64,000 bases of DNA from positions 62,001-126,000 of the forward strand of contig NZ_AUDE01000018.1 in assembly GCF_000425305.1 (NCBI RefSeq), in the 5' to 3' direction. This DNA comes from Psychroserpens burtonensis DSM 12212. Lineage in GTDB: Bacteria; Bacteroidota; Bacteroidia; Flavobacteriales; Flavobacteriaceae. This document shows positions 1 through 64,000 of this stretch, piece by piece. Made by a program: the position numbers and the translations under genes. The notes under the pieces are model-generated. The model saw only the letters and a program-made list of their open reading frames with translations. It did not search any database and was not told the DNA's origin. The stretch's first letter is position 1, and each line of letters starts with the position of its first letter.

Positions 1-515
1 GATGCAACCAATAATAACGCATTGGCACCATCATGATTTTTTTCTTCGGAAAACTGGGCACCATGTTTCACTAAAAACTCATATAACTCAATATACTGAA
101 CACCAGATCTTGCTGCAAAACTTGCAACAGAATACCCGTGACTATCAATAATATCTGTCTTTGCACCTTGGCTCACCAAATAGGCCATCATCTCTAGATT
201 ACCTTTGTAAGCTGCCCAGAAAATAAAGGTTCTCCCATCGTGAGTTAGTTTATTCACGTCGTTCCGTGGTTGCTTCAAAAGATATTTTATCGTTTTATTA
301 TCCACGTTTTCAATAAGTGCATAAGACATCGCATCAAAAGCATTGTTATTTAATTGGGCTGGATTATTTCCTAACTTAATCTTTTTCTTTACGATAGAAA
401 CTGACGGATTGGTCTTCCAAAACTCACGATTTAAAAACACATTCGATTCTTGAGCAAAAAAAGGAGTGAAAATGGTTAGGATTAATACTGTTGTAATTAA
501 TTTGAACGTTCTCAT
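1..515 (-). CDS. secreted ankyrin-repeat protein (3' end outside window)
   Basis: Translating the minus strand from the ATG at 515 gives an uninterrupted frame to the window edge, about 171 residues. It opens with a signal peptide (positive start, hydrophobic stretch, then FFAQE). Residues from about 80 on show ankyrin-type helices: DGRTFIFWAAYKGNLEMMAY, then SHGYSVASFAARSG, then HDGANALLLVA. Ankyrin repeats bind protein partners; the leader suggests the periplasm or cell surface. The start lies 3 nt after the stop of the DUF6607 gene, so the two are probably co-transcribed. The partner is unknown, and the C-terminal part is missing. Confidence 0.85.
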   Translation of the reverse strand, partial: MRTFKLITTVLILTIFTPFFAQESNVFLNREFWKTNPSVSIVKKKIKLGNNPAQLNNNAFDAMSYALIENVDNKTIKYLLKQPRNDVNKLTHDGRTFIFWAAYKGNLEMMAYLVSQGAKTDIIDSHGYSVASFAARSGVQYIELYEFLVKHGAQFSEEKNHDGANALLLVA

Positions 516-518
516 GAT

Positions 519-1424
519 CTATTTTTTTACAAATGATTCAATAGTGGAGTTTATATCACTTTCTTTGGTCATCTCATTATCAAATAAAAACTTGTATAAC
601 ACTTTATTGTCTACTTTTTCTTCTAGAACTAAGTTTTGATGTCTACCATAAACCTCATTCCATTTAGCTCTAACCATAGCCCATTTATCTTGGTGTTCTT
701 GCCACCAATCTATAGCACCTTGACATGTGCTATCGTCTACTTTTTTATAAGTATTATGACCTTTTTCATCTGCTATTATAACATCAACCTGACCATCTGC
801 TCTTACAATTTTAGCATTATCTTGATCATGAACCCAACCCCCTTTTGTGATCTCCTGACGATTCCCTCTTAGTGTGATATTGTAATCATTACGCTTGGTA
901 TATTCTCGTCGTGGTAATGGCGCAGGTGTTGTATTTTCCCAGTAACTTTTCCCATCGACATGAACCCAAGTTGCTGAGCCTTCATAACGCGGACTATCAT
1001 CCACCTGAAACACTTTTTGTGTCCATTGCCCTGTCACAGCATCATTAGACCTCTTCTCAAAATCCCAATTATTATCGCCATTATACATGTAGAGATTTGT
1101 GTTTTCAAACAACCAATCTTGTCTCCAATGCTTCACGATATATGGATTATCTGGCTTACCAACTTGCAATAAATGCTGGATAGACACTTTGTTATCTTCA
1201 TCTTGGACTAATTGAGCCCACTCCAAAGCATAATCTATTTTTTTTTCTGAAGGTTGATATACAGAATCTTTACTATAAGAAAATGTCTCAGTAAAATTAA
1301 AGGTGACTTCAAAGCAACCACACATAGATTTAATGGCTTCTTGGTCTAATTGTTTTTTGTTTTGTGCATTTATAACGAGAGAAAACGCTAAAAATAATAC
1401 TGGTAAGATGATTGCTTTTTTCAT
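519..1424 (-). CDS. DUF6607 family secreted protein
   Basis: A 301-residue protein with an N-terminal signal peptide (about residues 1-20, ending INAQ). The motif CGCFEVTFNF at about 35-44, then WRQDWLF, WTQKVFQVDDSPRYEGSATW and PLPRREYTKRNDYN, match what I remember of the DUF6607 family, which is common in Bacteroidota. The family function is not known. It is transcribed divergently from a TonB-dependent receptor and two HmuY-type genes, and ankyrin follows 3 nt downstream. That context suggests a role in heme or iron acquisition, but this is inference. Length is normal for the family and nothing appears broken. Confidence 0.8.
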   Translation of the reverse strand: MKKAIILPVLFLAFSLVINAQNKKQLDQEAIKSMCGCFEVTFNFTETFSYSKDSVYQPSEKKIDYALEWAQLVQDEDNKVSIQHLLQVGKPDNPYIVKHWRQDWLFENTNLYMYNGDNNWDFEKRSNDAVTGQWTQKVFQVDDSPRYEGSATWVHVDGKSYWENTTPAPLPRREYTKRNDYNITLRGNRQEITKGGWVHDQDNAKIVRADGQVDVIIADEKGHNTYKKVDDSTCQGAIDWWQEHQDKWAMVRAKWNEVYGRHQNLVLEEKVDNKVLYKFLFDNEMTKESDINSTIESFVKK

Positions 1425-1463
1425 AATTGTTAAAATTTAAGTCTTTCGAAAAAACTCTATTCT

Positions 1464-1484
1464 TATTTAGATTAAATTAAAATA
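1464..1484. promoter_or_regulatory. candidate operator in the divergent heme-locus promoter region
   Basis: A 21-bp imperfect palindrome, TATTTAG at one end and AAAATA at the other, with 16 of 21 positions symmetric. It lies between the divergent DUF6607 and receptor genes and just upstream of the receptor -7 box. It has the look of an AT-rich Fur-type box, but the match is weak and AT-rich DNA gives such symmetry by chance. Confidence 0.3.
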
Positions 1485-1489
1485 ACTTT

Positions 1490-1497
1490 TATATTTG
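1490..1497 (+). promoter_or_regulatory. Bacteroidota -7 box (TATATTTG) for the receptor operon
   Basis: Exact TAnnTTTG match 19 nt before the ATG at 1516. No clear -33 TTG is seen at the usual distance, so activity may depend on a regulator. Confidence 0.55.
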
Positions 1498-1515
1498 CGG
1501 TAAATTTAATCAAGA

Positions 1516-3663
1516 ATGAATCTAAATAACAAATATTTCTTACTTTATTTTACACTTTTTTTTAGTGCGCTTTCTCTAGCTCAAGAAACACAAGAGACTG
1601 CTAAAGATTCTGTAAAAGTTGAAAAACTAAAAGAAGTGGTTGTTACTGGGCAGATAAATCCTCAATCTGTTGAGAAATCTGTTTTTGAGGTAAAAGTGAT
1701 TGACAGAAGAGAAATCGAAAAACGCGCTGGTGTCAATTTAGCAGACTTACTTAATCAAACTTTAAATATAAATATAGTTCCTAACCTAGGAAATGGAAGA
1801 TCTGAAGTATCACTATTTGGCTTGAACGGTCAATACTTCAAAATCTTGATTGATAATGTGCCACTTATAAACGAAGGTGGTTTTGGTAATGGTGCTGATT
1901 TAACTCTCATAAATTTAGACGATGTAGAGCGTATATAAATCGTAGAAGGTGCCATGGGAGTCCAATATGGATCTAATGCGGTTACTGGTATTATTAATAT
2001 AATCACGAAAAAATCGTCTCGGTTTGATACAGAAGTTTCAATTTATGTACAGGAAGAAACTGTAGGTAGTGAATATGGATTATTTGACCAAGGTAGACAC
2101 ATACAGTCGGTTAGTGCTAATCATTATTTTAATGAAAAGTTTTTCGCCAAAGCAGGATTTTTAAGAAATCAATTTGCAGGTTTTTTTAATAAGCAATTAG
2201 GAGAGAATTACGACCAAAATGATGGTAGAAGAGGACATGAATGGTTGCCTAAAACACAATTGAACCCTAACCTACTACTTCGATTTAAAGGCAACAAAGA
2301 TTTTTCTATTCATTATAGGTTTGATTATTTAAATGAAATAATCAATAGGAATAACAGGTCCATTAATGAAAACATAAACCCTGCTACAGATACCAGTAAT
2401 CCTATCGCTTTAGATAACAACTTAATAGCAAACAGATTTACACATAGTATTAATGCCATAGGACGTATAAATGATCAACTAAACTATAATATAGTAAGCT
2501 CTTTTCAACAGCAAAGAAATGATATTGAAACCTACGGATACGTCATAAGAGATAGAGATCTTCAAAATGTGGAGCGCCAAGAATATTTATCGCGTACTGC
2601 CTTTTTTACCAGAGCAACCGTAAGTAATTTGTTTAAAACCAAACGTTATAATCTCCAAGCTGGATACGAAATGACATTGGAAAAAGGCTATGGCGACGGA
2701 CTTGCAATATTACTAGATCCAAATACTGAACGTGTTGAAGGACGACTCAATACTTATGACGGTTTCCTTTCTTCGGAATATCAATTTTCTGATCGCTTCT
2801 CGATTCGACCAGGCATTAGAACGTCATTTACTAATTTATTTGGACCTCAGTACATCTTATCATTGAGTACTAAATATTCATTTGGAAAAGATTGGGAGTT
2901 CAGAACAGTCATTGGTTCTTCGAACAAAACACCTACTTACGATGAGCTATTCACCTTTTTTGTAGATAGTAACCACGATGTACAAGGGAACCCGAATTTA
3001 AATCCGGAACGTGGTTTCTCTGTATTTACACATTTAAAAAAAACAATCAAATTCAAAAATGACGTATCACTAAAAAGTAAGCTAAGTGTCTCTTACATTG
3101 ATTTGGAAGATAAAATTGAACTTATTGTATCCAATCCTCAGCCATTAGCATTTAAGTATACAAATATAGACGCCTTCAAGTCCTTAGGTTTCTTTTTAGA
3201 AAATGAATTAAAATACAAACGTTTAACTGGTGGTTTAGGCTTATCTGTTACTGGTGTTTCTCAAGTATTAAATGCAGAGCAAAATGCTAATGATAACTTT
3301 CTATTTAATCTTTCGGCTAATTTCAATTTAAATTATAGTGTACCCAAATGGAACAGCAATTTCACACTGTATTTAAAGCATAATGGACGCGCTCAACAAT
3401 TTGTTCAAAAAGCCAATGATGTCGGTGAGCAAACCTTTGAAAGAGGAGAAACTGAAGCCTTTAGTTGGCTAGATCTAAACTATGAAAAATCATTCTTAAA
3501 TAAGAAAATTGTAGCCACTGTTGGTGCACGAAACCTTTTAAATATTACTACTGTAAATACGAGTGCGTTTCCAGGAGGAGCACATGGTGATGCACCTACT
3601 GGACTACCATTAGCTTATGGTCGATCTTTCTTTTTAAAATTAAATTATAATCTTAAATACTAA
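1516..3663 (+). pseudogene. TonB-dependent (heme/iron) receptor interrupted by one in-frame TAA
   Basis: The frame spans 716 codons, a normal length for an outer-membrane TonB-dependent receptor. It has a signal peptide (ending SLAQ), a TonB-box-like segment (LKEVVVTGQ, about 39-47), a plug domain and a 22-strand-type barrel ending in a hydrophobic C-terminus. Codon 141 (1936-1938) is TAA, and the same frame resumes at once. The text around it reads DVERI-stop-IVEGAMGVQYGSNAVTG; family members normally have Glu here (VERIEIVEGP), so one GAA-to-TAA change explains it. There is no frameshift. A restart at the ATG at 1954 would lack the signal peptide and half the plug, so it should not make a receptor. 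The HmuY-type genes downstream suggest heme as the substrate. Real inactivation, sequence error and readthrough remain open. Confidence 0.85.
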
Positions 3664-3669
3664 TAAATT

Positions 3670-5031
3670 ATGAAACTTATTAAACATACAAAACAAGTCG
3701 CAATAATGCTGTGTGTAATGCTATTCGCATTGTCATGTAGCGATGATGAAACGATACTATCAGATCCATTTGTAGTTGCTTTTGAAAACTTATCTGCAAA
3801 CCTCACATCATTTGAGTCACAAAATACTGTGAATTTAGTGTATTCGGAAACCACTAATCAAACGGGTACCATAACATTAAATATTGCTGAAACTAATGCC
3901 GTTTATGGTATCGATTATACAACATCACCTGCAGCAATGAATAATGAAATTGTATTAGATATTGGTAGTGGAGAAATGAACACCAGCTTTACTTTTAATA
4001 AAATTAGTGCTGCGATTGATGAAAACACATTAATAGAGTTTGAAATTACCAACATTGCCTATTCAAATGGTACTATTCAAGGTAATAGTATCTTTCAATT
4101 TAACTCTTCCGCTTCGCTTGGAGGAAGTCTAGTACCAACTACTGGTGGGCCTAATCAACAAGATCAAGTATTTGTAGATCTCAGTAATAATAAAATTACG
4201 ACAGCACGACGAGATTCTTGGGATTTAGGATTTTATGGAGGCGATGATTTTAGGGTCGCTATAAATAATAGTATTTATATGTTTGCAGCAGCATTATCTT
4301 CAACTGACATTGATGCTGTAACAGCGTCTGATACTCAAATAGCAAATCTACAGCCTCAAATGAATATTGGGCAGGTTGGCGCTGATGTATATGCCGATGG
4401 TGTTACAGGTGATATAGGCACCACTGCTATTTCCGAAATTTCAGCAACCGCTACTAACAATCCGGTATATCTAATAAATATGGGTTATGAAGTTGGAACA
4501 AATACTCCAGAAGTGGGAAGTGTTGATATCTCAGATTCCCCTAGAGGATGGAAAAAAATTCGTGTTTTAAGAAGTGGTGATAATTATGTACTTCAATATG
4601 CAGATTTAGATGCTACAACACATCAAGAAGTGACCATATCAAAAAATTCAGCATTCAATTTTACTTTTTTCAGTATGGAAAATAATCAAATTGTTGATGT
4701 TCAACCTGAGAAAGATAAATGGGATCTAGGGTTTACTGTGTTTACTAATGTTATTGCTTTTGGTCCTGAGTTTGGTGCTTATGGTTTTTCAGATTTTATA
4801 ATTACTAATAGAAACGGAAATGTGTCTTCTTATAGTGTTGCGACAGATGTATCGACCTATGAAGATTTTTCTATTGCAGATATTGATACAAGCAGTTTTG
4901 ATTTGAGTCAAAACAGTATAGGTAGCAGTTGGAGAAGTGTTTTTACAGGTGTTTTTGATGATGTTTTTTTCGTATTAAAAGATACGGACGGTAATCTTTA
5001 CAAAATAAAGTTTTTAACATTTTACCAGTGA
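3670..5031 (+). CDS. HmuY-type heme-binding lipoprotein with N-terminal Calx-beta-like domain
   Basis: A 453-residue protein. A signal peptide ends in a lipobox (ALSC, Cys23), and the next residues SDDE resemble the acidic surface-export signal of Bacteroidota lipoproteins, so the protein is probably on the cell surface. Residues about 30-145 look like a Calx-beta-like beta-sandwich (AVYGIDYT...). From about 150 the HmuY-type pattern begins: DSWDLGFYGGDDFRVAINN, then DKWDLGFTVFTNV. HmuY proteins capture heme and pass it to a TonB-dependent receptor. The gene starts 6 nt after the receptor stop, so it is in the same operon. Polarity from the upstream nonsense codon could reduce its expression. 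Heme as ligand is inferred from family and context. Confidence 0.75.
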   Translation: MKLIKHTKQVAIMLCVMLFALSCSDDETILSDPFVVAFENLSANLTSFESQNTVNLVYSETTNQTGTITLNIAETNAVYGIDYTTSPAAMNNEIVLDIGSGEMNTSFTFNKISAAIDENTLIEFEITNIAYSNGTIQGNSIFQFNSSASLGGSLVPTTGGPNQQDQVFVDLSNNKITTARRDSWDLGFYGGDDFRVAINNSIYMFAAALSSTDIDAVTASDTQIANLQPQMNIGQVGADVYADGVTGDIGTTAISEISATATNNPVYLINMGYEVGTNTPEVGSVDISDSPRGWKKIRVLRSGDNYVLQYADLDATTHQEVTISKNSAFNFTFFSMENNQIVDVQPEKDKWDLGFTVFTNVIAFGPEFGAYGFSDFIITNRNGNVSSYSVATDVSTYEDFSIADIDTSSFDLSQNSIGSSWRSVFTGVFDDVFFVLKDTDGNLYKIKFLTFYQ

Positions 5032-5096
5032 TAGTGGTGAAAGAGGTTATCCAGAATTTGAATTCGAATTATTATAAACTATTAAATACAACTATT

Positions 5097-6359
5097 ATGA
5101 AAATAAATTTACACATTTTATTCGTCACACTAATAAGTGTTATGTATTCGCAAGCGCAAGAAGTCACTGTAGACATCAGTATGGGTGCTGGTTATTCTAA
5201 TGAAATTTATTATAAATTGAGCACTCAAACTGAGACTGTATTCACTGCCAATCAATGGGATATTGCTTTTTTAAGAACTAGTATTTTTGATCTTGGTGTA
5301 CGTGTCAATGACGGTGTTGGCATACAAGTATTTGAAGCTGCTAATACACCTGCTGGTTATGACACAGTAGATGTTACTAATGAGTCTACTTGGACGCAAT
5401 TGTACAACAGTGATACCAACTGGAGCAGTGGCGCTTTTATGAATACATCAATTTCTGGCAATCCATTTCCTGCTTCTGGTTTTGGAAACTACAACGGAGG
5501 GAATAATACCGTAGAAGGACAAATTGTTTTTGTCTTGAAATACCCTGATGGCTCTTATAAAAAATTCTTTATTGAAACCTATCTTGGTGCCTACACGTTT
5601 AAATATTCGAGTTGGACAGGAAGTGCTTGGACAGCAGATATTACAGAGACCGTAGCCAATTCTAGCAATCCAAACAACCGATTCAATTACTATAGTTTAC
5701 AAACGGATTCTGAAGTTATTGCTGAACCTGCTGCAACAGACTGGGATTTTGTATTTAGAAAATATAATTCCTTCCTAAATCCTCCAGGACAGTATTATAA
5801 TGTAACAGGTGTCTTACATAATCCTAATGTTGAAATTGCTCAAAATGATGAGCCAGGTGGTATGCTAATGAATCCTTCATTAACATATTTAGATAATATG
5901 AATACTATTGGTTACGATTGGAAAGCTTTTGGTGGATCAGGGATTGTAGTAGATTCAAATCAAGCATTTTATATAAAATATGCTGATGATACTGTTTACA
6001 GACTAACATTTACAGCGTTTTCAGGTACTAGTTCTGGAGATTTAACATTTGTTATTAATAATGTAACGGATGCCTTAAGTATTGCCGATGTCTCTCAAAA
6101 TGTATCTTTTGGAATTTATCCAAACCCTTCATCGGACAAACAAATTAACTTGGTCTATGATGTAAGTGCTTTAGATGGAAACAATAACAACGTTGCTATT
6201 TATTCTTCAACCGGACAAAAGGTTTATGAGACAGCATTAAAAAGCAACTCCGGTTTTTATAACAAAAGCTTAGATCTTTCATCATTATCAAGTGGGATTT
6301 ACGTTTTACAATTTACATCTGGAGCATTTAGTACCACCAAAAAAATAATATTGAATTAA
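5097..6359 (+). CDS. HmuY-like protein with T9SS type A sorting domain
   Basis: The ATG at 5097 is chosen because it begins a clean signal peptide (MKINLHILFVTLISVMYSQAQ); an in-frame ATG at 5028 would overlap the upstream gene and put 23 polar residues before it. The product is 420 residues. Two HmuY-like stretches are visible (QWDIAFLRTS and TDWDFVFRKYNS). The C-terminus is a T9SS type A sorting domain: IYPNPSSDK, then an SGIYVLQF strand and a basic-hydrophobic end (KKIILN). It is therefore exported by T9SS and attached to the surface or released. It ends the receptor operon and lies before a strong terminator. It is a second heme-capture candidate using a different export route from the preceding lipoprotein. 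Confidence 0.75.
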   Translation: MKINLHILFVTLISVMYSQAQEVTVDISMGAGYSNEIYYKLSTQTETVFTANQWDIAFLRTSIFDLGVRVNDGVGIQVFEAANTPAGYDTVDVTNESTWTQLYNSDTNWSSGAFMNTSISGNPFPASGFGNYNGGNNTVEGQIVFVLKYPDGSYKKFFIETYLGAYTFKYSSWTGSAWTADITETVANSSNPNNRFNYYSLQTDSEVIAEPAATDWDFVFRKYNSFLNPPGQYYNVTGVLHNPNVEIAQNDEPGGMLMNPSLTYLDNMNTIGYDWKAFGGSGIVVDSNQAFYIKYADDTVYRLTFTAFSGTSSGDLTFVINNVTDALSIADVSQNVSFGIYPNPSSDKQINLVYDVSALDGNNNNVAIYSSTGQKVYETALKSNSGFYNKSLDLSSLSSGIYVLQFTSGAFSTTKKIILN

Positions 6360-6445
6360 TTTAAAATCAGTGCATGTAATTTTTCTGTACTGAAGTTATA
6401 CAAATTACTTGAAGAATAATTATTTGAGTTTTTAATCTGAAAGTT

Positions 6446-6476
6446 AAAGCCCTTATCGAAAGATCAGGGCTTTTTT
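6446..6476 (+). terminator. rho-independent terminator of the heme operon
   Basis: Stem AAAGCCCT/AGGGCTTT, one mismatch, then ATC/GAT closed by a GAAA tetraloop and followed by six T. The T run overlaps the stop codon of the convergent HMG-CoA lyase gene. Confidence 0.85.
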
Positions 6477-7338
6477 AATGGTACTCAGTAAAAATTTTAG
6501 TCGCCTCATTATAGGAACTTTCAAAACTCATGGCATTAAGGTTATTATGTTTTGAAGATGTAAAGTAAGATAATAATTTTTCTGTTGGCATATTACCTGT
6601 GAGTTCGTCCTTTGCCATTGGACAACCACCAAATCCTTGTATGGCACCATCAAAACGCATGCAACCTGCCTTAAAAGCTGCATTTACTTTTTCATGCCAT
6701 GTCGTTGGCGTCGTATGCAAATGTGCTCCAAACTCAATATTAGAGTACTGTGGAATCAAATTAGAGAATAAATAGTTGATGTTTTCTGGATCTGAGCTTC
6801 CTACAGTATCACTTAACGAGAGAATCTTTACTCCCATTTTACTTAATCGTTCTGTCCATTCCCCTACAATATCAACATCCCAAGGATCACCGTAAGGATT
6901 TCCAAATCCCATAGAAATGTAGACGACGACTTCTTTATTGTGAGTATTGGAAAGTTCTAAAATTTCAGAAAGTGTCACTACCGATTGTGCAATGGTTTTA
7001 TGTGTGTTGCGCATCTGAAAATTTTCAGAAATTGAAAATGGGTAGCCCAAATAATCAATCTCTGGATATTGACATGCTTCTTGTGCGCCTCTAGTGTTTG
7101 CTATGATTGCCAAAAGCTTACTCTTCGTTGTACTCAAATCTAATTTTGACAAAACTTCAGCAGTATCGACCATTTGCGGTATGGCTTTAGGAGACACGAA
7201 GCTTCCGAAGTCTATGGTATCAAAACCAACTCTAAGCAGAGACTGAATATATTGGACTTTCTTTTCCGTAGGAATGAAAGCTTTAATCCCTTGCATAGCG
7301 TCACGAGGACATTCGATTATTTTAAGAGGTTTAATCAT
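6475..7338 (-). CDS. mvaB: hydroxymethylglutaryl-CoA lyase
   Basis: A 287-residue protein of the HMG-CoA lyase family, which splits 3-hydroxy-3-methylglutaryl-CoA into acetoacetate and acetyl-CoA in leucine breakdown. Visible motifs are ECPRDAMQG near the N-terminus (substrate and metal site), the HLHTTPTTW region that supplies metal-binding histidines, and GGCPMAKDELTGN, which holds the catalytic cysteine of the flexible loop. I chose the ATG at 7338 over an in-frame TTG 9 nt upstream, because homologues start close to this point. The sequence TATCTTTG lies 9-16 nt before the ATG, so a near-leaderless promoter inside the gap to lysE is possible. A leucine dehydrogenase gene lies 8 kb away. 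Confidence 0.88.
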   Translation of the reverse strand: MIKPLKIIECPRDAMQGIKAFIPTEKKVQYIQSLLRVGFDTIDFGSFVSPKAIPQMVDTAEVLSKLDLSTTKSKLLAIIANTRGAQEACQYPEIDYLGYPFSISENFQMRNTHKTIAQSVVTLSEILELSNTHNKEVVVYISMGFGNPYGDPWDVDIVGEWTERLSKMGVKILSLSDTVGSSDPENINYLFSNLIPQYSNIEFGAHLHTTPTTWHEKVNAAFKAGCMRFDGAIQGFGGCPMAKDELTGNMPTEKLLSYFTSSKHNNLNAMSFESSYNEATKIFTEYH

Positions 7339-7375
7339 TGGGTTCAAAGATAGTAATATTGGTGAAATGAACGTT

Positions 7376-8002
7376 TTATTTTTCCGAAGTAAAAATTAAA
7401 ATCGCAATCCCAACAAAGACAATAATTTGTAACCACTTTAAATATAATCCAATGCGCTCGTGTTGTTTTATATAATCTGAAATTGATCCAGCCAAAACAG
7501 CTATTGTCGAAAGAATGATCCCAGAAACTAGCATAAACAATAAACCCAATACGTAAAATTGGATAATAGAACTTAAGGTATCACTAAATAAAAATCCCGG
7601 GAAAAATGCTAAAAAGAATATCGATACTTTAGGGTTGAATACATTCATTATAAACCCTTGCTTAAAGAGTTGCGATAAACTTTTCTTTGGAATATTATCG
7701 CTATTTAAGCTTAACTCAGAACCTGATTTGTACACCTTAAAAGCTAAAAATAATAAGTAGAGTGCACCTAATAGTTTTATAATAAAAAATAAAATATCAC
7801 TTTCCTTGATGATGGCAGATACGCCAAAAGCGACTAATGTGGTATGCACTAAACATCCTGATATTAAACCTGCAACAGTTGCTAAACCATATTTTTTACC
7901 ATTAACAATACTCTGCATCAATACATAAATATTATCTGGCCCAGGAGATATTGCCAGCACCGAAGTTGCAATCATGAAAGAGATTAAGAGGTCGTAATTC
8001 AA
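7376..8002 (-). CDS. LysE/RhtB family amino-acid exporter
   Basis: A 208-residue inner-membrane protein with about six hydrophobic segments and the family motif SPGPDNIYVLMQS after the first of them (about residues 18-31). LysE/RhtB proteins export amino acids or their analogues; the substrate cannot be read from sequence. The start is a TTG at 8002. The next ATG, at residue 10, would cut into the first membrane helix, so TTG is preferred. A sequence resembling the -7 box (TAGACTTTG, one base too long) overlaps this TTG, so the start is not certain. The HMG-CoA lyase gene follows after 37 nt. Confidence 0.85.
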   Translation of the reverse strand: MNYDLLISFMIATSVLAISPGPDNIYVLMQSIVNGKKYGLATVAGLISGCLVHTTLVAFGVSAIIKESDILFFIIKLLGALYLLFLAFKVYKSGSELSLNSDNIPKKSLSQLFKQGFIMNVFNPKVSIFFLAFFPGFLFSDTLSSIIQFYVLGLLFMLVSGIILSTIAVLAGSISDYIKQHERIGLYLKWLQIIVFVGIAILIFTSEK

Positions 8003-8220
8003 AGTCTATATTTTTTATAAACTTAATTAAAAAATAATGTAAGACTACATTTATTTTAATTGGTAAACTATTCGCTATATAGCTCCCTATCTCGTAAAAT
8101 CTACTGTGAATTAAAATGATTAATTCGAATTTAAAAACGTATCTCACCTATGATTTAAGTATTTAGTCGTATTTTTACATCTTTACAGTATAAACTTAAC
8201 CTACACATTTACTTTAAGTT

Positions 8221-9969
8221 ATGAAACGAATTACCCCAATAAACACTTTACTGCTATGCTTAACTGTTATTTTATTTTCATTTTCTAATGTAATAGCTCA
8301 AAACGAACCACAGTGTGGTACTGTAGCTACTGCAGAATCCGAAAAATATTATCAAAACACACTGCCTCAGGTTAGGCAATTTGAGCAAGAGTATTACCAA
8401 AAAATCTTACAACGTTCTTCAACAGCAGTGAGTTCTGTTCCTGTTAAAATACATGTTTTAAGAACTGATGAAGGCACTGGAGGTTTTACAGAAGCAACAA
8501 TAAACACTATTATTGCTGATATGAATACCTTTTATGATAATGCATTTTTGGAATTCTTTCTTTGTGATGCTATTAATTATATTGATAGTACAGAATATTA
8601 TGATTTTTCTACAGACGAGCAGGATGCCCTTACATTGACTAATAATGTTCCTAACGTTATAAATATATACTTTGCCAATTCAGTAAGCACTGCAGAAGGT
8701 GGTGGTTTATGTGGCTATGCCTATTTTCCAGGAGGACCAGAGGTCATATTGATGGATAATACCTGTGCCCTAAATGGCAGTACAATGCCTCATGAAATGG
8801 GACACTTTTTTGGTTTATCACACACACATGGAAACACTAATGGCACATTAACAACAGAGTTAGTTGATGGATCTAATTGTGATACAGATGGTGACTTTAT
8901 TTGTGATACAGCTGCAGATCCACAATTAGGATTTGGTAATGTAACTGGCTCTTGTAATTACGTAGGAACTGATATAGATGCAAATGGTGAGGATTTCACA
9001 CCTAATCCCTTAAACATTATGTCCTATTCTCGTAAAACATGTCGTACAGAATTCTCTCTACAGCAATATGCACGAATTTATGGTACGTATCAAACCTCTA
9101 GATCGGCAATGGTTTGTCCAAGTTTTAATGTAAATATCGCTGCAGATTTCATTAGAGATTGTGGTAATTCTATGGCAGTAAATTTCACAGATAGTAGTGT
9201 TGGAGCAACCTCATGGGAATGGGATATTGATGGCGATGACATCATTGATTATACTACCCAAAACCCATCACATTCGTATTCTAATCAAGGTGGATATGAT
9301 GTTACGCTCACCATTTCTAATGGATCTGAATCATTAACAAAGGTATACCAAGAGTATATCAAAGTTGGAGGGGAAAACATCAGTACAACTCAAGTATTGC
9401 TAACCCTAATTACAGATAACTGGCCGGCAGAAACCTCTTGGGTTTTTACAAACATTAGTACTGGAGTAGAAATCATAAGCTCAGAATATATTGAAGGTGA
9501 TGATGATTATGCAACATTTACAGAAGTGTTTGATATTGCAACAAATGACTGTTATACGTTTGAAATGATTGACAGCTATGGTGATGGTATTTGTTGTTCT
9601 TCAGGAAATGGATCTTATACGCTTGAGACTCTAGAAGGTGATATTGTCACTACTGGGGGAAATTATGGATTTGGCGAAATAATTTATATGGGTAATGCTG
9701 TATTAAGTGTGGATGATTATTTTTCATCTAACAACATAACGGTGTATCCAAACCCATCAAAAGAGGTCTTAAACATTAAATTAGCTACTACTAATGATTT
9801 ACCAGATGGTTATATCGTTTATAATATGTTAGGTCAAATTATGACCAGTAAAAAAATCACTCAAGTTGATGATTTAAGTATACAAACTCATACCCTAAGT
9901 AACGGTGTATATTATTTAGAATTGACTAAAGAGAATAGCTCAGAAACAATTCCGTTTATTAAAAATTAA
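8221..9969 (+). CDS. secreted M43-family metalloprotease with PKD domain and T9SS type A sorting domain
   Basis: A 582-residue pre-protein: signal peptide (about 1-26, ending VIAQ), a pappalysin-type (M43) protease domain, a PKD domain, a second beta domain and a C-terminal sorting domain. The zinc site HEMGHFFGLSH is at residues 191-201 and fits HExxHxxGxxH; the Met-turn is IMSYS with Met267. The PKD domain (about 305-385) shows WEWDIDGDDIIDY. The sorting domain is of type A: VYPNPSKEVLNI, then LSNGVYYLEL. The enzyme should degrade proteins outside the cell. It stands alone, with 218 nt of upstream DNA and no exact TAnnTTTG box near the start. Confidence 0.9.
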   Translation: MKRITPINTLLLCLTVILFSFSNVIAQNEPQCGTVATAESEKYYQNTLPQVRQFEQEYYQKILQRSSTAVSSVPVKIHVLRTDEGTGGFTEATINTIIADMNTFYDNAFLEFFLCDAINYIDSTEYYDFSTDEQDALTLTNNVPNVINIYFANSVSTAEGGGLCGYAYFPGGPEVILMDNTCALNGSTMPHEMGHFFGLSHTHGNTNGTLTTELVDGSNCDTDGDFICDTAADPQLGFGNVTGSCNYVGTDIDANGEDFTPNPLNIMSYSRKTCRTEFSLQQYARIYGTYQTSRSAMVCPSFNVNIAADFIRDCGNSMAVNFTDSSVGATSWEWDIDGDDIIDYTTQNPSHSYSNQGGYDVTLTISNGSESLTKVYQEYIKVGGENISTTQVLLTLITDNWPAETSWVFTNISTGVEIISSEYIEGDDDYATFTEVFDIATNDCYTFEMIDSYGDGICCSSGNGSYTLETLEGDIVTTGGNYGFGEIIYMGNAVLSVDDYFSSNNITVYPNPSKEVLNIKLATTNDLPDGYIVYNMLGQIMTSKKITQVDDLSIQTHTLSNGVYYLELTKENSSETIPFIKN

Positions 9970-10189
9970 TACTTCGGAAATTTTTTAGTACCAATTAGTA
10001 AGTGAAATAAGCCTTAGATAAAATAGAAATCGCAGATTCATGAACTCATTAGTCTCATTTAATGGCATTATGAACTAAAATAAATGAATAGTCTTTGTTA
10101 TGCTTTTATTTTGAAATACAAGTGCCATACACGCTAATTATTAGACTTATTTTACATGCTAATTGCCATATCTCACAAAGCGAATTGAC

Positions 10190-11233
10190 TTAACTGTGAA
10201 TTTGCTTTTTTAGTATTGCTTTATTGATGTTTTTAATCAATTTTGGTCCTTCATAAATAAAACCAGTATAGATTTGAACTAGGTCTGCTCCTGCTTCAAT
10301 TTTTTCTAAAGCATCCTCTGCGGAATGAATACCTCCTACACCAATTATAGGAAATGACTTATTACTTTTTTCTGAAAGATATTTGATAACTCGCGTCGAT
10401 TTCTCTTTAATAGGTTGACCACTTAATCCACCATTGCCGATTTCAGCAAGACGCTCATTAGAAGCCTTTAAACCAGCTCTATCCATAGAGGTATTACTAG
10501 CAATAACACCATCTAATTTAGTCTCGGCTATCAACTCTATGATTTCATCAAGTTGAAGATCATTTAAATCTGGCGCTATTTTTAATACAATTGGTTTTTG
10601 TGTATCAAATGTATTATTCGCTTTTTGTACAGCATGAATGAGCTCCAATAAATAATCTTTATCATTAAGTTTAGCATGGCTATCTACATTAGGACAGCTT
10701 ACATTGAGTACAAAATAATCTACGTAAGGATGTAACCCATTAAAACAATGTATATAATCTTTAGTGTAATCTTCTGGTTTGGTATCTGTATTTTTACCAA
10801 TATTCCCTCCTATTATTAATTTACCTTTATTCTTTTTTAACTCTAAAATAGCGGCATCTAAACCTTCGTTATTGAAACCCATTCGGTTGATAATCCCTTT
10901 GTCATCCCTTAATCTAAATAGACGCTTTTTAGGATTTCCAATTTGGGCTTTTGGTGTGACTGTACCAATTTCAATAAACCCAAAACCAAAATTGGCTAGC
11001 TCGTTATAAAGCACTGCATTTTTATCAAAACCTGCTGCTAATCCAACTGGATTTTTAAATTTAAGTCCGAATAATTTACGTTCTAAAAAAGGATCTTCTA
11101 AAAGATATAGAGTCCTAAAAAGTAATGAAAACCCAGGGATTTTAGAAACAGTCCTAATTAAAGAAAATGTAAAATAGTGGACTTTCTCAGGGTCAAAACA
11201 AAATAATAGCGGTCTAATTAAAAGCTTGTACAT
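10190..11233 (-). CDS. pyrD: quinone-dependent dihydroorotate dehydrogenase
   Basis: A 347-residue class 2 enzyme that oxidises dihydroorotate to orotate with membrane quinone as acceptor, the fourth step of pyrimidine synthesis. The N-terminal helical extension typical of class 2 is present (residues 1-45). Further motifs are [49 protein letters not shown] (catalytic Ser is usual in class 2), [20 protein letters not shown] and [11 protein letters not shown], the last being the FMN phosphate site. It is a single gene with its own -7 box. Confidence 0.95.
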
Positions 11234-11251
11234 TGAAAATCTTTTCTAGTG

Positions 11252-11259
11252 CAAAAATA
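11252..11259 (-). promoter_or_regulatory. -7 box (TATTTTTG) for pyrD
   Basis: Exact TAnnTTTG on the minus strand 18 nt before the pyrD ATG. The -33 element is not clear. Confidence 0.5.
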
Positions 11260-11356
11260 ATATACATTTGAATATAATCGCTAACTTTAGGTTTAATAAT
11301 TAACCTATAGTTTTTTACATTTCACTAAAACTCTTAAAACAAAACAATTACACGTT

Positions 11357-12601
11357 ATGATTTCAAAAGACGACATCACAAAACGATTTATAAGCTACGT
11401 TACCGTTGACACTGAATCTGATCCAGAAAGTGACACAACACCAAGCACTCTAAAGCAATGGGACTTGGCAAATATTTTGGTAGCAGAATTAAAACTTATT
11501 GGTATGAGCGATGTCTCTATTGATGATAATGCTTATATCATGGCAACTTTACCAAGTAACGTAAATCATAAAGTACCAACAATAGGTTTTGTGTCTCATT
11601 TTGATACAACACCAGACTTTACAGGTGCAAATGTCAATCCTCAGGTTATTGAAAATTATGATGGTAAGGATATTGTTTTAAATGCTGCGGAAAATATCAT
11701 TCTCTCACCAGATTATTTTGAAGACTTATTATTGTACAAAGGACAAACTCTCATTACTACTGACGGAACAACGCTTCTTGGTGCAGATGATAAAGCTGGA
11801 ATAACAGAAATTATCTCTGCAATGGAATACCTCATTAATCATCCAGAAATTAAACATGGTGTTATCAAAGTAGGTTTCACTCCAGACGAAGAAATTGGTC
11901 GCGGTGCACACAAATTTGATGTTAAAAAATTTGGAGCTGATTGGGCTTATACTATAGACGGTAGCCAAATTGGCGAATTAGAATATGAAAATTTCAATGC
12001 TGCAGGAGCAAAAGTAGTTGTAAAAGGTAAAATAGTACATCCTGGTTATGCTAAAGGAAAAATGGTTAACTCCATGTATATCGCTACAGAGTTTATCAAT
12101 TCTTTACCTCGTATGGAGACACCAGAGCATACAGAAGGCTATCAAGGATTTTTCCATCTTCATAATATAGAAGGTAAAGTTGAAGAAACCGTATTACATT
12201 ATATCATAAGAGATCATGATATGAATCATTTTAAAGCTAGAAAAGAAGTGATACAAAAGCTCACTAATGCAATAAATGAACAATATGAGCGTGAAGTGAT
12301 TACCATTGAAATAAAAGATCAGTACTTCAATATGAAAGAAAAGGTAGTACCTGTAATGCACATTGTTGATATTGCTGAGGAAGCTATGAAAGCATTGGAT
12401 ATAGAACCTTTAATAAAACCTATTAGAGGAGGGACTGATGGTTCACAATTAAGTTTTATGGGATTACCTTGTCCGAATATTTTTGCTGGCGGTCATAATT
12501 TCCACGGACGTTATGAATATGTGCCAGTAGAAAGTATGATAAAAGCCACAGAAGTAATTTGTAAGATTGCTGAGTTGACTGCAAAGAAAGCTATAGAGTA
12601 A
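11357..12601 (+). CDS. pepT: peptidase T (aminotripeptidase, M20B)
   Basis: A 414-residue cytosolic zinc enzyme that removes the N-terminal residue from tripeptides. The two-metal site of the M20 family is visible: HFDTTPD (first metal ligand His), [11 protein letters not shown] (bridging Asp), [10 protein letters not shown] (catalytic Glu and ligand), [11 protein letters not shown], and a late His in [10 protein letters not shown]. Length is normal. No signal peptide is present. It is monocistronic, divergent from pyrD, with 123 nt between the two starts. Confidence 0.95.
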
Positions 12602-12771
12602 CCTAGAAATACATACAAAAAAAACAGAAGAAAACCTTAAAGACGTATCCACGATTATCATTAGAGTTTAAAACATTCAGTACGTTCTTCTTTCAGAAAT
12701 TCAGGCATTTTAACCATCACTATGTTCTATAGATGCAAACTACTATCTTCTGTCTTGGGTCTTAATAAAAC

Positions 12772-12802
12772 AAAAAACTCCGAAAGAGAACTTTCGGAGT
12801 TT
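12772..12802 (-). terminator. terminator of the nusB-DUF1573-yajC run
   Basis: 12-bp perfect stem AAACTCCGAAAG/CTTTCGGAGTTT with loop AGAA. Six A on the plus strand become the U tract in the minus direction. Confidence 0.85.
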
Positions 12803-12827
12803 AAAATATCTTGTAAATATTATTCTT

Positions 12828-13118
12828 CTATTTTACAATTGCAGGAGTATTTAATTTTCGACTAATTTCCATAGAAATAGCAGAACGCTCAAACTTAATT
12901 TTCCCTGCAAGTGTTTCGATAACACAGCTATTGTCTTTATCATTAAGATCAACGACTTTACCGTGTAAACCACTTTTTGTAACAACTTTATCACCTTTTT
13001 TTAAAGCTGCAGAAAACGTTTTTTCTTGTTTTGCTCGTTTCATCTGAGGTGCAATCATAAAGAAATACACAACGGCGAACATGGCTATAAAAGGTAAAAA
13101 ATCTCCGATTGCTCCCAT
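12828..13118 (-). CDS. yajC: preprotein translocase subunit YajC
   Basis: A 96-residue protein with one N-terminal membrane helix (about 5-24) and the compact basic domain of YajC: FFMIAPQMKRAKQE, then LKKGDKVVTKSGLHGKVVDL. YajC associates with SecDF in the inner membrane during Sec export. It lies 3 nt after the DUF1573 gene stop and ends a three-gene run headed by nusB. Confidence 0.95.
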   Translation of the reverse strand: MGAIGDFLPFIAMFAVVYFFMIAPQMKRAKQEKTFSAALKKGDKVVTKSGLHGKVVDLNDKDNSCVIETLAGKIKFERSAISMEISRKLNTPAIVK

Positions 13119-13121
13119 AAA

Positions 13122-13622
13122 TTATTTAGATACAGGATTAATTGATGTCGTACCCGCTTTCTTATCTGGTGCATTTGGATCTGGCTGAACAAAAGCTTTA
13201 ATTTTAACAATTTCAGAACCTTTTTCAGTATTCGTTGTTAACGTAATTGACTTTTGAACTTGATTAGCACCTTTTCCATTAAACTTGACAGTAAACTCAG
13301 CAGACTCACCTGGAGCTAAAGGGTTTCTGTTCCAATCTGAAGGCACAGTGCATCCACATGTACTTTTAATATTACTTACTACTAAAGGTGTCTTACCAGT
13401 GTTAGTGTAACTAAATTTTGTTTCTACAGGAGTACCATTAACGATAGTTCCAAAATCATGCTCAGTTTCAGTAAAAGAAATCACAGGAAAATCACCTGCA
13501 GTTGCATCTCTTTCTGCAGCAGCTGCTACGTTGCTTGAGTTGATCTTACTTGTTGCATCCTCTTTACAAGATGTGAACGCTACTAAACATAACGCGCTTA
13601 AGGCTAAAATTGATTTTTTCAT
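13122..13622 (-). CDS. DUF1573 lipoprotein
   Basis: A 166-residue protein. The ATG at 13622 is chosen because it gives a typical lipoprotein signal (MKKSILALSALCLVAFTSC, Cys19); an upstream in-frame ATG at 13679 would add 19 residues ahead of this signal. The mature part is an ASPM-SPD-2-Hydin-like Ig fold of the DUF1573 family: FTETEHDFGTIVNGTPVETK, then NTGKTPLVVSNIKSTCGCTV and LAPGESAEFTVKFNGKG. The paired cysteines in CGC are a family hallmark. Function is unknown. It sits between nusB and yajC, as is usual in Flavobacteriaceae. Confidence 0.88.
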   Translation of the reverse strand: MKKSILALSALCLVAFTSCKEDATSKINSSNVAAAAERDATAGDFPVISFTETEHDFGTIVNGTPVETKFSYTNTGKTPLVVSNIKSTCGCTVPSDWNRNPLAPGESAEFTVKFNGKGANQVQKSITLTTNTEKGSEIVKIKAFVQPDPNAPDKKAGTTSINPVSK

Positions 13623-13746
13623 TTGTATAATTTTTAAATAATTTTTGATTCGAGAAGCCAAATGTACTAATAATTTCATCTAATTAAAATTTTTAGCCAA
13701 TTTTCAAACAAAAGATTAACAGTATATCACTTATAAAATATAAGGT

Positions 13747-14691
13747 TTACATCAAACCCCTACCAATTTTATTAAGGTTTCCTTCCTCGGTATAACCTTT
13801 AACAATCTTATCTAAGATACCATTAATAAAATTACTACTCTTGGGTGTAGAATACTCTTTAGCAATTTCTAAGTATTCATTTATAGTCACCTTTACTGGT
13901 ATTGAAGGGAATTTTTGAAATTCACAAATAGCCATTTGCATCAATATTGCATCAATTTGTGTGATACGCTCTGCATCCCAATTTTTAGTTTTAGACCCTA
14001 TTTCCTGAATAAATTTAGCCTGATTTAAAATACTCTTTTTCAATAAATTAACTCCAAATTCTTTGTCCTCCGTATCTTTAAATAATTTTGGGGTAAAGAA
14101 CTTACCGTCAGAAGATGCTTTGACTTTTTTTAAAATCTTAAGTATTGCAGTATTGACTACTGGCAGATCATCTAACCAAGTAAGGCGTTTGCCTTCAAAG
14201 TAGTCATATAGCTTGTCATTAGGTGCAATAATTTCTGTAAACAAATCGATTATAAATATTTTATCATCTTTAAAAGTTGATGTTTTAGTAGACATATAGT
14301 CTTTATAAATATCACTTTTAAGAATAGATTTGAATATGACGTCAATGTATTCAAAATCTAAATACCAAGGATTTTCTTTTTGATCCTCTATTAACTCTAA
14401 AAAAACCTCGTTAGAACTTAGAAGTATCAAAACCTCATTGTTTACAAACTTTGAATTTGGATTTTTTTCCTCTTTAGTTGCTAGCAGTTTTTTTTGGGTT
14501 TTATCTAAGATATCTTTTGATTTTTTATGAACCTCAATCAAAAGAGATAATTGAGCGATAAATAATTCGTACATGCTATCAAGACTCTGTAGAAGAAACC
14601 TTTCGCTTATTTTAATATCATCACTTTCACTTCCTCTTGAAGCATATAGTGTTTGCATTACCTTAATACGAATATGTCGTCTATTTAACAT
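13747..14691 (-). CDS. nusB: transcription antitermination factor NusB, long Bacteroidota form
   Basis: A 314-residue protein. The N-terminal MLNRRHIRIKVMQTLYA and C-terminal half (DAERITQIDAILMQMAICEF, then KVTINEYLEIAKEYSTPKS and FINGILDKI) match NusB, the partner of NusE in antitermination of rRNA operons. It is about twice the length of the E. coli protein because a helical insert fills residues about 30-190, which is normal in Bacteroidota. It is followed by the DUF1573 and yajC genes. Confidence 0.92.
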   Translation of the reverse strand: MLNRRHIRIKVMQTLYASRGSESDDIKISERFLLQSLDSMYELFIAQLSLLIEVHKKSKDILDKTQKKLLATKEEKNPNSKFVNNEVLILLSSNEVFLELIEDQKENPWYLDFEYIDVIFKSILKSDIYKDYMSTKTSTFKDDKIFIIDLFTEIIAPNDKLYDYFEGKRLTWLDDLPVVNTAILKILKKVKASSDGKFFTPKLFKDTEDKEFGVNLLKKSILNQAKFIQEIGSKTKNWDAERITQIDAILMQMAICEFQKFPSIPVKVTINEYLEIAKEYSTPKSSNFINGILDKIVKGYTEEGNLNKIGRGLM

Positions 14692-14792
14692 GTTTACAAA
14701 GAGCTATTAATTAATAAAAGCAAATGTGACCACTGATTTCATAGAAGTACAGTAATCAAATTTGCCTTGCAAAAATACTATAATTTTAAAAG

Positions 14793-14815
14793 ATGCAAAC
14801 TATTTTAGTTTGTAA
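14793..14815 (-). terminator. possible terminator of leucine dehydrogenase gene
   Basis: Seven-bp stem CAAACTA/TAGTTTG with a 3-nt loop, 8 nt beyond the stop; in the minus direction it is followed by CATCTTTTAAAA. The U tract is weak. Confidence 0.45.
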
Positions 14816-14820
14816 TCTTA

Positions 14821-15924
14821 TTATTTTCCTTGTTCTCTTTTTCGAGTTTCAATACGTTCTTTAGCGATACTCAAAGCGGCACTGTTGGTTGTGACATCGT
14901 TTGCTTTAGCACGATCTAAAATTTCCAATGTTGTATTGAAGATATTCTCAGTTTTTCGCATGATCTCTTGACGATCATAATTCTCTAATTCTGCATACAC
15001 ATTGATGATTCCACCTGCATTAATTAAAAAATCTGGAGCATAAAGAATATTTCTATCTTTTAAAAGCTTGCCATGTTTTACTTCGTCTGCCAACTGATTA
15101 TTTGCAGCACCTGCGATGATATCTGCATTTAATTTATAGATCGTATCATCGTTTATTGTTGCTCCTAAAGCGCAAGGCGCATAAATATCCATACGCTCAC
15201 TATAGATGTCTTGTCCTCCATAAATAGTGACATCATATTTAGAGCGTACTTCTTCTAAACGTTCTTGATTTATATCTGCAATAGTAACTTTAGCACCTTC
15301 ATTTGTTAGATGCTCGACAAGAGCTTCTCCAACATGTCCTATACCTTGAACAAATATCGTTTTGTCTTCTAAAACATCACTACCATATTTAAACTGAGCA
15401 GCAGCTTTCATTCCCATAAAAACACCGTAAGCAGTAATTGGAGATGGATTCCCTGCACCTCCCTTACTTTCAGAAATACCTGTCACATAAGGTGTGACTT
15501 CTCTTACTGTGTCCATGTCTTCCGTAGTCATCCCTACATCTTCCGCAGTAATATATTTACCACTTAAGGAGTGCACAAACTCACCAAACTTACGCATAAG
15601 CTCAGGAGTCTTTTGGGTTTTAGCGTCACCAATAATAACGGCTTTTCCTCCTCCAAGATTTAGGCCTGTAATCGCAGATTTAAATGTCATCCCACGTGAT
15701 AACCTTAATACATCATTAAGTGCTTCCCACTCGTTATTATAGTTCCACATTCTAGTACCTCCTAAAGCAGGTCCCAAAACTGTGTTATGAATTCCAATTA
15801 TTGCTTTTAAACCAGTATCTTTGTCGTTGCAAAAAACGATTTGCTCGTGATTATCAAAAGATAATTGTCCAAAAACTGGATCTATTTTTGAAAGTTCTTT
15901 AGAACTTAAAACATCTGATGTCAT
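14821..15924 (-). CDS. Glu/Leu/Phe/Val dehydrogenase family protein, probably leucine dehydrogenase
   Basis: A 367-residue NAD-dependent amino-acid dehydrogenase that deaminates branched-chain amino acids to 2-oxo acids. Seen: LGPALGGTRMW, then GLNLGGGKAVI with the catalytic Lys, AEDVGMTTEDMD, the nucleotide loop VQGIGHVGEALVE (GxGxxG) and CALGATIND. Length and motifs fit the leucine dehydrogenase subgroup better than hexameric glutamate dehydrogenase, which is longer. With the HMG-CoA lyase gene 8 kb upstream it fits leucine catabolism, although the two are not in one operon. Confidence 0.9.
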   Translation of the reverse strand: MTSDVLSSKELSKIDPVFGQLSFDNHEQIVFCNDKDTGLKAIIGIHNTVLGPALGGTRMWNYNNEWEALNDVLRLSRGMTFKSAITGLNLGGGKAVIIGDAKTQKTPELMRKFGEFVHSLSGKYITAEDVGMTTEDMDTVREVTPYVTGISESKGGAGNPSPITAYGVFMGMKAAAQFKYGSDVLEDKTIFVQGIGHVGEALVEHLTNEGAKVTIADINQERLEEVRSKYDVTIYGGQDIYSERMDIYAPCALGATINDDTIYKLNADIIAGAANNQLADEVKHGKLLKDRNILYAPDFLINAGGIINVYAELENYDRQEIMRKTENIFNTTLEILDRAKANDVTTNSAALSIAKERIETRKREQGK

Positions 15925-15970
15925 TATATTGAGATTAAAAATCTATTTTAATTATATGTAAAATAGCGAG

Positions 15971-16006
15971 CAAAAATAATCCAATATGTGAGTATTAGCA
16001 AAAATA
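15971..16006 (-). promoter_or_regulatory. promoter for leucine dehydrogenase, -33/-7 type
   Basis: On the minus strand a TTG at 16001-15999, 20 nt, then TATTTTTG at 15978-15971, a good match to the Bacteroidota -33/-7 arrangement. A second TATTTTTG overlaps the TTG (16006-15999), so tandem starts are possible. Confidence 0.65.
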
Positions 16007-16053
16007 AGGTCTTAAAATATCAAATTGTTAATATTCAAGTTTCGATATAGTTA

Positions 16054-17808
16054 ATGAAAGAACTCAGACATATAAATAAATATTTTAAAAAGTATCGCTA
16101 CAGACTACTATTAGGTGTACTAATAACGATAGGAGCAAAAATATTTGCATTATTTACACCCCGATTTATTGGTAAAGCCATAACCACTATCTCCAAAAAA
16201 TTAAATGGAGAAATCAGTGAGGAACTTTTTAGACAAGAATTAGCAATAAATATTGGTTACCTTATTGGAGCTGCTGTTATTGCTGGAATTCTCACATTCT
16301 TAATGCGACAAACTATTATAAATGTATCACGTTATATAGAATTTGATTTAAAAAATGAAATCTACCAACAATATCAAAATCTATCACTAAACTTCTATAA
16401 AGCCAATAAAACAGGTGATTTAATGAATAGAATTAGTGAAGATGTTAATAAGGTGAGAATGTATGCTGGACCAGCTATTATGTATACTATAAATACGGTG
16501 ACACTTTTCCTAGTGGCTTTAATTTATATGATAAATGTTGCACCTAAGCTTACATTGTATACTGTATTACCGCTGCCATTATTATCATTTATTATTTACA
16601 AATTAAGTAGAGTCATAAATAATCGCAGTAGAATAGTGCAAGAGTATTTATCACACCTTTCTGCTTATACACAAGAATCATTTAGCGGAATCTCTGTTAT
16701 TAAATCCTATGGTATAGAAGGAAGAAATTTTGATGAGTTCCATAAACTTTCTGAAGAAAGCAAACAAAAGCAAATTGATTTAACTAAAGTGCAAGCTTTA
16801 TTTTTTCCATCAATGATTCTTCTTATTGGGATAAGTAATGTGCTCGTCGCTTATATTGGTGGCATGCAATATATCAATGGAGAAATTAAAGAAATTGGAA
16901 CCATAGCAGAATTTTTAATCTACGTGAATATGCTGACATGGCCTGTTGCAACTGTAGGCTGGGTTACTAATTTAGTACAACAAGCCGAAGCTTCTCAACA
17001 ACGTATTAACCAGTTTTTATTAGAAGAACCTGAAGTTAAAAACTTGAGCACGACTCCAACCAATATCAATGGAAATATAGAATTCAAAGAGGTCACCTAC
17101 ATTTATCCTGACACTAATATTAAGGCCTTAGATAAGGTAAGTTTTTCTCTCAAAAAAGGACAAACACTTGCTATACTAGGTAAAACAGGTTCTGGCAAAT
17201 CAACAATTCTAGATCTCATTGGTAGGCTCTATGATGTACAAGAGGGCCAAATATTAATTGACGGCACACAAATAAACCAAATACATCTTAAAAGTTTAAG
17301 ACACTACGTAGGTTATGTACCCCAAGATGCCTTTTTGTTTTCTGATACTATTGAAAATAATATCATGTTTGGTAAAGAAGATGCTACAGAAGAAGAAGTC
17401 ATCAACGCTGCAAAAAATGCAGATGTGCACAAAAACATTATGAAATTCACTAAAAAGTATAAGACCAAATTAGGTGAACGAGGTGTAACGCTCTCTGGTG
17501 GACAAAAGCAACGTGTTTCTATTGCAAGAGCCCTAATTAAAGCACCAGAAATCATGTTATTTGATGACTGCTTGTCTGCTGTAGATACAGAAACTGAAGA
17601 AAAAATCCTTAAAAATTTACGTAAAATTTCCGAAGGAAAAACGACTATAATTGTGAGTCATCGTGTCTCTTCTGCTAAAGATGCAGATACTATTATTGTG
17701 TTAGAAGACGGAAAAATCATTCAAAAAGGAACACATGAGTCTCTGGTAAACACAGATGGATACTACAAAGTGCTTTACTTAAAGCAACTTAGCACAAAAG
17801 AATTATAG
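16054..17808 (+). CDS. ABC exporter half-transporter (permease fused to ATPase)
   Basis: A 584-residue type IV ABC exporter: six membrane helices (about 18-310) followed by one nucleotide-binding domain (about 340-575). Walker A is GKTGSGKST, the Q-loop YVPQDAF, the signature LSGGQKQR and the H-loop IIVSHR. Walker B ends in LFDDCLSAVD, so the usual catalytic Glu is Asp. That substitution is typical of one half of heterodimeric exporters such as MdlA or BmrC, but no partner half-transporter is next to it. Substrate unknown; exporters of this type move lipids, drugs or peptides. Transcribed alone, divergent from leucine dehydrogenase. Confidence 0.9.
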   Translation: MKELRHINKYFKKYRYRLLLGVLITIGAKIFALFTPRFIGKAITTISKKLNGEISEELFRQELAINIGYLIGAAVIAGILTFLMRQTIINVSRYIEFDLKNEIYQQYQNLSLNFYKANKTGDLMNRISEDVNKVRMYAGPAIMYTINTVTLFLVALIYMINVAPKLTLYTVLPLPLLSFIIYKLSRVINNRSRIVQEYLSHLSAYTQESFSGISVIKSYGIEGRNFDEFHKLSEESKQKQIDLTKVQALFFPSMILLIGISNVLVAYIGGMQYINGEIKEIGTIAEFLIYVNMLTWPVATVGWVTNLVQQAEASQQRINQFLLEEPEVKNLSTTPTNINGNIEFKEVTYIYPDTNIKALDKVSFSLKKGQTLAILGKTGSGKSTILDLIGRLYDVQEGQILIDGTQINQIHLKSLRHYVGYVPQDAFLFSDTIENNIMFGKEDATEEEVINAAKNADVHKNIMKFTKKYKTKLGERGVTLSGGQKQRVSIARALIKAPEIMLFDDCLSAVDTETEEKILKNLRKISEGKTTIIVSHRVSSAKDADTIIVLEDGKIIQKGTHESLVNTDGYYKVLYLKQLSTKEL

Positions 17809-17815
17809 TAATTTG

Positions 17816-17844
17816 TTGCTTACTACTCTTTTTTTTTAGATTTT
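17816..17844 (+). promoter_or_regulatory. possible promoter for the DUF3276 gene
   Basis: TTG at 17816-17818, 18 nt, then TAGATTTT at 17837-17844 (7 of 8 to TAnnTTTG). The T-rich stretch between may also end the ABC transcript. Confidence 0.35.
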
Positions 17845-17879
17845 TGATGCGCAATCAAATTAAAAATTAAAAATTAGCT

Positions 17880-18284
17880 ATGAGTGATCACGGAATGATG
17901 GAGAAAGAGGAAATTTTCTCAAAGGTTTTAAGAGCAGGAAGAAGAACATACTTTTTTGATGTAAGAGCTACGAAAGCTGGAGATTATTATCTTACAATTA
18001 CAGAAAGTAAGAAATTCACTAACGATGATGGATCGTTTCACTACAAAAAACACAAAATATATCTATACAAAGAAGACTTTACTGAGTTTAATGAAATTTT
18101 AATTGAGATGACAGACTATATCATTTCAGAAAAAGGAGATGAAGTTATTAGCGAACGTCACCAAAAAGATTTCAAAAAAGAAGACTATGCGGCAGCAGAT
18201 GATGTTACTGAAGGGGGAGCACCCGTCGATGATTCTGATGAATCTGCTGAAAAATTCACAGACATCAATTTTGAAGACATATAA
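17880..18284 (+). CDS. PUR-alpha-like nucleic-acid-binding protein (DUF3276)
   Basis: A 134-residue protein with one PUR repeat at about 8-85: EEIFSKVLRAGRRTYFFDV, then YYLTITESKK and HKIYLYKEDF. PUR proteins bind single-stranded DNA and RNA; the Borrelia relative BpuR is a regulator that binds both. The C-terminal third is very acidic and probably disordered. It stands between an exporter and a carboxypeptidase gene, with its own terminator. The target RNA or DNA is not known. Confidence 0.88.
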   Translation: MSDHGMMEKEEIFSKVLRAGRRTYFFDVRATKAGDYYLTITESKKFTNDDGSFHYKKHKIYLYKEDFTEFNEILIEMTDYIISEKGDEVISERHQKDFKKEDYAAADDVTEGGAPVDDSDESAEKFTDINFEDI

Positions 18285-18307
18285 CAACTTAAATTGTTAA
18301 ATTGTAC

Positions 18308-18337
18308 AAACCGCTATTCAATGAGTAGCGGTTTTTC
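18308..18337 (+). terminator. terminator after the DUF3276 gene
   Basis: Stem AAACCGCTA/TAGCGGTTT, loop of nine bases, then a short T run. Confidence 0.8.
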
Positions 18338-18365
18338 TATTTTTATAAACTAATCAATACCTTTT

Positions 18366-20870
18366 ATGAGACTAACGACGCTTCTACTAGTGCTATTTGT
18401 ATGTAATATAAATGCACAAAAACAAACAGATTTATCCTATTACCTATCTCAGGATGTAACTTACGACCAAAGTATACCAACTCCAGAGTCTGTGATTGGA
18501 CATCAAGTTGGAGAGTGGCATATTACACATGATAAGTTAGTCTACTACATGCAAGCGTTAGCAAAATCATCTAATAGAATAACCGTAGAAAATCGCGGTA
18601 CCACTTTTGAAGGTAGACCCCTACTCCTATTAACTATTACATCGCCAGAGAACCATAAAAATCTAGAATCTATTAGGCAAGCACATATTGCTTCTACAGA
18701 AAACAATACGGTTACTACTGGCAATATGCCAATTGTAGTCTACCAAGGATTCTCTATTCATGGTAATGAACCTAGCGGATCTAACGCGTCACTATTGGCA
18801 GCTTATCATTTAGCTGCAGCTCAAAGTGAGGATGTCAAAAACATATTAGAGAACACTATTATTTTATTTGACCCTTCTCTTAATCCTGACGGCTTACAAC
18901 GCTTTGCTTATTGGGCGAACTCTAATAAAAATAAAAATCCTAATCCAGATCCAAACGACAGAGAATATGACGAGGTTTGGCCTGGTGGACGCACAAACCA
19001 TTATTGGTTTGATATGAACCGTGACTGGTTACCTGTACAATTACCAGAATCGCGAGCACGTATAGCGAGTTTTCATAAATGGTTACCAAATATTCTAACA
19101 GATCACCATGAAATGGGAACGAATTCTAGTTTCTTTTTTCAGCCAGGAATTCCGTCCAGAACCCATCCATTGACCCCTAAACTCAATCAAGAACTCACTA
19201 AAAATATTGGTGATTTTCATGCTAAGGCATTAGATAAAATTGGTTCACTGTATTATACTGAAGAAAGCTATGATGATTTTTACTACGGAAAAGGATCTAC
19301 CTTCCCAGATATTAACGGTGGCATCGGGATTCTTTTTGAACAAGCTAGTGCTCGAGGACACCTTCAAGAAAGTGACAATGGAATTTTAACATTCCCGTTC
19401 GCTATTAGAAACCAGCTCACTGCGGCTTTATCTACCTTAGAAGCTGCAAAAAACATGCGTGAAGACATACTACAATATCAACATGATTTTTATAAAAATG
19501 CGAGACAAGAAGCCAAAAAAGAAAACGGAAAAGCCATCGTGTTTGGAGATGAAAAAGATGCTGCAAAAACGTTTCATTTAGCTGAAATTTTAAAACGCCA
19601 GCACATAGATTTTCATGAATTAAAAGCAGACTTTACAAGTAATGGAAAGCAATTTAAAAAAGGGCATGCTTATATTATTCCGAAGAATCAAAAAAATACG
19701 CGCATGATTAATGCGATGTTTGAAAAGCGTACTACATTTCAAGACAGTTTGTTTTACGATGTTTCTGCTTGGACCTTTCCGCTAGCTTTTGGATTGGATT
19801 ATGAAGAAAACATATCCACCTCAAACGCTGGAGCAAAAGTCGAAAACTTAGAAATGAAAACCGGAACTGTTGCTACAAAAAGCAACTATGCCTATTTGAT
19901 GGAATGGCACGAATACTATACACCTAAAGCTTTAAATGCTATTTTAAATTCTGGCTTACGAGCAAAAGTGGGTATGAAACAATTTAGTATCAATGGTAAA
20001 GATTATGACTACGGAACCATATTAATTCCCGTTCAAAATCAAAACAAATCAGCAGCAGACCTGTTTAAATTTCTACAAAAAATATCCGAAGAGAGTCATG
20101 TTCAAATTGATGCCGTTGAAACAGGACTGACTAAAGGCATTGATTTGGGGAGCAGTAAATTTAGAGCATTAAAGCAACCAAAAGTAGCTCTGATTGTTGG
20201 AGAGGGTATTAGCCCTTATGATGCTGGAGAAATGTGGCATTTATTTGATCAACGTTATGACATACGCATAACAAAATTAGATAATAACTCATTAAGTAAC
20301 GTCAACCTTGATCGTTACAATACCATCATTCTACCTAGTGGACGAGTTGACTCGGGTGCAACCAAAAAATTAAAAGAATGGGTTCAAAAAGGAGGTACCA
20401 TTATTGGTTATAGAAGTGCGTTGAATTGGTTAAAAACAAATGAATTTATTAAAATAGATTTCAAAAAAATGGAACGTAAAGCTACAGATATCACCTTTGA
20501 GCAACGCGGAGATTTTAGAGGCGCTCAAGTTATCGGTGGTGCGATTTTTAAAGCCCATTTAGATCGTTCTCATCCCATAAATTTTGGTTACAAAGCTGAT
20601 AACATAGCACTATTTAGAAACAATACACTATTTATGAAAGCCGCTAAACAGAGTTATAATAATCCCATAAAATACACCAAAAACCCATTGCTAAGTGGTT
20701 ATATTTCTAAACCCAATTTAGATAGCTTGTCGCTAACTGTGCCTTTCAAAGTTAAGAATTTAGGCAGAGGGAACGTCGTTGTATTTACTGATAACACAAA
20801 TTTTAGAGCCTTTTGGTATGGCACTAATAAGTTGTTAATGAATGCCATTTTCTTTAGAGAAGAGCTATAG
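18366..20870 (+). CDS. secreted M14 zinc carboxypeptidase-like peptidase
   Basis: An 834-residue protein with a short signal peptide (ending INAQ). The M14 domain occupies about 40-370. Zinc ligands are His132 and Glu135 in SIHGNEPSG and a His in DHHEMG (247/248); DMNRDW lies between, and the catalytic Glu is Glu325 in GILFEQAS. A second domain at about 600-830 resembles a glutamine-amidotransferase-like fold (VALIVGEGISPYDAGEMW, then YNTIILPSGR), as in many Bacteroidota M14 proteins of this size. No T9SS domain is visible, so it is probably periplasmic. It is flanked by a terminator upstream and a gene-poor 275-nt gap downstream. Confidence 0.9.
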   Translation: MRLTTLLLVLFVCNINAQKQTDLSYYLSQDVTYDQSIPTPESVIGHQVGEWHITHDKLVYYMQALAKSSNRITVENRGTTFEGRPLLLLTITSPENHKNLESIRQAHIASTENNTVTTGNMPIVVYQGFSIHGNEPSGSNASLLAAYHLAAAQSEDVKNILENTIILFDPSLNPDGLQRFAYWANSNKNKNPNPDPNDREYDEVWPGGRTNHYWFDMNRDWLPVQLPESRARIASFHKWLPNILTDHHEMGTNSSFFFQPGIPSRTHPLTPKLNQELTKNIGDFHAKALDKIGSLYYTEESYDDFYYGKGSTFPDINGGIGILFEQASARGHLQESDNGILTFPFAIRNQLTAALSTLEAAKNMREDILQYQHDFYKNARQEAKKENGKAIVFGDEKDAAKTFHLAEILKRQHIDFHELKADFTSNGKQFKKGHAYIIPKNQKNTRMINAMFEKRTTFQDSLFYDVSAWTFPLAFGLDYEENISTSNAGAKVENLEMKTGTVATKSNYAYLMEWHEYYTPKALNAILNSGLRAKVGMKQFSINGKDYDYGTILIPVQNQNKSAADLFKFLQKISEESHVQIDAVETGLTKGIDLGSSKFRALKQPKVALIVGEGISPYDAGEMWHLFDQRYDIRITKLDNNSLSNVNLDRYNTIILPSGRVDSGATKKLKEWVQKGGTIIGYRSALNWLKTNEFIKIDFKKMERKATDITFEQRGDFRGAQVIGGAIFKAHLDRSHPINFGYKADNIALFRNNTLFMKAAKQSYNNPIKYTKNPLLSGYISKPNLDSLSLTVPFKVKNLGRGNVVVFTDNTNFRAFWYGTNKLLMNAIFFREEL

Positions 20871-21145
20871 TTTAGAGTCGCAGTAGCCGTTTTCAATGCT
20901 TACTCGGTTGTGTTATGCCGTAGAGATTTAAGGAAGTTCCCAGAGGAATATAGAGGCTTTTTACTTAAAACTCATTAAGGTCTAACAATTATTGAGATTT
21001 AGTGTTTATTTGAAAAAAGGAAATTTCTCAGTAATACCCTAAGATTTGAATAATTCTATGGTAGTAGTTTTTAATGAAATAACACTACATAAACTTTTTA
21101 AATAAAAATGTAAATAGACTAAAACAACTAAACATCTTAACGCAA

Positions 21146-21481
21146 TTAAGAAACAGAGCTTCCATTTTTAACTCTATTTTCGGGATTGAGAAGCATAACA
21201 TCCTTACCGTCAACGGCTCCTATAACTAAACATTCACTCATAAACTTAGCAATTTGTTTCTTTGGAAAGTTCACAACCGCAACAATTTGCTTTTGAAGTA
21301 ATTCTTCTTTAGTATACAAGGTTGTGATTTGTGCTGATGATTTTTTAATACCTAAATCACCAAAGTCAATTTTAAGTTGGTACGCTGGAAATCTAGCCTC
21401 AGGAAAATCATTAACTTCAATAATAGTACCAATACGCAAATCTACTTTTGTGAAGTCTTCGAAAGTTATTATATTATCCAT
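21146..21481 (-). CDS. csaA: CsaA-like tRNA-binding OB-fold protein
   Basis: A 111-residue stand-alone tRNA-binding domain: FTKVDLRIGTIIEVNDFPEAR at the start, then AVVNFPKKQIAKFMSECLVIG and VMLLNPENRVKNGSSVS. This OB fold is shared with CsaA, the C-terminus of MetRS and Trbp111. CsaA of Bacillus is described as a chaperone-like Sec helper. It is divergent from the thioredoxin-like gene with only 20 nt between starts, so the two must share promoter DNA. Confidence 0.85.
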   Translation of the reverse strand: MDNIITFEDFTKVDLRIGTIIEVNDFPEARFPAYQLKIDFGDLGIKKSSAQITTLYTKEELLQKQIVAVVNFPKKQIAKFMSECLVIGAVDGKDVMLLNPENRVKNGSSVS

Positions 21482-21501
21482 AACTTAAAAGTATAAAAAA
21501 T

Positions 21502-22056
21502 ATGTCACTTACACCTTCAAATATGCTTCCGTTAGGAACAAATGCTCCAGATTTTAAATTAGTGAACACTATTGATGACACATTCGTTTCTTTAGATGAA
21601 GCAAAAGGCCTTAATGGAACTTTGATACTCTTTATCTGTAATCACTGTCCTTTTGTAATTCATGTGAATCCACAATTATCACAATTAGCAAAAGACTATG
21701 TATCAAAAGGCATTAATTGTATTGCAATTTCTAGTAATGATGTTGACAATTATCCACAAGATGCTCCCCATTTAATGAAACAGCATGCTATAGAAAACGA
21801 TTATAAATTCCCATATCTATACGACCAAACACAAGACGTAGCTAAAGCTTATAATGCTGCTTGCACGCCTGATTTTTATGTTTTTAATGATGAATTAAAA
21901 TTGGTTTATAGAGGACAATTAGATGATTCTAGACCTGGAAACAACTTAGAGTTAACAGGAAAAGATATTCGTGATACGTTGGACTCCTTACTTAACAAGC
22001 AACCTGTTTCTAAAACTCAAAAACCTAGTGTGGGCTGTAATATCAAATGGAAATAG
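21502..22056 (+). CDS. thioredoxin-like thiol-disulfide protein (AhpC/TSA fold)
   Basis: A 184-residue redoxin without signal peptide: LGTNAPDFKL, then the active-site region LFICNHCPFVIHVNPQL with CNHC at about 48-51, ISSNDVDNYPQDAPHLMK and a late YRGQLDDSRPGN. It belongs to the family whose CxxC is followed by P and F, separate from typical thioredoxin (WCGPC). It probably reduces a cytosolic thiol or peroxide, but its partner is unknown. A C-terminal Cys (VGCNIKWK) may act as resolving residue. Confidence 0.85.
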   Translation: MSLTPSNMLPLGTNAPDFKLVNTIDDTFVSLDEAKGLNGTLILFICNHCPFVIHVNPQLSQLAKDYVSKGINCIAISSNDVDNYPQDAPHLMKQHAIENDYKFPYLYDQTQDVAKAYNAACTPDFYVFNDELKLVYRGQLDDSRPGNNLELTGKDIRDTLDSLLNKQPVSKTQKPSVGCNIKWK

Positions 22057-22084
22057 CCTTTTAGGAAGAAAACTCTGCTAAATA

Positions 22085-22120
22085 ATAAAATCCTGTCTGA
22101 ATACACAGACAGGATTTTAT
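22085..22120 (+). terminator. strong terminator after the thioredoxin-like gene
   Basis: Perfect 15-bp stem beginning ATAAAATCCTG and ending CAGGATTTTAT with a 6-nt loop. Its A- and T-rich ends let it act in both directions, so it may also stop mazG-side transcripts. Confidence 0.85.
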
Positions 22121-22141
22121 CCCTAACTAAACTAAACTTTA

Positions 22142-22213
22142 AATCTTAATGCGTCCGCTTAACTACTGCATTAAGATTACCTACTTATGTTTAAGAAACT
22201 ATAATTAGTTTCT
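22142..22213. repeat. two further inverted repeats behind the terminator
   Basis: First: AATCTTAATGC (22142-22152) and GCATTAAGATT (22168-22178), 11 bp perfect with a 15-nt loop. Second: AGAAACTA/TAGTTTCT (22194-22213), 8 bp with loop TAAT. Together with the preceding terminator they give three hairpins in a 273-nt gap between convergent genes. Neither has a T run after it. Confidence 0.6.
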
Positions 22214-22329
22214 ATATAGGATATATACGTATGGTTTTATGTGTTTGGACTACAACTAATGAAAAAAAAATATTTTTTCGTTTCTTCCATAACTTTAGTA
22301 TTTGAAAATCAAAACGATTTTCTAATTAC

Positions 22330-23115
22330 CTATTTTGGCAACCGCTTTGCTTCTTCCCAAAAAATGTCCATTTCCCCAAGTGTCATATCTGATAATGGTT
22401 TGTTTAAGTCTTTAGATTTTTGCTCTAAATATTGAAAACGTTTAATAAATTTTTTATTTGTTCGCTCCAAAGCACTTTCTGGATCAACTTTTAAAAAGCG
22501 TGCATAATTAATCATTGAAAAGAGCACATCGCCAAATTCACTTTCTATTCTATCCTGATTATTTTGATTGACCTCTTCTTGTAGTTCTCCTAATTCTTCT
22601 TGTACTTTTTCAAACACTTGATGTGGTTCTTCCCAATCAAATCCAACACCTGCTACTTTATCTTGGATTCTACTGGCTTTTACCATAGCTGGTAAACTTT
22701 TGGGCACACCTTCTAAAACACTCTTTTTCCCTTTGCCTTCTTTCAGTTTTATGAGTTCCCAATTTCTTTTAACATCAGCTTCGTTCTCAACAGTTACATT
22801 TCCGTAGATATGAGGATGGCGATTAATAAGTTTATCACAGATACTATTACAAACATCAGCAATACCAAAGGCTTTTTTCTCACTACCAATTTTGGAATAA
22901 AAAACAATGTGAAGTAACACGTCACCGAGTTCATTTTTAACCTCTTCTAGATCATTATCTAAAATAGCATCACCCAGTTCATAAACTTCTTCTATGGTAA
23001 GGTTACGTAAGGTTTGAATGGTTTGCTTTTTATCCCAAGGACAATGCTCACGCAGCTCATCCATAATGATAAGTAGACGCTCAAAAGCTTTTAGTTGATG
23101 AGTTTTATCGGACAT
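22330..23115 (-). CDS. mazG: nucleoside triphosphate pyrophosphohydrolase
   Basis: A 261-residue two-domain MazG that hydrolyses non-canonical or excess NTPs to NMP and PPi in the cytosol. The first domain has CPWDKKQTIQTLRNLTIEEVY and ELGDVLLHIVFYS; the second has EELGELQEEV and EFGDVLFSMINYAR. These provide the EExxE...ExxD magnesium site in each. Length matches E. coli MazG. It is the last gene of the ruvX-def-DUF5606-mazG run but has its own possible -7 box 17 nt before the ATG. Confidence 0.94.
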   Translation of the reverse strand: MSDKTHQLKAFERLLIIMDELREHCPWDKKQTIQTLRNLTIEEVYELGDAILDNDLEEVKNELGDVLLHIVFYSKIGSEKKAFGIADVCNSICDKLINRHPHIYGNVTVENEADVKRNWELIKLKEGKGKKSVLEGVPKSLPAMVKASRIQDKVAGVGFDWEEPHQVFEKVQEELGELQEEVNQNNQDRIESEFGDVLFSMINYARFLKVDPESALERTNKKFIKRFQYLEQKSKDLNKPLSDMTLGEMDIFWEEAKRLPK

Positions 23116-23132
23116 AATCTCTATTTAAAACT

Positions 23133-23140
23133 CAAAAATA
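23133..23140 (-). promoter_or_regulatory. -7 box (TATTTTTG) before mazG
   Basis: Exact TAnnTTTG on the minus strand, 17 nt from the ATG, in the 87-nt gap after the DUF5606 gene. Confidence 0.45.
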
Positions 23141-23202
23141 CAACGGTTTCACTCAGATAGAAATTCTAAGTAACAAATAATATGAACAATCTATTAACGG
23201 GC

Positions 23203-23628
23203 TTATTCTTCCTCGTCTGCAGTCACTTTGTTATCGTCCTCTAAAGCACCTAGCATGTCGTGCTTTTCAAGCAAGTTGTACCACTGTACAATTTTTTTGA
23301 TATCACTTGCATAGACTCTGTCTTCATCATAGTCTGGTAAGACTTCAAAGAAATACGCTTCTAACTTGTCTTTAGAATCTTTATGACTTATCGAGGTTTG
23401 CTTTGAATCTTCTTTGTCTCTGATTTTTTTTAAGACATCTCTAAGTGGCAACTCTTCTGTTAACGTATACACAGCGATTTCACTCAATACACTTATATTA
23501 CTGTGGATATTCACAGAAACCTTTTTGTGATCAATTAGAGATTCTACAACAAAACCATTTCTAGTTTGTGTAATAATTTTATATAATCCTGGTTTTCCTG
23601 AAATGGAAAGTATTTTATCTAAAGTCAT
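23203..23628 (-). CDS. DUF5606 family protein
   Basis: A 141-residue soluble protein with the family start LDKILSISGKPGLYKIITQTRNGFVVESL, shown here in part; later ELPLRDVLKKIRDKE and DYDEDRVYASDIKKIVQWYN. The pattern suggests an SH3-like N-terminal barrel and a helical C-terminus. Function is unknown. It follows def by 15 nt, the usual order in Flavobacteriaceae, so it is probably translated from the def mRNA. The C-terminus is acidic. Confidence 0.85.
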   Translation of the reverse strand: MTLDKILSISGKPGLYKIITQTRNGFVVESLIDHKKVSVNIHSNISVLSEIAVYTLTEELPLRDVLKKIRDKEDSKQTSISHKDSKDKLEAYFFEVLPDYDEDRVYASDIKKIVQWYNLLEKHDMLGALEDDNKVTADEEE

Positions 23629-23643
23629 AATATATTTTAAGTA

Positions 23644-24234
23644 TTAGCGCTTCTTCTTCATAAGTGGGAAACGCATCCTGTAATCTACTTTTATTTTTCC
23701 TTTGGAAATGTTTACTAATTTCCCTTTTATTAAACGTTTTTTTAGTGATGATAGTTTATCGGTGAACAAAATACCCTCAATATGATCATATTCATGCTGA
23801 ACAACTCTCGCAATCAAGCCATCATAAACTTCAGTATGTATTTTAAAATTTTCATCCTGATACTTGATGGTCACTTTAGGTTGTCTAAATACATCTTCTC
23901 TCACATCAGGAATACTCAAACAGCCTTCATTAAACGCCCATTCATCACCTACTTCTTCTAAGATTTCAGCATTAATAAATGTACGCTGAAAATTTTTAAG
24001 TTGCTCCTGTTCTTCCTCAGTAAACTCGTCATCTTCGGCAAAAGGCTCAGTATCTACAAGAAAAATTCGTATCGGCAAGCCTATTTGCGGTGCAGCTAAT
24101 CCAACACCAAAAGCACCATACATAGTTTCTTTCATGTTCTCGATAAGCGCCTCTAGATTAGGATAATCTTTCGTAATATGCGCTCCTTTTTTTCTTAAAA
24201 CAGGGTCACCATAAGCAACAATTGGTAATATCAT
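23644..24234 (-). CDS. def: peptide deformylase
   Basis: A 196-residue enzyme that removes the formyl group from nascent protein N-termini. All three motifs are present: GVGLAAPQIG, EGCLSIP (metal Cys) and QHEYDHIEG (metal His pair and catalytic Glu). An acidic insert near residues 70-90 (EDDEFTEEEQEQL) is usual in Bacteroidota. A near -7 match lies just upstream, and DUF5606 follows 15 nt downstream. Confidence 0.96.
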   Translation of the reverse strand: MILPIVAYGDPVLRKKGAHITKDYPNLEALIENMKETMYGAFGVGLAAPQIGLPIRIFLVDTEPFAEDDEFTEEEQEQLKNFQRTFINAEILEEVGDEWAFNEGCLSIPDVREDVFRQPKVTIKYQDENFKIHTEVYDGLIARVVQHEYDHIEGILFTDKLSSLKKRLIKGKLVNISKGKIKVDYRMRFPLMKKKR

Positions 24235-24254
24235 TATATTGTGATTTTCGGGTG

Positions 24255-24262
24255 CAAAAGTA
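24255..24262 (-). promoter_or_regulatory. -7 box (TACTTTTG) before def
   Basis: Exact TAnnTTTG on the minus strand, 20 nt from the def ATG, in the 54-nt gap after ruvX; no -33 TTG at the right distance. Confidence 0.45.
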
Positions 24263-24288
24263 CAATTTTTGTTATTATTTAAGAATTT

Positions 24289-24702
24289 TTAAGACGGATT
24301 CTGTAAATAACTCTGTAAGATAATAGTCGCACTAATCTCATCAATCAATGCTTTATCTTTTCGTTGCTTTTTTTTAAGTCCGCTATCAATCATTGTTTGA
24401 AATGCCATTTTAGACGTAAATCGTTCGTCAACACGTTTTACAGGTATTTGAGGTATAGCTTTTTCTAAATTAACTAAAAACTTAGCGATAGACACCTCAC
24501 TTTCAGACGCTTCATAATTCATCTGCTTAGGTTCACCAACGATAAATAGTTCTACTTTTTCTTCTGAAATGTACTGTTTTAAGAATACAATCAACTCTTT
24601 TGTAGCAACGGTTGTCAAACCAGAAGCAATAATTTGCAACTCATCTGTTACTGCTATTCCTGTTCGTTTTGTCCCAAAATCTAATGCTAATATTCTTGCC
24701 AT
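24289..24702 (-). CDS. ruvX: pre-16S rRNA nuclease / Holliday junction resolvase-like YqgF
   Basis: A 137-residue RNase H-fold protein: LALDFGTKRTGIAVTD (first catalytic Asp), then FIVGEPKQMNYEASES, VKRVDERFTSK (Glu) and DKALIDEISATIILQSYL (last Asp). YqgF in E. coli processes the 16S 5' end; the older name is Holliday junction resolvase. It heads the ruvX-def run, divergent from dapD. Confidence 0.93.
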   Translation of the reverse strand: MARILALDFGTKRTGIAVTDELQIIASGLTTVATKELIVFLKQYISEEKVELFIVGEPKQMNYEASESEVSIAKFLVNLEKAIPQIPVKRVDERFTSKMAFQTMIDSGLKKKQRKDKALIDEISATIILQSYLQNPS

Positions 24703-24706
24703 ATGA

Positions 24707-24740
24707 CAAAGTTACTTTTATATTGTGATATGTTAAACAA
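24707..24740 (-). promoter_or_regulatory. promoter for ruvX
   Basis: Minus strand TTG (24740-24738), 23 nt, then TAACTTTG (24714-24707), only 4 nt before the ATG. Transcription would start inside or just at the first codons, so the mRNA would be leaderless or nearly so. Confidence 0.5.
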
Positions 24741-24771
24741 AAAGACGCTTCTTTACAGATTAAAGAAGCGT
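24738..24771 (-). terminator. orphan terminator pointing to the minus strand upstream of ruvX
   Basis: Ten-bp stem ACGCTTCTTT/AAAGAAGCGT (24745-24754 and 24762-24771) with a 7-nt loop. Read on the minus strand it is followed by CTTTTTGTTT. No minus-strand gene is known upstream of it before dapD, so what it ends is unclear. Confidence 0.6.
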
Positions 24772-24774
24772 TTC

Positions 24775-25165
24775 AGAATAATCAACGATCCATTAAACGC
24801 ATGACATTATTTACCCTCTAACTTAAACAATTCATTACTATTTTAAGACACTACATTTTTAGATAAGTCACATTTAAATAAAAATATTTTAAGTATTGGT
24901 GACAAAAAAACCTCTATTTAGCCTAAACAAATTTTAAAAACTTAGATTTATATTAATTGTATACGTAGAACAAAACACAACACACTATTAAGCAATAAAT
25001 TACACACAGAAACAACTACAATGTCACCTTTATTTTCTATTAAATAAAATCACCTCCTAGCGGATAAGGATGGTTTTATAAAAATTAGCCGTTAATTAAG
25101 ACTTCACTTATTTTAGTCGGCCATATTAATTTTATTTCACCATAATTTAATGATCTAAATTATAC
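24775..25165. other. gene-poor gap between ruvX and dapD
   Basis: About 390 nt with no open frame that looks coding on either strand and no recognised riboswitch. It is AT-rich except for a short CACCTCCTAGCGG stretch near 25051. The orphan minus-strand terminator at its left edge and the dapD promoter at its right edge leave room for an untranslated minus-strand RNA, which is only a possibility. Confidence 0.5.
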
Positions 25166-25168
25166 ACT

Positions 25169-25176
25169 TATATTTG
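25169..25176 (+). promoter_or_regulatory. -7 box (TATATTTG) for dapD
   Basis: Exact TAnnTTTG 24 nt before the dapD ATG; the -33 element is not obvious. Confidence 0.55.
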
Positions 25177-25199
25177 TAGAAATAGCTTAAAAAAAGATA

Positions 25200-26015
25200 A
25201 TGAAACAACTACAACAAAATATAGAGAACGCTTGGAATGACAGGTCGTTATTAACTAATCAGGTTACTATTGACAGTATTAGAAGCGTTATAGACTTATT
25301 AGATGAAGGCACAATAAGAGTTGCAGAGCCTACTGACGATGGATGGCAAGTGAACGAATGGATTAAAAAAGCTGTTGTGCTCTATTTTCCTATTCAAAAA
25401 ATGAAAACTCTAGAAGCTGGTATCTTTGAGTATCATGATAAAATTCCTTTAAAACGCAATTATAAAAAGCGTGGAATAAGAGTAGTCCCAAATGCAGTGG
25501 CTCGTCATGGTGCTTATATTTCTTCTGGCGTTATTTTAATGCCAAGCTACGTGAATATTGGTGCTTATGTTGATGAAGGTACTATGGTAGATACTTGGGC
25601 AACGGTTGGGAGTTGTGCACAAATCGGTAAAAATGTTCATCTTTCTGGAGGTGTTGGTATTGGTGGTGTTTTAGAACCCTTACAAGCTGCTCCAGTAATT
25701 ATTGAGGATGGTGCATTTATAGGTTCACGATGTATCGTTGTTGAAGGTGTTCATATAGAAAAAGAAGCTGTTTTAGGTGCTAATGTCGTTTTGACGATGA
25801 GCACAAAAATTATTGATGTAACTGGCGATAAGCCTGTCGAAATGAAAGGTAGAGTTCCCGCTCGCTCTGTAGTGATTCCTGGTAGTTACACTAAAAAATT
25901 TCCGGCTGGAGAGTTTAACGTGCCTTGTGCTTTGATTATTGGAAAGCGTAAAGAAAGCACCAATAAAAAGACCTCTTTAAATGATGCCTTACGTGAATAT
26001 GATGTTGCAGTTTAA
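25200..26015 (+). CDS. dapD: tetrahydrodipicolinate N-succinyltransferase
   Basis: A 271-residue cytosolic enzyme that succinylates tetrahydrodipicolinate in the succinylase branch of lysine and diaminopimelate synthesis. The N-terminal helical part is followed by a left-handed beta-helix of hexapeptide repeats, about 98-220: RHGAYISSGVILMPSYVNIG, then VDTWATVGSCAQIGKNVHLS and GAFIGSRCIVVEGVHI. GGVGIGGVLEPLQA is the substrate loop. Single gene between its own promoter and a terminator. Confidence 0.96.
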   Translation: MKQLQQNIENAWNDRSLLTNQVTIDSIRSVIDLLDEGTIRVAEPTDDGWQVNEWIKKAVVLYFPIQKMKTLEAGIFEYHDKIPLKRNYKKRGIRVVPNAVARHGAYISSGVILMPSYVNIGAYVDEGTMVDTWATVGSCAQIGKNVHLSGGVGIGGVLEPLQAAPVIIEDGAFIGSRCIVVEGVHIEKEAVLGANVVLTMSTKIIDVTGDKPVEMKGRVPARSVVIPGSYTKKFPAGEFNVPCALIIGKRKESTNKKTSLNDALREYDVAV

Positions 26016-26048
26016 ACTCGCTGTACTCATAACTTCAAAATCTAAATA

Positions 26049-26096
26049 CCAAATTCCAATGGTTTGTTCTCTTCTATTGGAATTTGGAGTTTTTTA
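26049..26096 (+). terminator. dapD terminator
   Basis: Twelve-bp perfect stem CCAAATTCCAAT/ATTGGAATTTGG, 15-nt loop, then AGTTTTTTATTT. It lies inside the apparent 5' extension of the next gene, which argues for the later start at 26118. Confidence 0.85.
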
Positions 26097-26117
26097 TTTG
26101 TAATTTCATTTTTTAAT

Positions 26118-27161
26118 ATGAAAATCCTCATTATCCAACAGAAAATGATTGGTGACGTACTCACCACAAGCATCTTGTTTGAAGCCCTTAAAGCTGAACA
26201 TCCTGATGCTGAGTTACATTATGTAATTAATTCGCACACGTTTCCTGTGGTTGAGAATAATCCATTTATTGATAAGTTCTTGTTTGTAACTCCCGAAATG
26301 GAAGACAATAAGATTATGTTTTTCAAATTTTTAAAATCTTTAAAAAAAGAGCACTATGATGTGGTTATAGACGTCTATGGCAAGTTAAGCAGTGCATTAA
26401 TTAGCTTATATTCCAAAGCCAAAATTAAAAGCGCATACTTCAAAAAACACACAGCGTTTATTTACAACCATAGTATTAAGAGACTAAAAGCACCAGAACA
26501 CAATGCTAGTTTAGCTATTGAAAATAGAATGCGTTTATTGCAAAGTTTAAACATTCCATTTAAATTATATCAACCTAGAATTTACTTAAGTTCTAAAGAA
26601 CTAGAACTTGCAAAATCGTATTTAGAGTCTTCAAAAATTGACTTAAGTAAACCTTTATTTATGATTAGTGTGTTAGGAAGCCAAGAGGTCAAGACCTATC
26701 CAGCCAAATATATGGCGCAACTCTTAGATAATATCGTAGAAACAACCCCTTACTCACAAATGCTTTTTAATTATATCCCAATACAGAAAGAAGAAGCAAA
26801 AGCTATTTTTAATCTATGTAAAAAACAAACTCAACAACATATTTTCTTCAATGTTTTCGGAAAAAGTTTAAAAGAATTTCTAGCAATTACTGCACATTGC
26901 ACAGCCGTAATTGGTAATGAAGGAGGTGCAATTAACATGGCGAAATCATTACAAATTCCAACTTTTACTATATTTTCACCCTATCTAAATAAGCAAAATT
27001 GGTTTAGTGAATATGAAAGAAAAAACCATGTTGCTGTGCATTTATTAGAAACCATTGATTATAATATAGAAGATGCAAAAAAACAACCATTGGTGTATTA
27101 CTCAAAGTTCAAACCAGAGTTGATCTTTCCAAGATTAAAAACCTTTTTAACAACATTATAG
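26118..27161 (+). CDS. glycosyltransferase family 9 (heptosyltransferase-like)
   Basis: A 347-residue GT9 protein beginning MKILIIQQKMIGDVLTTS, the classic N-terminus of ADP-heptose:LPS heptosyltransferases. Later motifs are DVVIDVYGKLSSALIS, then LFMISVLGS and AVIGNEGGAINMAKSLQIPT, the C-terminal nucleotide-sugar site (GNEGG). The ATG at 26118 is chosen: an upstream in-frame TTG at 26064 lies in the loop of the dapD terminator. The product should add a heptose or similar sugar to the inner core of lipooligosaccharide. It leads a plus-strand run with the next gene 1 nt away. Confidence 0.88.
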   Translation: MKILIIQQKMIGDVLTTSILFEALKAEHPDAELHYVINSHTFPVVENNPFIDKFLFVTPEMEDNKIMFFKFLKSLKKEHYDVVIDVYGKLSSALISLYSKAKIKSAYFKKHTAFIYNHSIKRLKAPEHNASLAIENRMRLLQSLNIPFKLYQPRIYLSSKELELAKSYLESSKIDLSKPLFMISVLGSQEVKTYPAKYMAQLLDNIVETTPYSQMLFNYIPIQKEEAKAIFNLCKKQTQQHIFFNVFGKSLKEFLAITAHCTAVIGNEGGAINMAKSLQIPTFTIFSPYLNKQNWFSEYERKNHVAVHLLETIDYNIEDAKKQPLVYYSKFKPELIFPRLKTFLTTL

Positions 27162-27162
27162 A

Positions 27163-28248
27163 ATGCACTACAAATTTTTAATTTATATATCTTATAGTTA
27201 TGCTGTTCCTATCGGTAATCCTTTAGAAAAAGAAATTATAAATCGTGGTGATAGCGTTATGTGGTTTAGCGATTTAGAGGATGGGAAAAATGCTCTACAA
27301 CACAAATCCAATCAACTACATACTATCGAAGAGGCCGTAACATATAAACCAGATATTGTTTTTGGTGCTACAGATGATGTACCAGATTTTATTTCTGGAC
27401 TAAAGGTTCAAATTTTTCATGGTTTTTTTGCACAGAAACGACCAGAAAGCAACAACAAGTTTGCACATTTTAGAATTCGTGGTTTTTTTGATTTGTACTG
27501 TACGCAAGGACCAAGTTCTACTGAAGGTTTTCTAAGAAAGCAAAGAGAAAAATTAAGTTTTGAAGTTATAGAAACAGGATGGAGTAAAGTCGATCCTTTA
27601 TTTCCTTTAGAAAAGAAAATACAAAAAAAGAAACCCACCATTTTAATCGCTTCCACCTTTACAAAACGTTTAAGTTTAGCGTTTAATACGGCTGTTTTTA
27701 ATGAAGTAAAACGACTATCTCATTTGGGTATCTATAATTTTAAAATGGTGTTACATCCAAAATTACCCGAAGTTATAAAACAAAAATGGCAAACCTTAAA
27801 TGGCGTAAATTTTCAGTATATAAATACAACAGATCTAATGCCTTTGTTTAAAACTGCTGACATTCTATTTGCCGACACAACCTCTGCTATTCAGGAGTTT
27901 TTACTTCAAAAAAAACCAGTGGTAACTTTTAATCACACCTTTCAACACCCTTATTTAATTGACGTAAATACGGTTAAAAATATTGAAGAAAGCATCAATG
28001 AAGCTTTAAAACAGCCTAAAGAGTTACTTAAAAATATTGCTACCTTTGTGGCAGAATTACATCCTTATTATGATGGAAACTCTTCCAAAAGAGTGATTGA
28101 CAATACTATAGATTTCTTGCATAAAGACAAAAGTTATTTAAAAAGTAAACCTTTAAATTTAATTCGCAAGTATAAAATAAGAAGGCGTTTAAATTATTTT
28201 ACTTTTAAAAGTTATAATAGACCTTATACTATTAAATTAGATGATTAA
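27163..28248 (+). CDS. CDP-glycerol glycerophosphotransferase-like protein
   Basis: A 361-residue protein with two Rossmann-type halves. Seen: ISYSYAVPIGNPLEKEIINR, VQIFHGFFAQKRPES, LYCTQGPSSTEGF, then PTILIASTFTKRLSLAFN, MVLHPKLPEVIKQKW and the C-terminal LFADTTSAIQEFLLQKKPVV. This DTTSA-E pattern is the nucleotide site of CDP-glycerol glycerophosphotransferases, better known from teichoic acid synthesis. In a Gram-negative lipooligosaccharide locus it may add a phospho-polyol or sugar to the core; the donor is not certain. It starts 1 nt after the GT9 stop and overlaps the next gene by 8 nt. Confidence 0.75.
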   Translation: MHYKFLIYISYSYAVPIGNPLEKEIINRGDSVMWFSDLEDGKNALQHKSNQLHTIEEAVTYKPDIVFGATDDVPDFISGLKVQIFHGFFAQKRPESNNKFAHFRIRGFFDLYCTQGPSSTEGFLRKQREKLSFEVIETGWSKVDPLFPLEKKIQKKKPTILIASTFTKRLSLAFNTAVFNEVKRLSHLGIYNFKMVLHPKLPEVIKQKWQTLNGVNFQYINTTDLMPLFKTADILFADTTSAIQEFLLQKKPVVTFNHTFQHPYLIDVNTVKNIEESINEALKQPKELLKNIATFVAELHPYYDGNSSKRVIDNTIDFLHKDKSYLKSKPLNLIRKYKIRRRLNYFTFKSYNRPYTIKLDD

Positions 28249-28996
28249 GCTCACCGTAATTATTCCTACTAAAAATGAAATTGACCATATAGAATCTGTC
28301 ATCGCTTCCGTTGATTTCGCCGATGAAATATTGGTGATTGATAGTTTTAGTAATGATGGTACTTTTGAAAAAGCGCAAACGTTAGCTACTAAAGTACTAC
28401 AACGCGAGTTTGATTTTTATGGTGTCCAAAAAAATTATGCTATTTCACGAGCAAAATATGAATGGATTTTGTTGATAGATGCAGATGAACGTGTTACTGC
28501 CGATTTAAAAACCGAAATTCTTTCTATTTTAAATGACGGTAAAATATGTCATGACGCCTTCAGAATAAAACGTATTAATCATTTTATGGGACAACGTGTA
28601 AATTACAGTGGGTGGCAAAATGATAATGTGATTCGACTTTTTAAAAGAGATCTGTGTCAATACAATGATCGCAATGTACATGAAGCTCTACAAGTCAATG
28701 GCACTATTGGGGAACTGAAACATAGTTTCTTACATTACTCATACCGAAGTTTTGATTTGTACATGCAAAAAATGAATCATTATGCTAATTTGCAAGCTAA
28801 AGATTACGACGATAAAACAGGGCGTTTAACACCTTATCACTTTATTATTAAACCCTTTTGGGGATTTTTCAAACATTACATTGTACAAAGTGGTTTTCGT
28901 GATGGTATTGTTGGCTTAACAATTGGCTATATACAAGGTTATGTTGTATTTATTCGTTACGTGAAACTATGGTTGTTACGTAGAAATAGAAACTAA
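28241..28996 (+). CDS. GT2 glycosyltransferase, WaaE/KdtX-like
   Basis: A 251-residue GT2 enzyme: LTVIIPTKNEIDHIESVI at the start, EILVIDSFSNDGT, WILLIDADERVT (the DxD metal motif) and later GWQNDNVIRLFKRD and VHEALQV. This matches the LPS core beta-glucosyltransferases of the WaaE/KdtX type. The C-terminal hydrophobic stretch (about 200-245) suggests attachment to the inner membrane. The start overlaps the previous gene by 8 nt. Its stop TAA shares the 4 bases CTAA with the TAG of the convergent kinase gene. Confidence 0.88.
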   Translation: MIKLTVIIPTKNEIDHIESVIASVDFADEILVIDSFSNDGTFEKAQTLATKVLQREFDFYGVQKNYAISRAKYEWILLIDADERVTADLKTEILSILNDGKICHDAFRIKRINHFMGQRVNYSGWQNDNVIRLFKRDLCQYNDRNVHEALQVNGTIGELKHSFLHYSYRSFDLYMQKMNHYANLQAKDYDDKTGRLTPYHFIIKPFWGFFKHYIVQSGFRDGIVGLTIGYIQGYVVFIRYVKLWLLRRNRN

Positions 28997-29763
28997 TCAT
29001 AATTATTCCAAAATTTAATCCTCTGTTTTAATCGTCTACGTCTGTGATAGCGATTTTGGAACTCTTTAGTGTATGTCCACATGAGACGAAATACATCATC
29101 ATAATTTTCTCCTGAAGATTTCGCATATTCGTCACTCATAATCTCCACCATAAACTTGTGAATCGTTAGTTTTGAAAAGTTCTTAATTCGTGTATCAAAA
29201 TCTAAAGGTTTGAATTCCATTCGATTTAAATCGACTAAATAGAAATTGTAATTCTCACCTACTTTTTTTATTAAAGTATTTCCTGGAGAATGGTCTAGAA
29301 AATGTACGTTTTTTTCATGAACTTTATATGTGAATCTTGTAAACGCTCGTAAGATATCTTCGTGGTTTGGATATTCAAAATCTGTCGTCAACTCACGATA
29401 GGTCAAATCACAATCTAATTGCTCACTTATGTAGTAGCTTTTTTTGAATAGAAATGGTGTTTTAAATTCATAATACCCTATGGGTTGTGGCGTACCAATA
29501 TCTAAGCTTTGAAGCCATTTACCATATTCAAACGAGCGTTGCGCTTTGCTTTTTCTAAAAAAACGATACGCAATTTGGTTGATAAGATTAGGAATTCTAA
29601 ACGACTTCACGTTAAGCGTTTTATCATCAAGCTTGAATAACTTTAACGAGTTTCTTTCTTGGTTCCCAAAATGGTCGCCTTTGGTATCATAATTTGTAAT
29701 GATATCATCCAAAAAAGCCTCGTTATGCTTAAAACTGTCGTGTATTTGTTTTGTTCTACTCAC
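28993..29763 (-). CDS. InaA/Kdo-kinase-like lipopolysaccharide kinase
   Basis: A 256-residue protein with a small kinase fold: VHEKNVHFLDHSPGNTLIKK contains the catalytic HxDHSPGN loop, and FYLVDLNRMEFKPL contains the metal Asp. This is the InaA/WaaP/KdkA group, which phosphorylates sugars of the LPS inner core. The start is GTG at 29763, overlapping the upstream GT2 stop by 8 nt (GTGAGTAG), so translation is probably coupled. It is the last gene of a three-gene minus-strand run. Confidence 0.85.
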   Translation of the reverse strand: MSRTKQIHDSFKHNEAFLDDIITNYDTKGDHFGNQERNSLKLFKLDDKTLNVKSFRIPNLINQIAYRFFRKSKAQRSFEYGKWLQSLDIGTPQPIGYYEFKTPFLFKKSYYISEQLDCDLTYRELTTDFEYPNHEDILRAFTRFTYKVHEKNVHFLDHSPGNTLIKKVGENYNFYLVDLNRMEFKPLDFDTRIKNFSKLTIHKFMVEIMSDEYAKSSGENYDDVFRLMWTYTKEFQNRYHRRRRLKQRIKFWNNYD

Positions 29764-30556
29764 TTAAATATTTATTAATACCATTTACTGTCCAAGATAA
29801 CTTTTCAGTACTAGTTTTTAACTCTATATCATTATTAAGCTCAATTCTGCTTTTCGATTTTTCAAGGTGATAGACATGATAGACTATCCCTCTGTAACGT
29901 AAGCGTCTTGATTTTAATCCGAAATTCAAAAACCGCAGTGCCAATTCAGAATCTTCTCTTCCCCAACCTTTAAAATCTTCATTATAACCGTTAACAGCGA
30001 TAAAATCTGATTTATAATAAGAGGTGTTACACCCTCTAAATTTTTTAGAAAGTTGAAGCTTTGGTTTATAAAACTGACTTAAAATAGGACTATATAGCGC
30101 TCTTGTACGTTTATTTATACCTTCGGAAAAAGGACCAAATTGAACTTGCTGATTAGTGAACAATTTTTCTAGATAAGCTTTTTGGATATTTACCCGACTT
30201 CCGTATAGATAGCAATTTTCCGTTGCAAATGTCAAATGATCTTTAATAAAGTTAGGGTGCACAATACAATCACCGTCCACTTGAACAATATATTCGCCTT
30301 TGGATTGCGCTATCGCCTTATTTAATATCGTCGCTTTAGTAAATCCAATATCTTCATGCCAAACATGCACGATTGGCACAGATAGTTTAGATTTATAATT
30401 TTCAATAAGCCTTTTAGTATCTGGCGTTGAACCATCATCTGCAATTAAAATTTCGCTAGGCATAACGACCTGATTCAATACACTAGCCAACACAAGATTA
30501 AGTGCATCCGGCCAATTATAAGTTGAAATTATTAAACTACTTTTTAGAGATTTCAT
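29756..30556 (-). CDS. GT2 glycosyltransferase with C-terminal galactosyltransferase-type domain
   Basis: A 266-residue enzyme: SLIISTYNWPDALNLVLASV, ILIADDGSTPDTKRLI, YIVQVDGDCIVHPNFI (DxD) and, in the C-terminal half, FRGCNTSYYKSDFIAVNGYN and GWGREDSELALRFL. The last motif is typical of the Glyco_transf_7C region of chondroitin-synthase-like and beta-1,4-galactosyltransferase families. The product should act in cytosolic assembly of the core glycan. It follows the next upstream gene by 3 nt. Confidence 0.88.
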   Translation of the reverse strand: MKSLKSSLIISTYNWPDALNLVLASVLNQVVMPSEILIADDGSTPDTKRLIENYKSKLSVPIVHVWHEDIGFTKATILNKAIAQSKGEYIVQVDGDCIVHPNFIKDHLTFATENCYLYGSRVNIQKAYLEKLFTNQQVQFGPFSEGINKRTRALYSPILSQFYKPKLQLSKKFRGCNTSYYKSDFIAVNGYNEDFKGWGREDSELALRFLNFGLKSRRLRYRGIVYHVYHLEKSKSRIELNNDIELKTSTEKLSWTVNGINKYLSE

Positions 30557-30559
30557 GAA

Positions 30560-31462
30560 TTAAAAATAAGATTCAAAATCACGCTTTTTGTTACCTTTAA
30601 TAACCTTCAAAAACTTAAACCACTGTCCGAAATTTTTACCGAATAAATATAGTTTAGTTAAAGTTAGACTAGGTCTCTCTTTAATAAGGTCTTTAATTTT
30701 ATCTAAGTTTTTTGATTCAAAAAAACCAAGTTTCTTCCATTTATGTGGTTCTAAATAAAATACATTTTTAATGGTTTGATAATTATTTTTATCTGCTTTG
30801 CGCCATTTTTCAAAAAATTCTTGATTCACATCTACATTATGTCCCCAATTATCGAGCTTAAATTTTAGTTCCTTTTCTGTTCTAGACAGACACTCATGCA
30901 GTAAAACATTATTCGTATAGATAATACGCTCTTTTGTTTTTCTAGCAACTTTATAATTTGGATAATTTGTGGCTAACAATACTTTTGTAGGTTCATCCAC
31001 ATATAAAATTCCATCATCTAAATACTTGTAGATATTAATTAAAAACCCAGCGATTTGAATAGGATTTTTTTCGGGATATTCTAAATACTGATCGTGTACT
31101 CTTAATTCGTTAACAAAATTAGAGAAGTTAATAAATATCTCATCAGAATCTACTTGAACTAACCAATTCCCAATTCCCATTTTAAGAGATAACATGTGTC
31201 TCTCTCTGGTGTCATTTTTAATTGCCGACAACTCAGGTACATAAAAATTATCTCTGTAAATAGTGATTTTATTATCCTTGTCGAAACCTTTTAACCACTC
31301 ATAAAAATCAGGATCAATCTTAAAGCGTTCCCCTGACCATGTTCGCTGTTCTTCATCCATCGCCAAGAAAATAGCATCTGCTAAATTATAAACCGGAGGA
31401 ATTGAAAGTTTCAACTTTTCATAATCATATGATAACAAAAAACCTACTTGTATTTTCTTCAT
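30560..31462 (-). CDS. glycosyltransferase, GT2-like
   Basis: A 300-residue protein starting MKKIQVGFLLSYDYEKLK at the ATG 31462. An in-frame ATG at 31495 would add 11 residues (start uncertain). GNWLVQVDSDEIF carries a DxD-type metal motif, and DAIFLAMDEEQRTW, YEWLKGFD and KVARKTKERIIYTNN follow a pattern seen in glycan loci of Bacteroidota. Exact sugar and acceptor are unknown. It begins the minus-strand run, facing the methyltransferase run across a 95-nt divergent gap. Confidence 0.7.
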   Translation of the reverse strand: MKKIQVGFLLSYDYEKLKLSIPPVYNLADAIFLAMDEEQRTWSGERFKIDPDFYEWLKGFDKDNKITIYRDNFYVPELSAIKNDTRERHMLSLKMGIGNWLVQVDSDEIFINFSNFVNELRVHDQYLEYPEKNPIQIAGFLINIYKYLDDGILYVDEPTKVLLATNYPNYKVARKTKERIIYTNNVLLHECLSRTEKELKFKLDNWGHNVDVNQEFFEKWRKADKNNYQTIKNVFYLEPHKWKKLGFFESKNLDKIKDLIKERPSLTLTKLYLFGKNFGQWFKFLKVIKGNKKRDFESYF

Positions 31463-31534
31463 ATTTATACTTTGGAATGCTACAATATTAATCATTTAAG
31501 AAAACTTAATCTCGTAAAGCATTAATTTTTTGAT

Positions 31535-31542
31535 TAAATTTG
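31535..31542 (+). promoter_or_regulatory. -7 box (TAAATTTG) for the GT2-methyltransferase run
   Basis: Exact TAnnTTTG 16 nt before the ATG at 31558. Its final TTG is also an in-frame TTG codon, which makes a false upstream start. Confidence 0.55.
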
Positions 31543-31557
31543 CGCAGCTTAGAGCCT

Positions 31558-32442
31558 ATGGATATTTCTATTATTATTGTAAATTTTAATTCTGCAAACT
31601 ACACCATCAACTGTATAGAATCAATTTATAAATATACTAAAAAAGTAACATTTGAAATAATTGTAGTAGATAATAATTCATCTTCGGAAGACATAAAAGC
31701 TCTAAATACTTTTTTAGAAAATAAACCCATTAGCTTTTTAAAAAGCAAAATCAACTTAGGCTTTGGAGGAGGAAATCATTTTGGTTATCAATTTGCAAAA
31801 GGAAATCATTATGCGTTTATAAATAATGACGCTGAACTGACAGAAAACACATTACTAAAGTTATTAAACTACAGTTATAGCGATAAGAATGCAGGAGTTA
31901 TGGGTCTTCATCAAGTTAATAAAGAAAATGAACGATTTAAATATAGTTTCAGGCAATTTATAGATTTAAAATATCATCTTTTTAATCAGAAAAAACCAAT
32001 AAAATATTATTCAAAAAAAACAAATAGTGATTTAACAAGTCCTTTTGAAGTTGATTTAGTCTCTGGTGCGTTTATGTTTTTCAAAAAAGAAGCTTATGAA
32101 GTCTCTGGTGGTTTTGACCCGAACATATTTTTGTTTTATGAAGAAATGGATATCTGTCTTCGATTAAAAAAGAAAGGCTATCAAACTATTTTTTATCCAG
32201 AATCTACATTTATACATTATATGGGTAAAAGCTCTTCAAACGTTAAAATTAAAAATGAGTTTACGATTTCCTACTTATATGTGATTCAAAAAAACTACAG
32301 TTATATGTATTATTACATATTAAGAATTATATTGCTTTTTAAATATGGATTTAAGTCTATTTTAAAACCTAAAAAACACTTCTCTTCCTTTAAAATTATT
32401 TTAAAAGGAGGGAACTCTTTAGTTTACTCAATGAAACCTTAA
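31558..32442 (+). CDS. GT2 glycosyltransferase, rhamnosyltransferase-like
   Basis: A 294-residue GT2: MDISIIIVNFNSANYTINCI, FEIIVVDNNSSSEDIKALN, INLGFGGGNHFGYQFAKG, YAFINNDAELTENTLLKLL (NNDAE metal motif), VDLVSGAFMFFKKEAYEVSG and FLFYEEMDICLRLKKKGY. These are typical of the family named WbbL or rhamnosyltransferase, although the donor sugar cannot be told. The ATG at 31558 is chosen because the only alternative is a TTG inside the -7 box. The methyltransferase gene follows after 16 nt. Confidence 0.88.
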   Translation: MDISIIIVNFNSANYTINCIESIYKYTKKVTFEIIVVDNNSSSEDIKALNTFLENKPISFLKSKINLGFGGGNHFGYQFAKGNHYAFINNDAELTENTLLKLLNYSYSDKNAGVMGLHQVNKENERFKYSFRQFIDLKYHLFNQKKPIKYYSKKTNSDLTSPFEVDLVSGAFMFFKKEAYEVSGGFDPNIFLFYEEMDICLRLKKKGYQTIFYPESTFIHYMGKSSSNVKIKNEFTISYLYVIQKNYSYMYYYILRIILLFKYGFKSILKPKKHFSSFKIILKGGNSLVYSMKP

Positions 32443-32458
32443 CTACGAAAAACACCTT

Positions 32459-33103
32459 ATGGAGTACGAAAACAAAGCAAAAGCATACTATAATTTTCCT
32501 AGAGAAGAGATGCTCGATTATTTACCTAAGGAAGCTCAAACAGTTTTAGAAGTAGGATGTGGCCAAGGTGCTTTTGCTGCTCAAATTAAAGACTACAACG
32601 ATGCAGAGGTTTGGGGAATAGAATACATGAAAGAAGAAGGTAACCTTGCTAAAAACATTCTCGATAAGGTTTTTATTGGTGGCGTTGAAGATTTTATTAA
32701 AGATTTACCAGATAATTATTTTGATGCCATTTATTTTAATGATGTGCTAGAGCATTTAGCTTATCCAGATGCTGTTTTAAGAGATTTAAAATCTAAACTT
32801 AAAGCTAATGGATTAGTAATAAGTTCAATTCCTAATCTTAGACATTTTAGAGTACTTAAAATGTTAGTTATAGACGGTAATTGGGATTATGCAGAGCATG
32901 GTGTCATGGATAAAACACATTTGCGATGGTTTACTAAAAAAAGTATTAGAAAAATGTATGAAAGTTTAGGCTACGAAATTGTAAGCCACGAGGGAATTAG
33001 CCCTAGTAAGTCTTTGAAGCCTTACCTTTATAATATTCCTTTATTATTTACTGGAATGGATATGAAATACAAACAATTTGCTACAGTAGCTCGTAATTTA
33101 TAA
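32459..33103 (+). CDS. class I SAM-dependent methyltransferase
   Basis: A 214-residue methyltransferase: VLEVGCGQGAFAAQI (motif I), EVWGIEYMKEEGNLAK, DAIYFNDVLEHLAYP (motif IV region) and LKANGLVISSIPNLRH. The pattern is of the UbiE/Coq5-like group often found in glycan loci, where they methylate sugars. The next gene, tsaC, begins 4 nt downstream, so it is co-transcribed with an unrelated tRNA-modification gene. Confidence 0.85.
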   Translation: MEYENKAKAYYNFPREEMLDYLPKEAQTVLEVGCGQGAFAAQIKDYNDAEVWGIEYMKEEGNLAKNILDKVFIGGVEDFIKDLPDNYFDAIYFNDVLEHLAYPDAVLRDLKSKLKANGLVISSIPNLRHFRVLKMLVIDGNWDYAEHGVMDKTHLRWFTKKSIRKMYESLGYEIVSHEGISPSKSLKPYLYNIPLLFTGMDMKYKQFATVARNL

Positions 33104-33107
33104 TATC

Positions 33108-33668
33108 ATGGATATAGCATTACAAGAAGCTATTGAGGTTTTAAAACAAGGCGGGCTCATACTCTACCCAACTGACACGGTTTGGGGTATTGGCTGTGAC
33201 GCAACTAATTATGAAGCTGTAAAAAAAGTATACAAGCTAAAGCAACGAACTGACTCTAAAGCATTAATTTGTTTGGTTAATAATTATGGTATGCTAGAGA
33301 GACATGTAGATAACGTCCCTACTATGGCCTATACAATTCTAGACATAGCTGTAAAACCAACAACCATTATTTATGACCACCCTGCAGGAGTCGCAGAGAA
33401 TTTAATAGCAGACGATAATACTTTAGCTATTCGAGTGATTAAGAATAAATTCTGCGAAAAGTTAATCAGGTACTTAAAAAAACCATTGGTTTCTACATCA
33501 GCCAATATTAGTGGTCAACCCACTCCTAAATCATTCAAAGAAATAAGTGAGGAGATTTTAAAAGGTGTGGACTATGTCGTAAATTTGCAAAACGAAAAAA
33601 GTCAATCACAACTATCTACAATTATTAAATTAAGTAATGTTGGTATGGTGAAGATTATACGAGAGTAA
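33108..33668 (+). CDS. tsaC: L-threonylcarbamoyladenylate synthase (YrdC domain)
   Basis: A 186-residue YrdC-domain enzyme that makes threonylcarbamoyl-AMP from threonine, bicarbonate and ATP for the t6A37 modification of ANN-decoding tRNAs. Visible: GGLILYPTDTVWGIGCDAT, then VYKLKQRTDSKALICLV (KxR ATP site) and PLVSTSANISGQPTP. Short TsaC form without the Sua5 C-terminal domain. Confidence 0.92.
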   Translation: MDIALQEAIEVLKQGGLILYPTDTVWGIGCDATNYEAVKKVYKLKQRTDSKALICLVNNYGMLERHVDNVPTMAYTILDIAVKPTTIIYDHPAGVAENLIADDNTLAIRVIKNKFCEKLIRYLKKPLVSTSANISGQPTPKSFKEISEEILKGVDYVVNLQNEKSQSQLSTIIKLSNVGMVKIIRE

Positions 33669-33698
33669 TATCTCGTTACCACGAATACATGAATACAA

Positions 33699-35126
33699 AT
33701 GTCTAAGACAAATTATAAAGAAGCCTTACAGAACGATCTATTCAAAATCATCTCTAAATCTGCAAAAGAAATAGGGCTTGATAGTTATGTTATTGGTGGT
33801 TTTGTTCGTGATTATCTTTTAAATCGTGGTGAACATAAAGATATTGATATTGTTGCGATTGGCAGCGGAATAGCACTCGCCAAACAAGTGGCAAAAAATT
33901 TACCACATCGTCCAAAAGTTCAAGTATTTAAAACTTACGGAACTGCAATGTTAGTGCATCAGGATATGGATATTGAGTTTGTTGGAGCTCGTAAAGAATC
34001 CTATAGTGAAAGCAGTAGAAATCCTGTTGTAGAAAACGGAACCTTACAAGACGATCAAAACCGTAGAGATTTTACGATCAATGCCATGGCTTTGCATCTT
34101 GATGAGAATTCCTTCGGAAATTTGTTAGACCCATTCAATGGTATAAAAGATTTAGAGACTAAAATAATACGCACACCTTTAGATCCAGATATCACCTATA
34201 GTGACGACCCATTAAGAATGATGCGCGCCATACGTTTTGCAACGCAACTTCATTTCACCATTGAAGATGACTCTTTAGAAGCGATTTCTAGAAATAGCGA
34301 GCGCATAAATATTATCACTAACGAGCGTATCGTTGTAGAACTCAATAAGATTCTAGAAAGTGACAAGTCGTCAATAGGCTTTTTACATTTGGAGAAAACG
34401 GGGCTTTTAAAACACATTTTACCTGAGCTCACCGCTCTAAAAGGCATTGATGAAGTTGAAGGTCAAACCCATAAAGATAATTTTTATCACACCTTAGAAG
34501 TCGTAGATAACATCTCTAAAAACACAGATAACCTCTGGTTACGTTGGGCGGCTTTATTACATGATATTGGGAAAGCCCCAACCAAAAAATTTAGTAAAAA
34601 AGTAGGCTGGACATTTCATGCACACGAATTTGAAGGCGCAAAAATGGTTTATCATTTATTTAAGCGACTAAAAATGCCCTTGAATGATAAAATGAAATTC
34701 GTCCAAAAAATGGTATTTATGAGTTCTCGACCAATTGTTTTAGCTCAAGAGTTGGTGACAGATTCTGCCGTGCGACGCTTGGTTTTTGATGCCGGAGACT
34801 TTGTGGAAGATTTGATGGTATTGTGTGAAGCAGATATCACGACTAAAAATTCTAAGAAATTCAATAAGTATCATAACAATTTTAAAATAGTGCGTCAAAA
34901 AATTGATGAAGTTGAAGCTAGAGATCATGTTCGTAATTTTCAACCACCAATTTCTGGAGAGGAAATTATGACCACTTTTAGTTTGAAACCATCTCGAGAG
35001 ATTGGACAAATTAAAGAATTGATTAAAGAAGCAATTTTGGAAGGCGATATTCCAAATGAATATGATGCTGCTTACGAATTGATGTTGAGGGAGGGTAAAC
35101 GCTTAGGATTAAAAGTAAACGTATAA
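33699..35126 (+). CDS. cca: CCA tRNA nucleotidyltransferase with HD domain
   Basis: A 475-residue class II nucleotidyltransferase that adds or repairs CCA at tRNA 3' ends. Seen: YVIGGFVRDYLLNRGEHKDI with GG, DIDIVAIGSG (DxD), QDDQNRRDFTINAMALHLD (RRD nucleotide selector), RMMRAIRFATQL, and an HD phosphohydrolase motif, WAALLHDIGKAPTKKF, at about 288-303. The HD domain can remove 2',3'-cyclic phosphates. The GNAT gene begins 2 nt after its stop. Confidence 0.93.
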   Translation: MSKTNYKEALQNDLFKIISKSAKEIGLDSYVIGGFVRDYLLNRGEHKDIDIVAIGSGIALAKQVAKNLPHRPKVQVFKTYGTAMLVHQDMDIEFVGARKESYSESSRNPVVENGTLQDDQNRRDFTINAMALHLDENSFGNLLDPFNGIKDLETKIIRTPLDPDITYSDDPLRMMRAIRFATQLHFTIEDDSLEAISRNSERINIITNERIVVELNKILESDKSSIGFLHLEKTGLLKHILPELTALKGIDEVEGQTHKDNFYHTLEVVDNISKNTDNLWLRWAALLHDIGKAPTKKFSKKVGWTFHAHEFEGAKMVYHLFKRLKMPLNDKMKFVQKMVFMSSRPIVLAQELVTDSAVRRLVFDAGDFVEDLMVLCEADITTKNSKKFNKYHNNFKIVRQKIDEVEARDHVRNFQPPISGEEIMTTFSLKPSREIGQIKELIKEAILEGDIPNEYDAAYELMLREGKRLGLKVNV

Positions 35127-35128
35127 TT

Positions 35129-35578
35129 ATGATTAAAATCATAAGAACAGATTCAAAAAATAGAGATTTTAACAAGTTGGTTACAGAATTAGATGCGTAT
35201 CTAAAAATAACAGATGGCGATGAACACGACTTCTACAACCAATTTAACGGTATTGATATTTTAAATAATGTCCTCGTTGCCTATGTCAATGATGAACTAG
35301 CAGGTTGTGGTGCTTTTAAAGAATTTGAGAGTTTAAGTGTTGAAATAAAGCGCATGTTTACCAAGCCTGAAATGCGAGGTAACGGAATAGCTTCGGCAAT
35401 TTTAAAAGCATTAGAACTTTGGGCTTCAGAATTAAACTATAAGGCTTGCGTTCTCGAAACAGGTATTCGTCAAAAGGAAGCAGTTGCTTTTTATAAAAAG
35501 AATGACTATAAGAGTATTACAAACTATAGTCAATATGTAGATATGGAAAATAGTTTATGTTTTAAAAAGATAATTTAA
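35129..35578 (+). CDS. GNAT family N-acetyltransferase
   Basis: A 149-residue GNAT protein: VAYVNDELAGCGAFKEF, then VEIKRMFTKPEMRGNGIASA with the acetyl-CoA loop RGNGIA, LETGIRQKEAVAFYKKNDY. Substrate unknown. It is inserted between cca and ctaA with spacings of 2 and 3 nt, so the three genes form one transcription unit. Confidence 0.88.
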   Translation: MIKIIRTDSKNRDFNKLVTELDAYLKITDGDEHDFYNQFNGIDILNNVLVAYVNDELAGCGAFKEFESLSVEIKRMFTKPEMRGNGIASAILKALELWASELNYKACVLETGIRQKEAVAFYKKNDYKSITNYSQYVDMENSLCFKKII

Positions 35579-35581
35579 AGT

Positions 35582-36607
35582 ATGCAAAAACCGTTTAGAA
35601 AATCCGCAAAAATAGCATTAGTTCTGGTTTACTTAGTAATCATTGCTGGAGCAGTTGTTCGCATGACAGGTTCTGGAATGGGTTGCCCAGACTGGCCAAA
35701 ATGTTTTGGCTATTATATTCCGCCAACAGAAATTTCAGAATTACAATTCAAACCCAATCACGCTTACGATAAAGGTATAATCATCATCAAAGATGAGGCC
35801 TTGTTAGTGGCTACTGAGCATTTCAATTCTTCGGAAATTCTAAATCTAAATAATTGGGAATCGTACACAGCACACGATTACGCCCAATTTAACGCCACAC
35901 ATACTTGGGTTGAATATATCAACAGATTGCTAGGTGCATTATCTGGAATTCCGATTTTAATATTTACTATTTTATCATTTTGGTTATGGCGAAAAAACAA
36001 ATGGTTGACCATCTTATCAATCGCCACAGTTTTTGGAATGGCATTTCAAGCCTGGTTGGGAAAAACAGTTGTTGATTCTAATTTAGCGCCTTTTAAGATA
36101 ACTGTTCACATGGTCATGGCAATGGTTATTGTTGCCATTGTTTTATACTTGATTTACGCATCAAAACTCAGGTTTAGAAATCAGGTGTTTGATGTGGCCT
36201 TTAGAAATGTAATCTTAGTAGCTCTTGCATTATCGTTAGTTCAAATCGTGTTAGGTACTCAAGTGAGACAGCATATCGACGAACGTGTTAAAGATATTGG
36301 TTATATAAAATCCCTATGGATGGAGCATCCAACCTTGCAATTTTATGTGCATCGTAGTTTTTCTGTTTTAATCCTTGTGATCAATGGCTGGCTCTTTTTT
36401 AGAAGTAAAAAATTAAATTTAGGCTACGTGAAGACCTATCTTTTGATGTTGTGTATCCTTGCTGAAATCATTTCAGGAATTGCCATGTTCTACTTTGATT
36501 TCCCGTTTTTATCACAACCTTTACATTTAGTTATTGCGCTGATAATGTTTGGAATACAGTTTTATATTTATTTAGAAAGCAAGCGTAAAAAAGCGCTTCT
36601 AACATAA
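35582..36607 (+). CDS. ctaA: heme A synthase (COX15/CtaA family)
   Basis: A 341-residue integral membrane protein with about eight hydrophobic segments. It begins RKSAKIALVLVYLVIIAGAV, then VRMTGSGMGCPDWPKCFGY, whose cysteines are characteristic. Heme-ligand His motifs are THTWVEYINRLLG and KITVHMVMAMVI in the first half and VHRSFSVL and QPLHLVIALIMF in the second. CtaA oxidises the C8 methyl group of heme O to make heme A for cytochrome oxidase. Confidence 0.93.
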   Translation: MQKPFRKSAKIALVLVYLVIIAGAVVRMTGSGMGCPDWPKCFGYYIPPTEISELQFKPNHAYDKGIIIIKDEALLVATEHFNSSEILNLNNWESYTAHDYAQFNATHTWVEYINRLLGALSGIPILIFTILSFWLWRKNKWLTILSIATVFGMAFQAWLGKTVVDSNLAPFKITVHMVMAMVIVAIVLYLIYASKLRFRNQVFDVAFRNVILVALALSLVQIVLGTQVRQHIDERVKDIGYIKSLWMEHPTLQFYVHRSFSVLILVINGWLFFRSKKLNLGYVKTYLLMLCILAEIISGIAMFYFDFPFLSQPLHLVIALIMFGIQFYIYLESKRKKALLT

Positions 36608-36628
36608 AACTTATTTGTACATTAACAG

Positions 36629-36636
36629 TACCTTTG
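36629..36636 (+). promoter_or_regulatory. -7 box (TACCTTTG) for the pRiA4b-ORF3-like gene
   Basis: Exact TAnnTTTG 12 nt before the ATG at 36648, in the 40-nt gap after ctaA. A TTG at 36615 is too close to be a standard -33. Confidence 0.5.
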
Positions 36637-36647
36637 TAATCTAATTA

Positions 36648-37175
36648 ATGAACATGATTTACAGATTTAGAGCCATACTTGACAACGATACAGAAGACGA
36701 TATTTTTAGAGATATTGAAATTCGGGAAACCGATTCTTTAGAAGATTTACATAATGCTATTACTCAATCTTTTGGTTTTGAAGGATTAGAAATGGCCTCT
36801 TTTTATGTAAGCAATGAAGATTGGGAACAAGGTGAGGAAATCTCGATGTATGATGTTAGTGAAGGTCATAATGACACGAGAACGATGAGCGAAACAATCC
36901 TCAATACTGTTCTTGACCAATCACAAACCAAACTTATTTATGTGTATGACTTTCTAAGCATGTGGACGTTTCTCGTCGAACTTGCTGAAATTGTTGAAGA
37001 AACAGAAGGCACAGACTATCCTAATCTCATGTTTGTTCATGGCCAAATACCAGACTCAGCTCCAGAAAAAACTTTTGAAGCCGAAAATTTTGATGACGAT
37101 TTAAACGAATTTAATGACGATGAGCTAGATGTCGACGATTATAGCGATCTCGATTTTGATGAGAATTGGAATTAA
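36648..37175 (+). CDS. pRiA4b ORF-3 / IS1096-passenger-like protein
   Basis: A 175-residue acidic protein: IYRFRAILDNDTEDDIFRDI, SLEDLHNAITQSFGFEGLEM, MSETILNTVLDQSQTKLIYVYDF, WTFLVELAEIVE. This is the fold named after plasmid pRiA4b ORF-3, often labelled IS1096 passenger or TnpR, although no transposase or inverted repeats are near. The C-terminal 35 residues are almost all Asp, Glu and Asn. Function is unknown; the gene lies 13 nt before the HupE-like gene and may be co-transcribed with it. Confidence 0.85.
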   Translation: MNMIYRFRAILDNDTEDDIFRDIEIRETDSLEDLHNAITQSFGFEGLEMASFYVSNEDWEQGEEISMYDVSEGHNDTRTMSETILNTVLDQSQTKLIYVYDFLSMWTFLVELAEIVEETEGTDYPNLMFVHGQIPDSAPEKTFEAENFDDDLNEFNDDELDVDDYSDLDFDENWN

Positions 37176-37188
37176 GTATTTCTAATCT

Positions 37189-37761
37189 ATGACTGATTTT
37201 TGGTTTTACTTAAAAGAGGGCATCATTCATATTTTAGACCTAGATGGCCTTGACCATTTCTATTTCATACTTTCATTTTGTATTCTTTTCTCTTTTAAAG
37301 ACTGGAAGAAAATTATAGGTTTAGTTACTGCGTTTACCTTTGGTCATTGCATCACTTTATTTCTTTCTGGATTAGAATTGGTGACCATTAATGCAGATAC
37401 AATAGAACTCCTCATTCCTATTACCATTCTACTAAGTTGTATTAATAATTTTTATGTACTGCTGAAAGACAAGCAGTCTAAACAACAATTAGTCATTACT
37501 TATATCATTTTGTTAATCTTTGGATTAATCCATGGTTTAGGATTTTCAAACTATATCAAAATGATGCTGTTTGACGATGAGTCTATTGTGTTACCCCTTT
37601 TAGGTTTTAATGTTGGGATAGAATTAGCACAGTTACTAATTGTTACTGGTTTATTGATTGTATTATCTGTATTTCAACTGCTTTTGAAATCTAAAATGAG
37701 ATCGGTACGATTGGCAATTAATACGATTATTTTTGTTTTAGTGGTTATGATGATGCTTTAA
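37189..37761 (+). CDS. HupE/UreJ family membrane protein
   Basis: A 190-residue protein of about six membrane helices. The N-terminal FWFYLKEGIIHILDLDGLDHFYFIL (shown in part) and VTAFTFGHCITLFLSGLEL, then LIFGLIHGLGFSNYIK, match the HupE/UreJ family, whose His and Asp residues are thought to bind nickel or cobalt. No hydrogenase or urease genes are in the window, so its metal, if any, is unknown. Confidence 0.82.
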   Translation: MTDFWFYLKEGIIHILDLDGLDHFYFILSFCILFSFKDWKKIIGLVTAFTFGHCITLFLSGLELVTINADTIELLIPITILLSCINNFYVLLKDKQSKQQLVITYIILLIFGLIHGLGFSNYIKMMLFDDESIVLPLLGFNVGIELAQLLIVTGLLIVLSVFQLLLKSKMRSVRLAINTIIFVLVVMMML

Positions 37762-37878
37762 TTGTGACATCTAATTTAAAGGTTGCTTATTTTTTCTGTA
37801 ACAATTCCTGCATATGCTCGTCGTATTGATATAATCAACCACTGCTGAAAACTTTTCCGTAGAAAAATCAATCAAATT

Positions 37879-38781
37879 TTGGAACCAATTTTAACCATTA
37901 CTAATCTCACCAAAAAATTTGGCTACCTCACTGCTGTCAAAGATTTATCATTTACCATTAATAAAGGCAATGTATACGGAATTCTAGGACCAAATGGAAG
38001 TGGAAAATCAACAACTCTAGGAATCGTTTTAAACGTTGTCAATAAAACCGAAGGGAGTTTCCATTGGTTTGATGGTAATACCACAACTCATGATGCGCTT
38101 AAAAAAGTAGGTGCCATTATTGAACGACCAAACTTTTATCCTTACATGACAGCTGCGCAAAACTTAAGGTTAGTTTGTAGGATAAAAGGTGTTGATAGAA
38201 GTAAAATAATAGAAAAGCTAGAGGTTGTAGGACTTTTAGATAGAAAAGACCATAAGTTTAGCACCTACTCGTTAGGTATGAAACAGCGTTTGGCAATTGC
38301 TTCGGCGTTGTTAAATGACCCAGAGATCTTAATTCTTGATGAACCTACAAATGGTCTTGATCCTCAAGGGATTCATCAAATTCGTAAAATCATTAAAGAT
38401 ATAGCAAGCAAAGGCACAACCATACTATTGGCTTCTCACCTGCTCGATGAAGTTGAAAAAGTGTGTTCTCATGTTGTTGTATTAAGAAAAGGTGAGAAGT
38501 TATATTCTGGTCGTGTGGACGAGATGATATCGAGTCATGGCTTCTTTGAACTTAAAGCAAAAAAGCATGATGAGCTTATCAAATTATTAGAAAATCATAC
38601 GTCCTTCGGAAATATAAAAGTTGAAGACCAGCTCATCACTGCGTTTTTAAATATTCCTATGGATGCTCCAGAATTTAACACGCTCATGTTTGAAAAGGGC
38701 ATTATCCTTTCTCACCTTGTTAAACGCAAAGAAAGCTTAGAAGAACAATTCTTGCAATTAACAGACCACACAGAATTATAA
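37879..38781 (+). CDS. ABC transporter ATP-binding protein (ABC-2 exporter type)
   Basis: A 300-residue ATPase starting at TTG (37879): MEPILTITNLTKKFG. No suitable ATG lies in frame before the Walker A, so TTG is likely real. Motifs: Walker A GPNGSGKSTT, signature YSLGMKQRLAIASAL, Walker B ILILDEPTNGLDP and H-loop LLASHLLDEVE. The C-terminal extension (about 215-300) is typical of bacitracin- or gliding-type ABC-2 ATPases. It pairs with the permease 58 nt downstream. Substrate unknown. Confidence 0.9.
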   Translation: MEPILTITNLTKKFGYLTAVKDLSFTINKGNVYGILGPNGSGKSTTLGIVLNVVNKTEGSFHWFDGNTTTHDALKKVGAIIERPNFYPYMTAAQNLRLVCRIKGVDRSKIIEKLEVVGLLDRKDHKFSTYSLGMKQRLAIASALLNDPEILILDEPTNGLDPQGIHQIRKIIKDIASKGTTILLASHLLDEVEKVCSHVVVLRKGEKLYSGRVDEMISSHGFFELKAKKHDELIKLLENHTSFGNIKVEDQLITAFLNIPMDAPEFNTLMFEKGIILSHLVKRKESLEEQFLQLTDHTEL

Positions 38782-38839
38782 TCGTCAACCATAAAGCGTT
38801 CTGAATATTTTTTACTTCAGAATAAAAAAATCAACCACC

Positions 38840-39664
38840 ATGTTAAGATTACTGCAACTAGAACTTCAAAAATTACTGCTTAATAGAGCTAGTAAAGTTC
38901 TCATTTTTATATCGTTTGTACTGCCATTTTTTATTATTCTACTATCCTCTATACGATTTAATGTATTTAATTATTTCACTCTAGAAGTAGGACATTATGG
39001 CGTTTTTAATTTTCCTATTGTATGGCATATTGTGACCTTTTTTGCATCACAATTTAAACTCTTCTTTGCCATTGTCGTTGTAAGTATGGTTGGTAACGAA
39101 TACAGTAACAAAACCATTAAGCAAAATTTAATTGACGGCTTGAGCAAAAAAGAATTCATACTCTCTAAATTTTATACCATTATTTTCTTTTCTGCATTGG
39201 CAACGCTGTTAGTGTTTATCATCTGTTTATTAGTCGGCTTATTTTACTCGAGCATTGACGAATTACATCTTATCTTTAGAGACACAGAATTTCTTTTCGC
39301 CTATTTCATAAAACTAGTCGGCTTTTTCAGTTTATGCTTATTCTTAGGTATGTTAGTAAAACGTTCAGCTTTTGCATTGGCGTTCCTATTCGTATTGTTC
39401 ATTTTAGAGTGGATTATCTTCGGGATATTAGCATGGAAAATTAACGAAAGTACTGCAACTAAAATTCAGAATTTCTTTCCATTAAAATCCATGTATAAAC
39501 TTATTGACCAACCGTTTCAACGTATCGCCATCTCAAAAGCACCAAACGGTCAAGATTTTTTATATGATTTTGGAGTACATTGGTATGAAATAGCCATCGT
39601 TATGGCTTGGACTGCTTTATTTATCTTTTTATCGTATAGATTATTAAAGAAGCGAGATTTGTAA
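38840..39664 (+). CDS. ABC-2 type permease
   Basis: A 274-residue membrane protein with six predicted helices: KVLIFISFVLPFFIILLSS, VTFFASQFKLFFAIVVVSMV, then after GNEYSNKTIKQNLIDGLSKK, four more. That last motif is a standard ABC-2 permease loop. It works with the ATPase upstream, probably as a homodimer with two ATPase subunits. No substrate can be assigned. Confidence 0.88.
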   Translation: MLRLLQLELQKLLLNRASKVLIFISFVLPFFIILLSSIRFNVFNYFTLEVGHYGVFNFPIVWHIVTFFASQFKLFFAIVVVSMVGNEYSNKTIKQNLIDGLSKKEFILSKFYTIIFFSALATLLVFIICLLVGLFYSSIDELHLIFRDTEFLFAYFIKLVGFFSLCLFLGMLVKRSAFALAFLFVLFILEWIIFGILAWKINESTATKIQNFFPLKSMYKLIDQPFQRIAISKAPNGQDFLYDFGVHWYEIAIVMAWTALFIFLSYRLLKKRDL

Positions 39665-39837
39665 TACCTTTAAAGGGTTAGTCTTTTTGAAAAAGAAACT
39701 GTATTGACTGATTAAAATTTCCGAAGAAAAAGTAGGAATTTTACGTAGTTAACTGTTCTATTCTTAAAGTTATCTTGGCTTTTTGTTTTAAACCGAAAAA
39801 TATAGCTTTTGTGCTAAAATGAAATTATTTTTTCTCG

Positions 39838-39854
39838 ACGTAGCATCGCTACGT
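39838..39854. repeat. GC-rich hairpin between exporter and T9SS cluster
   Basis: Perfect 7-bp inverted repeat ACGTAGC/GCTACGT around ATC. There is no T tract directly after it on either strand, so a terminator role is doubtful. It lies in the 293-nt gap before the first large T9SS gene, which shows no other feature. Confidence 0.5.
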
Positions 39855-39957
39855 TTATAAAAAATCATAAAATTAGAGTTCAAAATGGATGTTTTGTAGG
39901 TAAAAGAAAAAGCCAAGTTAACTTCACAAGACTTTCTAAGTTAATTGCGACGATTAC

Positions 39958-42900
39958 ATGAAAAAAAAATCCCTCATATTATTAGTAGCACTCCTTTGCA
40001 TTGCCTATACTTTTGCACAACAAGAAGCCTCCTACTGGTATTTTGGACAAAATGCTGGATTGCGATTTAATTCGGGTAACGGGACGGTTACTGCAATTAC
40101 AGATGGTCAAATAGATACTTTAGAAGGCTGTACTTCAATCTCAGATACTACTGGTGATCTTTTGTTTTATACAGACGGAAGAACCGTATGGAATCAAAAC
40201 CATGAAATAATGGCCAATGGTGATTATTTTGGTGGTACAGGACTTTTAGGTGACCCCTCGAGTACCTCCTCGGGACTAATCGTGCCAAAACCACAAGACC
40301 CAACGCAATATTATATTTTTACTGTTGATGAACCTCATCATTTAAATGCAAATGCTTTTCCCAATCAATATACAGGGACTTATCAAGGAGGGACTTCCGC
40401 CCCTGAAGAAGATGATGGTTTTAATAATGGATTTGCTTACTCTTTGGTCGATGTTACTTTAGATGGTGGTTTAGGAGATGTCGTAGACACTGAAAAAAAC
40501 ATTCCATTAATTACCTATGATGTGGCTAATCCGTTAGAGGAAGCCTATAAATGCTCTGAAAAAATTACAGCTGTAAAAGCAGATGATTGCTCTTCATTTT
40601 GGGTAATCACTCATTTTATTGATAAATACTATGCGTTTAAAGTAGATATTAATGGGGTAAATACAACCCCTGTAATTTCGACTGTTGGCCCTGAGGTTCC
40701 TATTTCTGGATATCGTCGAAATGCTCTTGGTTATCTTAAAGCCTCTCCTGATGGGTCTAAATTGGCAGTTGCTCATTTAGGCTTTGCGACGGAACAAGCG
40801 GGCAATGCTCCTGGTGGCGTCTATTTGTTAGACTTTGACAACGATACAGGAATTGTATCAAATTCGGTTGAGTTATATGGCCCAGATCAGGGTGATAGTC
40901 CTTATGGTGTTGAGTTTTCTGCGGAAAACAGAAAAATATATGCAAGCGTTGGTGCAGGAATTGGAGGCGGTGGAGACAGCACTATATACCAATGGGATTT
41001 AGAAAGTTCTGATATTCCTAATTCTATTGAAATCATTCATCAATCCACAGTATTTAGTGCTGGAGCGCTACAATTAGGCTTGGACAAACGTATATATAGG
41101 GCGCAAATTGATTTTAGTGTAAATTTTAATGTACCGTTTCCAAATACTGGAAACTTTATGGGTATCATTAATAATCCTGAAGAAACTGGTAGTGCCACTA
41201 ACTATGATGAAACGGGGATTCTACTGGATATTAATGGTGGGTTTCAAAACACAAGTCGTATTGGTTTACCACCTTTTATCCAGTCGCTTTTTAACTCACA
41301 AATTGATATCATCCAAAATGGGATTAGTACCACAGAGCTTAAATTGTGTACAGGTGACAGTTTCACTTTAACTGCAGAGGATGTTGCCGGAGGTACTTAT
41401 TCATGGACAAAAGATGGTATTGAATTAACCGAAATAACATTTGAATTAGATATTAACGAGCCAGGGTTTTATGAAGTTTTTATAGAACCGAACAGTGGTG
41501 AATGTCCTATTGAAGGTGAAGCTTTTGTTGGTGTATTTGACATCCCAACAGCCACACAACCTCAAAATATGGTCAATTGTGATTTTACTGAAGTTTCTGT
41601 TTTTGATTTAACCGCTCAAGACTCAGCTATTTTAGACACACAAGACTCTTTGCAATACTCGGTTCATTATTTCACTTCACAGGAAGAGGCAGATAATAAT
41701 ACCAACGAAATTATTGGCAATTTTACAGCGACTGAGAATCCGCAAATTATCTATGCTCGCGTAGATAATAACGATAACGTTAATTGTTACGCAACAACAT
41801 CTTTTACACTTACAGTTTCTATTACACCAGTAATAAGTACCCTTGATGATATTACAGTTTGTGATACCGATTTTAATGGGAATAATATGGACGGTTTTAC
41901 GACCATAACTTTAGATGGACTCAATGCAGGAATTCTATTTACACAAGAGCCCTTGTTATACGCGATAACATTTCATCCATCGCAGCAAGATGCAGATGAT
42001 AACACCGATATTTTTCTAAATTCTTATACAAATACAACAGCTTATACAGAAGAAATATTTGTGAGAATAGAGAATAATGCAAATACAGATTGTTTCTCTA
42101 CAGGTTCATTTATTCTGACTATAAACGATGCTCCCGACGCTATTGACGCCACATTAACACAATGTGATGAAGATGGGATTCCAGAAGGCTTCACCACCTT
42201 TGATCTCAATCAAGTATTTGATGATATTACTGGTGGTGGTGCTAATAGAACGATTCAGTTTTATGTGTCGCTAACAGATTTAGAAAATAACGAAGATGAA
42301 CTCAATGCAGATGCTTTTGAGAATTATTTTAATCCGCATATTATTTATGCCTTAGTCACTAATACAGATACTGGTTGTACTAACATTGCTGAGCTTAGCT
42401 TGCAAGCGAGTTCTACATCTTCAAATAGTACCACAATTGAAGTTTGTGATGATGATGGTACTGAAGATGGGTTCTATAATTTTAATCTTACCAGTGCTGT
42501 AGACGCTATTCTCTTTGGGATTGATCCCGATCTAGAGGTCAGATTCTATGAAACCTATCAAGAGGGTTTATTAGAAGATAATCCTTTAGGAAATAGTTTC
42601 ACAAATACAATAGCTTACAACCAAACGATCTATGCTCGCGTTGAAAACATGAATGCTTGCTTTGGCATAAGTGATATAGAACTCACTGTTTTTGAATTAC
42701 CTAATATCATCATCCAAGAAGATCTATATTATTGTTTAAATACATTCCCACAAACCATAATATTGACAGGAGGGTTAATTGATGATACGCCTAATAATTA
42801 CTATTACGATTGGTCTACAGATGAGGACGAATTTGAAATTGAAGTTAATGAGCCTGGAACTTATACAGTGAGAGTGACCTCTACAGAGGGTTGTTTTAAA

Positions 42901-43413
42901 GATAGAACGATTAATGTATTAGCATCAGATATAGCAACATTCGCAGAAATACAAGTGACAGATGCGACCTCAAATAACACCATTTCAGTCTTTGTAACTG
43001 GTGAAGGTGTTTATGACTATGCATTGGATAACCCTGCAGGTCCTTACCAAGAAAGTAACATCTTTGAAAATGTTAGTTTTGGATTTCATACCGTTTATGT
43101 TCGCGATATAGAAAATAATTGCGGAACCGTTAACGAGGTTGTATCAGTAATAGGGTTTCCTAAGTTTTTTACACCAAATGGAGATACTTTTAATCCTACT
43201 TGGCAAGTCAAAGGGATTTCTAGCAATTTTCAACCTAACTCCCAAGTTCTAATTTTTGATCGTTATGGAAAATTATTAGCTGAAATTGACCCACTCGGTC
43301 CCGGATGGGATGGTACATTTAATGGTTTTAATATGCCTGCAAGTGACTATTGGTTTGTTGTCACCTTAGAGGATGGTCGTACTTTTAAAAGCCATTTTGC
43401 ATTAAAACGATAG
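39958..43413 (+). CDS. T9SS type B protein: propeller-like N-terminus and four repeat modules
   Basis: An 1151-residue protein with signal peptide (ending TFAQ). About 25-440 forms a beta-propeller-like domain: ASYWYFGQNAGLRFNSGNG, LEGCTSISDTTGDLLFYTDG, and later RRNALGYLKASPDGSKLAV. An Ig-like part (LCTGDSFTLTAEDV...) follows, then four copies of the roughly 90-residue CDDxxDG...C module (first Cys motifs: NCDFTEVSVFDL, VCDTDFNGNNMDGF, QCDEDGIPEGF, VCDDDGTEDGF). After another Ig-like part comes the C-terminal type B sorting region: FPKFFTPNGDTFNPTWQVKG, IFDRYGKLL, GWDGTFNG, ASDYWFVV. It is exported by T9SS; the ligand is unknown. The next gene begins 7 nt downstream and shares the 3' 1281 nt. 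Confidence 0.88.
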   Translation: MKKKSLILLVALLCIAYTFAQQEASYWYFGQNAGLRFNSGNGTVTAITDGQIDTLEGCTSISDTTGDLLFYTDGRTVWNQNHEIMANGDYFGGTGLLGDPSSTSSGLIVPKPQDPTQYYIFTVDEPHHLNANAFPNQYTGTYQGGTSAPEEDDGFNNGFAYSLVDVTLDGGLGDVVDTEKNIPLITYDVANPLEEAYKCSEKITAVKADDCSSFWVITHFIDKYYAFKVDINGVNTTPVISTVGPEVPISGYRRNALGYLKASPDGSKLAVAHLGFATEQAGNAPGGVYLLDFDNDTGIVSNSVELYGPDQGDSPYGVEFSAENRKIYASVGAGIGGGGDSTIYQWDLESSDIPNSIEIIHQSTVFSAGALQLGLDKRIYRAQIDFSVNFNVPFPNTGNFMGIINNPEETGSATNYDETGILLDINGGFQNTSRIGLPPFIQSLFNSQIDIIQNGISTTELKLCTGDSFTLTAEDVAGGTYSWTKDGIELTEITFELDINEPGFYEVFIEPNSGECPIEGEAFVGVFDIPTATQPQNMVNCDFTEVSVFDLTAQDSAILDTQDSLQYSVHYFTSQEEADNNTNEIIGNFTATENPQIIYARVDNNDNVNCYATTSFTLTVSITPVISTLDDITVCDTDFNGNNMDGFTTITLDGLNAGILFTQEPLLYAITFHPSQQDADDNTDIFLNSYTNTTAYTEEIFVRIENNANTDCFSTGSFILTINDAPDAIDATLTQCDEDGIPEGFTTFDLNQVFDDITGGGANRTIQFYVSLTDLENNEDELNADAFENYFNPHIIYALVTNTDTGCTNIAELSLQASSTSSNSTTIEVCDDDGTEDGFYNFNLTSAVDAILFGIDPDLEVRFYETYQEGLLEDNPLGNSFTNTIAYNQTIYARVENMNACFGISDIELTVFELPNIIIQEDLYYCLNTFPQTIILTGGLIDDTPNNYYYDWSTDEDEFEIEVNEPGTYTVRVTSTEGCFKDRTINVLASDIATFAEIQVTDATSNNTISVFVTGEGVYDYALDNPAGPYQESNIFENVSFGFHTVYVRDIENNCGTVNEVVSVIGFPKFFTPNGDTFNPTWQVKGISSNFQPNSQVLIFDRYGKLLAEIDPLGPGWDGTFNGFNMPASDYWFVVTLEDGRTFKSHFALKR
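42133..43413 (+). repeat. long near-identical duplication, copy 1
   Basis: The last 1281 nt of the propeller gene recur in the next gene at 44561-45844. Stretches of 20 or more bases are unchanged; for instance GATCTATATTATTGTTTAAA occurs in both. Copy 2 is 3 nt longer because of one extra Asp codon in CDDDDG. See the copy 2 entry. Confidence 0.9.
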
Positions 43414-43420
43414 ATCCTTC

Positions 43421-45844
43421 ATGAACAAACTATTTTCAATTTTACTTTTATTTTTATTTTTTTCAACTACAGTTTTTTCTCAAACTCCTAACGATTGTGT
43501 AAATGCAATTCAAATTTGTGGAAATTCTAATATTGATTTAGATGTTGCTGGTGTGGGGATTCAAGAATCTTTTTCTAATGCCTGCGGAATGGTTGAAAAT
43601 AACACCATTTGGTTTAGATTAACGTTTGAACAAGCTGGTAATTTTGGCTTTATTTTGACTCCAAATAGTACTGCAATAACGGAAGATTATGACTTTTCTC
43701 TATTTGGTCCAACAGACTCCTGTTCTAATTTAGGTGCTGCTATTCGTTGCTCAACAACAAACCCACAAGCCGCTAACCAAGGTAATAATCTTACTGGCAT
43801 GAATACGACTGAAACTGACGTAACTGAGGGTCCTGGAGTAGATGGAGATAGTTTTGTAAATGAAATTGAAGTACTAAATGGTGAAACGTATTATCTACTC
43901 ATTGATAGACCCGTTGGAAATAGTCCGTTTAGTCTAGAATGGACTGGTTCTTCGCAGTTTCCAAATCCGCCAGAAAATCAATTGTCATTTGATGATGTCA
44001 TCAATTTAAATGCATGTGACACCATAGCTCCATTTGGAGATGGGATCACACAATTTGATTTAGAAATTAATACATTAGCGCTTGCTGGAAATCAAACTAA
44101 TATCGTGGTTTCTTATCATGACTCAGAAGAAAATGCTGTTTTAGGTCTCAATCCCTTAGCAAGCCCATACACGAATACCAGTAACTCGCAAGCCATCTAT
44201 GCAAGAATTCTAAACACCATTTCTTTGTGTTTTATTACTTCTAGAATAAACTTAAATGTCATTGAAATAGGTATCGTAACCCCTTCTGATTTTGAGCTTT
44301 GCGATAATGTTAATTTACCTAGTGGTATCTCAGAATTTGACTTAACACTAAAAATTCCTGAAATATTAAACGGATTAAATCTTAATGAATATACATTTTC
44401 ATTTCATTTAACTGAGGATAATGCCGTGACTAACTCTAACCCTATTCCATCAAATTTTCAAAACACAGCTCCTGACATACAAGAAGTCTTCGCTCGAGTA
44501 GAAGAAATTACGACAGAATGTTTTGGATACGTAGCTATAAATTTAATTATAATCCCTCCTCCAGATGCTTTTGACACCACAATAATACAATGTGATGAAG
44601 ATGGCATACCAGAAGGATTTACAACTTTTGACCTCAACCAGATCTTTGATGATATCACTGGTGGTGCTTCAAATAGGACAGTCGAATTCTACGTATCGCT
44701 TGCCGATTTAGAAAATGATGAAGATGAACTCAATGCCGATGCTTTTGAAAATTATTTTAATCCGCATATTATTTACGCACTCGTTACAAATACGATTACA
44801 GATTGCTCTAATATTGCTGAGATCACACTTCAAGCCAGTTCTACAGCTTCTAATCATACAATACTAGAAGTTTGTGATGATGATGATGGCACTGAAGACG
44901 GATTCTATAATTTCAACTTAAACGACACACTAAATGAAATTCTCTTCGGCATTTCTCCAGATCTAGAGGTTACTTTTTATAACAGCTATGAAGGTGCTTT
45001 AATTGAAGATAATCCATTAGGAAACAACTTTACCAATACCATACCTTATCAACAAACCATTTATGCTCGTGTAGAAAACATGAATGCTTGCTTTGGTATA
45101 AGTAATATAGAACTCACTGTTTTTAAATTGCCTAATATCGTCATTCAAGAAGATCTATATTATTGTTTAAATACATTCCCACAAACTATAATATTGACAG
45201 GAGGATTAATTGATGATACGCCTAACAATTACTATTACGATTGGTCTACAGGTGAAGATGAATTTGAAATCGAAGTTAATGAGCCCGGAACTTATACTGT
45301 GAGAGTCACTTCAACACAGGGTTGTTTTAAGGACAAAACGATTAATGTATTCGCATCAGACATCGCAACAGTCACAGAAATACAAGTGACAGATGCGACT
45401 TCAAATAACACCATTTCAGTATTTGTAACTGGAGAAGGTGTTTATGACTATGCATTGGATAATCCAGAAGGTCCTTATCAAGAAAGTAATATTTTTGAGA
45501 ATGTAAGTTTTGGATTTCATACTGTTTATGTTCGCGATATAGAAAATGACTGCGGTACCGTTAGCGAGATTGTTTCGGTTATAGGGTTTCCGAAGTTTTT
45601 TACACCAAATGGAGATACTTTTAATCCCAGATGGCAAGTTCGAGGGGTTTCTAATGATTTTCAACCTAACTCTCAAGTTTTAATTTTTGATCGCTTTGGT
45701 AAATTATTAGCCGAAATTGATCCATTAGGTCCTGGATGGGATGGGACCTTTAATGGTTTTACGATGCCTGCTAGTGATTATTGGTTCGTCATATCGTTAC
45801 AAGATGGTAGAACATTTACAGGCCATTTTGCACTTAAACGTTAA
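43421..45844 (+). CDS. T9SS type B protein with four repeat modules
   Basis: An 807-residue protein with signal peptide (ending VFSQ). The N-terminal domain (about 22-190) begins TPNDCVNAIQICGNSNIDLD and has AGNFGFILTPNST, VNEIEVLNGETYYLLIDR, a pattern seen in cleaved adhesion or lectin-like domains of Bacteroidota. Four copies of the CDDxxDG...C module follow (starting NACDTIAPFGDGI, LCDNVNLPSGI, QCDEDGIPEGF, VCDDDDGTEDGF), then an Ig-like part and the type B sorting region (FPKFFTPNGDTFNPRWQVRG). Copies 3 and 4 and the C-terminus come from the duplication shared with the gene 7 nt upstream. The two genes differ entirely in their N-terminal domains. Confidence 0.88.
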   Translation: MNKLFSILLLFLFFSTTVFSQTPNDCVNAIQICGNSNIDLDVAGVGIQESFSNACGMVENNTIWFRLTFEQAGNFGFILTPNSTAITEDYDFSLFGPTDSCSNLGAAIRCSTTNPQAANQGNNLTGMNTTETDVTEGPGVDGDSFVNEIEVLNGETYYLLIDRPVGNSPFSLEWTGSSQFPNPPENQLSFDDVINLNACDTIAPFGDGITQFDLEINTLALAGNQTNIVVSYHDSEENAVLGLNPLASPYTNTSNSQAIYARILNTISLCFITSRINLNVIEIGIVTPSDFELCDNVNLPSGISEFDLTLKIPEILNGLNLNEYTFSFHLTEDNAVTNSNPIPSNFQNTAPDIQEVFARVEEITTECFGYVAINLIIIPPPDAFDTTIIQCDEDGIPEGFTTFDLNQIFDDITGGASNRTVEFYVSLADLENDEDELNADAFENYFNPHIIYALVTNTITDCSNIAEITLQASSTASNHTILEVCDDDDGTEDGFYNFNLNDTLNEILFGISPDLEVTFYNSYEGALIEDNPLGNNFTNTIPYQQTIYARVENMNACFGISNIELTVFKLPNIVIQEDLYYCLNTFPQTIILTGGLIDDTPNNYYYDWSTGEDEFEIEVNEPGTYTVRVTSTQGCFKDKTINVFASDIATVTEIQVTDATSNNTISVFVTGEGVYDYALDNPEGPYQESNIFENVSFGFHTVYVRDIENDCGTVSEIVSVIGFPKFFTPNGDTFNPRWQVRGVSNDFQPNSQVLIFDRFGKLLAEIDPLGPGWDGTFNGFTMPASDYWFVISLQDGRTFTGHFALKR
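44561..45844 (+). repeat. long near-identical duplication, copy 2
   Basis: 1284 nt matching 42133-43413 in order and frame, covering two modules, the Ig-like part and the type B sorting region. The start of similarity is sharp, near a Pro-Asp-Ala segment, in both genes. This suggests recent duplication of the 3' half or gene conversion. Confidence 0.9.
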
Positions 45845-45896
45845 GAGTATTAGTGTAAAATAATTTATGTACTTTTAAAAATATCAATTACTTTCA

Positions 45897-47735
45897 ATGA
45901 GGTTTATCAAATTTATACAAATCGTATTCCTATTTGTTTTTACAATACCCTCTCATGCGCAAGACATTGAATTATTCGAGCAGTTTAATGGTCGTTATGA
46001 TTACACTGCTATTGGCAATACACTGAACCCTTTTGAGAATAATTTAGATGATAGTTTTTGCTTTCCATTAGAATCTTCGAGTGCTGATTTAGATTTATCA
46101 GACTCGACAGTAATTACAGCTGCCTATTTATATTGGGCTGGTTCTGGTACTGGTGACACTAATGTAATGCTTAACGGATTTTCAATTGATGCCGATGACA
46201 CTTATACTGTTGACTATATAGAAGTAGGTGGAACATTAACTTATTTTTCTTGTTACGCTGACATTACGAGTTTTATAATTTCCGAAGGAAATACAACCTA
46301 TGAATTATCTAATCTTGACATCACAGAAGCCCTAACAACCAATGACCGTTACTGCAGCAATCGTACAAATTTTGCAGGTTGGAGTATTTATATCGTATAT
46401 GAAAATGCTTCGCTACCATTAAACCAGGTGAACTTATATCAAGGTTTAGAAATCATCAATAGAAATAATCAGGAAAAAATTATCAATATTGATAATCTCA
46501 ATGTTATTGACAATGTTGGAGCTAAAATCGGGTTCCTGGCCTGGGAAGGTGACAACAGTTTGAATTTTGGAGAAAGTCTATCTATAAATAATACTATTAT
46601 TGCCAATCCTCCTTTAAATTTAAGTGATAACGCTTTTAATGGTACTAATACGTTTACGAACTCTAACACTCTCTATAATTGTGATTTAGATGTTTATGAT
46701 ATTCAGGATAATATCGCTATTGGAGATACTAGTGCCTCTATTAAATTAACTACTGGTGATTTTGATGACAACGGGCAATTTAGAGCTGACTTGATTATTA
46801 TTAATAATATAATCACGGTTTTAAATAGTCAGCTACCAGATGCCACAATTGTTTTAGAGGATTACAATGTTGATTGTGGTGATAGAACTATTTTGGTGGA
46901 TTACACTGTATTTAACGTGAACAGCACAGAACTATTACCTGCAAACACACCAATTGCCTTTTATGCTGAAGGCACAATCATTGGGCAATCACAAACTCAA
47001 AATGACATTGCTATCGGTGCTTCAGAAAGTGGTACCATTTCATTAACACTACCAGACGAAATAGGTGACATTATCTTATTAACATTAGCTGTAGATGACG
47101 ATGGATCAGGAAATGGTATTGTTGCTGAAATCACAGAAACAAATAATATTGACGATGTTATTTTAGAATTGTTAGTCCTACCTCCTGTACAAATTTTACC
47201 CAACCAAATTGGTTGTAATGAAGGTTTTAATAGCGCTACTTTTAATTTAATTGACATTTTTTTGATTTCAGAAAGCTTATTAACCGATATTACATTTTAT
47301 GAATCATTTGAAGATTTGCAAGCAAATACAAACGAAATTATTAACCCAGAAAGTTATTCTAACGTTAACAACCCACAAACCCTATTTGTAAAAGTTGATA
47401 ACTCACCTTGTTATGATATTTATGAGTTTCAGGTTTCTGTAGATAATTGTCCGCCTCATGTTCCTGAGGGTTTTTCACCTAACAATGATGGCACTAACGA
47501 TTGGTTCAATATTCAAGGACTTTATGATATTTTTGAACATCATCAACTTAAAATTTTTAACCGCTATGGAACTTTAATTTTTGAGGGAAATAATAATAAC
47601 AAATGGTATGGACGCATCAACAGAGGATTAAATAATGACGGTAAAATAGTTCCTGTTGGCACCTATTTCTATATTCTTAATCCTAATGAGACTAATTTTA
47701 GACCTCAAATGGGGTGGGTTTATGTAAATTATTAG
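45897..47735 (+). CDS. T9SS type B (gliding-motility-associated C-terminal domain) protein with one module
   Basis: A 612-residue protein with signal peptide (ending SHAQ). The N-terminal part (about 20-300) contains VITAAYLYWAGSGTGDTNVM and GWSIYIVYENASLPLNQVNLYQ, a pattern of DUF3344-like adhesive beta domains; a CARDB-like segment follows (DATIVLEDYNVDCGDRTILV). One copy of the CDDxxDG...C module lacks the acidic loop (GCNEGFNSATFNL...NSPCYD). The C-terminus is a classic gliding-motility-associated sorting domain: PEGFSPNNDGTNDWF, LKIFNRYGTLIFEG and GWVYVNY. It lies 52 nt after the previous gene, so it may share the operon. It ends 34 nt before the convergent peptidase gene. Confidence 0.85.
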   Translation: MRFIKFIQIVFLFVFTIPSHAQDIELFEQFNGRYDYTAIGNTLNPFENNLDDSFCFPLESSSADLDLSDSTVITAAYLYWAGSGTGDTNVMLNGFSIDADDTYTVDYIEVGGTLTYFSCYADITSFIISEGNTTYELSNLDITEALTTNDRYCSNRTNFAGWSIYIVYENASLPLNQVNLYQGLEIINRNNQEKIINIDNLNVIDNVGAKIGFLAWEGDNSLNFGESLSINNTIIANPPLNLSDNAFNGTNTFTNSNTLYNCDLDVYDIQDNIAIGDTSASIKLTTGDFDDNGQFRADLIIINNIITVLNSQLPDATIVLEDYNVDCGDRTILVDYTVFNVNSTELLPANTPIAFYAEGTIIGQSQTQNDIAIGASESGTISLTLPDEIGDIILLTLAVDDDGSGNGIVAEITETNNIDDVILELLVLPPVQILPNQIGCNEGFNSATFNLIDIFLISESLLTDITFYESFEDLQANTNEIINPESYSNVNNPQTLFVKVDNSPCYDIYEFQVSVDNCPPHVPEGFSPNNDGTNDWFNIQGLYDIFEHHQLKIFNRYGTLIFEGNNNNKWYGRINRGLNNDGKIVPVGTYFYILNPNETNFRPQMGWVYVNY

Positions 47736-47769
47736 ACATTTAAAGTGTTACCGTATGCTTTACTGTTTA

Positions 47770-49860
47770 TTACAGCTCATCAAATAAGAAACCATATATG
47801 TAGCAGTTTTCTTCTAGTTTATCATACATATTTATAGCTCCAAAATGTCCTGTTCTTTTTTGTGTCCATAATAAAATAGGATGTTCTTGAGATGGATTAT
47901 TTTGAAGTCTAGCAGCGAACTTAAAGGAATGTAAAGGAGGTACTCGATTGTCATAAAGTCCAGTAGTAATTAACATTGATGGATAATTCACGGTGTTGTC
48001 AATATTATGATAGGGAGAATACGAATAGAGATTATCAAAATCTTGTTGATTTTCAACATCTCCAAATTCCAAAATATTTGTTGGCGTAGCTCCAACGGTA
48101 AAATTTGAAAGTCTAAGCATGTCTAAAGCTCCTACATTAACTTCTGCTGCTCCAAAAAGATCTGGGCGCTTTACGACAGAGGCGGCAATTATGAGTCCTC
48201 CGTGAGAACTACCACGAATGGCTATCTTTTTTGCTGCTGTATATTTCTGTTCTATTAAAAACTCTGCTGCTGATATAAAATCTTGAATTCCGTTTTGTTT
48301 ATTTAGCCCTTTACCCTTCTCCCACCATTGCTTACCGAGCGTTCCACTTCCTCTAATATCATCATATGCAAAAGCACCGCCATTTTCAATAAAATATACA
48401 ATACCTGGATCATATGATGATGAACTCACACTACCATATCCACCATAGGTGCTCATTAAAAAGGGTGTTACAGAATTTTGGGAGAGACTATCCTTATACA
48501 CAATAGTGATGGGAACCTCTGCTCCATCTTTAGACGTAAAAGTTTTTTTGATAAACTTATATCCTTTAGGATCAAAGCCGACTTTAGTTTGATTAATAAG
48601 GTCATAATTAAAAGTATCTAAATCTAGTTTATATAATACACTTGGGATGGTGAAAGATTGTAAATAAAAGAAGAACTCTTTAAAGGTCGTATTGTAACTC
48701 ATCCCATCAACAGATAAACCATTTGGTGTTTTTGTTTCTTTTATAACGCGCCCATCACGATCTACCAATGAAAAAAGATTGCCCTCTTTAGTAAGGTACA
48801 ATGACAAGATATTCTCCTCGAGAACTCTAAACTCTAAAAAGATGGCACCATCGTAGACTGCAGAGACCACTTTAAACTTAGTCGGTTCATTTTTAGGTAT
48901 AGAAATAACTTGCTTTTTATCGTCAAGATATGTCGTCGCATAAATTTGATTCTCTTTAAAATTAAACCCTTCTAAATCATACTTAATATTCATTAAAAAG
49001 GGTTTGAAATTTAAATCATTATCGATAGCATCAAGATAGAAATAACTAAAAATGTGAGTCTCGATATTTTCCTTTTTAATAATGAAGAAGGACTCATCTG
49101 GAGCTCCATACATACTAATATAATCGCTCTCTCTCCTTGATTTAAAAATGAGAATATCATCAGAAGGACTTGAATCAATCTTATGATACATTATTGCAGG
49201 TTTTTGTGTCTTCGCTCTCAACGAATCAAATGGGAATTTCTCGTAAAAAAAACCATTTCTTAACCAATGTAAATTAGATGATTTTGTGTGTTTTATAATT
49301 TCAGAATAAGAACGTCTTTTTTTTACTTTTACAATTCTAATCTCTTTCCAGTCACTACCATTGCGATTGTATTGAAATGCCAAATGACCATTGGTCCTAG
49401 AAGGCTTATAATACGAAATATCTATGTCGCCTTTGGAAGGTATGGAAGAGGATTTCACCAAAACATCATAATCATCATCTAAGCCATATTTATAACATAG
49501 CGATCTTGTTGAACCTGTACTTGTATAGCATGTCGAAAAATAAATTCGATCCTTAGAAGATTCGTCGAAATTTTGACCAGAATACCCTCCAGTTCTCTTA
49601 AACATTAATTTGTTCATTTGAGGTTCAATCTATGCTTGTCTAGATGTTTTTCTCAAAAATCTTAGTGACAACTTATTTTGCGCCTTTATCCAATCTTTCA
49701 CCTCGTCAGTTTCTTGTGATTCCAACCATTGATAATTATCAATGACATCAATATTGTGATATGTGTTAATAACTGGTTGTTTCGATGATTCTGGATATTC
49801 TATCTGGGAAATCACAAATTGTGGTATGAAAAAAATCAAAAATAATAAGGAATGTCTCAT
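47770..49860 (-). pseudogene. prolyl oligopeptidase (S9A) interrupted by one in-frame TAG
   Basis: The frame covers 697 codons, a normal length for prolyl oligopeptidase, which cuts short peptides after proline. It has a signal peptide (ending FVISQ), the N-terminal YQWLESQETDEVKDWIKAQN typical of the family, a seven-bladed propeller region and the alpha/beta-hydrolase end. The triad is complete: Ser552 in RGSSHGG, Asp in LYDNRVPP and His in RTGHFGA. Codon 77 (49632-49630) is TAG, and the frame continues without shift: TSRQA-stop-IEPQMNKL. One base change from a sense codon explains it. A restart at the ATG 49617 would lack the signal peptide and the first helices. Error, fresh inactivation and readthrough all remain possible. 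Confidence 0.85.
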
Positions 49861-49978
49861 CAGTAGTTTGGAATAAAAATTCGAAAAACAAATATCAAAA
49901 AAAAAATAAACAATTAACTAATGTTTCTAAAATTGTGTTGTCAATCTTCTAAAAACCATTTAAATGTTAAAGTTTAAT

Positions 49979-50017
49979 GTATTTCGTCGTGTTATTTAGT
50001 ATTTCGTCTTAAATAAC
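49979..50017 (+). promoter_or_regulatory. paired 10-bp direct repeats with an inverted repeat upstream of the giant T9SS gene
   Basis: GTATTTCGTC occurs at 49979-49988 and again at 49999-50008, exactly 20 bp apart. GTTATTTA (49991-49998) and TAAATAAC (50010-50017) form a perfect inverted repeat around the second copy. The block lies 82 nt before the ATG. Two turns of helix between copies suit a dimeric activator binding one face of DNA. Confidence 0.45.
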
Positions 50018-50098
50018 GCTACTTTCACACTTCAGTAGAAATATTGGATATCACCCCAAATTATAATAGCGATAATGCTATAATTTAACCGCTTACAG

Positions 50099-53000
50099 AT
50101 GATATTTTTAAAAAAATCCCTCAGTACTATCTTATGCTTATTATGTTACGTAGTAAGTTCTCAACAGATTAGTGTCGATAATTCATTTACAGAGCAACAA
50201 CTTGTAGAAAACAGTCTTTCTCTAGGATGTGTTGAAACGTCCAATATTCAATCATTAGTTAATGGCCAAGTCAACGGGTTTCAAAGTTTTGCATATTTTG
50301 AACGCGCTGATTCCAACTTTCCTTTTGAAAACGGAATCATGCTATCTACAGGAAATGCAGCTTCTGGAGGAAACACACAAAATACAGCTGTATTAAATGA
50401 AGGCCAACCAGATTGGGCTACCGATCCAGATCTTGAAACTGCTTTAGGTATTACAGGAACTCTTAATGCAACATCAATAGAGTTTGATTTTGCTTCTGTA
50501 TCTAACCAAATACAATTTAATTACATACTAGCTTCTGAAGAGTATTTTGGAGATTTCCCTTGTAACTACTCTGATGGTTTTGCATTTCTAATTAAAGAAG
50601 CTGGCACTAGCGATCCTTATATAAATATTGCTATAATTCCAGGTACAACTACTCCTGTTAACACAAGTACTATTCATGATGAAATTGTAGGATTTTGTAG
50701 TGCTTCAAACGAGGTTTTTTTTGAAGGTTACAATATTGGCGACACCAATTATAACGGTCGTACTAGTGTAATGACAGCCACAGCTAGTATTACGCCTAAT
50801 GTAACCTACCATATTAAATTAGTTATCGCAGATCAAACAGATAAAAATTATGATTCTACAGTATTCATTGAAGGTAATAGCTTTAATGCTAGTGTTGATT
50901 TAGGCACCGATATTCAAACCTGTGCAGATACAGTTACACTTGATGGTAATATTGAAAATCCTTTAGCAACCTACTCATGGTTTCTAAATAATACTTTAAT
51001 TACTGCAGAAACACAAGCTACTATTAATACAGCTCAATCTGGTACTTATCGTGTTGAAATACAAATTCCGTTAGCGGGTTCTAATTGTCTTATAGAAGAT
51101 GAAATTATAGTCACCTTAAGTTCTACGCAAGCGGCTCTACCTATTTCAAATTATGAATTATGTGATGACGCAAGTGGAGATGGTATTGAAATTTTCGATT
51201 TATCTACCAAAGATGCAGATGTTCTTGCATCAGTTCCTGCTTCTAGTTATCATATTTCTTATCACTTATCAGCAATAGATGCTCAAACTGGCACGAGTGC
51301 TATGTCTGGCTCATTTCAGAATACATCAAACCCACAAACAATATTTGTTAGAATTGAAGACATTATAAATGGCTGTTTAGCGTTTCAGAATTTTAATTTA
51401 GTCGTCAATCCATTACCAGTTATTACCGCACCAACTATTTTAATTGAATGTGATGATATAACAGCAGACGGATTTACAACTATTGATTTATCTCAAAAAG
51501 ATAATGAAATTACAAACGGAAATTTAGATTTAGTAGTCACGTATCACTTTACACAAAACGATGCAGACGATGGAATGAATGCGATCCCACTACCTTATGT
51601 AAATACAAATCCCAATGAAACACTTTTTGTAAATGTTACTAATAGCATTACCGGTTGCTCTATAACGACAACATTAAATATTGAAGTCCTTAATAATCCC
51701 GTTATTAATACAGACGAACATTATATTGATGCTTGTGACGCAGATTTAGACGGATTTGCTCTTTTTGATTTAACATCGATTATTGATGATGTTCTAGAAG
51801 GTTTAACTGGTGTAAATGTTACGTTTCATGACACACAAGAAGATGCTGATTTAGGAGTTAACCCTATTGCAGACGACACTAATTATACCAATATAATTAT
51901 CAATGAACAACTTCTTTACATACGGGTTGAAAATACGACTACGGGTTGTGCTTCTATAACACCTATTGAGATACACACTAATTTATTACTCACAGCAACA
52001 GATATTAAAGATTTTCGTGCCTGCGACGAGGACAATGATGGTCAAGAAGAATTTTATCTCCTTGATATCATTGAAGATATTCTTGATAATTTGGAAGATA
52101 TTATGGATTATGATATTGATATCGATTTTTATTTAACAGAAGACGATAGAGACAATCAAACCAATCCAATTGATACATCGGTTTCTTTTGAACCAACATC
52201 AAACCCACAAATTTTATACATTACATTAACAAGTCCTACTTGTCAAGAAGTATCGCAGATTGAACTTTATATCGATCCCATTCAAGTTTTTGATCCTATT
52301 GGTCTTCAGAATGATTGTGATACAGATCAAGACGGTTTTACGAGTATAAATTTAAGTCAGTTTGATAGTTTAATCACTAATAATCTGGCAGATTTTACGG
52401 TTACTTATTTTTCTTCGGAAGCTGACGCAGAGGCAAATACAAACGCATTACCAGCATTCTATACGAACATCTCTAATCCAGAAACATTTTATGCGAGAAT
52501 TACTTTTGGAGAAACAGGTTGCTCAGATATTAATAGCTTTGACATTGAAGTGTTGCCTGCTCCATTATCTAATGAGCCATCAGGTATTATCATTTGTGAT
52601 GATAACCAAGACGGGATTTCTAATATAGACTTAGACATCAAAGTTTCAGAAATTGTTAATGATACAACCAATAGGAGTATCACATTCCATAATACTATAT
52701 CTGACGCACAAACAGCATCCAATCCAATTGCGACAACCTCATCTTATCCAGCAGTTACCGAAACAGTTTTTATAAGAATTGAAAATACAATTACAGGATG
52801 TTACTCAACCGAAAGTTTGGAAGTCATTGTAAATACACTTCCAAATTTTATAGCGATCTCTAACTACAAAATCTGTGAAGATTCGAGTGATGACATTGGT
52901 GATTTTGTATTTTTCACAAAAGATATTGAAATTTTAAATGGTCAAACTGGTAAAGACGTATTTTACTTTTTAAATCAAACAGATGCAGATACTAATACAA

Positions 53001-55777
53001 ATGCAATCGATAAAAATACAGCTTTTCAAAACACTTCAAATCCACAAACAATTTTTGTTCGTGTAGAAAATACTTCAGATTCAGACTGCTATGGTACTTC
53101 ATCTCTCACGATAGAAGTTGGAACTAATCCCGTTATCAATGAACCTACAAACTGGTTTGTTTGTGATGATATTTTAAATGATGGCAGTGAATTATTTGAT
53201 CTTAATGTTAAGGTAGAAGAAATTTCTGAAGGTGTAAGTGACGCTTTAGACGTGACATTCTACGCTACATTAGCAAATGCAGAAAATTTAACAAATGCGC
53301 TTCCACTTCAATATGCCAATACACTTAATCCACAACGCATTTTTGTTGTTGTAGACAATGGGACCATTTGTAATTCCATAACAAGTTTTGAACTCAATGT
53401 AATACAAGTGCCCGAAGTAAATCTTGCCCAGCCTATTGAGATGTGTGATGATAACTACGACGGTATTGTAGTATTCAATCTTACACAATCTGAGTTTGAA
53501 ATTCTAGATGTCAGACACGATAATATTACAGTAACTTATTTTGAAACTATGGACGATTTGGATGCCAATACGAATCCTATTCAAAATCCAAGTACCTATA
53601 GCAATACTGCAAACCCACAAATCATATTCATAAAAATAAACAATACAATTTCAAATTGCTTTGCCGTGGTTCCTTTGGAACTTATTGTTAATTTACCTCC
53701 AGTAATTAATGATTTTCAAACCTATGAAATTTGTGATAACGATACCAATAGTTTTAATTTAAATACTATACCACCTGAAATAGTCGATGATTCAACAGAT
53801 AAGAATTTTAGCTATTACAGTAATTTAGCAGATGCTCAAGCAATTACAAACGCTTTAGATGCTAACTACACTTACGTAACAACAAGTGATTCTATATTTA
53901 TTCGTGTATCCTTTATCTCTACGTCTTGTTTTGCTATTTATAATTTTAATTTAATTATTAATCCTGTACCAGTAGCTCATCCACCTGCAGACTTGCAGGC
54001 CTGCGATGATCAGTCAAATGACAATTTAGAAGGGTTTAATTTATTCTCACAAAACGATGAAATTCTAGGTGCGCAAAACGCCTCTAACTTTACAGTGAGC
54101 TATTATTTAAATACAACCGATGCTAATACAGCTTCCAGCGCTTTACCAGATAGTTTTACTGGGCAAGATGGACAAACAATTTTTGCTAGAGTAGAAAATA
54201 ACATTACAGGATGTTACAGTATAACTCAATTTGATTTGATTGTTAATATGTATCCAAACCAACCTAATGCATTACAAATGTGTGATGCAAACTTTGATGG
54301 ATTTACAAGTTTTGATTTGATACAATCTGAGATCTATTTATTTAACACAATAAACCCAGATATTATTATTACCTATTTTGAAACACAAGACGAATTGGAT
54401 GCCAATAGTAATGCTATCCCAAATCCAAGTGAGTATACAAACACATCTAACCCACAAACAGTATTTATAAAAGTCTATAACCAAGTAGCAGATTGTAGTA
54501 CCTCTGTCAGTTTAGATTTAGATGTCAATTTACCACCTGCTATTAATGCCTTTGACATTTACCAAGCTTGTGAAAACGATTCGAATACTATTGATCTAAC
54601 TGACATTAATACAACTTTACTCGAGCAAACAGCAAATGTATTAGTCACTTATTTTTCTTCGGAAAATGATGCTCGAAATCAAGAAAATATTTTAAACACA
54701 GATTACACATATCTTAGTAATAACGACATGCTTTTTGCTAGAGTTGCGTTTTCTACCACACATTGCTTCGTCATTCATCAATTCACATTACAAATCAACC
54801 CATCACCAATTGCAAACCAAACGAGTGATATAGAAGCTTGTGACGATGATTTTGATGGTTTCTTTGAATTTAATTTAGCACAACAAAACGCTCAAATTAT
54901 AGGTAGTCAAAACCCGAATAACTTCACAGTCACATTCTATCTGGATGCTATTCTAGCAGAAGAAGGAACAGATGATTTAGGAGTAACATATGAGGCTTTA
55001 ACTGGCGAAACCATTTATACAAGAATAGAAAACAACACGACTGGATGTTTTAGTATAACCTCATTTATGACCGTTGTATTTGAGAAACCTTTGCTAGACG
55101 TTGGTGATCAAGTCATTTGCTTAGAAAACCTCCCACTTATGGTAAGTGCAAATACAAATAATACTGGAGATTCGTACCAATGGTCAACTAATGAGGCAAC
55201 ATCCGAAATTGAAATAACAGAAATAGGAACCTACTCTGTGACGGTAACCACACCAAGTGGTTGCGAAACAACAGAAGTTTTTACAGTTACAGAATCTGAA
55301 GCTGCAACAATTGAAATAACAGAAACTATTGATTTCTCAGACCCAAACAATATTACAGTTACGGTTAGTGGAATTGGAAGCTATCTATATCAATTAGATA
55401 ACAATCCACCTCAAGAATCTAATGTTTTTGAAAATGTAAGCTTAGGGTATCACACGTTGAGAATTATAGATTTAAACGGTTGTGCAGAAGTCACCAAAGA
55501 AATTGTTGTTATTGACGCACCTAAATTTTTTACACCAAATAACGATTCATACTTTGACACATGGCATATTACAGGTGTAGAAACCTTAACTGGGACCATA
55601 ATCTATATCTATAATCGTTATGGTAAATTATTGACTACACTAGACTCTAATTCTAGAGGTTGGGATGGATTATATAATGGAAATCTAATGCCTGCTTCAG
55701 ATTATTGGTTTGTTGCAGACGTTAAAAAAGGCAATATTGCTTTCCAAGTGAAAGGCCATTTCTCTTTACGTTTATAA
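50099..55777 (+). CDS. giant T9SS type B protein with choice-of-anchor L domain and 14 repeat modules
   Basis: An 1892-residue protein: signal peptide, then a choice-of-anchor L domain (about 25-265: FENGIMLSTGNAASGG, YILASEEYFGDFPC, VTYHIKLVIADQTDKNYDST), an Ig-like domain (about 268-345), fourteen modules of about 90-100 residues (about 346-1666), two short Ig-like parts and a type B sorting region (PKFFTPNNDSYFDTWHITGV, YNRYGKLLTT, GWDGLYNG, ASDYWFVA). Each module begins with Cys-Asp-Asp and an acidic DG loop, continues F-D-L, V-T-Y-F, N-T-x-N-P-Q, I-F-V-R-V-E-N, and ends near a second Cys (TGC). Modules 10 and 13 lack most of the loop. The protein is exported by T9SS and probably acts as a long surface stalk; the ligand is unknown. 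No repeat looks broken. Confidence 0.9.
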   Translation: MIFLKKSLSTILCLLCYVVSSQQISVDNSFTEQQLVENSLSLGCVETSNIQSLVNGQVNGFQSFAYFERADSNFPFENGIMLSTGNAASGGNTQNTAVLNEGQPDWATDPDLETALGITGTLNATSIEFDFASVSNQIQFNYILASEEYFGDFPCNYSDGFAFLIKEAGTSDPYINIAIIPGTTTPVNTSTIHDEIVGFCSASNEVFFEGYNIGDTNYNGRTSVMTATASITPNVTYHIKLVIADQTDKNYDSTVFIEGNSFNASVDLGTDIQTCADTVTLDGNIENPLATYSWFLNNTLITAETQATINTAQSGTYRVEIQIPLAGSNCLIEDEIIVTLSSTQAALPISNYELCDDASGDGIEIFDLSTKDADVLASVPASSYHISYHLSAIDAQTGTSAMSGSFQNTSNPQTIFVRIEDIINGCLAFQNFNLVVNPLPVITAPTILIECDDITADGFTTIDLSQKDNEITNGNLDLVVTYHFTQNDADDGMNAIPLPYVNTNPNETLFVNVTNSITGCSITTTLNIEVLNNPVINTDEHYIDACDADLDGFALFDLTSIIDDVLEGLTGVNVTFHDTQEDADLGVNPIADDTNYTNIIINEQLLYIRVENTTTGCASITPIEIHTNLLLTATDIKDFRACDEDNDGQEEFYLLDIIEDILDNLEDIMDYDIDIDFYLTEDDRDNQTNPIDTSVSFEPTSNPQILYITLTSPTCQEVSQIELYIDPIQVFDPIGLQNDCDTDQDGFTSINLSQFDSLITNNLADFTVTYFSSEADAEANTNALPAFYTNISNPETFYARITFGETGCSDINSFDIEVLPAPLSNEPSGIIICDDNQDGISNIDLDIKVSEIVNDTTNRSITFHNTISDAQTASNPIATTSSYPAVTETVFIRIENTITGCYSTESLEVIVNTLPNFIAISNYKICEDSSDDIGDFVFFTKDIEILNGQTGKDVFYFLNQTDADTNTNAIDKNTAFQNTSNPQTIFVRVENTSDSDCYGTSSLTIEVGTNPVINEPTNWFVCDDILNDGSELFDLNVKVEEISEGVSDALDVTFYATLANAENLTNALPLQYANTLNPQRIFVVVDNGTICNSITSFELNVIQVPEVNLAQPIEMCDDNYDGIVVFNLTQSEFEILDVRHDNITVTYFETMDDLDANTNPIQNPSTYSNTANPQIIFIKINNTISNCFAVVPLELIVNLPPVINDFQTYEICDNDTNSFNLNTIPPEIVDDSTDKNFSYYSNLADAQAITNALDANYTYVTTSDSIFIRVSFISTSCFAIYNFNLIINPVPVAHPPADLQACDDQSNDNLEGFNLFSQNDEILGAQNASNFTVSYYLNTTDANTASSALPDSFTGQDGQTIFARVENNITGCYSITQFDLIVNMYPNQPNALQMCDANFDGFTSFDLIQSEIYLFNTINPDIIITYFETQDELDANSNAIPNPSEYTNTSNPQTVFIKVYNQVADCSTSVSLDLDVNLPPAINAFDIYQACENDSNTIDLTDINTTLLEQTANVLVTYFSSENDARNQENILNTDYTYLSNNDMLFARVAFSTTHCFVIHQFTLQINPSPIANQTSDIEACDDDFDGFFEFNLAQQNAQIIGSQNPNNFTVTFYLDAILAEEGTDDLGVTYEALTGETIYTRIENNTTGCFSITSFMTVVFEKPLLDVGDQVICLENLPLMVSANTNNTGDSYQWSTNEATSEIEITEIGTYSVTVTTPSGCETTEVFTVTESEAATIEITETIDFSDPNNITVTVSGIGSYLYQLDNNPPQESNVFENVSLGYHTLRIIDLNGCAEVTKEIVVIDAPKFFTPNNDSYFDTWHITGVETLTGTIIYIYNRYGKLLTTLDSNSRGWDGLYNGNLMPASDYWFVADVKKGNIAFQVKGHFSLRL
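53420..54256 (+). repeat. three-module block, copy 1 (modules 9-11)
   Basis: Residues 1108-1386 (279 residues). Module 9 has TYFETMDDLDANTNPIQNPS, module 10 has the short CDNDTNSFNL and YTYVTTSDSIFIRVSF, module 11 has PADLQACDDQ and NNITGCYSIT. The same three kinds follow in the same order in the next block. Confidence 0.8.
54257..55096 (+). repeat. three-module block, copy 2 (modules 12-14)
   Basis: Residues 1387-1666 (280 residues). Module 12 has TYFETQDELDANSNAIPNPS, module 13 the short CENDSNTIDL and YTYLSNNDMLFARVAF, module 14 SDIEACDDD and NNTTGCFSIT. Its order and length copy the block just before it, and the shortened middle module is shared. Confidence 0.8.
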
Positions 55778-55842
55778 TCTTAACATTTTTTAAAGCATAA
55801 CATTTCAATCTATACCTATCTTTACAGTTGGAAAAATTGTGA

Positions 55843-58173
55843 ATGAATACAACCATTAAAATCTTATGCTTCCTATCTACTATATTGACTTTTGGTCAAA
55901 ATATGATAGTAGACAGTCAATCTTTTACCGCACAAGAGTTAATTGAAAACATTCTAATTGATAGTAACTGTATTGATAATGTGACCGTTACCAATGTCGT
56001 AGGCGGTAATTTTTCTTCATCAGATCAAAGCTATGGTTTTTTTGACGCTACAGGAACAACGTTCCCGTTTGATACTGGTATCGTTATGAGTACTGGGCGA
56101 TTATCAAATGTACCAGGACCAAATACAACACTTAGTGACGACGATGCACCAAATTGGACTGGTGATACTGAATTAGAAACCATCCTAAACGAAACCAATA
56201 CAACCAACGCAACCATTTTGGAGTTCGATTTCACATCTGTCGCAACAGAAATTAGTTTTCGCTATATTTTTGCTTCGGAAGAATATCAAGAAGGCAACCC
56301 AAATACCTGCAATTTCTCAGATTTATTTGGCTTTTTAATTCGTCCTATTACTGGTACTCAGTACACGAATATAGCCTTAGTCCCAGGAACTAATACACCT
56401 GTAAAAGTAACCACAGTGCACCCTGAAATCCCTGGTGGTTGTCCGGCAGAAAATGAAGCTTACTTTGAAAGCTTTAACCCTTCTGACGCTCCAATAAATT
56501 TTAACGGACAAACAAAAATATTAACTGCTACCGCTCAAACGATGCCTAATGAAACCTACCATGTAAAATTAGTAATTGCAGACGAGCAGAATTTTAGATA
56601 TGACTCTGCAGTATTTTTAGAAGCTGGAAGCTTTAGACTCTCAACAGATTTAGGTCCAAATTTATTAATAGAAAGCGGAAATGCTATTTGCGGTGATGGC
56701 ACCTACACTATTCAAACAAATGAACCAGGAACTAATAATACCTTCAAATGGTTTAAAGATGGAGCCGAACTTATTGGTGAAATTAATGACAACTTAGAGG
56801 TTTCTGAAACTGGAATATATTCTGTAGAACTCACAAAAGACACCTGTGTTTTATTTGGTGAAGTTACTATCGAATATACAGAGAACCCTATAGTTTTCGA
56901 TTCGATTTTAGTTGAATGTGCTCTAAACCTAAACGGTTTAGCGTTTTATAACCTATTTGATAGCAATGATGAGGTCACTAATAATGATTCTTCAATTTTT
57001 ATTTCAGATTTCTTCTTAACGGCAGGTGACGCAGAACAAGACATCAATGCGATTGTTGGCGCCAATAATTTTGAAAATTCGAATACGTTTCAAACGGTTT
57101 ATGCACGTGTTGAAAATCAAGCTAATTGTTATAGTATTGCAGAAGTAGAACTTCAGGTCACCAACAACACTATTTTCATTCCAGCTCTAGACGCTTGTGA
57201 TGGTGCTATTGTAGATGGTTTCGCAGATTTCAATTTAAATGATATTACGAGCGCTATTGCAGATCAACTTCCGGTAGATGCCACAGTTACTTTTTATGCT
57301 AGCGAAATGGATCTTTCTACAGAAACCAATAACATCTCTGGCACATTTCAGAATACAATACCAAACACACAAACTCTATTTGTAAAAATAGAAAGCAACA
57401 ATCAATGTAACTCTATTTCTATTGTAGAATTAATTGTTTTATATACACCTGTTTTATTAGAAGATGAATCCTTTATTTACTGCTTAAACAGCTTTCCAGA
57501 AACCATTACTTTAATTGGAGGTGTTCTTAATGATGCGCCCAACAACTATTATTACGAATGGTTATTTAACGGTACGACTACAGAAGTTAATACGACTTTT
57601 AATGACATCAACGAAGTTGGGAATTACACCGTCATCGTAACAGATCCAAATGGGTGCTCGTCTAGTAGAACGTTAACCGTTTTACCCTCTAGTAATCCAG
57701 TGATTGAAGATGTGATTATAATGGAAGGCACACAAAATAGCACAGTTACTATTATCGCTTCTGGTGATGGTGATTTTGAATATGCCTTAGATAATCCAGA
57801 TGGTGTTTTTCAAACTGAAAACACGTTTACCAATGTCACTGCTGGTTTTCATACCATTTTTGTTCGCGATACTAATAGTTGCGGAATGACAGAACAAGTG
57901 ATTTCTGTATTAGGATTCCCTAAGTATTTTACGCCTAATGGTGATACTTATAATGAGAGATGGCAAGTCAAGGGCGTGAATGCAGACTTTAATCAAGGTA
58001 CAGCTATTACCATTTTTAATCGCTATGGAAAATTGCTTACGCAGTTCACCAACGAAAGTGCTGGATGGAATGGCACTTTAAATGGGCAACCTCTACCAAG
58101 TGATGATTACTGGTTTGTCGTAACACTTTTAGATGGAAGAACATTTACGGGTCACTTTGCGTTGAGACGATAA
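55843..58173 (+). CDS. T9SS type B protein with choice-of-anchor L domain and two modules
   Basis: A 776-residue protein with signal peptide (ending TFGQ). The choice-of-anchor L domain (about 20-265) reads FPFDTGIVMSTGRLSNVPG, RYIFASEEYQEGNPNTC, TYHVKLVIADEQNFRYDSA; it is a paralogue of that of the preceding giant. An Ig-like part, two CDDxxDG...C modules (VECALNLNGLAFYNL and DACDGAIVDGFADFNL) and a second Ig-like part follow, then the type B sorting region (FPKYFTPNGDTYNERWQVKG, GWNGTLNG, DDYWFVV). The last 200 residues resemble those of the two duplicated genes at 39958 and 43421 but are more diverged. It begins 65 nt after the giant gene. Confidence 0.88.
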   Translation: MNTTIKILCFLSTILTFGQNMIVDSQSFTAQELIENILIDSNCIDNVTVTNVVGGNFSSSDQSYGFFDATGTTFPFDTGIVMSTGRLSNVPGPNTTLSDDDAPNWTGDTELETILNETNTTNATILEFDFTSVATEISFRYIFASEEYQEGNPNTCNFSDLFGFLIRPITGTQYTNIALVPGTNTPVKVTTVHPEIPGGCPAENEAYFESFNPSDAPINFNGQTKILTATAQTMPNETYHVKLVIADEQNFRYDSAVFLEAGSFRLSTDLGPNLLIESGNAICGDGTYTIQTNEPGTNNTFKWFKDGAELIGEINDNLEVSETGIYSVELTKDTCVLFGEVTIEYTENPIVFDSILVECALNLNGLAFYNLFDSNDEVTNNDSSIFISDFFLTAGDAEQDINAIVGANNFENSNTFQTVYARVENQANCYSIAEVELQVTNNTIFIPALDACDGAIVDGFADFNLNDITSAIADQLPVDATVTFYASEMDLSTETNNISGTFQNTIPNTQTLFVKIESNNQCNSISIVELIVLYTPVLLEDESFIYCLNSFPETITLIGGVLNDAPNNYYYEWLFNGTTTEVNTTFNDINEVGNYTVIVTDPNGCSSSRTLTVLPSSNPVIEDVIIMEGTQNSTVTIIASGDGDFEYALDNPDGVFQTENTFTNVTAGFHTIFVRDTNSCGMTEQVISVLGFPKYFTPNGDTYNERWQVKGVNADFNQGTAITIFNRYGKLLTQFTNESAGWNGTLNGQPLPSDDYWFVVTLLDGRTFTGHFALRR

Positions 58174-58237
58174 CCTAAAGTTTTAACAATCAATTCATTA
58201 ATATTACTTAACTTCAAGTTTAAAATATTAGTTATTG

Positions 58238-61200
58238 ATGAATAGGGTCGTCTTTATTATTAGTTTTATTAGTGTAATGTCTTTTGCTCAAAATTCTAAG
58301 CAACTATCTTTTCGTGAACTTACTGTAGCAGAAGGTTTATCTCAAAATAGTGTTGTGAGTATTACTCAGGATTCTACAGGGTATATGTGGTTCGCTACTC
58401 AAGATGGTCTCAACAAATATGACGGAAGGCAATTTACTTTTTTCAATAAACAATTTGAGGATGTTACCAGACCCACCTTTAGCAAACTAGGCAAGTTGTA
58501 CGTGGATAGATTTAGTGATTTATGGATTATTAGTAATTCTGGTAGTCTAGAAAAATTCAATAGTAAGACTCAAAAATTCACTTCTATTTCTTCAATATAT
58601 AATGCCAGTGTCATTTTTCAGAATAAAAAGAAACACTATTACATTGGTACTTATGGAAATGGACTTTACAAAATAGATCACAAAACAAAAGATACACTTC
58701 AAGTTTTTCAAGATCAATTTCAAGATCTCAATACTTATGATATTCTAGAATTCAACAATTCATCCTATATCGCGTCGTCAACTCATCTTTTTAAAATAGA
58801 AAACAACGACTTAAAAACAGTAGCTGTTGAAAATAATGACACAAACTTTAGTACACTCACCGTTTCCAACGACAAAACAATTTGGTTGGGCAGTTTTAGT
58901 AATGGCTTATTTTATAAATCTGAAGATTCTAATATTTTTAAAAAATATAAACACCCTGATCTAGCGTCCATATTAAATATTCAAGATATATTAATTGATA
59001 GTAACAATCAACTCTGGGTTGCCACTTATGGAGAGGGACTATATATTATAGATTACAAAAAAAACAAAGTATCTCACTTTACAGAAAATAAAAATAATCC
59101 TTATGCTCTACAGTACAATGATGTGCTTTGCTTGTACCAAGATTATACAGGTACTGTCTGGCTGGGAACTGACGGTGCAGGATTAAGTTATTATGACGAG
59201 CACCTCACAAAATTTAATGTTATAACCAATAATCAAACACCAAAAAACACACCTGTAGATGTTATCAGAGGCATAACCTATGATAAAACTAAAACCATGT
59301 GGCTTGGAACTTCAGGTAAAGGGCTGACTTCTATAAATTTAGATAATAACAATTATAAAACGTTTACCACACAAAACTCTGCCCTAGCAAGTAATCGCAT
59401 AATGAGTTTATTATCTGACAATAATAATTTATGGATTGGTCATCAAGGTGAGGGTTTACAAATTAAAGAGGCCTCTGGCAACTTCAAAACCATAGAGCCT
59501 TTTTATAATGAGACCATTTGGAAAATTCTCAAATACAATCAAAATCAATTTTGGATCTGCACTAGATATAGTGGTGTTTTTCTGTATGACGAGAATAAAG
59601 GTATCATTAATCACTTCACAACAGATAATTCGAATCTAACTTCTAACAATATTAGAACCATAGAACGAGGTAATAACAATGATATTTGGATAGGTAGTGA
59701 AAATAATGGACTCTTCCTTTTAGACTTAAAAACTCAAATTATTAAAACAGTTAAGCAGATTCCTGATAAAATTAAGTCCTTGTATTTTAACGATAAAGTC
59801 TTATGGATTGGCACCAATGGTAATGGGTTAAAATCATATAATACGATTAGAAACGACATAGAAACCTATACTATGGAGTCGGGTCTATCTAACAACGTTA
59901 TTTATGCTATTTTGCCAGACGAGAAAGGCAATTTATGGCTAAGTTCTAACAAAGGTATTACTCAATTTAATTTTAAAGACAAACAACTCAAGCATATCAA
60001 AAACTACACTGAAAATAGTGGTTTACAGTCCTTCGAGTTTAATACAGGAGCGTATTTCAAAGCCCAAGATGGAACCCTTTTTTTTGGCGGATTAGAAGGT
60101 GTAAATTGGTTTTCTCCAAGTGATCTAACCAGTAATCAAGTGAAGCCTAAAACTGTGATTTCAAGTTTTGAGATATTCAACAAAAAGCAGGCAATGATTC
60201 CCGAGGCCACATTTCAGCATAATCAAAATACGATGACTTTTATGCTTGCTAGTTTGCATTTTTCAGAACCATCAAAAAATTTATATCGTTATAAATTACT
60301 TAATCATGACACCGATTGGACAACTCCAAGTTTTAACAATGTAGCGCACTACACAAACTTACCACCTAATGAATATACGTTCTTAGCCACATCAAGTAAT
60401 TACGAAGGTATTTGGAACAAAACGCCTACGACCTATTCATTTGAAATATCAAAACCATGGTTTAAAACGGATATCGCTTATATCAGTTATGGACTGCTTT
60501 TATTATCAGGTGTATTCGCCATTTATAGTTACTTCAGATTTAAGTGGAAATTAGAAACACAAGTGCGTTTAGAGCATGCAGAGAGCAAAAGACTCAAGCA
60601 ACTTGACGAGTTTAAGACTAATCTATACACCAATATTACTCACGAATTCAGAACACCACTAACCCTTATTTCGGGACCAATAGATCATCAATTATCTAAA
60701 GAAACACTCAAACCAGAAGATCGAAAAGAACTCAATATCGTAAAACAAAATGCAAATCGATTACTCAATCTAGTCAATCAAATGTTAGATTTATCTTTAA
60801 TAGATTCTGGCCAATTGAGATTGCTCGTAGAGGAAGGAAACCTCAATATCCTATTAAAACAAATAGTTGCTGCTTTTCAGTATAAAGCTGATGACAAAGA
60901 CATACTAATTACGACTGCGATTGAAAACCTGACTACTATATGGTTTGATGTAGATTTACTTGAAAAGATCATATCCAACTTATTGTCAAATGCCATAAAA
61001 TATGCTCCAGAAAATACAGAAATCATATTAGATGCAAATGCCTTAGATAATTATCTAGTACTCTCTATTATCAACGTAAATACACAAATTTCAAAAAAAG
61101 ATTTCGATAAACTATTCCAACGCTTTTATCAAAGCAATAAAACTTCCGATGGGGTTGGTGTTGGATTGGCTCTTGTTAAAGAATTGGTCAATTTATCAAA

Positions 61201-62110
61201 AGGAAACATTACTGCAAATACTTTAGATCAGGATAAAGTTCAGTTCACGGTAACGTTACCAATTGATAAAAATGCTTTTAGTCCTTCGGAAATTAAAACT
61301 GAAACAAGACATCAACCTCAAGTAGACCTCTTAGATAATCAAACAACTAACACTTCTGATGTACCTCTTTTACTTATCGTTGAAGACAATAAAGATATTA
61401 GAGCTTTTGTGGTCTCTATTTTTAACGACAGTTGTAAAATTATAGAAGCTGAAAACGGAAAAACAGGAATTGAATTGGCCTTTCAGCACATTCCAGATAT
61501 TATAATTAGTGACGTCATGATGCCAATCAAAGATGGTATTGAGCTATGTAATACTTTAAAGTACGATGAATTAACCAGTCACATTCCAATCATTTTATTG
61601 ACAGCAAAAGTTGGTGAAGATCATGAAATTGAAGGTTTAAAAACGGGTGCTGATGCCTACATTAAAAAACCTTTTAATAGAGAAAAACTAATACTTAGAG
61701 TTAAAAAGCTCATTGAAAACAGACAACAACTTCAAAAACACTTTAGCAAAGACTTTACGATACATCCAGAATTACCAATCACTTCAACCGAAACCGATTT
61801 TCTAAAACGTTTAAAAGTTGTTCTAGACGAAAAAATCACTGATCCAGATTTCACAAGCGAAGCATTCTCAGAAGCAATGGTCATGAGTAGGACGCAACTT
61901 CACAGAAAATTAAAAGCTATTATAGGAATGACTACATCTGAGTTTATTAGAACACAACGTTTAAAGTTAGCTATTGACTTACTCAAAAAATCTGATGCTA
62001 CTGTTTCTGAAATAGCTTATCAGGTTGGATTTAATTCACCTTCTTATTTTATCAAATGTTTTAAAGAGATTTATAGCTGTACCCCAACTGAGTACATTTT
62101 CGAAGCATAA
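58238..62110 (+). CDS. hybrid two-component sensor/regulator (HTCS) with altered kinase G1 box
   Basis: A 1290-residue single-chain regulator: signal peptide, periplasmic two-component-regulator propeller (about 25-630, repeats such as GYMWFATQDGLNKYDG, QLWVATYGEGLYII, TVWLGTDGAGLSYYD), Y_Y_Y domain (about 680-740), one membrane helix (about 746-766), HisKA (HEFRTPLTLI, phospho-His802), HATPase, receiver (SDVMMP, phospho-Asp1092) and an AraC-type HTH (about 1205-1287). The N box (NLLSNAIKYAP) and G2 box (GVGVGLAL) look normal, but the G1 box, normally DNGxGI, reads NVNTQI (Asn946 in place of Asp). ATP binding may therefore be weak. The ATG at 58238 is chosen over an adjacent TTG. It lies 64 nt after the T9SS cluster; no SusCD locus is near. 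Confidence 0.93.
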   Translation: MNRVVFIISFISVMSFAQNSKQLSFRELTVAEGLSQNSVVSITQDSTGYMWFATQDGLNKYDGRQFTFFNKQFEDVTRPTFSKLGKLYVDRFSDLWIISNSGSLEKFNSKTQKFTSISSIYNASVIFQNKKKHYYIGTYGNGLYKIDHKTKDTLQVFQDQFQDLNTYDILEFNNSSYIASSTHLFKIENNDLKTVAVENNDTNFSTLTVSNDKTIWLGSFSNGLFYKSEDSNIFKKYKHPDLASILNIQDILIDSNNQLWVATYGEGLYIIDYKKNKVSHFTENKNNPYALQYNDVLCLYQDYTGTVWLGTDGAGLSYYDEHLTKFNVITNNQTPKNTPVDVIRGITYDKTKTMWLGTSGKGLTSINLDNNNYKTFTTQNSALASNRIMSLLSDNNNLWIGHQGEGLQIKEASGNFKTIEPFYNETIWKILKYNQNQFWICTRYSGVFLYDENKGIINHFTTDNSNLTSNNIRTIERGNNNDIWIGSENNGLFLLDLKTQIIKTVKQIPDKIKSLYFNDKVLWIGTNGNGLKSYNTIRNDIETYTMESGLSNNVIYAILPDEKGNLWLSSNKGITQFNFKDKQLKHIKNYTENSGLQSFEFNTGAYFKAQDGTLFFGGLEGVNWFSPSDLTSNQVKPKTVISSFEIFNKKQAMIPEATFQHNQNTMTFMLASLHFSEPSKNLYRYKLLNHDTDWTTPSFNNVAHYTNLPPNEYTFLATSSNYEGIWNKTPTTYSFEISKPWFKTDIAYISYGLLLLSGVFAIYSYFRFKWKLETQVRLEHAESKRLKQLDEFKTNLYTNITHEFRTPLTLISGPIDHQLSKETLKPEDRKELNIVKQNANRLLNLVNQMLDLSLIDSGQLRLLVEEGNLNILLKQIVAAFQYKADDKDILITTAIENLTTIWFDVDLLEKIISNLLSNAIKYAPENTEIILDANALDNYLVLSIINVNTQISKKDFDKLFQRFYQSNKTSDGVGVGLALVKELVNLSKGNITANTLDQDKVQFTVTLPIDKNAFSPSEIKTETRHQPQVDLLDNQTTNTSDVPLLLIVEDNKDIRAFVVSIFNDSCKIIEAENGKTGIELAFQHIPDIIISDVMMPIKDGIELCNTLKYDELTSHIPIILLTAKVGEDHEIEGLKTGADAYIKKPFNREKLILRVKKLIENRQQLQKHFSKDFTIHPELPITSTETDFLKRLKVVLDEKITDPDFTSEAFSEAMVMSRTQLHRKLKAIIGMTTSEFIRTQRLKLAIDLLKKSDATVSEIAYQVGFNSPSYFIKCFKEIYSCTPTEYIFEA

Positions 62111-62261
62111 CAGCATACACAAAACACTTTTTTTAAAAATTATTTAAATTTAAATTTCAGCACATGTTACATATGTTTCATGATTTGAAACATATCTTCT
62201 AACGGCTTCTAAGTCTTCCATATAACTTTACATCATCAAGAATTCAATAGCCTATTTTAAG

Positions 62262-62393
62262 ATGAATCACAATCCAAACAAAACAAGTGAGACGATTTAC
62301 CTCGGCATCGATCATCTAAAAAAGGGAACCTATAATCTCAATATTCTATTGAAAAACAAAATTATTAAAACGATACAATTTATCAAACGATAG
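62262..62393 (+). CDS. small protein of 43 residues, possible
   Basis: An ATG-to-TAG frame of 43 codons in the 376-nt gap after the HTCS: MNHNPNKTSETIYLGIDHLK opens it and NLNILLKNKIIKTIQFIKR closes it. The second half alternates hydrophobic and basic residues as one or two beta strands would, and the first half is polar. I believe similar small proteins occur in related bacteria, but I cannot name a family. There is no clear promoter of its own. It could be translated from the regulator mRNA. Confidence 0.5.
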   Translation: MNHNPNKTSETIYLGIDHLKKGTYNLNILLKNKIIKTIQFIKR

Positions 62394-62419
62394 TAAAGAT
62401 GCTATTAATCAGTTGAGAG

Positions 62420-62473
62420 AAAGGAAGCCATTGCATTAGAATATGAAGTTCAATTTGGTTTCCTTTTCTTTTT
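62420..62473 (+). terminator. probable terminator after the small ORF
   Basis: Ten-bp stem AAAGGAAGCC/GGTTTCCTTT (one G-T pair) with a 27-nt loop, then TCTTTTT. The long loop weakens the call. Confidence 0.5.
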
Positions 62474-62486
62474 AAAAATCAAAATT

Positions 62487-63335
62487 ATGAAAACACTAAA
62501 ACCACTATTACTAACTTTTGCTTTTTTATTTATAAGCAACACAAGCCAAGCTCAGATATGGAAAAAACTAAAGAAAAAAGCAGAGCAAGCTGTTGAAGAC
62601 GTGATCGTAAAAAAGACGGCAGATAAGGCAGCTCAAATGGCTGGGAAAGGTATGGATAAGATATTCAATATCGATTTTGACGGCGCTCAAGCAGACCCCT
62701 CAATTTTGCCTGAAAGTTATGATTTTGAGTGGAAATACACCATGCAGATGACACACAAGAAAGGCAATATGAATATGACCTATTACCTAAAACCAGGTGC
62801 TAAGTATTTTGGATCTCAGCCAGAATTAGAGGATAACCCCATGGCAAATGGCATGTTTATGGTGTTTGACGAAAAACTAGATATCATGGCCATTTTTATG
62901 GAAACCGAGGATGGTAAATCAGGCACACTTCTCAAGAATCCATCTATCGATATTGAAGATATAGCGGAACAAGAAGAAGTAAATTTAGAAGATTACACAT
63001 TTACAAAAATAGGCACTAAAGCCATATTAGGATTCGAATGTCAGGGTTATCAAATGGAGAATGACGAAATGAAGATAACCATGTATATGGCAATGGATGC
63101 TCCAGTAAGTTTTAACCAAATATATGGAAGTCATATGAAAACGAAACCTAAAGGCTTTGATCCTAAATGGATGGAAATGGCTGAGAACAGTATCGTCCTA
63201 GAAATGGATATGATTCATAAAAAGAAAAAGAAATACAACGTTAAAATGACCTGCGTGGCATTAGAGAAATCACCAAAGACACTTGTAGTAAGTGACTATG
63301 AATTTATGGATCTAAATACTGATCAAGGACGTTAA
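62487..63335 (+). CDS. DUF4412 family secreted protein
   Basis: A 282-residue protein with signal peptide (about 1-22, ending SQAQ) and a Lys-rich helix just after it (WKKLKKKAEQAVEDVIVKK). From about 75 it shows the DUF4412 pattern: FEWKYTMQMTHKKGNMNMTY, then DEKLDIMAIFMETEDGKSGT, GFECQGYQMENDEMKITMYM and DPKWMEMAENSIVLEMDM. Family function unknown; it is predicted to be periplasmic. It is unusually rich in Met. The small lipoprotein gene follows after 26 nt. Confidence 0.85.
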   Translation: MKTLKPLLLTFAFLFISNTSQAQIWKKLKKKAEQAVEDVIVKKTADKAAQMAGKGMDKIFNIDFDGAQADPSILPESYDFEWKYTMQMTHKKGNMNMTYYLKPGAKYFGSQPELEDNPMANGMFMVFDEKLDIMAIFMETEDGKSGTLLKNPSIDIEDIAEQEEVNLEDYTFTKIGTKAILGFECQGYQMENDEMKITMYMAMDAPVSFNQIYGSHMKTKPKGFDPKWMEMAENSIVLEMDMIHKKKKKYNVKMTCVALEKSPKTLVVSDYEFMDLNTDQGR

Positions 63336-63361
63336 AATTAAAAACTATAAAAACAATAATT

Positions 63362-63850
63362 ATGAATATTTTAAAAAGAATTTCCTCGAAAACAGCACTC
63401 ATTTTATGTTCACTAACAGTAGTGCTAAGTAGCTGCTCTAGTGGTGATGATTCTTCGGACTCAGAACAGAGCGATTACTATTTAACTGCCAAAATTGATG
63501 GCGTAGATTATTCAAGAGAATTTGTTACTGTTAGCGCTTCAGCTGATAATACTGATATCTATGTCATTACCGCAATAGGCGAAACATCCTCTATTGCTTT
63601 AACATTAGAAGGGCCTATTTCTACTGGAACATTTACGACAGCAACAGGCACATTTCCAGTAATGTTCTATCAACAAAACGACCCCTTTGTAGCTTGGGGA
63701 GCAACTGAAGATGGAGGTTCTGGCACAATCACTATTACCGAAAGCACAGCTACTTACTTAAAAGGTACGTTTTCGTTTACAGGAGTTAATCCTGCAGATG
63801 ACTCAACAAAATTAATTGCCGAAGGAAGATTTAAAGCTCAAAAACTATAA
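63362..63850 (+). CDS. small surface-type lipoprotein
   Basis: A 162-residue lipoprotein: signal ending in lipobox LSSC (Cys25) followed by the acidic linker SSGDDSSDSEQSD, which may direct it to the cell surface. The mature part is one beta-rich domain (YLTAKIDGVDYSREFVTVSA, ISTGTFTTATGTFPVMFYQQ, ATYLKGTFSFTGVNPADDS), similar to DUF6252-type small lipoproteins, but I am not sure of the family. It is 26 nt after the DUF4412 gene and 2 nt before the next, so they form a run. Confidence 0.75.
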   Translation: MNILKRISSKTALILCSLTVVLSSCSSGDDSSDSEQSDYYLTAKIDGVDYSREFVTVSASADNTDIYVITAIGETSSIALTLEGPISTGTFTTATGTFPVMFYQQNDPFVAWGATEDGGSGTITITESTATYLKGTFSFTGVNPADDSTKLIAEGRFKAQKL

Positions 63851-63852
63851 AT

Positions 63853-64000
63853 ATGAAAACATTAAAAATAAAAATTGTGAAAGCGAAAATTTTAACAACA
63901 ATAGTAATAGGTCTATTTACTTTATTCTCTGTAAAAGCACAAGAAGAGAATTTTGTGGTACTCATTGGCAACATGGAACATCAGGTGGAAAGTGTTGTAC
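63853..64000 (+). CDS. secreted protein, 5' end only
   Basis: Starts at the ATG 63853, 2 nt after the lipoprotein stop, and runs open to the window edge (49 codons). A signal peptide with a long basic start (MKTLKIKIVKAKILTTIVIG, then FTLFSVKAQ) is clear. The mature part seen, EENFVVLIGNMEHQVESVV, is too short to identify. Confidence 0.65.
   Translation, partial: MKTLKIKIVKAKILTTIVIGLFTLFSVKAQEENFVVLIGNMEHQVESVV

Follow-up and report, generated by a model that had tools for sequence, protein, structure and literature searches.

A cluster of predicted type IX-secreted surface rods in Psychroserpens burtonensis, built from putative Ig-like modules in largely conserved numbers

Introduction

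Long adhesins composed of tandem domains are usually regarded as elastic in length. A group of neighbouring genes in Psychroserpens burtonensis DSM 12212 raises the question of whether this picture holds for a module that recurs in very different numbers from one gene to the next. Within the stretch of DNA analyzed here (64,000 nucleotides of contig NZ_AUDE01000018.1, positions 62,001 to 126,000, hereafter the window), an earlier note had described five neighbouring type IX secretion system (T9SS) type B genes carrying 4, 4, 1, 14 and 2 copies of one module, and had proposed that their products are surface stalks with different heads that grow by module duplication. The same open reading frames and the same counts, 25 modules in all, were recovered in the present analysis, which addresses what the module is, whether its number varies freely, and how the resulting proteins relate to known surface structures.

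Results

The gene cluster

The five genes lie on the forward strand. P0001 (39958..43413, four modules) bears its array m1-m4 at 41539..42699 and a type B CTD at 43150..43410 (TIGR04131, E 2e-32), and is followed by P0002 (43421..45844, four modules), with its array m1-m4 at 43976..45130 and CTD at 45581..45841 (TIGR04131, E 4.1e-32); m3 and m4 of P0002 are 81% and 77% identical to m3 and m4 of P0001. P0003 (45897..47735) has a lone module at 47175..47450 and a CTD at 47457..47726 (CHU_C, E 1e-20). At this point the cluster is interrupted by a gene for an S9 prolyl-oligopeptidase-like peptidase on the reverse strand (47770-49617), and it resumes with P0004 (50099..55777), which carries a choice-of-anchor L head at 50204..50884 (NF038133, E 3.3e-43), fourteen modules (m1-m14) at 51122..55087 and a type B CTD at 55511..55771 (TIGR04131, E 9.5e-31). 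The last gene, P0005 (55843..58173), combines a choice-of-anchor L head at 55978..56634 (NF038133, E 9.6e-49) with two modules (m1-m2) at 56878..57447 and a type B CTD at 57913..58170 (TIGR04131, E 1.4e-32). A gene for a hybrid two-component regulator (58235-62110) lies downstream of the cluster in the window; at one relative locus (L039) the regulator gene does not adjoin the cluster, and uvrB, recognised by eye, comes next.

The CTDs of all five proteins exceed both curated cut-offs (TIGR04131 and CHU_C), that of P0003 reaching 74 bits for CHU_C against 42 bits for TIGR04131, and all five N-termini appear Sec-signal-like by eye. The five T9SS type B CTDs support the earlier view of the products as surface stalks with different heads, their surface location being predicted from sequence. 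Eight PorP_SprF genes are present in the genome, all of them on other contigs and none in the 64-kb window. In all five proteins an N-terminal region of at least 185 residues precedes the modules. Two of these regions had been read previously as choice-of-anchor L, as NF038133 confirms, but the propeller, lectin-like and DUF3344-like heads proposed for the others found no such backing, for the N-terminal heads of P0001, P0002 and P0003 give no Pfam match above curated cut-off. The structural model obtained for the choice-of-anchor L head was poor (pLDDT 54, from 4 sequences), and its fold search returned no match at E <= 0.001; the best 50 matches (E 0.008-0.045) mixed CBM6, Eph-receptor, Emp46, Flo1 and many picornavirus capsids, and were discounted.

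The module and its predicted fold

The module spans about 94 residues, and its 25 window copies share a median pairwise identity of 27%, with both cysteines kept in every one. An HMM built from the 14 P0004 modules recovers every one of the 11 modules in P0001, P0002, P0003 and P0005 (domain E 6.7e-13 to 5.3e-19), and the reverse HMM, built from those 11, recovers all 14 of P0004 with a worst E of 7.2e-12 (database size set to 1000), whereas none of 500 residue-shuffled proteins matches either HMM. Of the 41 same-family genomes listed in one sample, many of which belong to one genus, 39 contain the module. In a wider collection both cysteines are kept in 1119 of 1126 modules, and exactly two cysteines occur in the aligned module in 1117 of them, although this collection was gathered with an HMM of cysteine-bearing modules, which favours a high count. 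One disulfide per module, as suggested earlier, is thus probable on the basis of sequence conservation. The accompanying suggestion that the acidic loop is a DxDxDG calcium site fared worse: 4/25 window modules have the strict C-D-x-D-x-D-G loop and 8/25 its relaxed D/N form, loop length varies among the window modules, and strict DxDxDG occurs in 315/1126 overall, a motif count that led us to reject a calcium loop of this type as a general feature of the module. A looser pattern, C-[DEN]-x(2,8)-[DNE]-G, is found in 782 of the 1126.

No family describing the module was found among the Pfam, NCBIfam and PDB sequences searched, and the profile searches of Pfam and NCBIfam bear out the earlier note, which could not link it to a named domain; among the papers listed by literature searches, none dealt with the module or with choice-of-anchor L. 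The structure prediction that the earlier note had proposed was carried out for two adjacent modules, m5-m6 of P0004, and yielded a confident AlphaFold2 model (pLDDT 92.2, pTM 0.73; 31-row alignment), according to which the module is predicted to be an Ig-like beta sandwich. In a Foldseek search of the PDB with this model, ranks 1-7 were taken by chains of GhpA (E 3.6e-7 to 1.8e-6), followed by animal Ig tandems, those of Sidekick and titin (among the best 50 of 154 PDB matches at E <= 0.001).

Module number across relatives

Within the genus, module number is constant for each of the four short stalks in the genes examined: P0001-type genes have four modules in 18/18 cases, P0002-type genes four in 6/6, P0003-type genes one in 19/19 and P0005-type genes two in 20/21, the remaining P0005-type gene being cut by the stretch end (in some other genes of these counts a stretch end falls outside the array and truncates the gene there). 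Among P0004-type genes, those of the genus (34 genes in 22 genomes) carry 11 modules in 21 cases, 14 in 11 and 17 in two, and relatives with 11, 14 and 17 modules in some instances lie side by side within one genome. Outside the genus, where 120 Flavobacteriaceae genomes were sampled at about one per genus, 11 modules are found in 43 of 45 P0004-type genes from 40 genomes of 40 other genera, the other two having 17 and 9, and of these 40 genera 39 conserve the module number; these 45 genes are a high-scoring set (at least 722 bits) that short or very divergent orthologs would escape. Across genera, the best match of a module sits at the same array position for 93.8% of modules (150 pairs, 39 genomes). 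The idea of stalks growing freely by module duplication is at odds with these counts. Among close relatives, the window's five families show no single-unit change in copy number, one 9-module P0004-type gene excepted.

Two further families bear the module. One, of about 2200 aa, has 14 modules in all four single-contig genomes examined. In the other, orthologs with 61-75% identity across the head region carry 2, 1, 2 and 3 modules in these four genomes. Changes of a single module hence do occur in a family with this module, which speaks against set length as a general rule and led us to reject the notion that every family keeps a fixed number of modules.

The three-module step

The P0004 array contains two copies of a three-module unit, m9-m11 (53405..54253) and m12-m14 (54242..55087), both on the forward strand, which are homologous in A-B-C order. 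Module by module, m12-m14 are 47, 39 and 43% identical to m9-m11. Neighbouring modules are 20-35% identical. At the DNA level the copies are 58% identical, with no aligned exact run longer than 13 bases; the longest exact repeat of the whole P0004 array is 18 bases. Similarity at a lag of three is higher in the window array than in any of 5000 permutations, and for the family mean across genera it is reached in 51 of 10000 permutations, against 7333, 6097 and 6455 for lags 2, 4 and 5. In the window array the period extends back into modules 1 to 8 (18/5000 permutations), but it is absent from the first eight of one 17-module gene (1891/5000).

Nine of the 21 genus genes with 11 modules were inspected, and all nine look like in-register joins, copy-1-like on the left and copy-2-like on the right, with joints that differ in position (residue 164 in G412, 108-120 in seven genes and 40 in G409). 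On a tree built from the heads, modules 1 to 8 and the tails, the 11-module label requires seven changes, at least five of them forced by well-supported branches, although the label is still clustered (5/500 shuffles as low). The numbers 11, 14 and 17, as well as the 14 of the separate family, each equal a multiple of three plus two; the 9-module P0004-type gene breaks the three-step rule.

Discussion

The reading that we favour, at a probability of about 0.6, is that the cluster encodes outer-membrane-anchored rods, mostly of set length, that hold out different heads and on rare occasions gain or lose three modules. Once exported and anchored, as their sequences lead us to infer, the products would form a set of cell-surface rods, each a tandem of Ig-like modules probably locked by one disulfide apiece, and the head borne at the outer end would differ between rods, choice-of-anchor L being the type in two cases. 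Rod length would be a set property of these five genes and not that of a freely varying repeat, with four rods set at 1, 2, 4 and 4 modules. P0004 would derive from a rod of 11 modules that many Flavobacteriaceae genera have retained, its window copy having one additional three-module unit. Spacing of the heads and adhesion seem reasonable roles to postulate for such rods.

How far the module number reflects function is a different matter. An ordinary tandem-repeat adhesin, with a phase-variable length that drifts freely, would account for the different counts in five neighbouring genes, for the close relationship of m3-m4 in P0001 and P0002 and for the range of 1 to 3 modules that a related family shows in other loci of the genus, but it sits so poorly with the constancy of the four short families, the 11 modules of 43/45 P0004-type genes in 40 other genomes, the lack of near-identical DNA repeats in the array and the orthology of modules by position that we regard it as very improbable indeed. 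Close to an even chance must be given, by contrast, to the proposal that neither the constancy of the count nor its change by threes has functional meaning, and that both stem from an old triplet duplication followed by rare crossovers between its copies. With neighbouring modules sharing just 20-35% identity, arrays may be frozen because their modules are too dissimilar to recombine, and homologous stretches lying three modules apart would allow crossovers to add or remove only three; the A-B-C homology of the triplet copies and the apparent in-register joins with differing joints are congruent with such a process. Against it, the copies have themselves diverged (58% DNA identity, no exact run beyond 13 bases in an array whose maximum is 18), so that present-day recombination between them should be hardly better than between other module pairs; the 11-module label, clustered as it is, still needs its seven changes on the tree; and another family built of the module does gain or lose single copies.

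Selection on geometry has also been considered. If each module turned the rod by a putative third of a circle, only whole turns would keep the direction of the head, and other lengths would be removed. The restriction of the 34 genus genes to steps of three, the extension of period 3 into the first eight window modules and across genera, and the remainder of two shared by 11, 14, 17 and the 14 modules of the separate family are all in line with this scheme. Nonetheless, it is quite unlikely in our estimation, given the existence of a 9-module gene, the misfit of the 4-module, 1-module and 1-to-3-module families, the missing period in one 17-module gene and the fact that homology spacing alone gives the same step. 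We doubt even a little more strongly the fuller version, whereby the long rod of Flavobacteriaceae has a genetically set length, was held at exactly 11 Ig-like modules while the family radiated and changes by three modules only, these making one turn that preserves head orientation. Somewhat better placed than either, yet still improbable, is the possibility that the modules do the binding themselves instead of serving as spacers, with a putative metal-dependent ligand site in each acidic loop and module number setting avidity. The looser loop pattern in 782/1126 modules agrees with it, as does position-specific conservation across genera, which indicates that modules are not interchangeable filler; the scarcity of strict DxDxDG, the variable loop length and the separate N-terminal region ahead of the modules in all five proteins argue the other way.

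The module stands outside the curated families searched, and its number in the array is conserved in nearly all other genera counted. With three-module steps that recur in one genus, the array offers a natural system for asking how the reach of a surface protein is determined, and the relatives with 11, 14 and 17 modules, some of them within one genome, provide a defined comparison set for that purpose.

Comparison with known systems helps to place these proteins. The SprB repeat family, which we take to be PF13573, is absent from the Pfam matches of the five proteins, and, in contrast to the SprB system, the window contains no sprF gene. What the window proteins have in common with SprB and the further Flavobacterium johnsoniae adhesins of this class is the type B CTD, surface display and the prediction of adhesive function (PMC12618676). 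Orphan T9SS type B substrates that share a shuttle are known (PMC12618676), and PorP/SprF is described as anchoring T9SS type B proteins (PMC9143113, PMC12618676). The Ig-like domain CHU_C associated family (Ig_7, PF19081) shows a comparable C ... GC pattern in the same class of proteins, and P0005 has a sub-threshold Ig_7 match between head and modules (E 5.5e-4, 20.6 bits; cut-off 27.3). The window modules themselves give no Ig_7 match at E 0.1, Ig_7 weakly matches 4 of 70 diverse modules (best E 0.0018), and the profile-profile probability of the module against the window's own Ig_7-like domains is 6.5%; membership in Ig_7 was rejected, the gathering cut-off not being reached.

GhlA of Litorilinea aerophila, a DUF11 tandem, offers a further parallel as a surface filament of long tandem beta domains, and its resemblance to GhpA is what led its authors to it (PMC13319060). 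DUF11 is absent among the families listed for the window modules and among the 25 of 28 families listed for 70 diverse modules, and assignment of the module to DUF11 or to any other Pfam or NCBIfam family was discarded for want of an adequate profile match. The closest fold to the two-module model is that of GhpA itself, grappling hook protein A of Aureispira sp. CCB-QB (PDB 9fls, 9fly, 9flu, 9flp, 9flw, 9flv and 9flx). The likeness is one of fold only: identity to the module is 15-19%, in structural alignment only, and a 70-module profile finds no sequence match among PDB chains at E 10, GhpA included. Literature searches that paired GhpA with type IX secretion listed no paper on the combination, while others brought up work on T9SS, SprB and ixotrophy; GhpA is reported to be secreted by T9SS (PMC11205867), and this protein of 5,898 residues to assemble as a heptamer (PMC13319060). 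GhpA is a long surface filament, as the rods are proposed to be; the heptamer and the hooks are features of GhpA. In view of the predicted fold link, the grappling hooks secreted by T9SS and the surface rods of flavobacteria may be made of the same kind of part.

Five module-bearing genes and their products

Between positions 39958 and 58173 of the window, five genes on the plus strand encode proteins of 1151, 807, 612, 1892 and 776 residues (P0001 to P0005, in gene order), all five of which end in a T9SS type B sorting domain that scores above curated cut-offs. A module of about 94 residues, lying after the N-terminal region and before the C-terminal part, is found in 4, 4, 1, 14 and 2 copies, exactly the count of an earlier note made from the sequence alone; in cross-validation with HMMs each module set recovers the other, and none of 500 shuffled proteins was matched. 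The C-terminal domain (CTD) of P0003 (47457-47726) is unlike the other four (CHU_C, 74 versus 45-48 bits; TIGR04131, 42 versus 106-112 bits) and may denote a different shuttle. Inside the cluster, an S9 prolyl-oligopeptidase-like gene with no signal sequence obvious by eye lies on the minus strand (47770-49617), and a hybrid two-component regulator (Reg_prop, Y_Y_Y, HisKA, response regulator, AraC; 58235-62110) starts 61 bases past it; in L039, another stretch carrying the cluster, the former is absent between the same two genes and the latter does not adjoin the cluster.

Two cysteines are invariant in the 25 modules of the window. Of the 1126 modules gathered from the retrieved stretches of the genus and the family, 1119 retain both and 1117 have exactly two, in a set biased towards cysteine retention because it was searched with an HMM of Cys-bearing modules; this is the pattern that one disulfide per module would produce. 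The acidic loop, which had been likened to a DxDxDG calcium site, is real as a tendency, the pattern C-[DEN]-x(2,8)-[DNE]-G being present in 782 of the 1126 modules with a length that varies between modules. The strict form C-D-x-D-x-D-G is confined to a minority (315 of 1126 overall, 4 of 25 in the window), which leaves calcium a weak proposition. Profile searches of Pfam and PDB gave weak or chance matches for the module, in agreement with the earlier view of a module without a named domain: Pfam returned weak, scattered matches to four families for the 25 window modules (best E 0.0023, two modules) and scattered matches for 70 diverse modules (most commonly Ig_7, four modules, best E 0.0018); NCBIfam, above its cut-offs, named the CTD and choice-of-anchor L heads and nothing else; and the PDB sequence search yielded one chance match (E 0.37) with a 25-module profile and none at E 10 with a 70-module profile.

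Module number in the genus and the family

Across the genus clusters (39958-58173 of the window and stretches L072-L094) gene order is kept and content varies, with the P0002-type gene and a further gene of 940 residues present or absent and one to three P0004-type genes in tandem. Within each gene family the module number is constant in the genus: four in P0001-type (18/18) and P0002-type (6/6) genes, one in P0003-type (19/19), two in P0005-type (20/21, the remaining gene meeting a stretch end) and two in the 940-residue gene (4/4). The 34 P0004-type genes, from 22 of 23 genomes, carry 11 (21 genes), 14 (11 genes) or 17 modules (two genes) and, one truncated frame excepted, no other number. 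A P0004 match at 1e-60 was found in 65 of 120 family genomes, sampled at about one per genus. Counting was restricted to the 40 genomes outside the genus with a match of at least 722 bits beginning in the head, a threshold that short or very divergent orthologs would escape and below which, one fragment excepted, the next head matches reach at most 315 bits. Of their 45 genes, 43 carry 11 modules, one carries 17 and one carries 9; the standard is thus 11, to which the window gene, with 14, adds three.

The long array shows no turnover of its modules. In 150 random pairs of 11-module genes from 39 genomes, the best match in another genus lies at the same position for 93.8% of modules, and in the DNA of the window array the longest exact repeat measures 18 bases and a tandem repeat finder reports one 42-base array. 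Module spacing ranges from 88 to 105 residues in family genes (454 spacings), so that small indels are tolerated while module number is held. A separate family, with proteins of about 2200 residues, carries 14 modules in all four single-contig genus genomes examined, three of the four genes being truncated by a stretch end ahead of the array. By contrast, choice-of-anchor L genes in L149, L150, L151 and L152, which represent these same four genomes, have 2, 1, 2 and 3 modules and, being 61-75% identical over the head region, appear to be orthologs or near-orthologs; gain or loss of single modules thus does happen with this module. No such change was seen in the families of the window, save for the 9-module gene, which lacks positions 10 and 11. 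The constant count in the long rod is the surprise, and free growth by duplication, as formerly proposed, finds no support in the genes of the window.

Other module genes of the same genome

Three more module genes, on contigs C5, C9 and C12 (L095, L096 and L097), end at contig ends 23 residues past the last module, their final 351-629 bases being 99-100% identical between contigs; the ends of C11, C29 and C30 (L153-L155) hold three CTD copies with 99.7-100% identity across 323-367 bases. One near-identical C-terminal cassette, collapsed in assembly, seems to be common to several adhesin genes, as if heads had been swapped or the end homogenised. At the start of C12 (L097, 1-1871), a gene has internal DNA repeats 72-85% identical beside one module, perhaps an array grown more recently than that of the window.

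Period of three and origin of the steps

Similarity in the window array is raised at a distance of three modules, with none of 5000 permutations as high (18 of 5000 for the first eight modules alone). In four other genes the same test gives 1, 0, 16 and 16 of 5000 over the whole array and 1891, 92, 78 and 166 over the first eight modules, and, averaged over the 21 genus genes with 11 modules, 2 of 5000. For the family mean the figure is 51 of 10000 at distance three, as against 7333, 6097 and 6455 at distances two, four and five. A single triplet is present twice in P0004, as modules 9-11 and 12-14 (47, 39 and 43% identity).

A tree built from heads, tails and modules 1-8 requires seven changes of the 11-module state, at least five of them forced by well-supported branches, although the state is also clustered. 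The sister of the window gene, from the same-genus genome G412 (support 100/100), has 11 modules. Its module 9 is 83% identical to that of the window, whereas modules 9 and 12 of the window are 47% identical, so that the triplet copies probably predate the split and G412 lost one. The joint fitted for G412, at residue 164 of the triplet, differs from those fitted for eight further 11-module genes (residues 108-120 for seven of them and residue 40 for the eighth), making more than one event likely. Across the family, the two window copies are about as distant from each other as from modules 9-11 of other genera. This distance pattern fits descent from an 11-module gene by an ancient triplet gain followed by losses, a polarity that uneven rates or allele exchange between species could alter.

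As to why the steps are of three, the more probable explanation is that triplet homology fixes the step and in-register crossovers permit nothing else; it requires no new principle and ranks higher, even though the triplet copies, 58% identical in bases and with no aligned run above 13, should today hardly out-recombine other module pairs. A bolder and less probable proposal is that three modules make one turn, only steps of three preserving the direction of the head; as a general rule, it has both the 9-module gene and the family with one to three modules against it.

Proposed function and fold similarity to GhpA

Proteins with type B CTDs are described as known or predicted adhesins, whose CTD determines if they travel with the gliding machinery or remain stationary (PMC12618676), and appear to be held at the surface by PorP/SprF barrels (PMC9143113). 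All eight PorP/SprF genes of this genome lie on contigs other than that of the window, and the five proteins would therefore be orphan substrates. In keeping with the surface stalks built of a repeated module envisaged previously, they may act as rods whose differing heads are kept at defined distances from the membrane, the lengths forming what would be a graded series of 1, 2, 4 and 11-17 modules. Possible targets of these rods are prey, polysaccharide, other cells or a surface, and the model obtained for the head was of poor quality.

Modelled from 31 rows (window and L039; mean pLDDT 92.2, pTM 0.73), modules 5 and 6 of P0004 are each predicted to have the order strand-strand-helix-strand-helix-strand-strand-strand. 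A PDB fold search with this model places seven chains of the Aureispira grappling hook protein GhpA at the top (E 3.6e-7 to 1.8e-6, 15-19% identity), ahead of tandem Ig domains from Sidekick, titin and other proteins. The GhpA matches have a TM of 0.35-0.37 over the module pair and an rmsd above 7 A, so that probably single domains were matched and the two modules are probably arranged differently from those chains. GhpA is itself secreted by the T9SS (PMC11205867), has 5,898 residues and forms heptamers (PMC13319060). We therefore avoid calling the module homologous to GhpA; on the predicted structure, it is best described as Ig-like and nearest in fold to GhpA.
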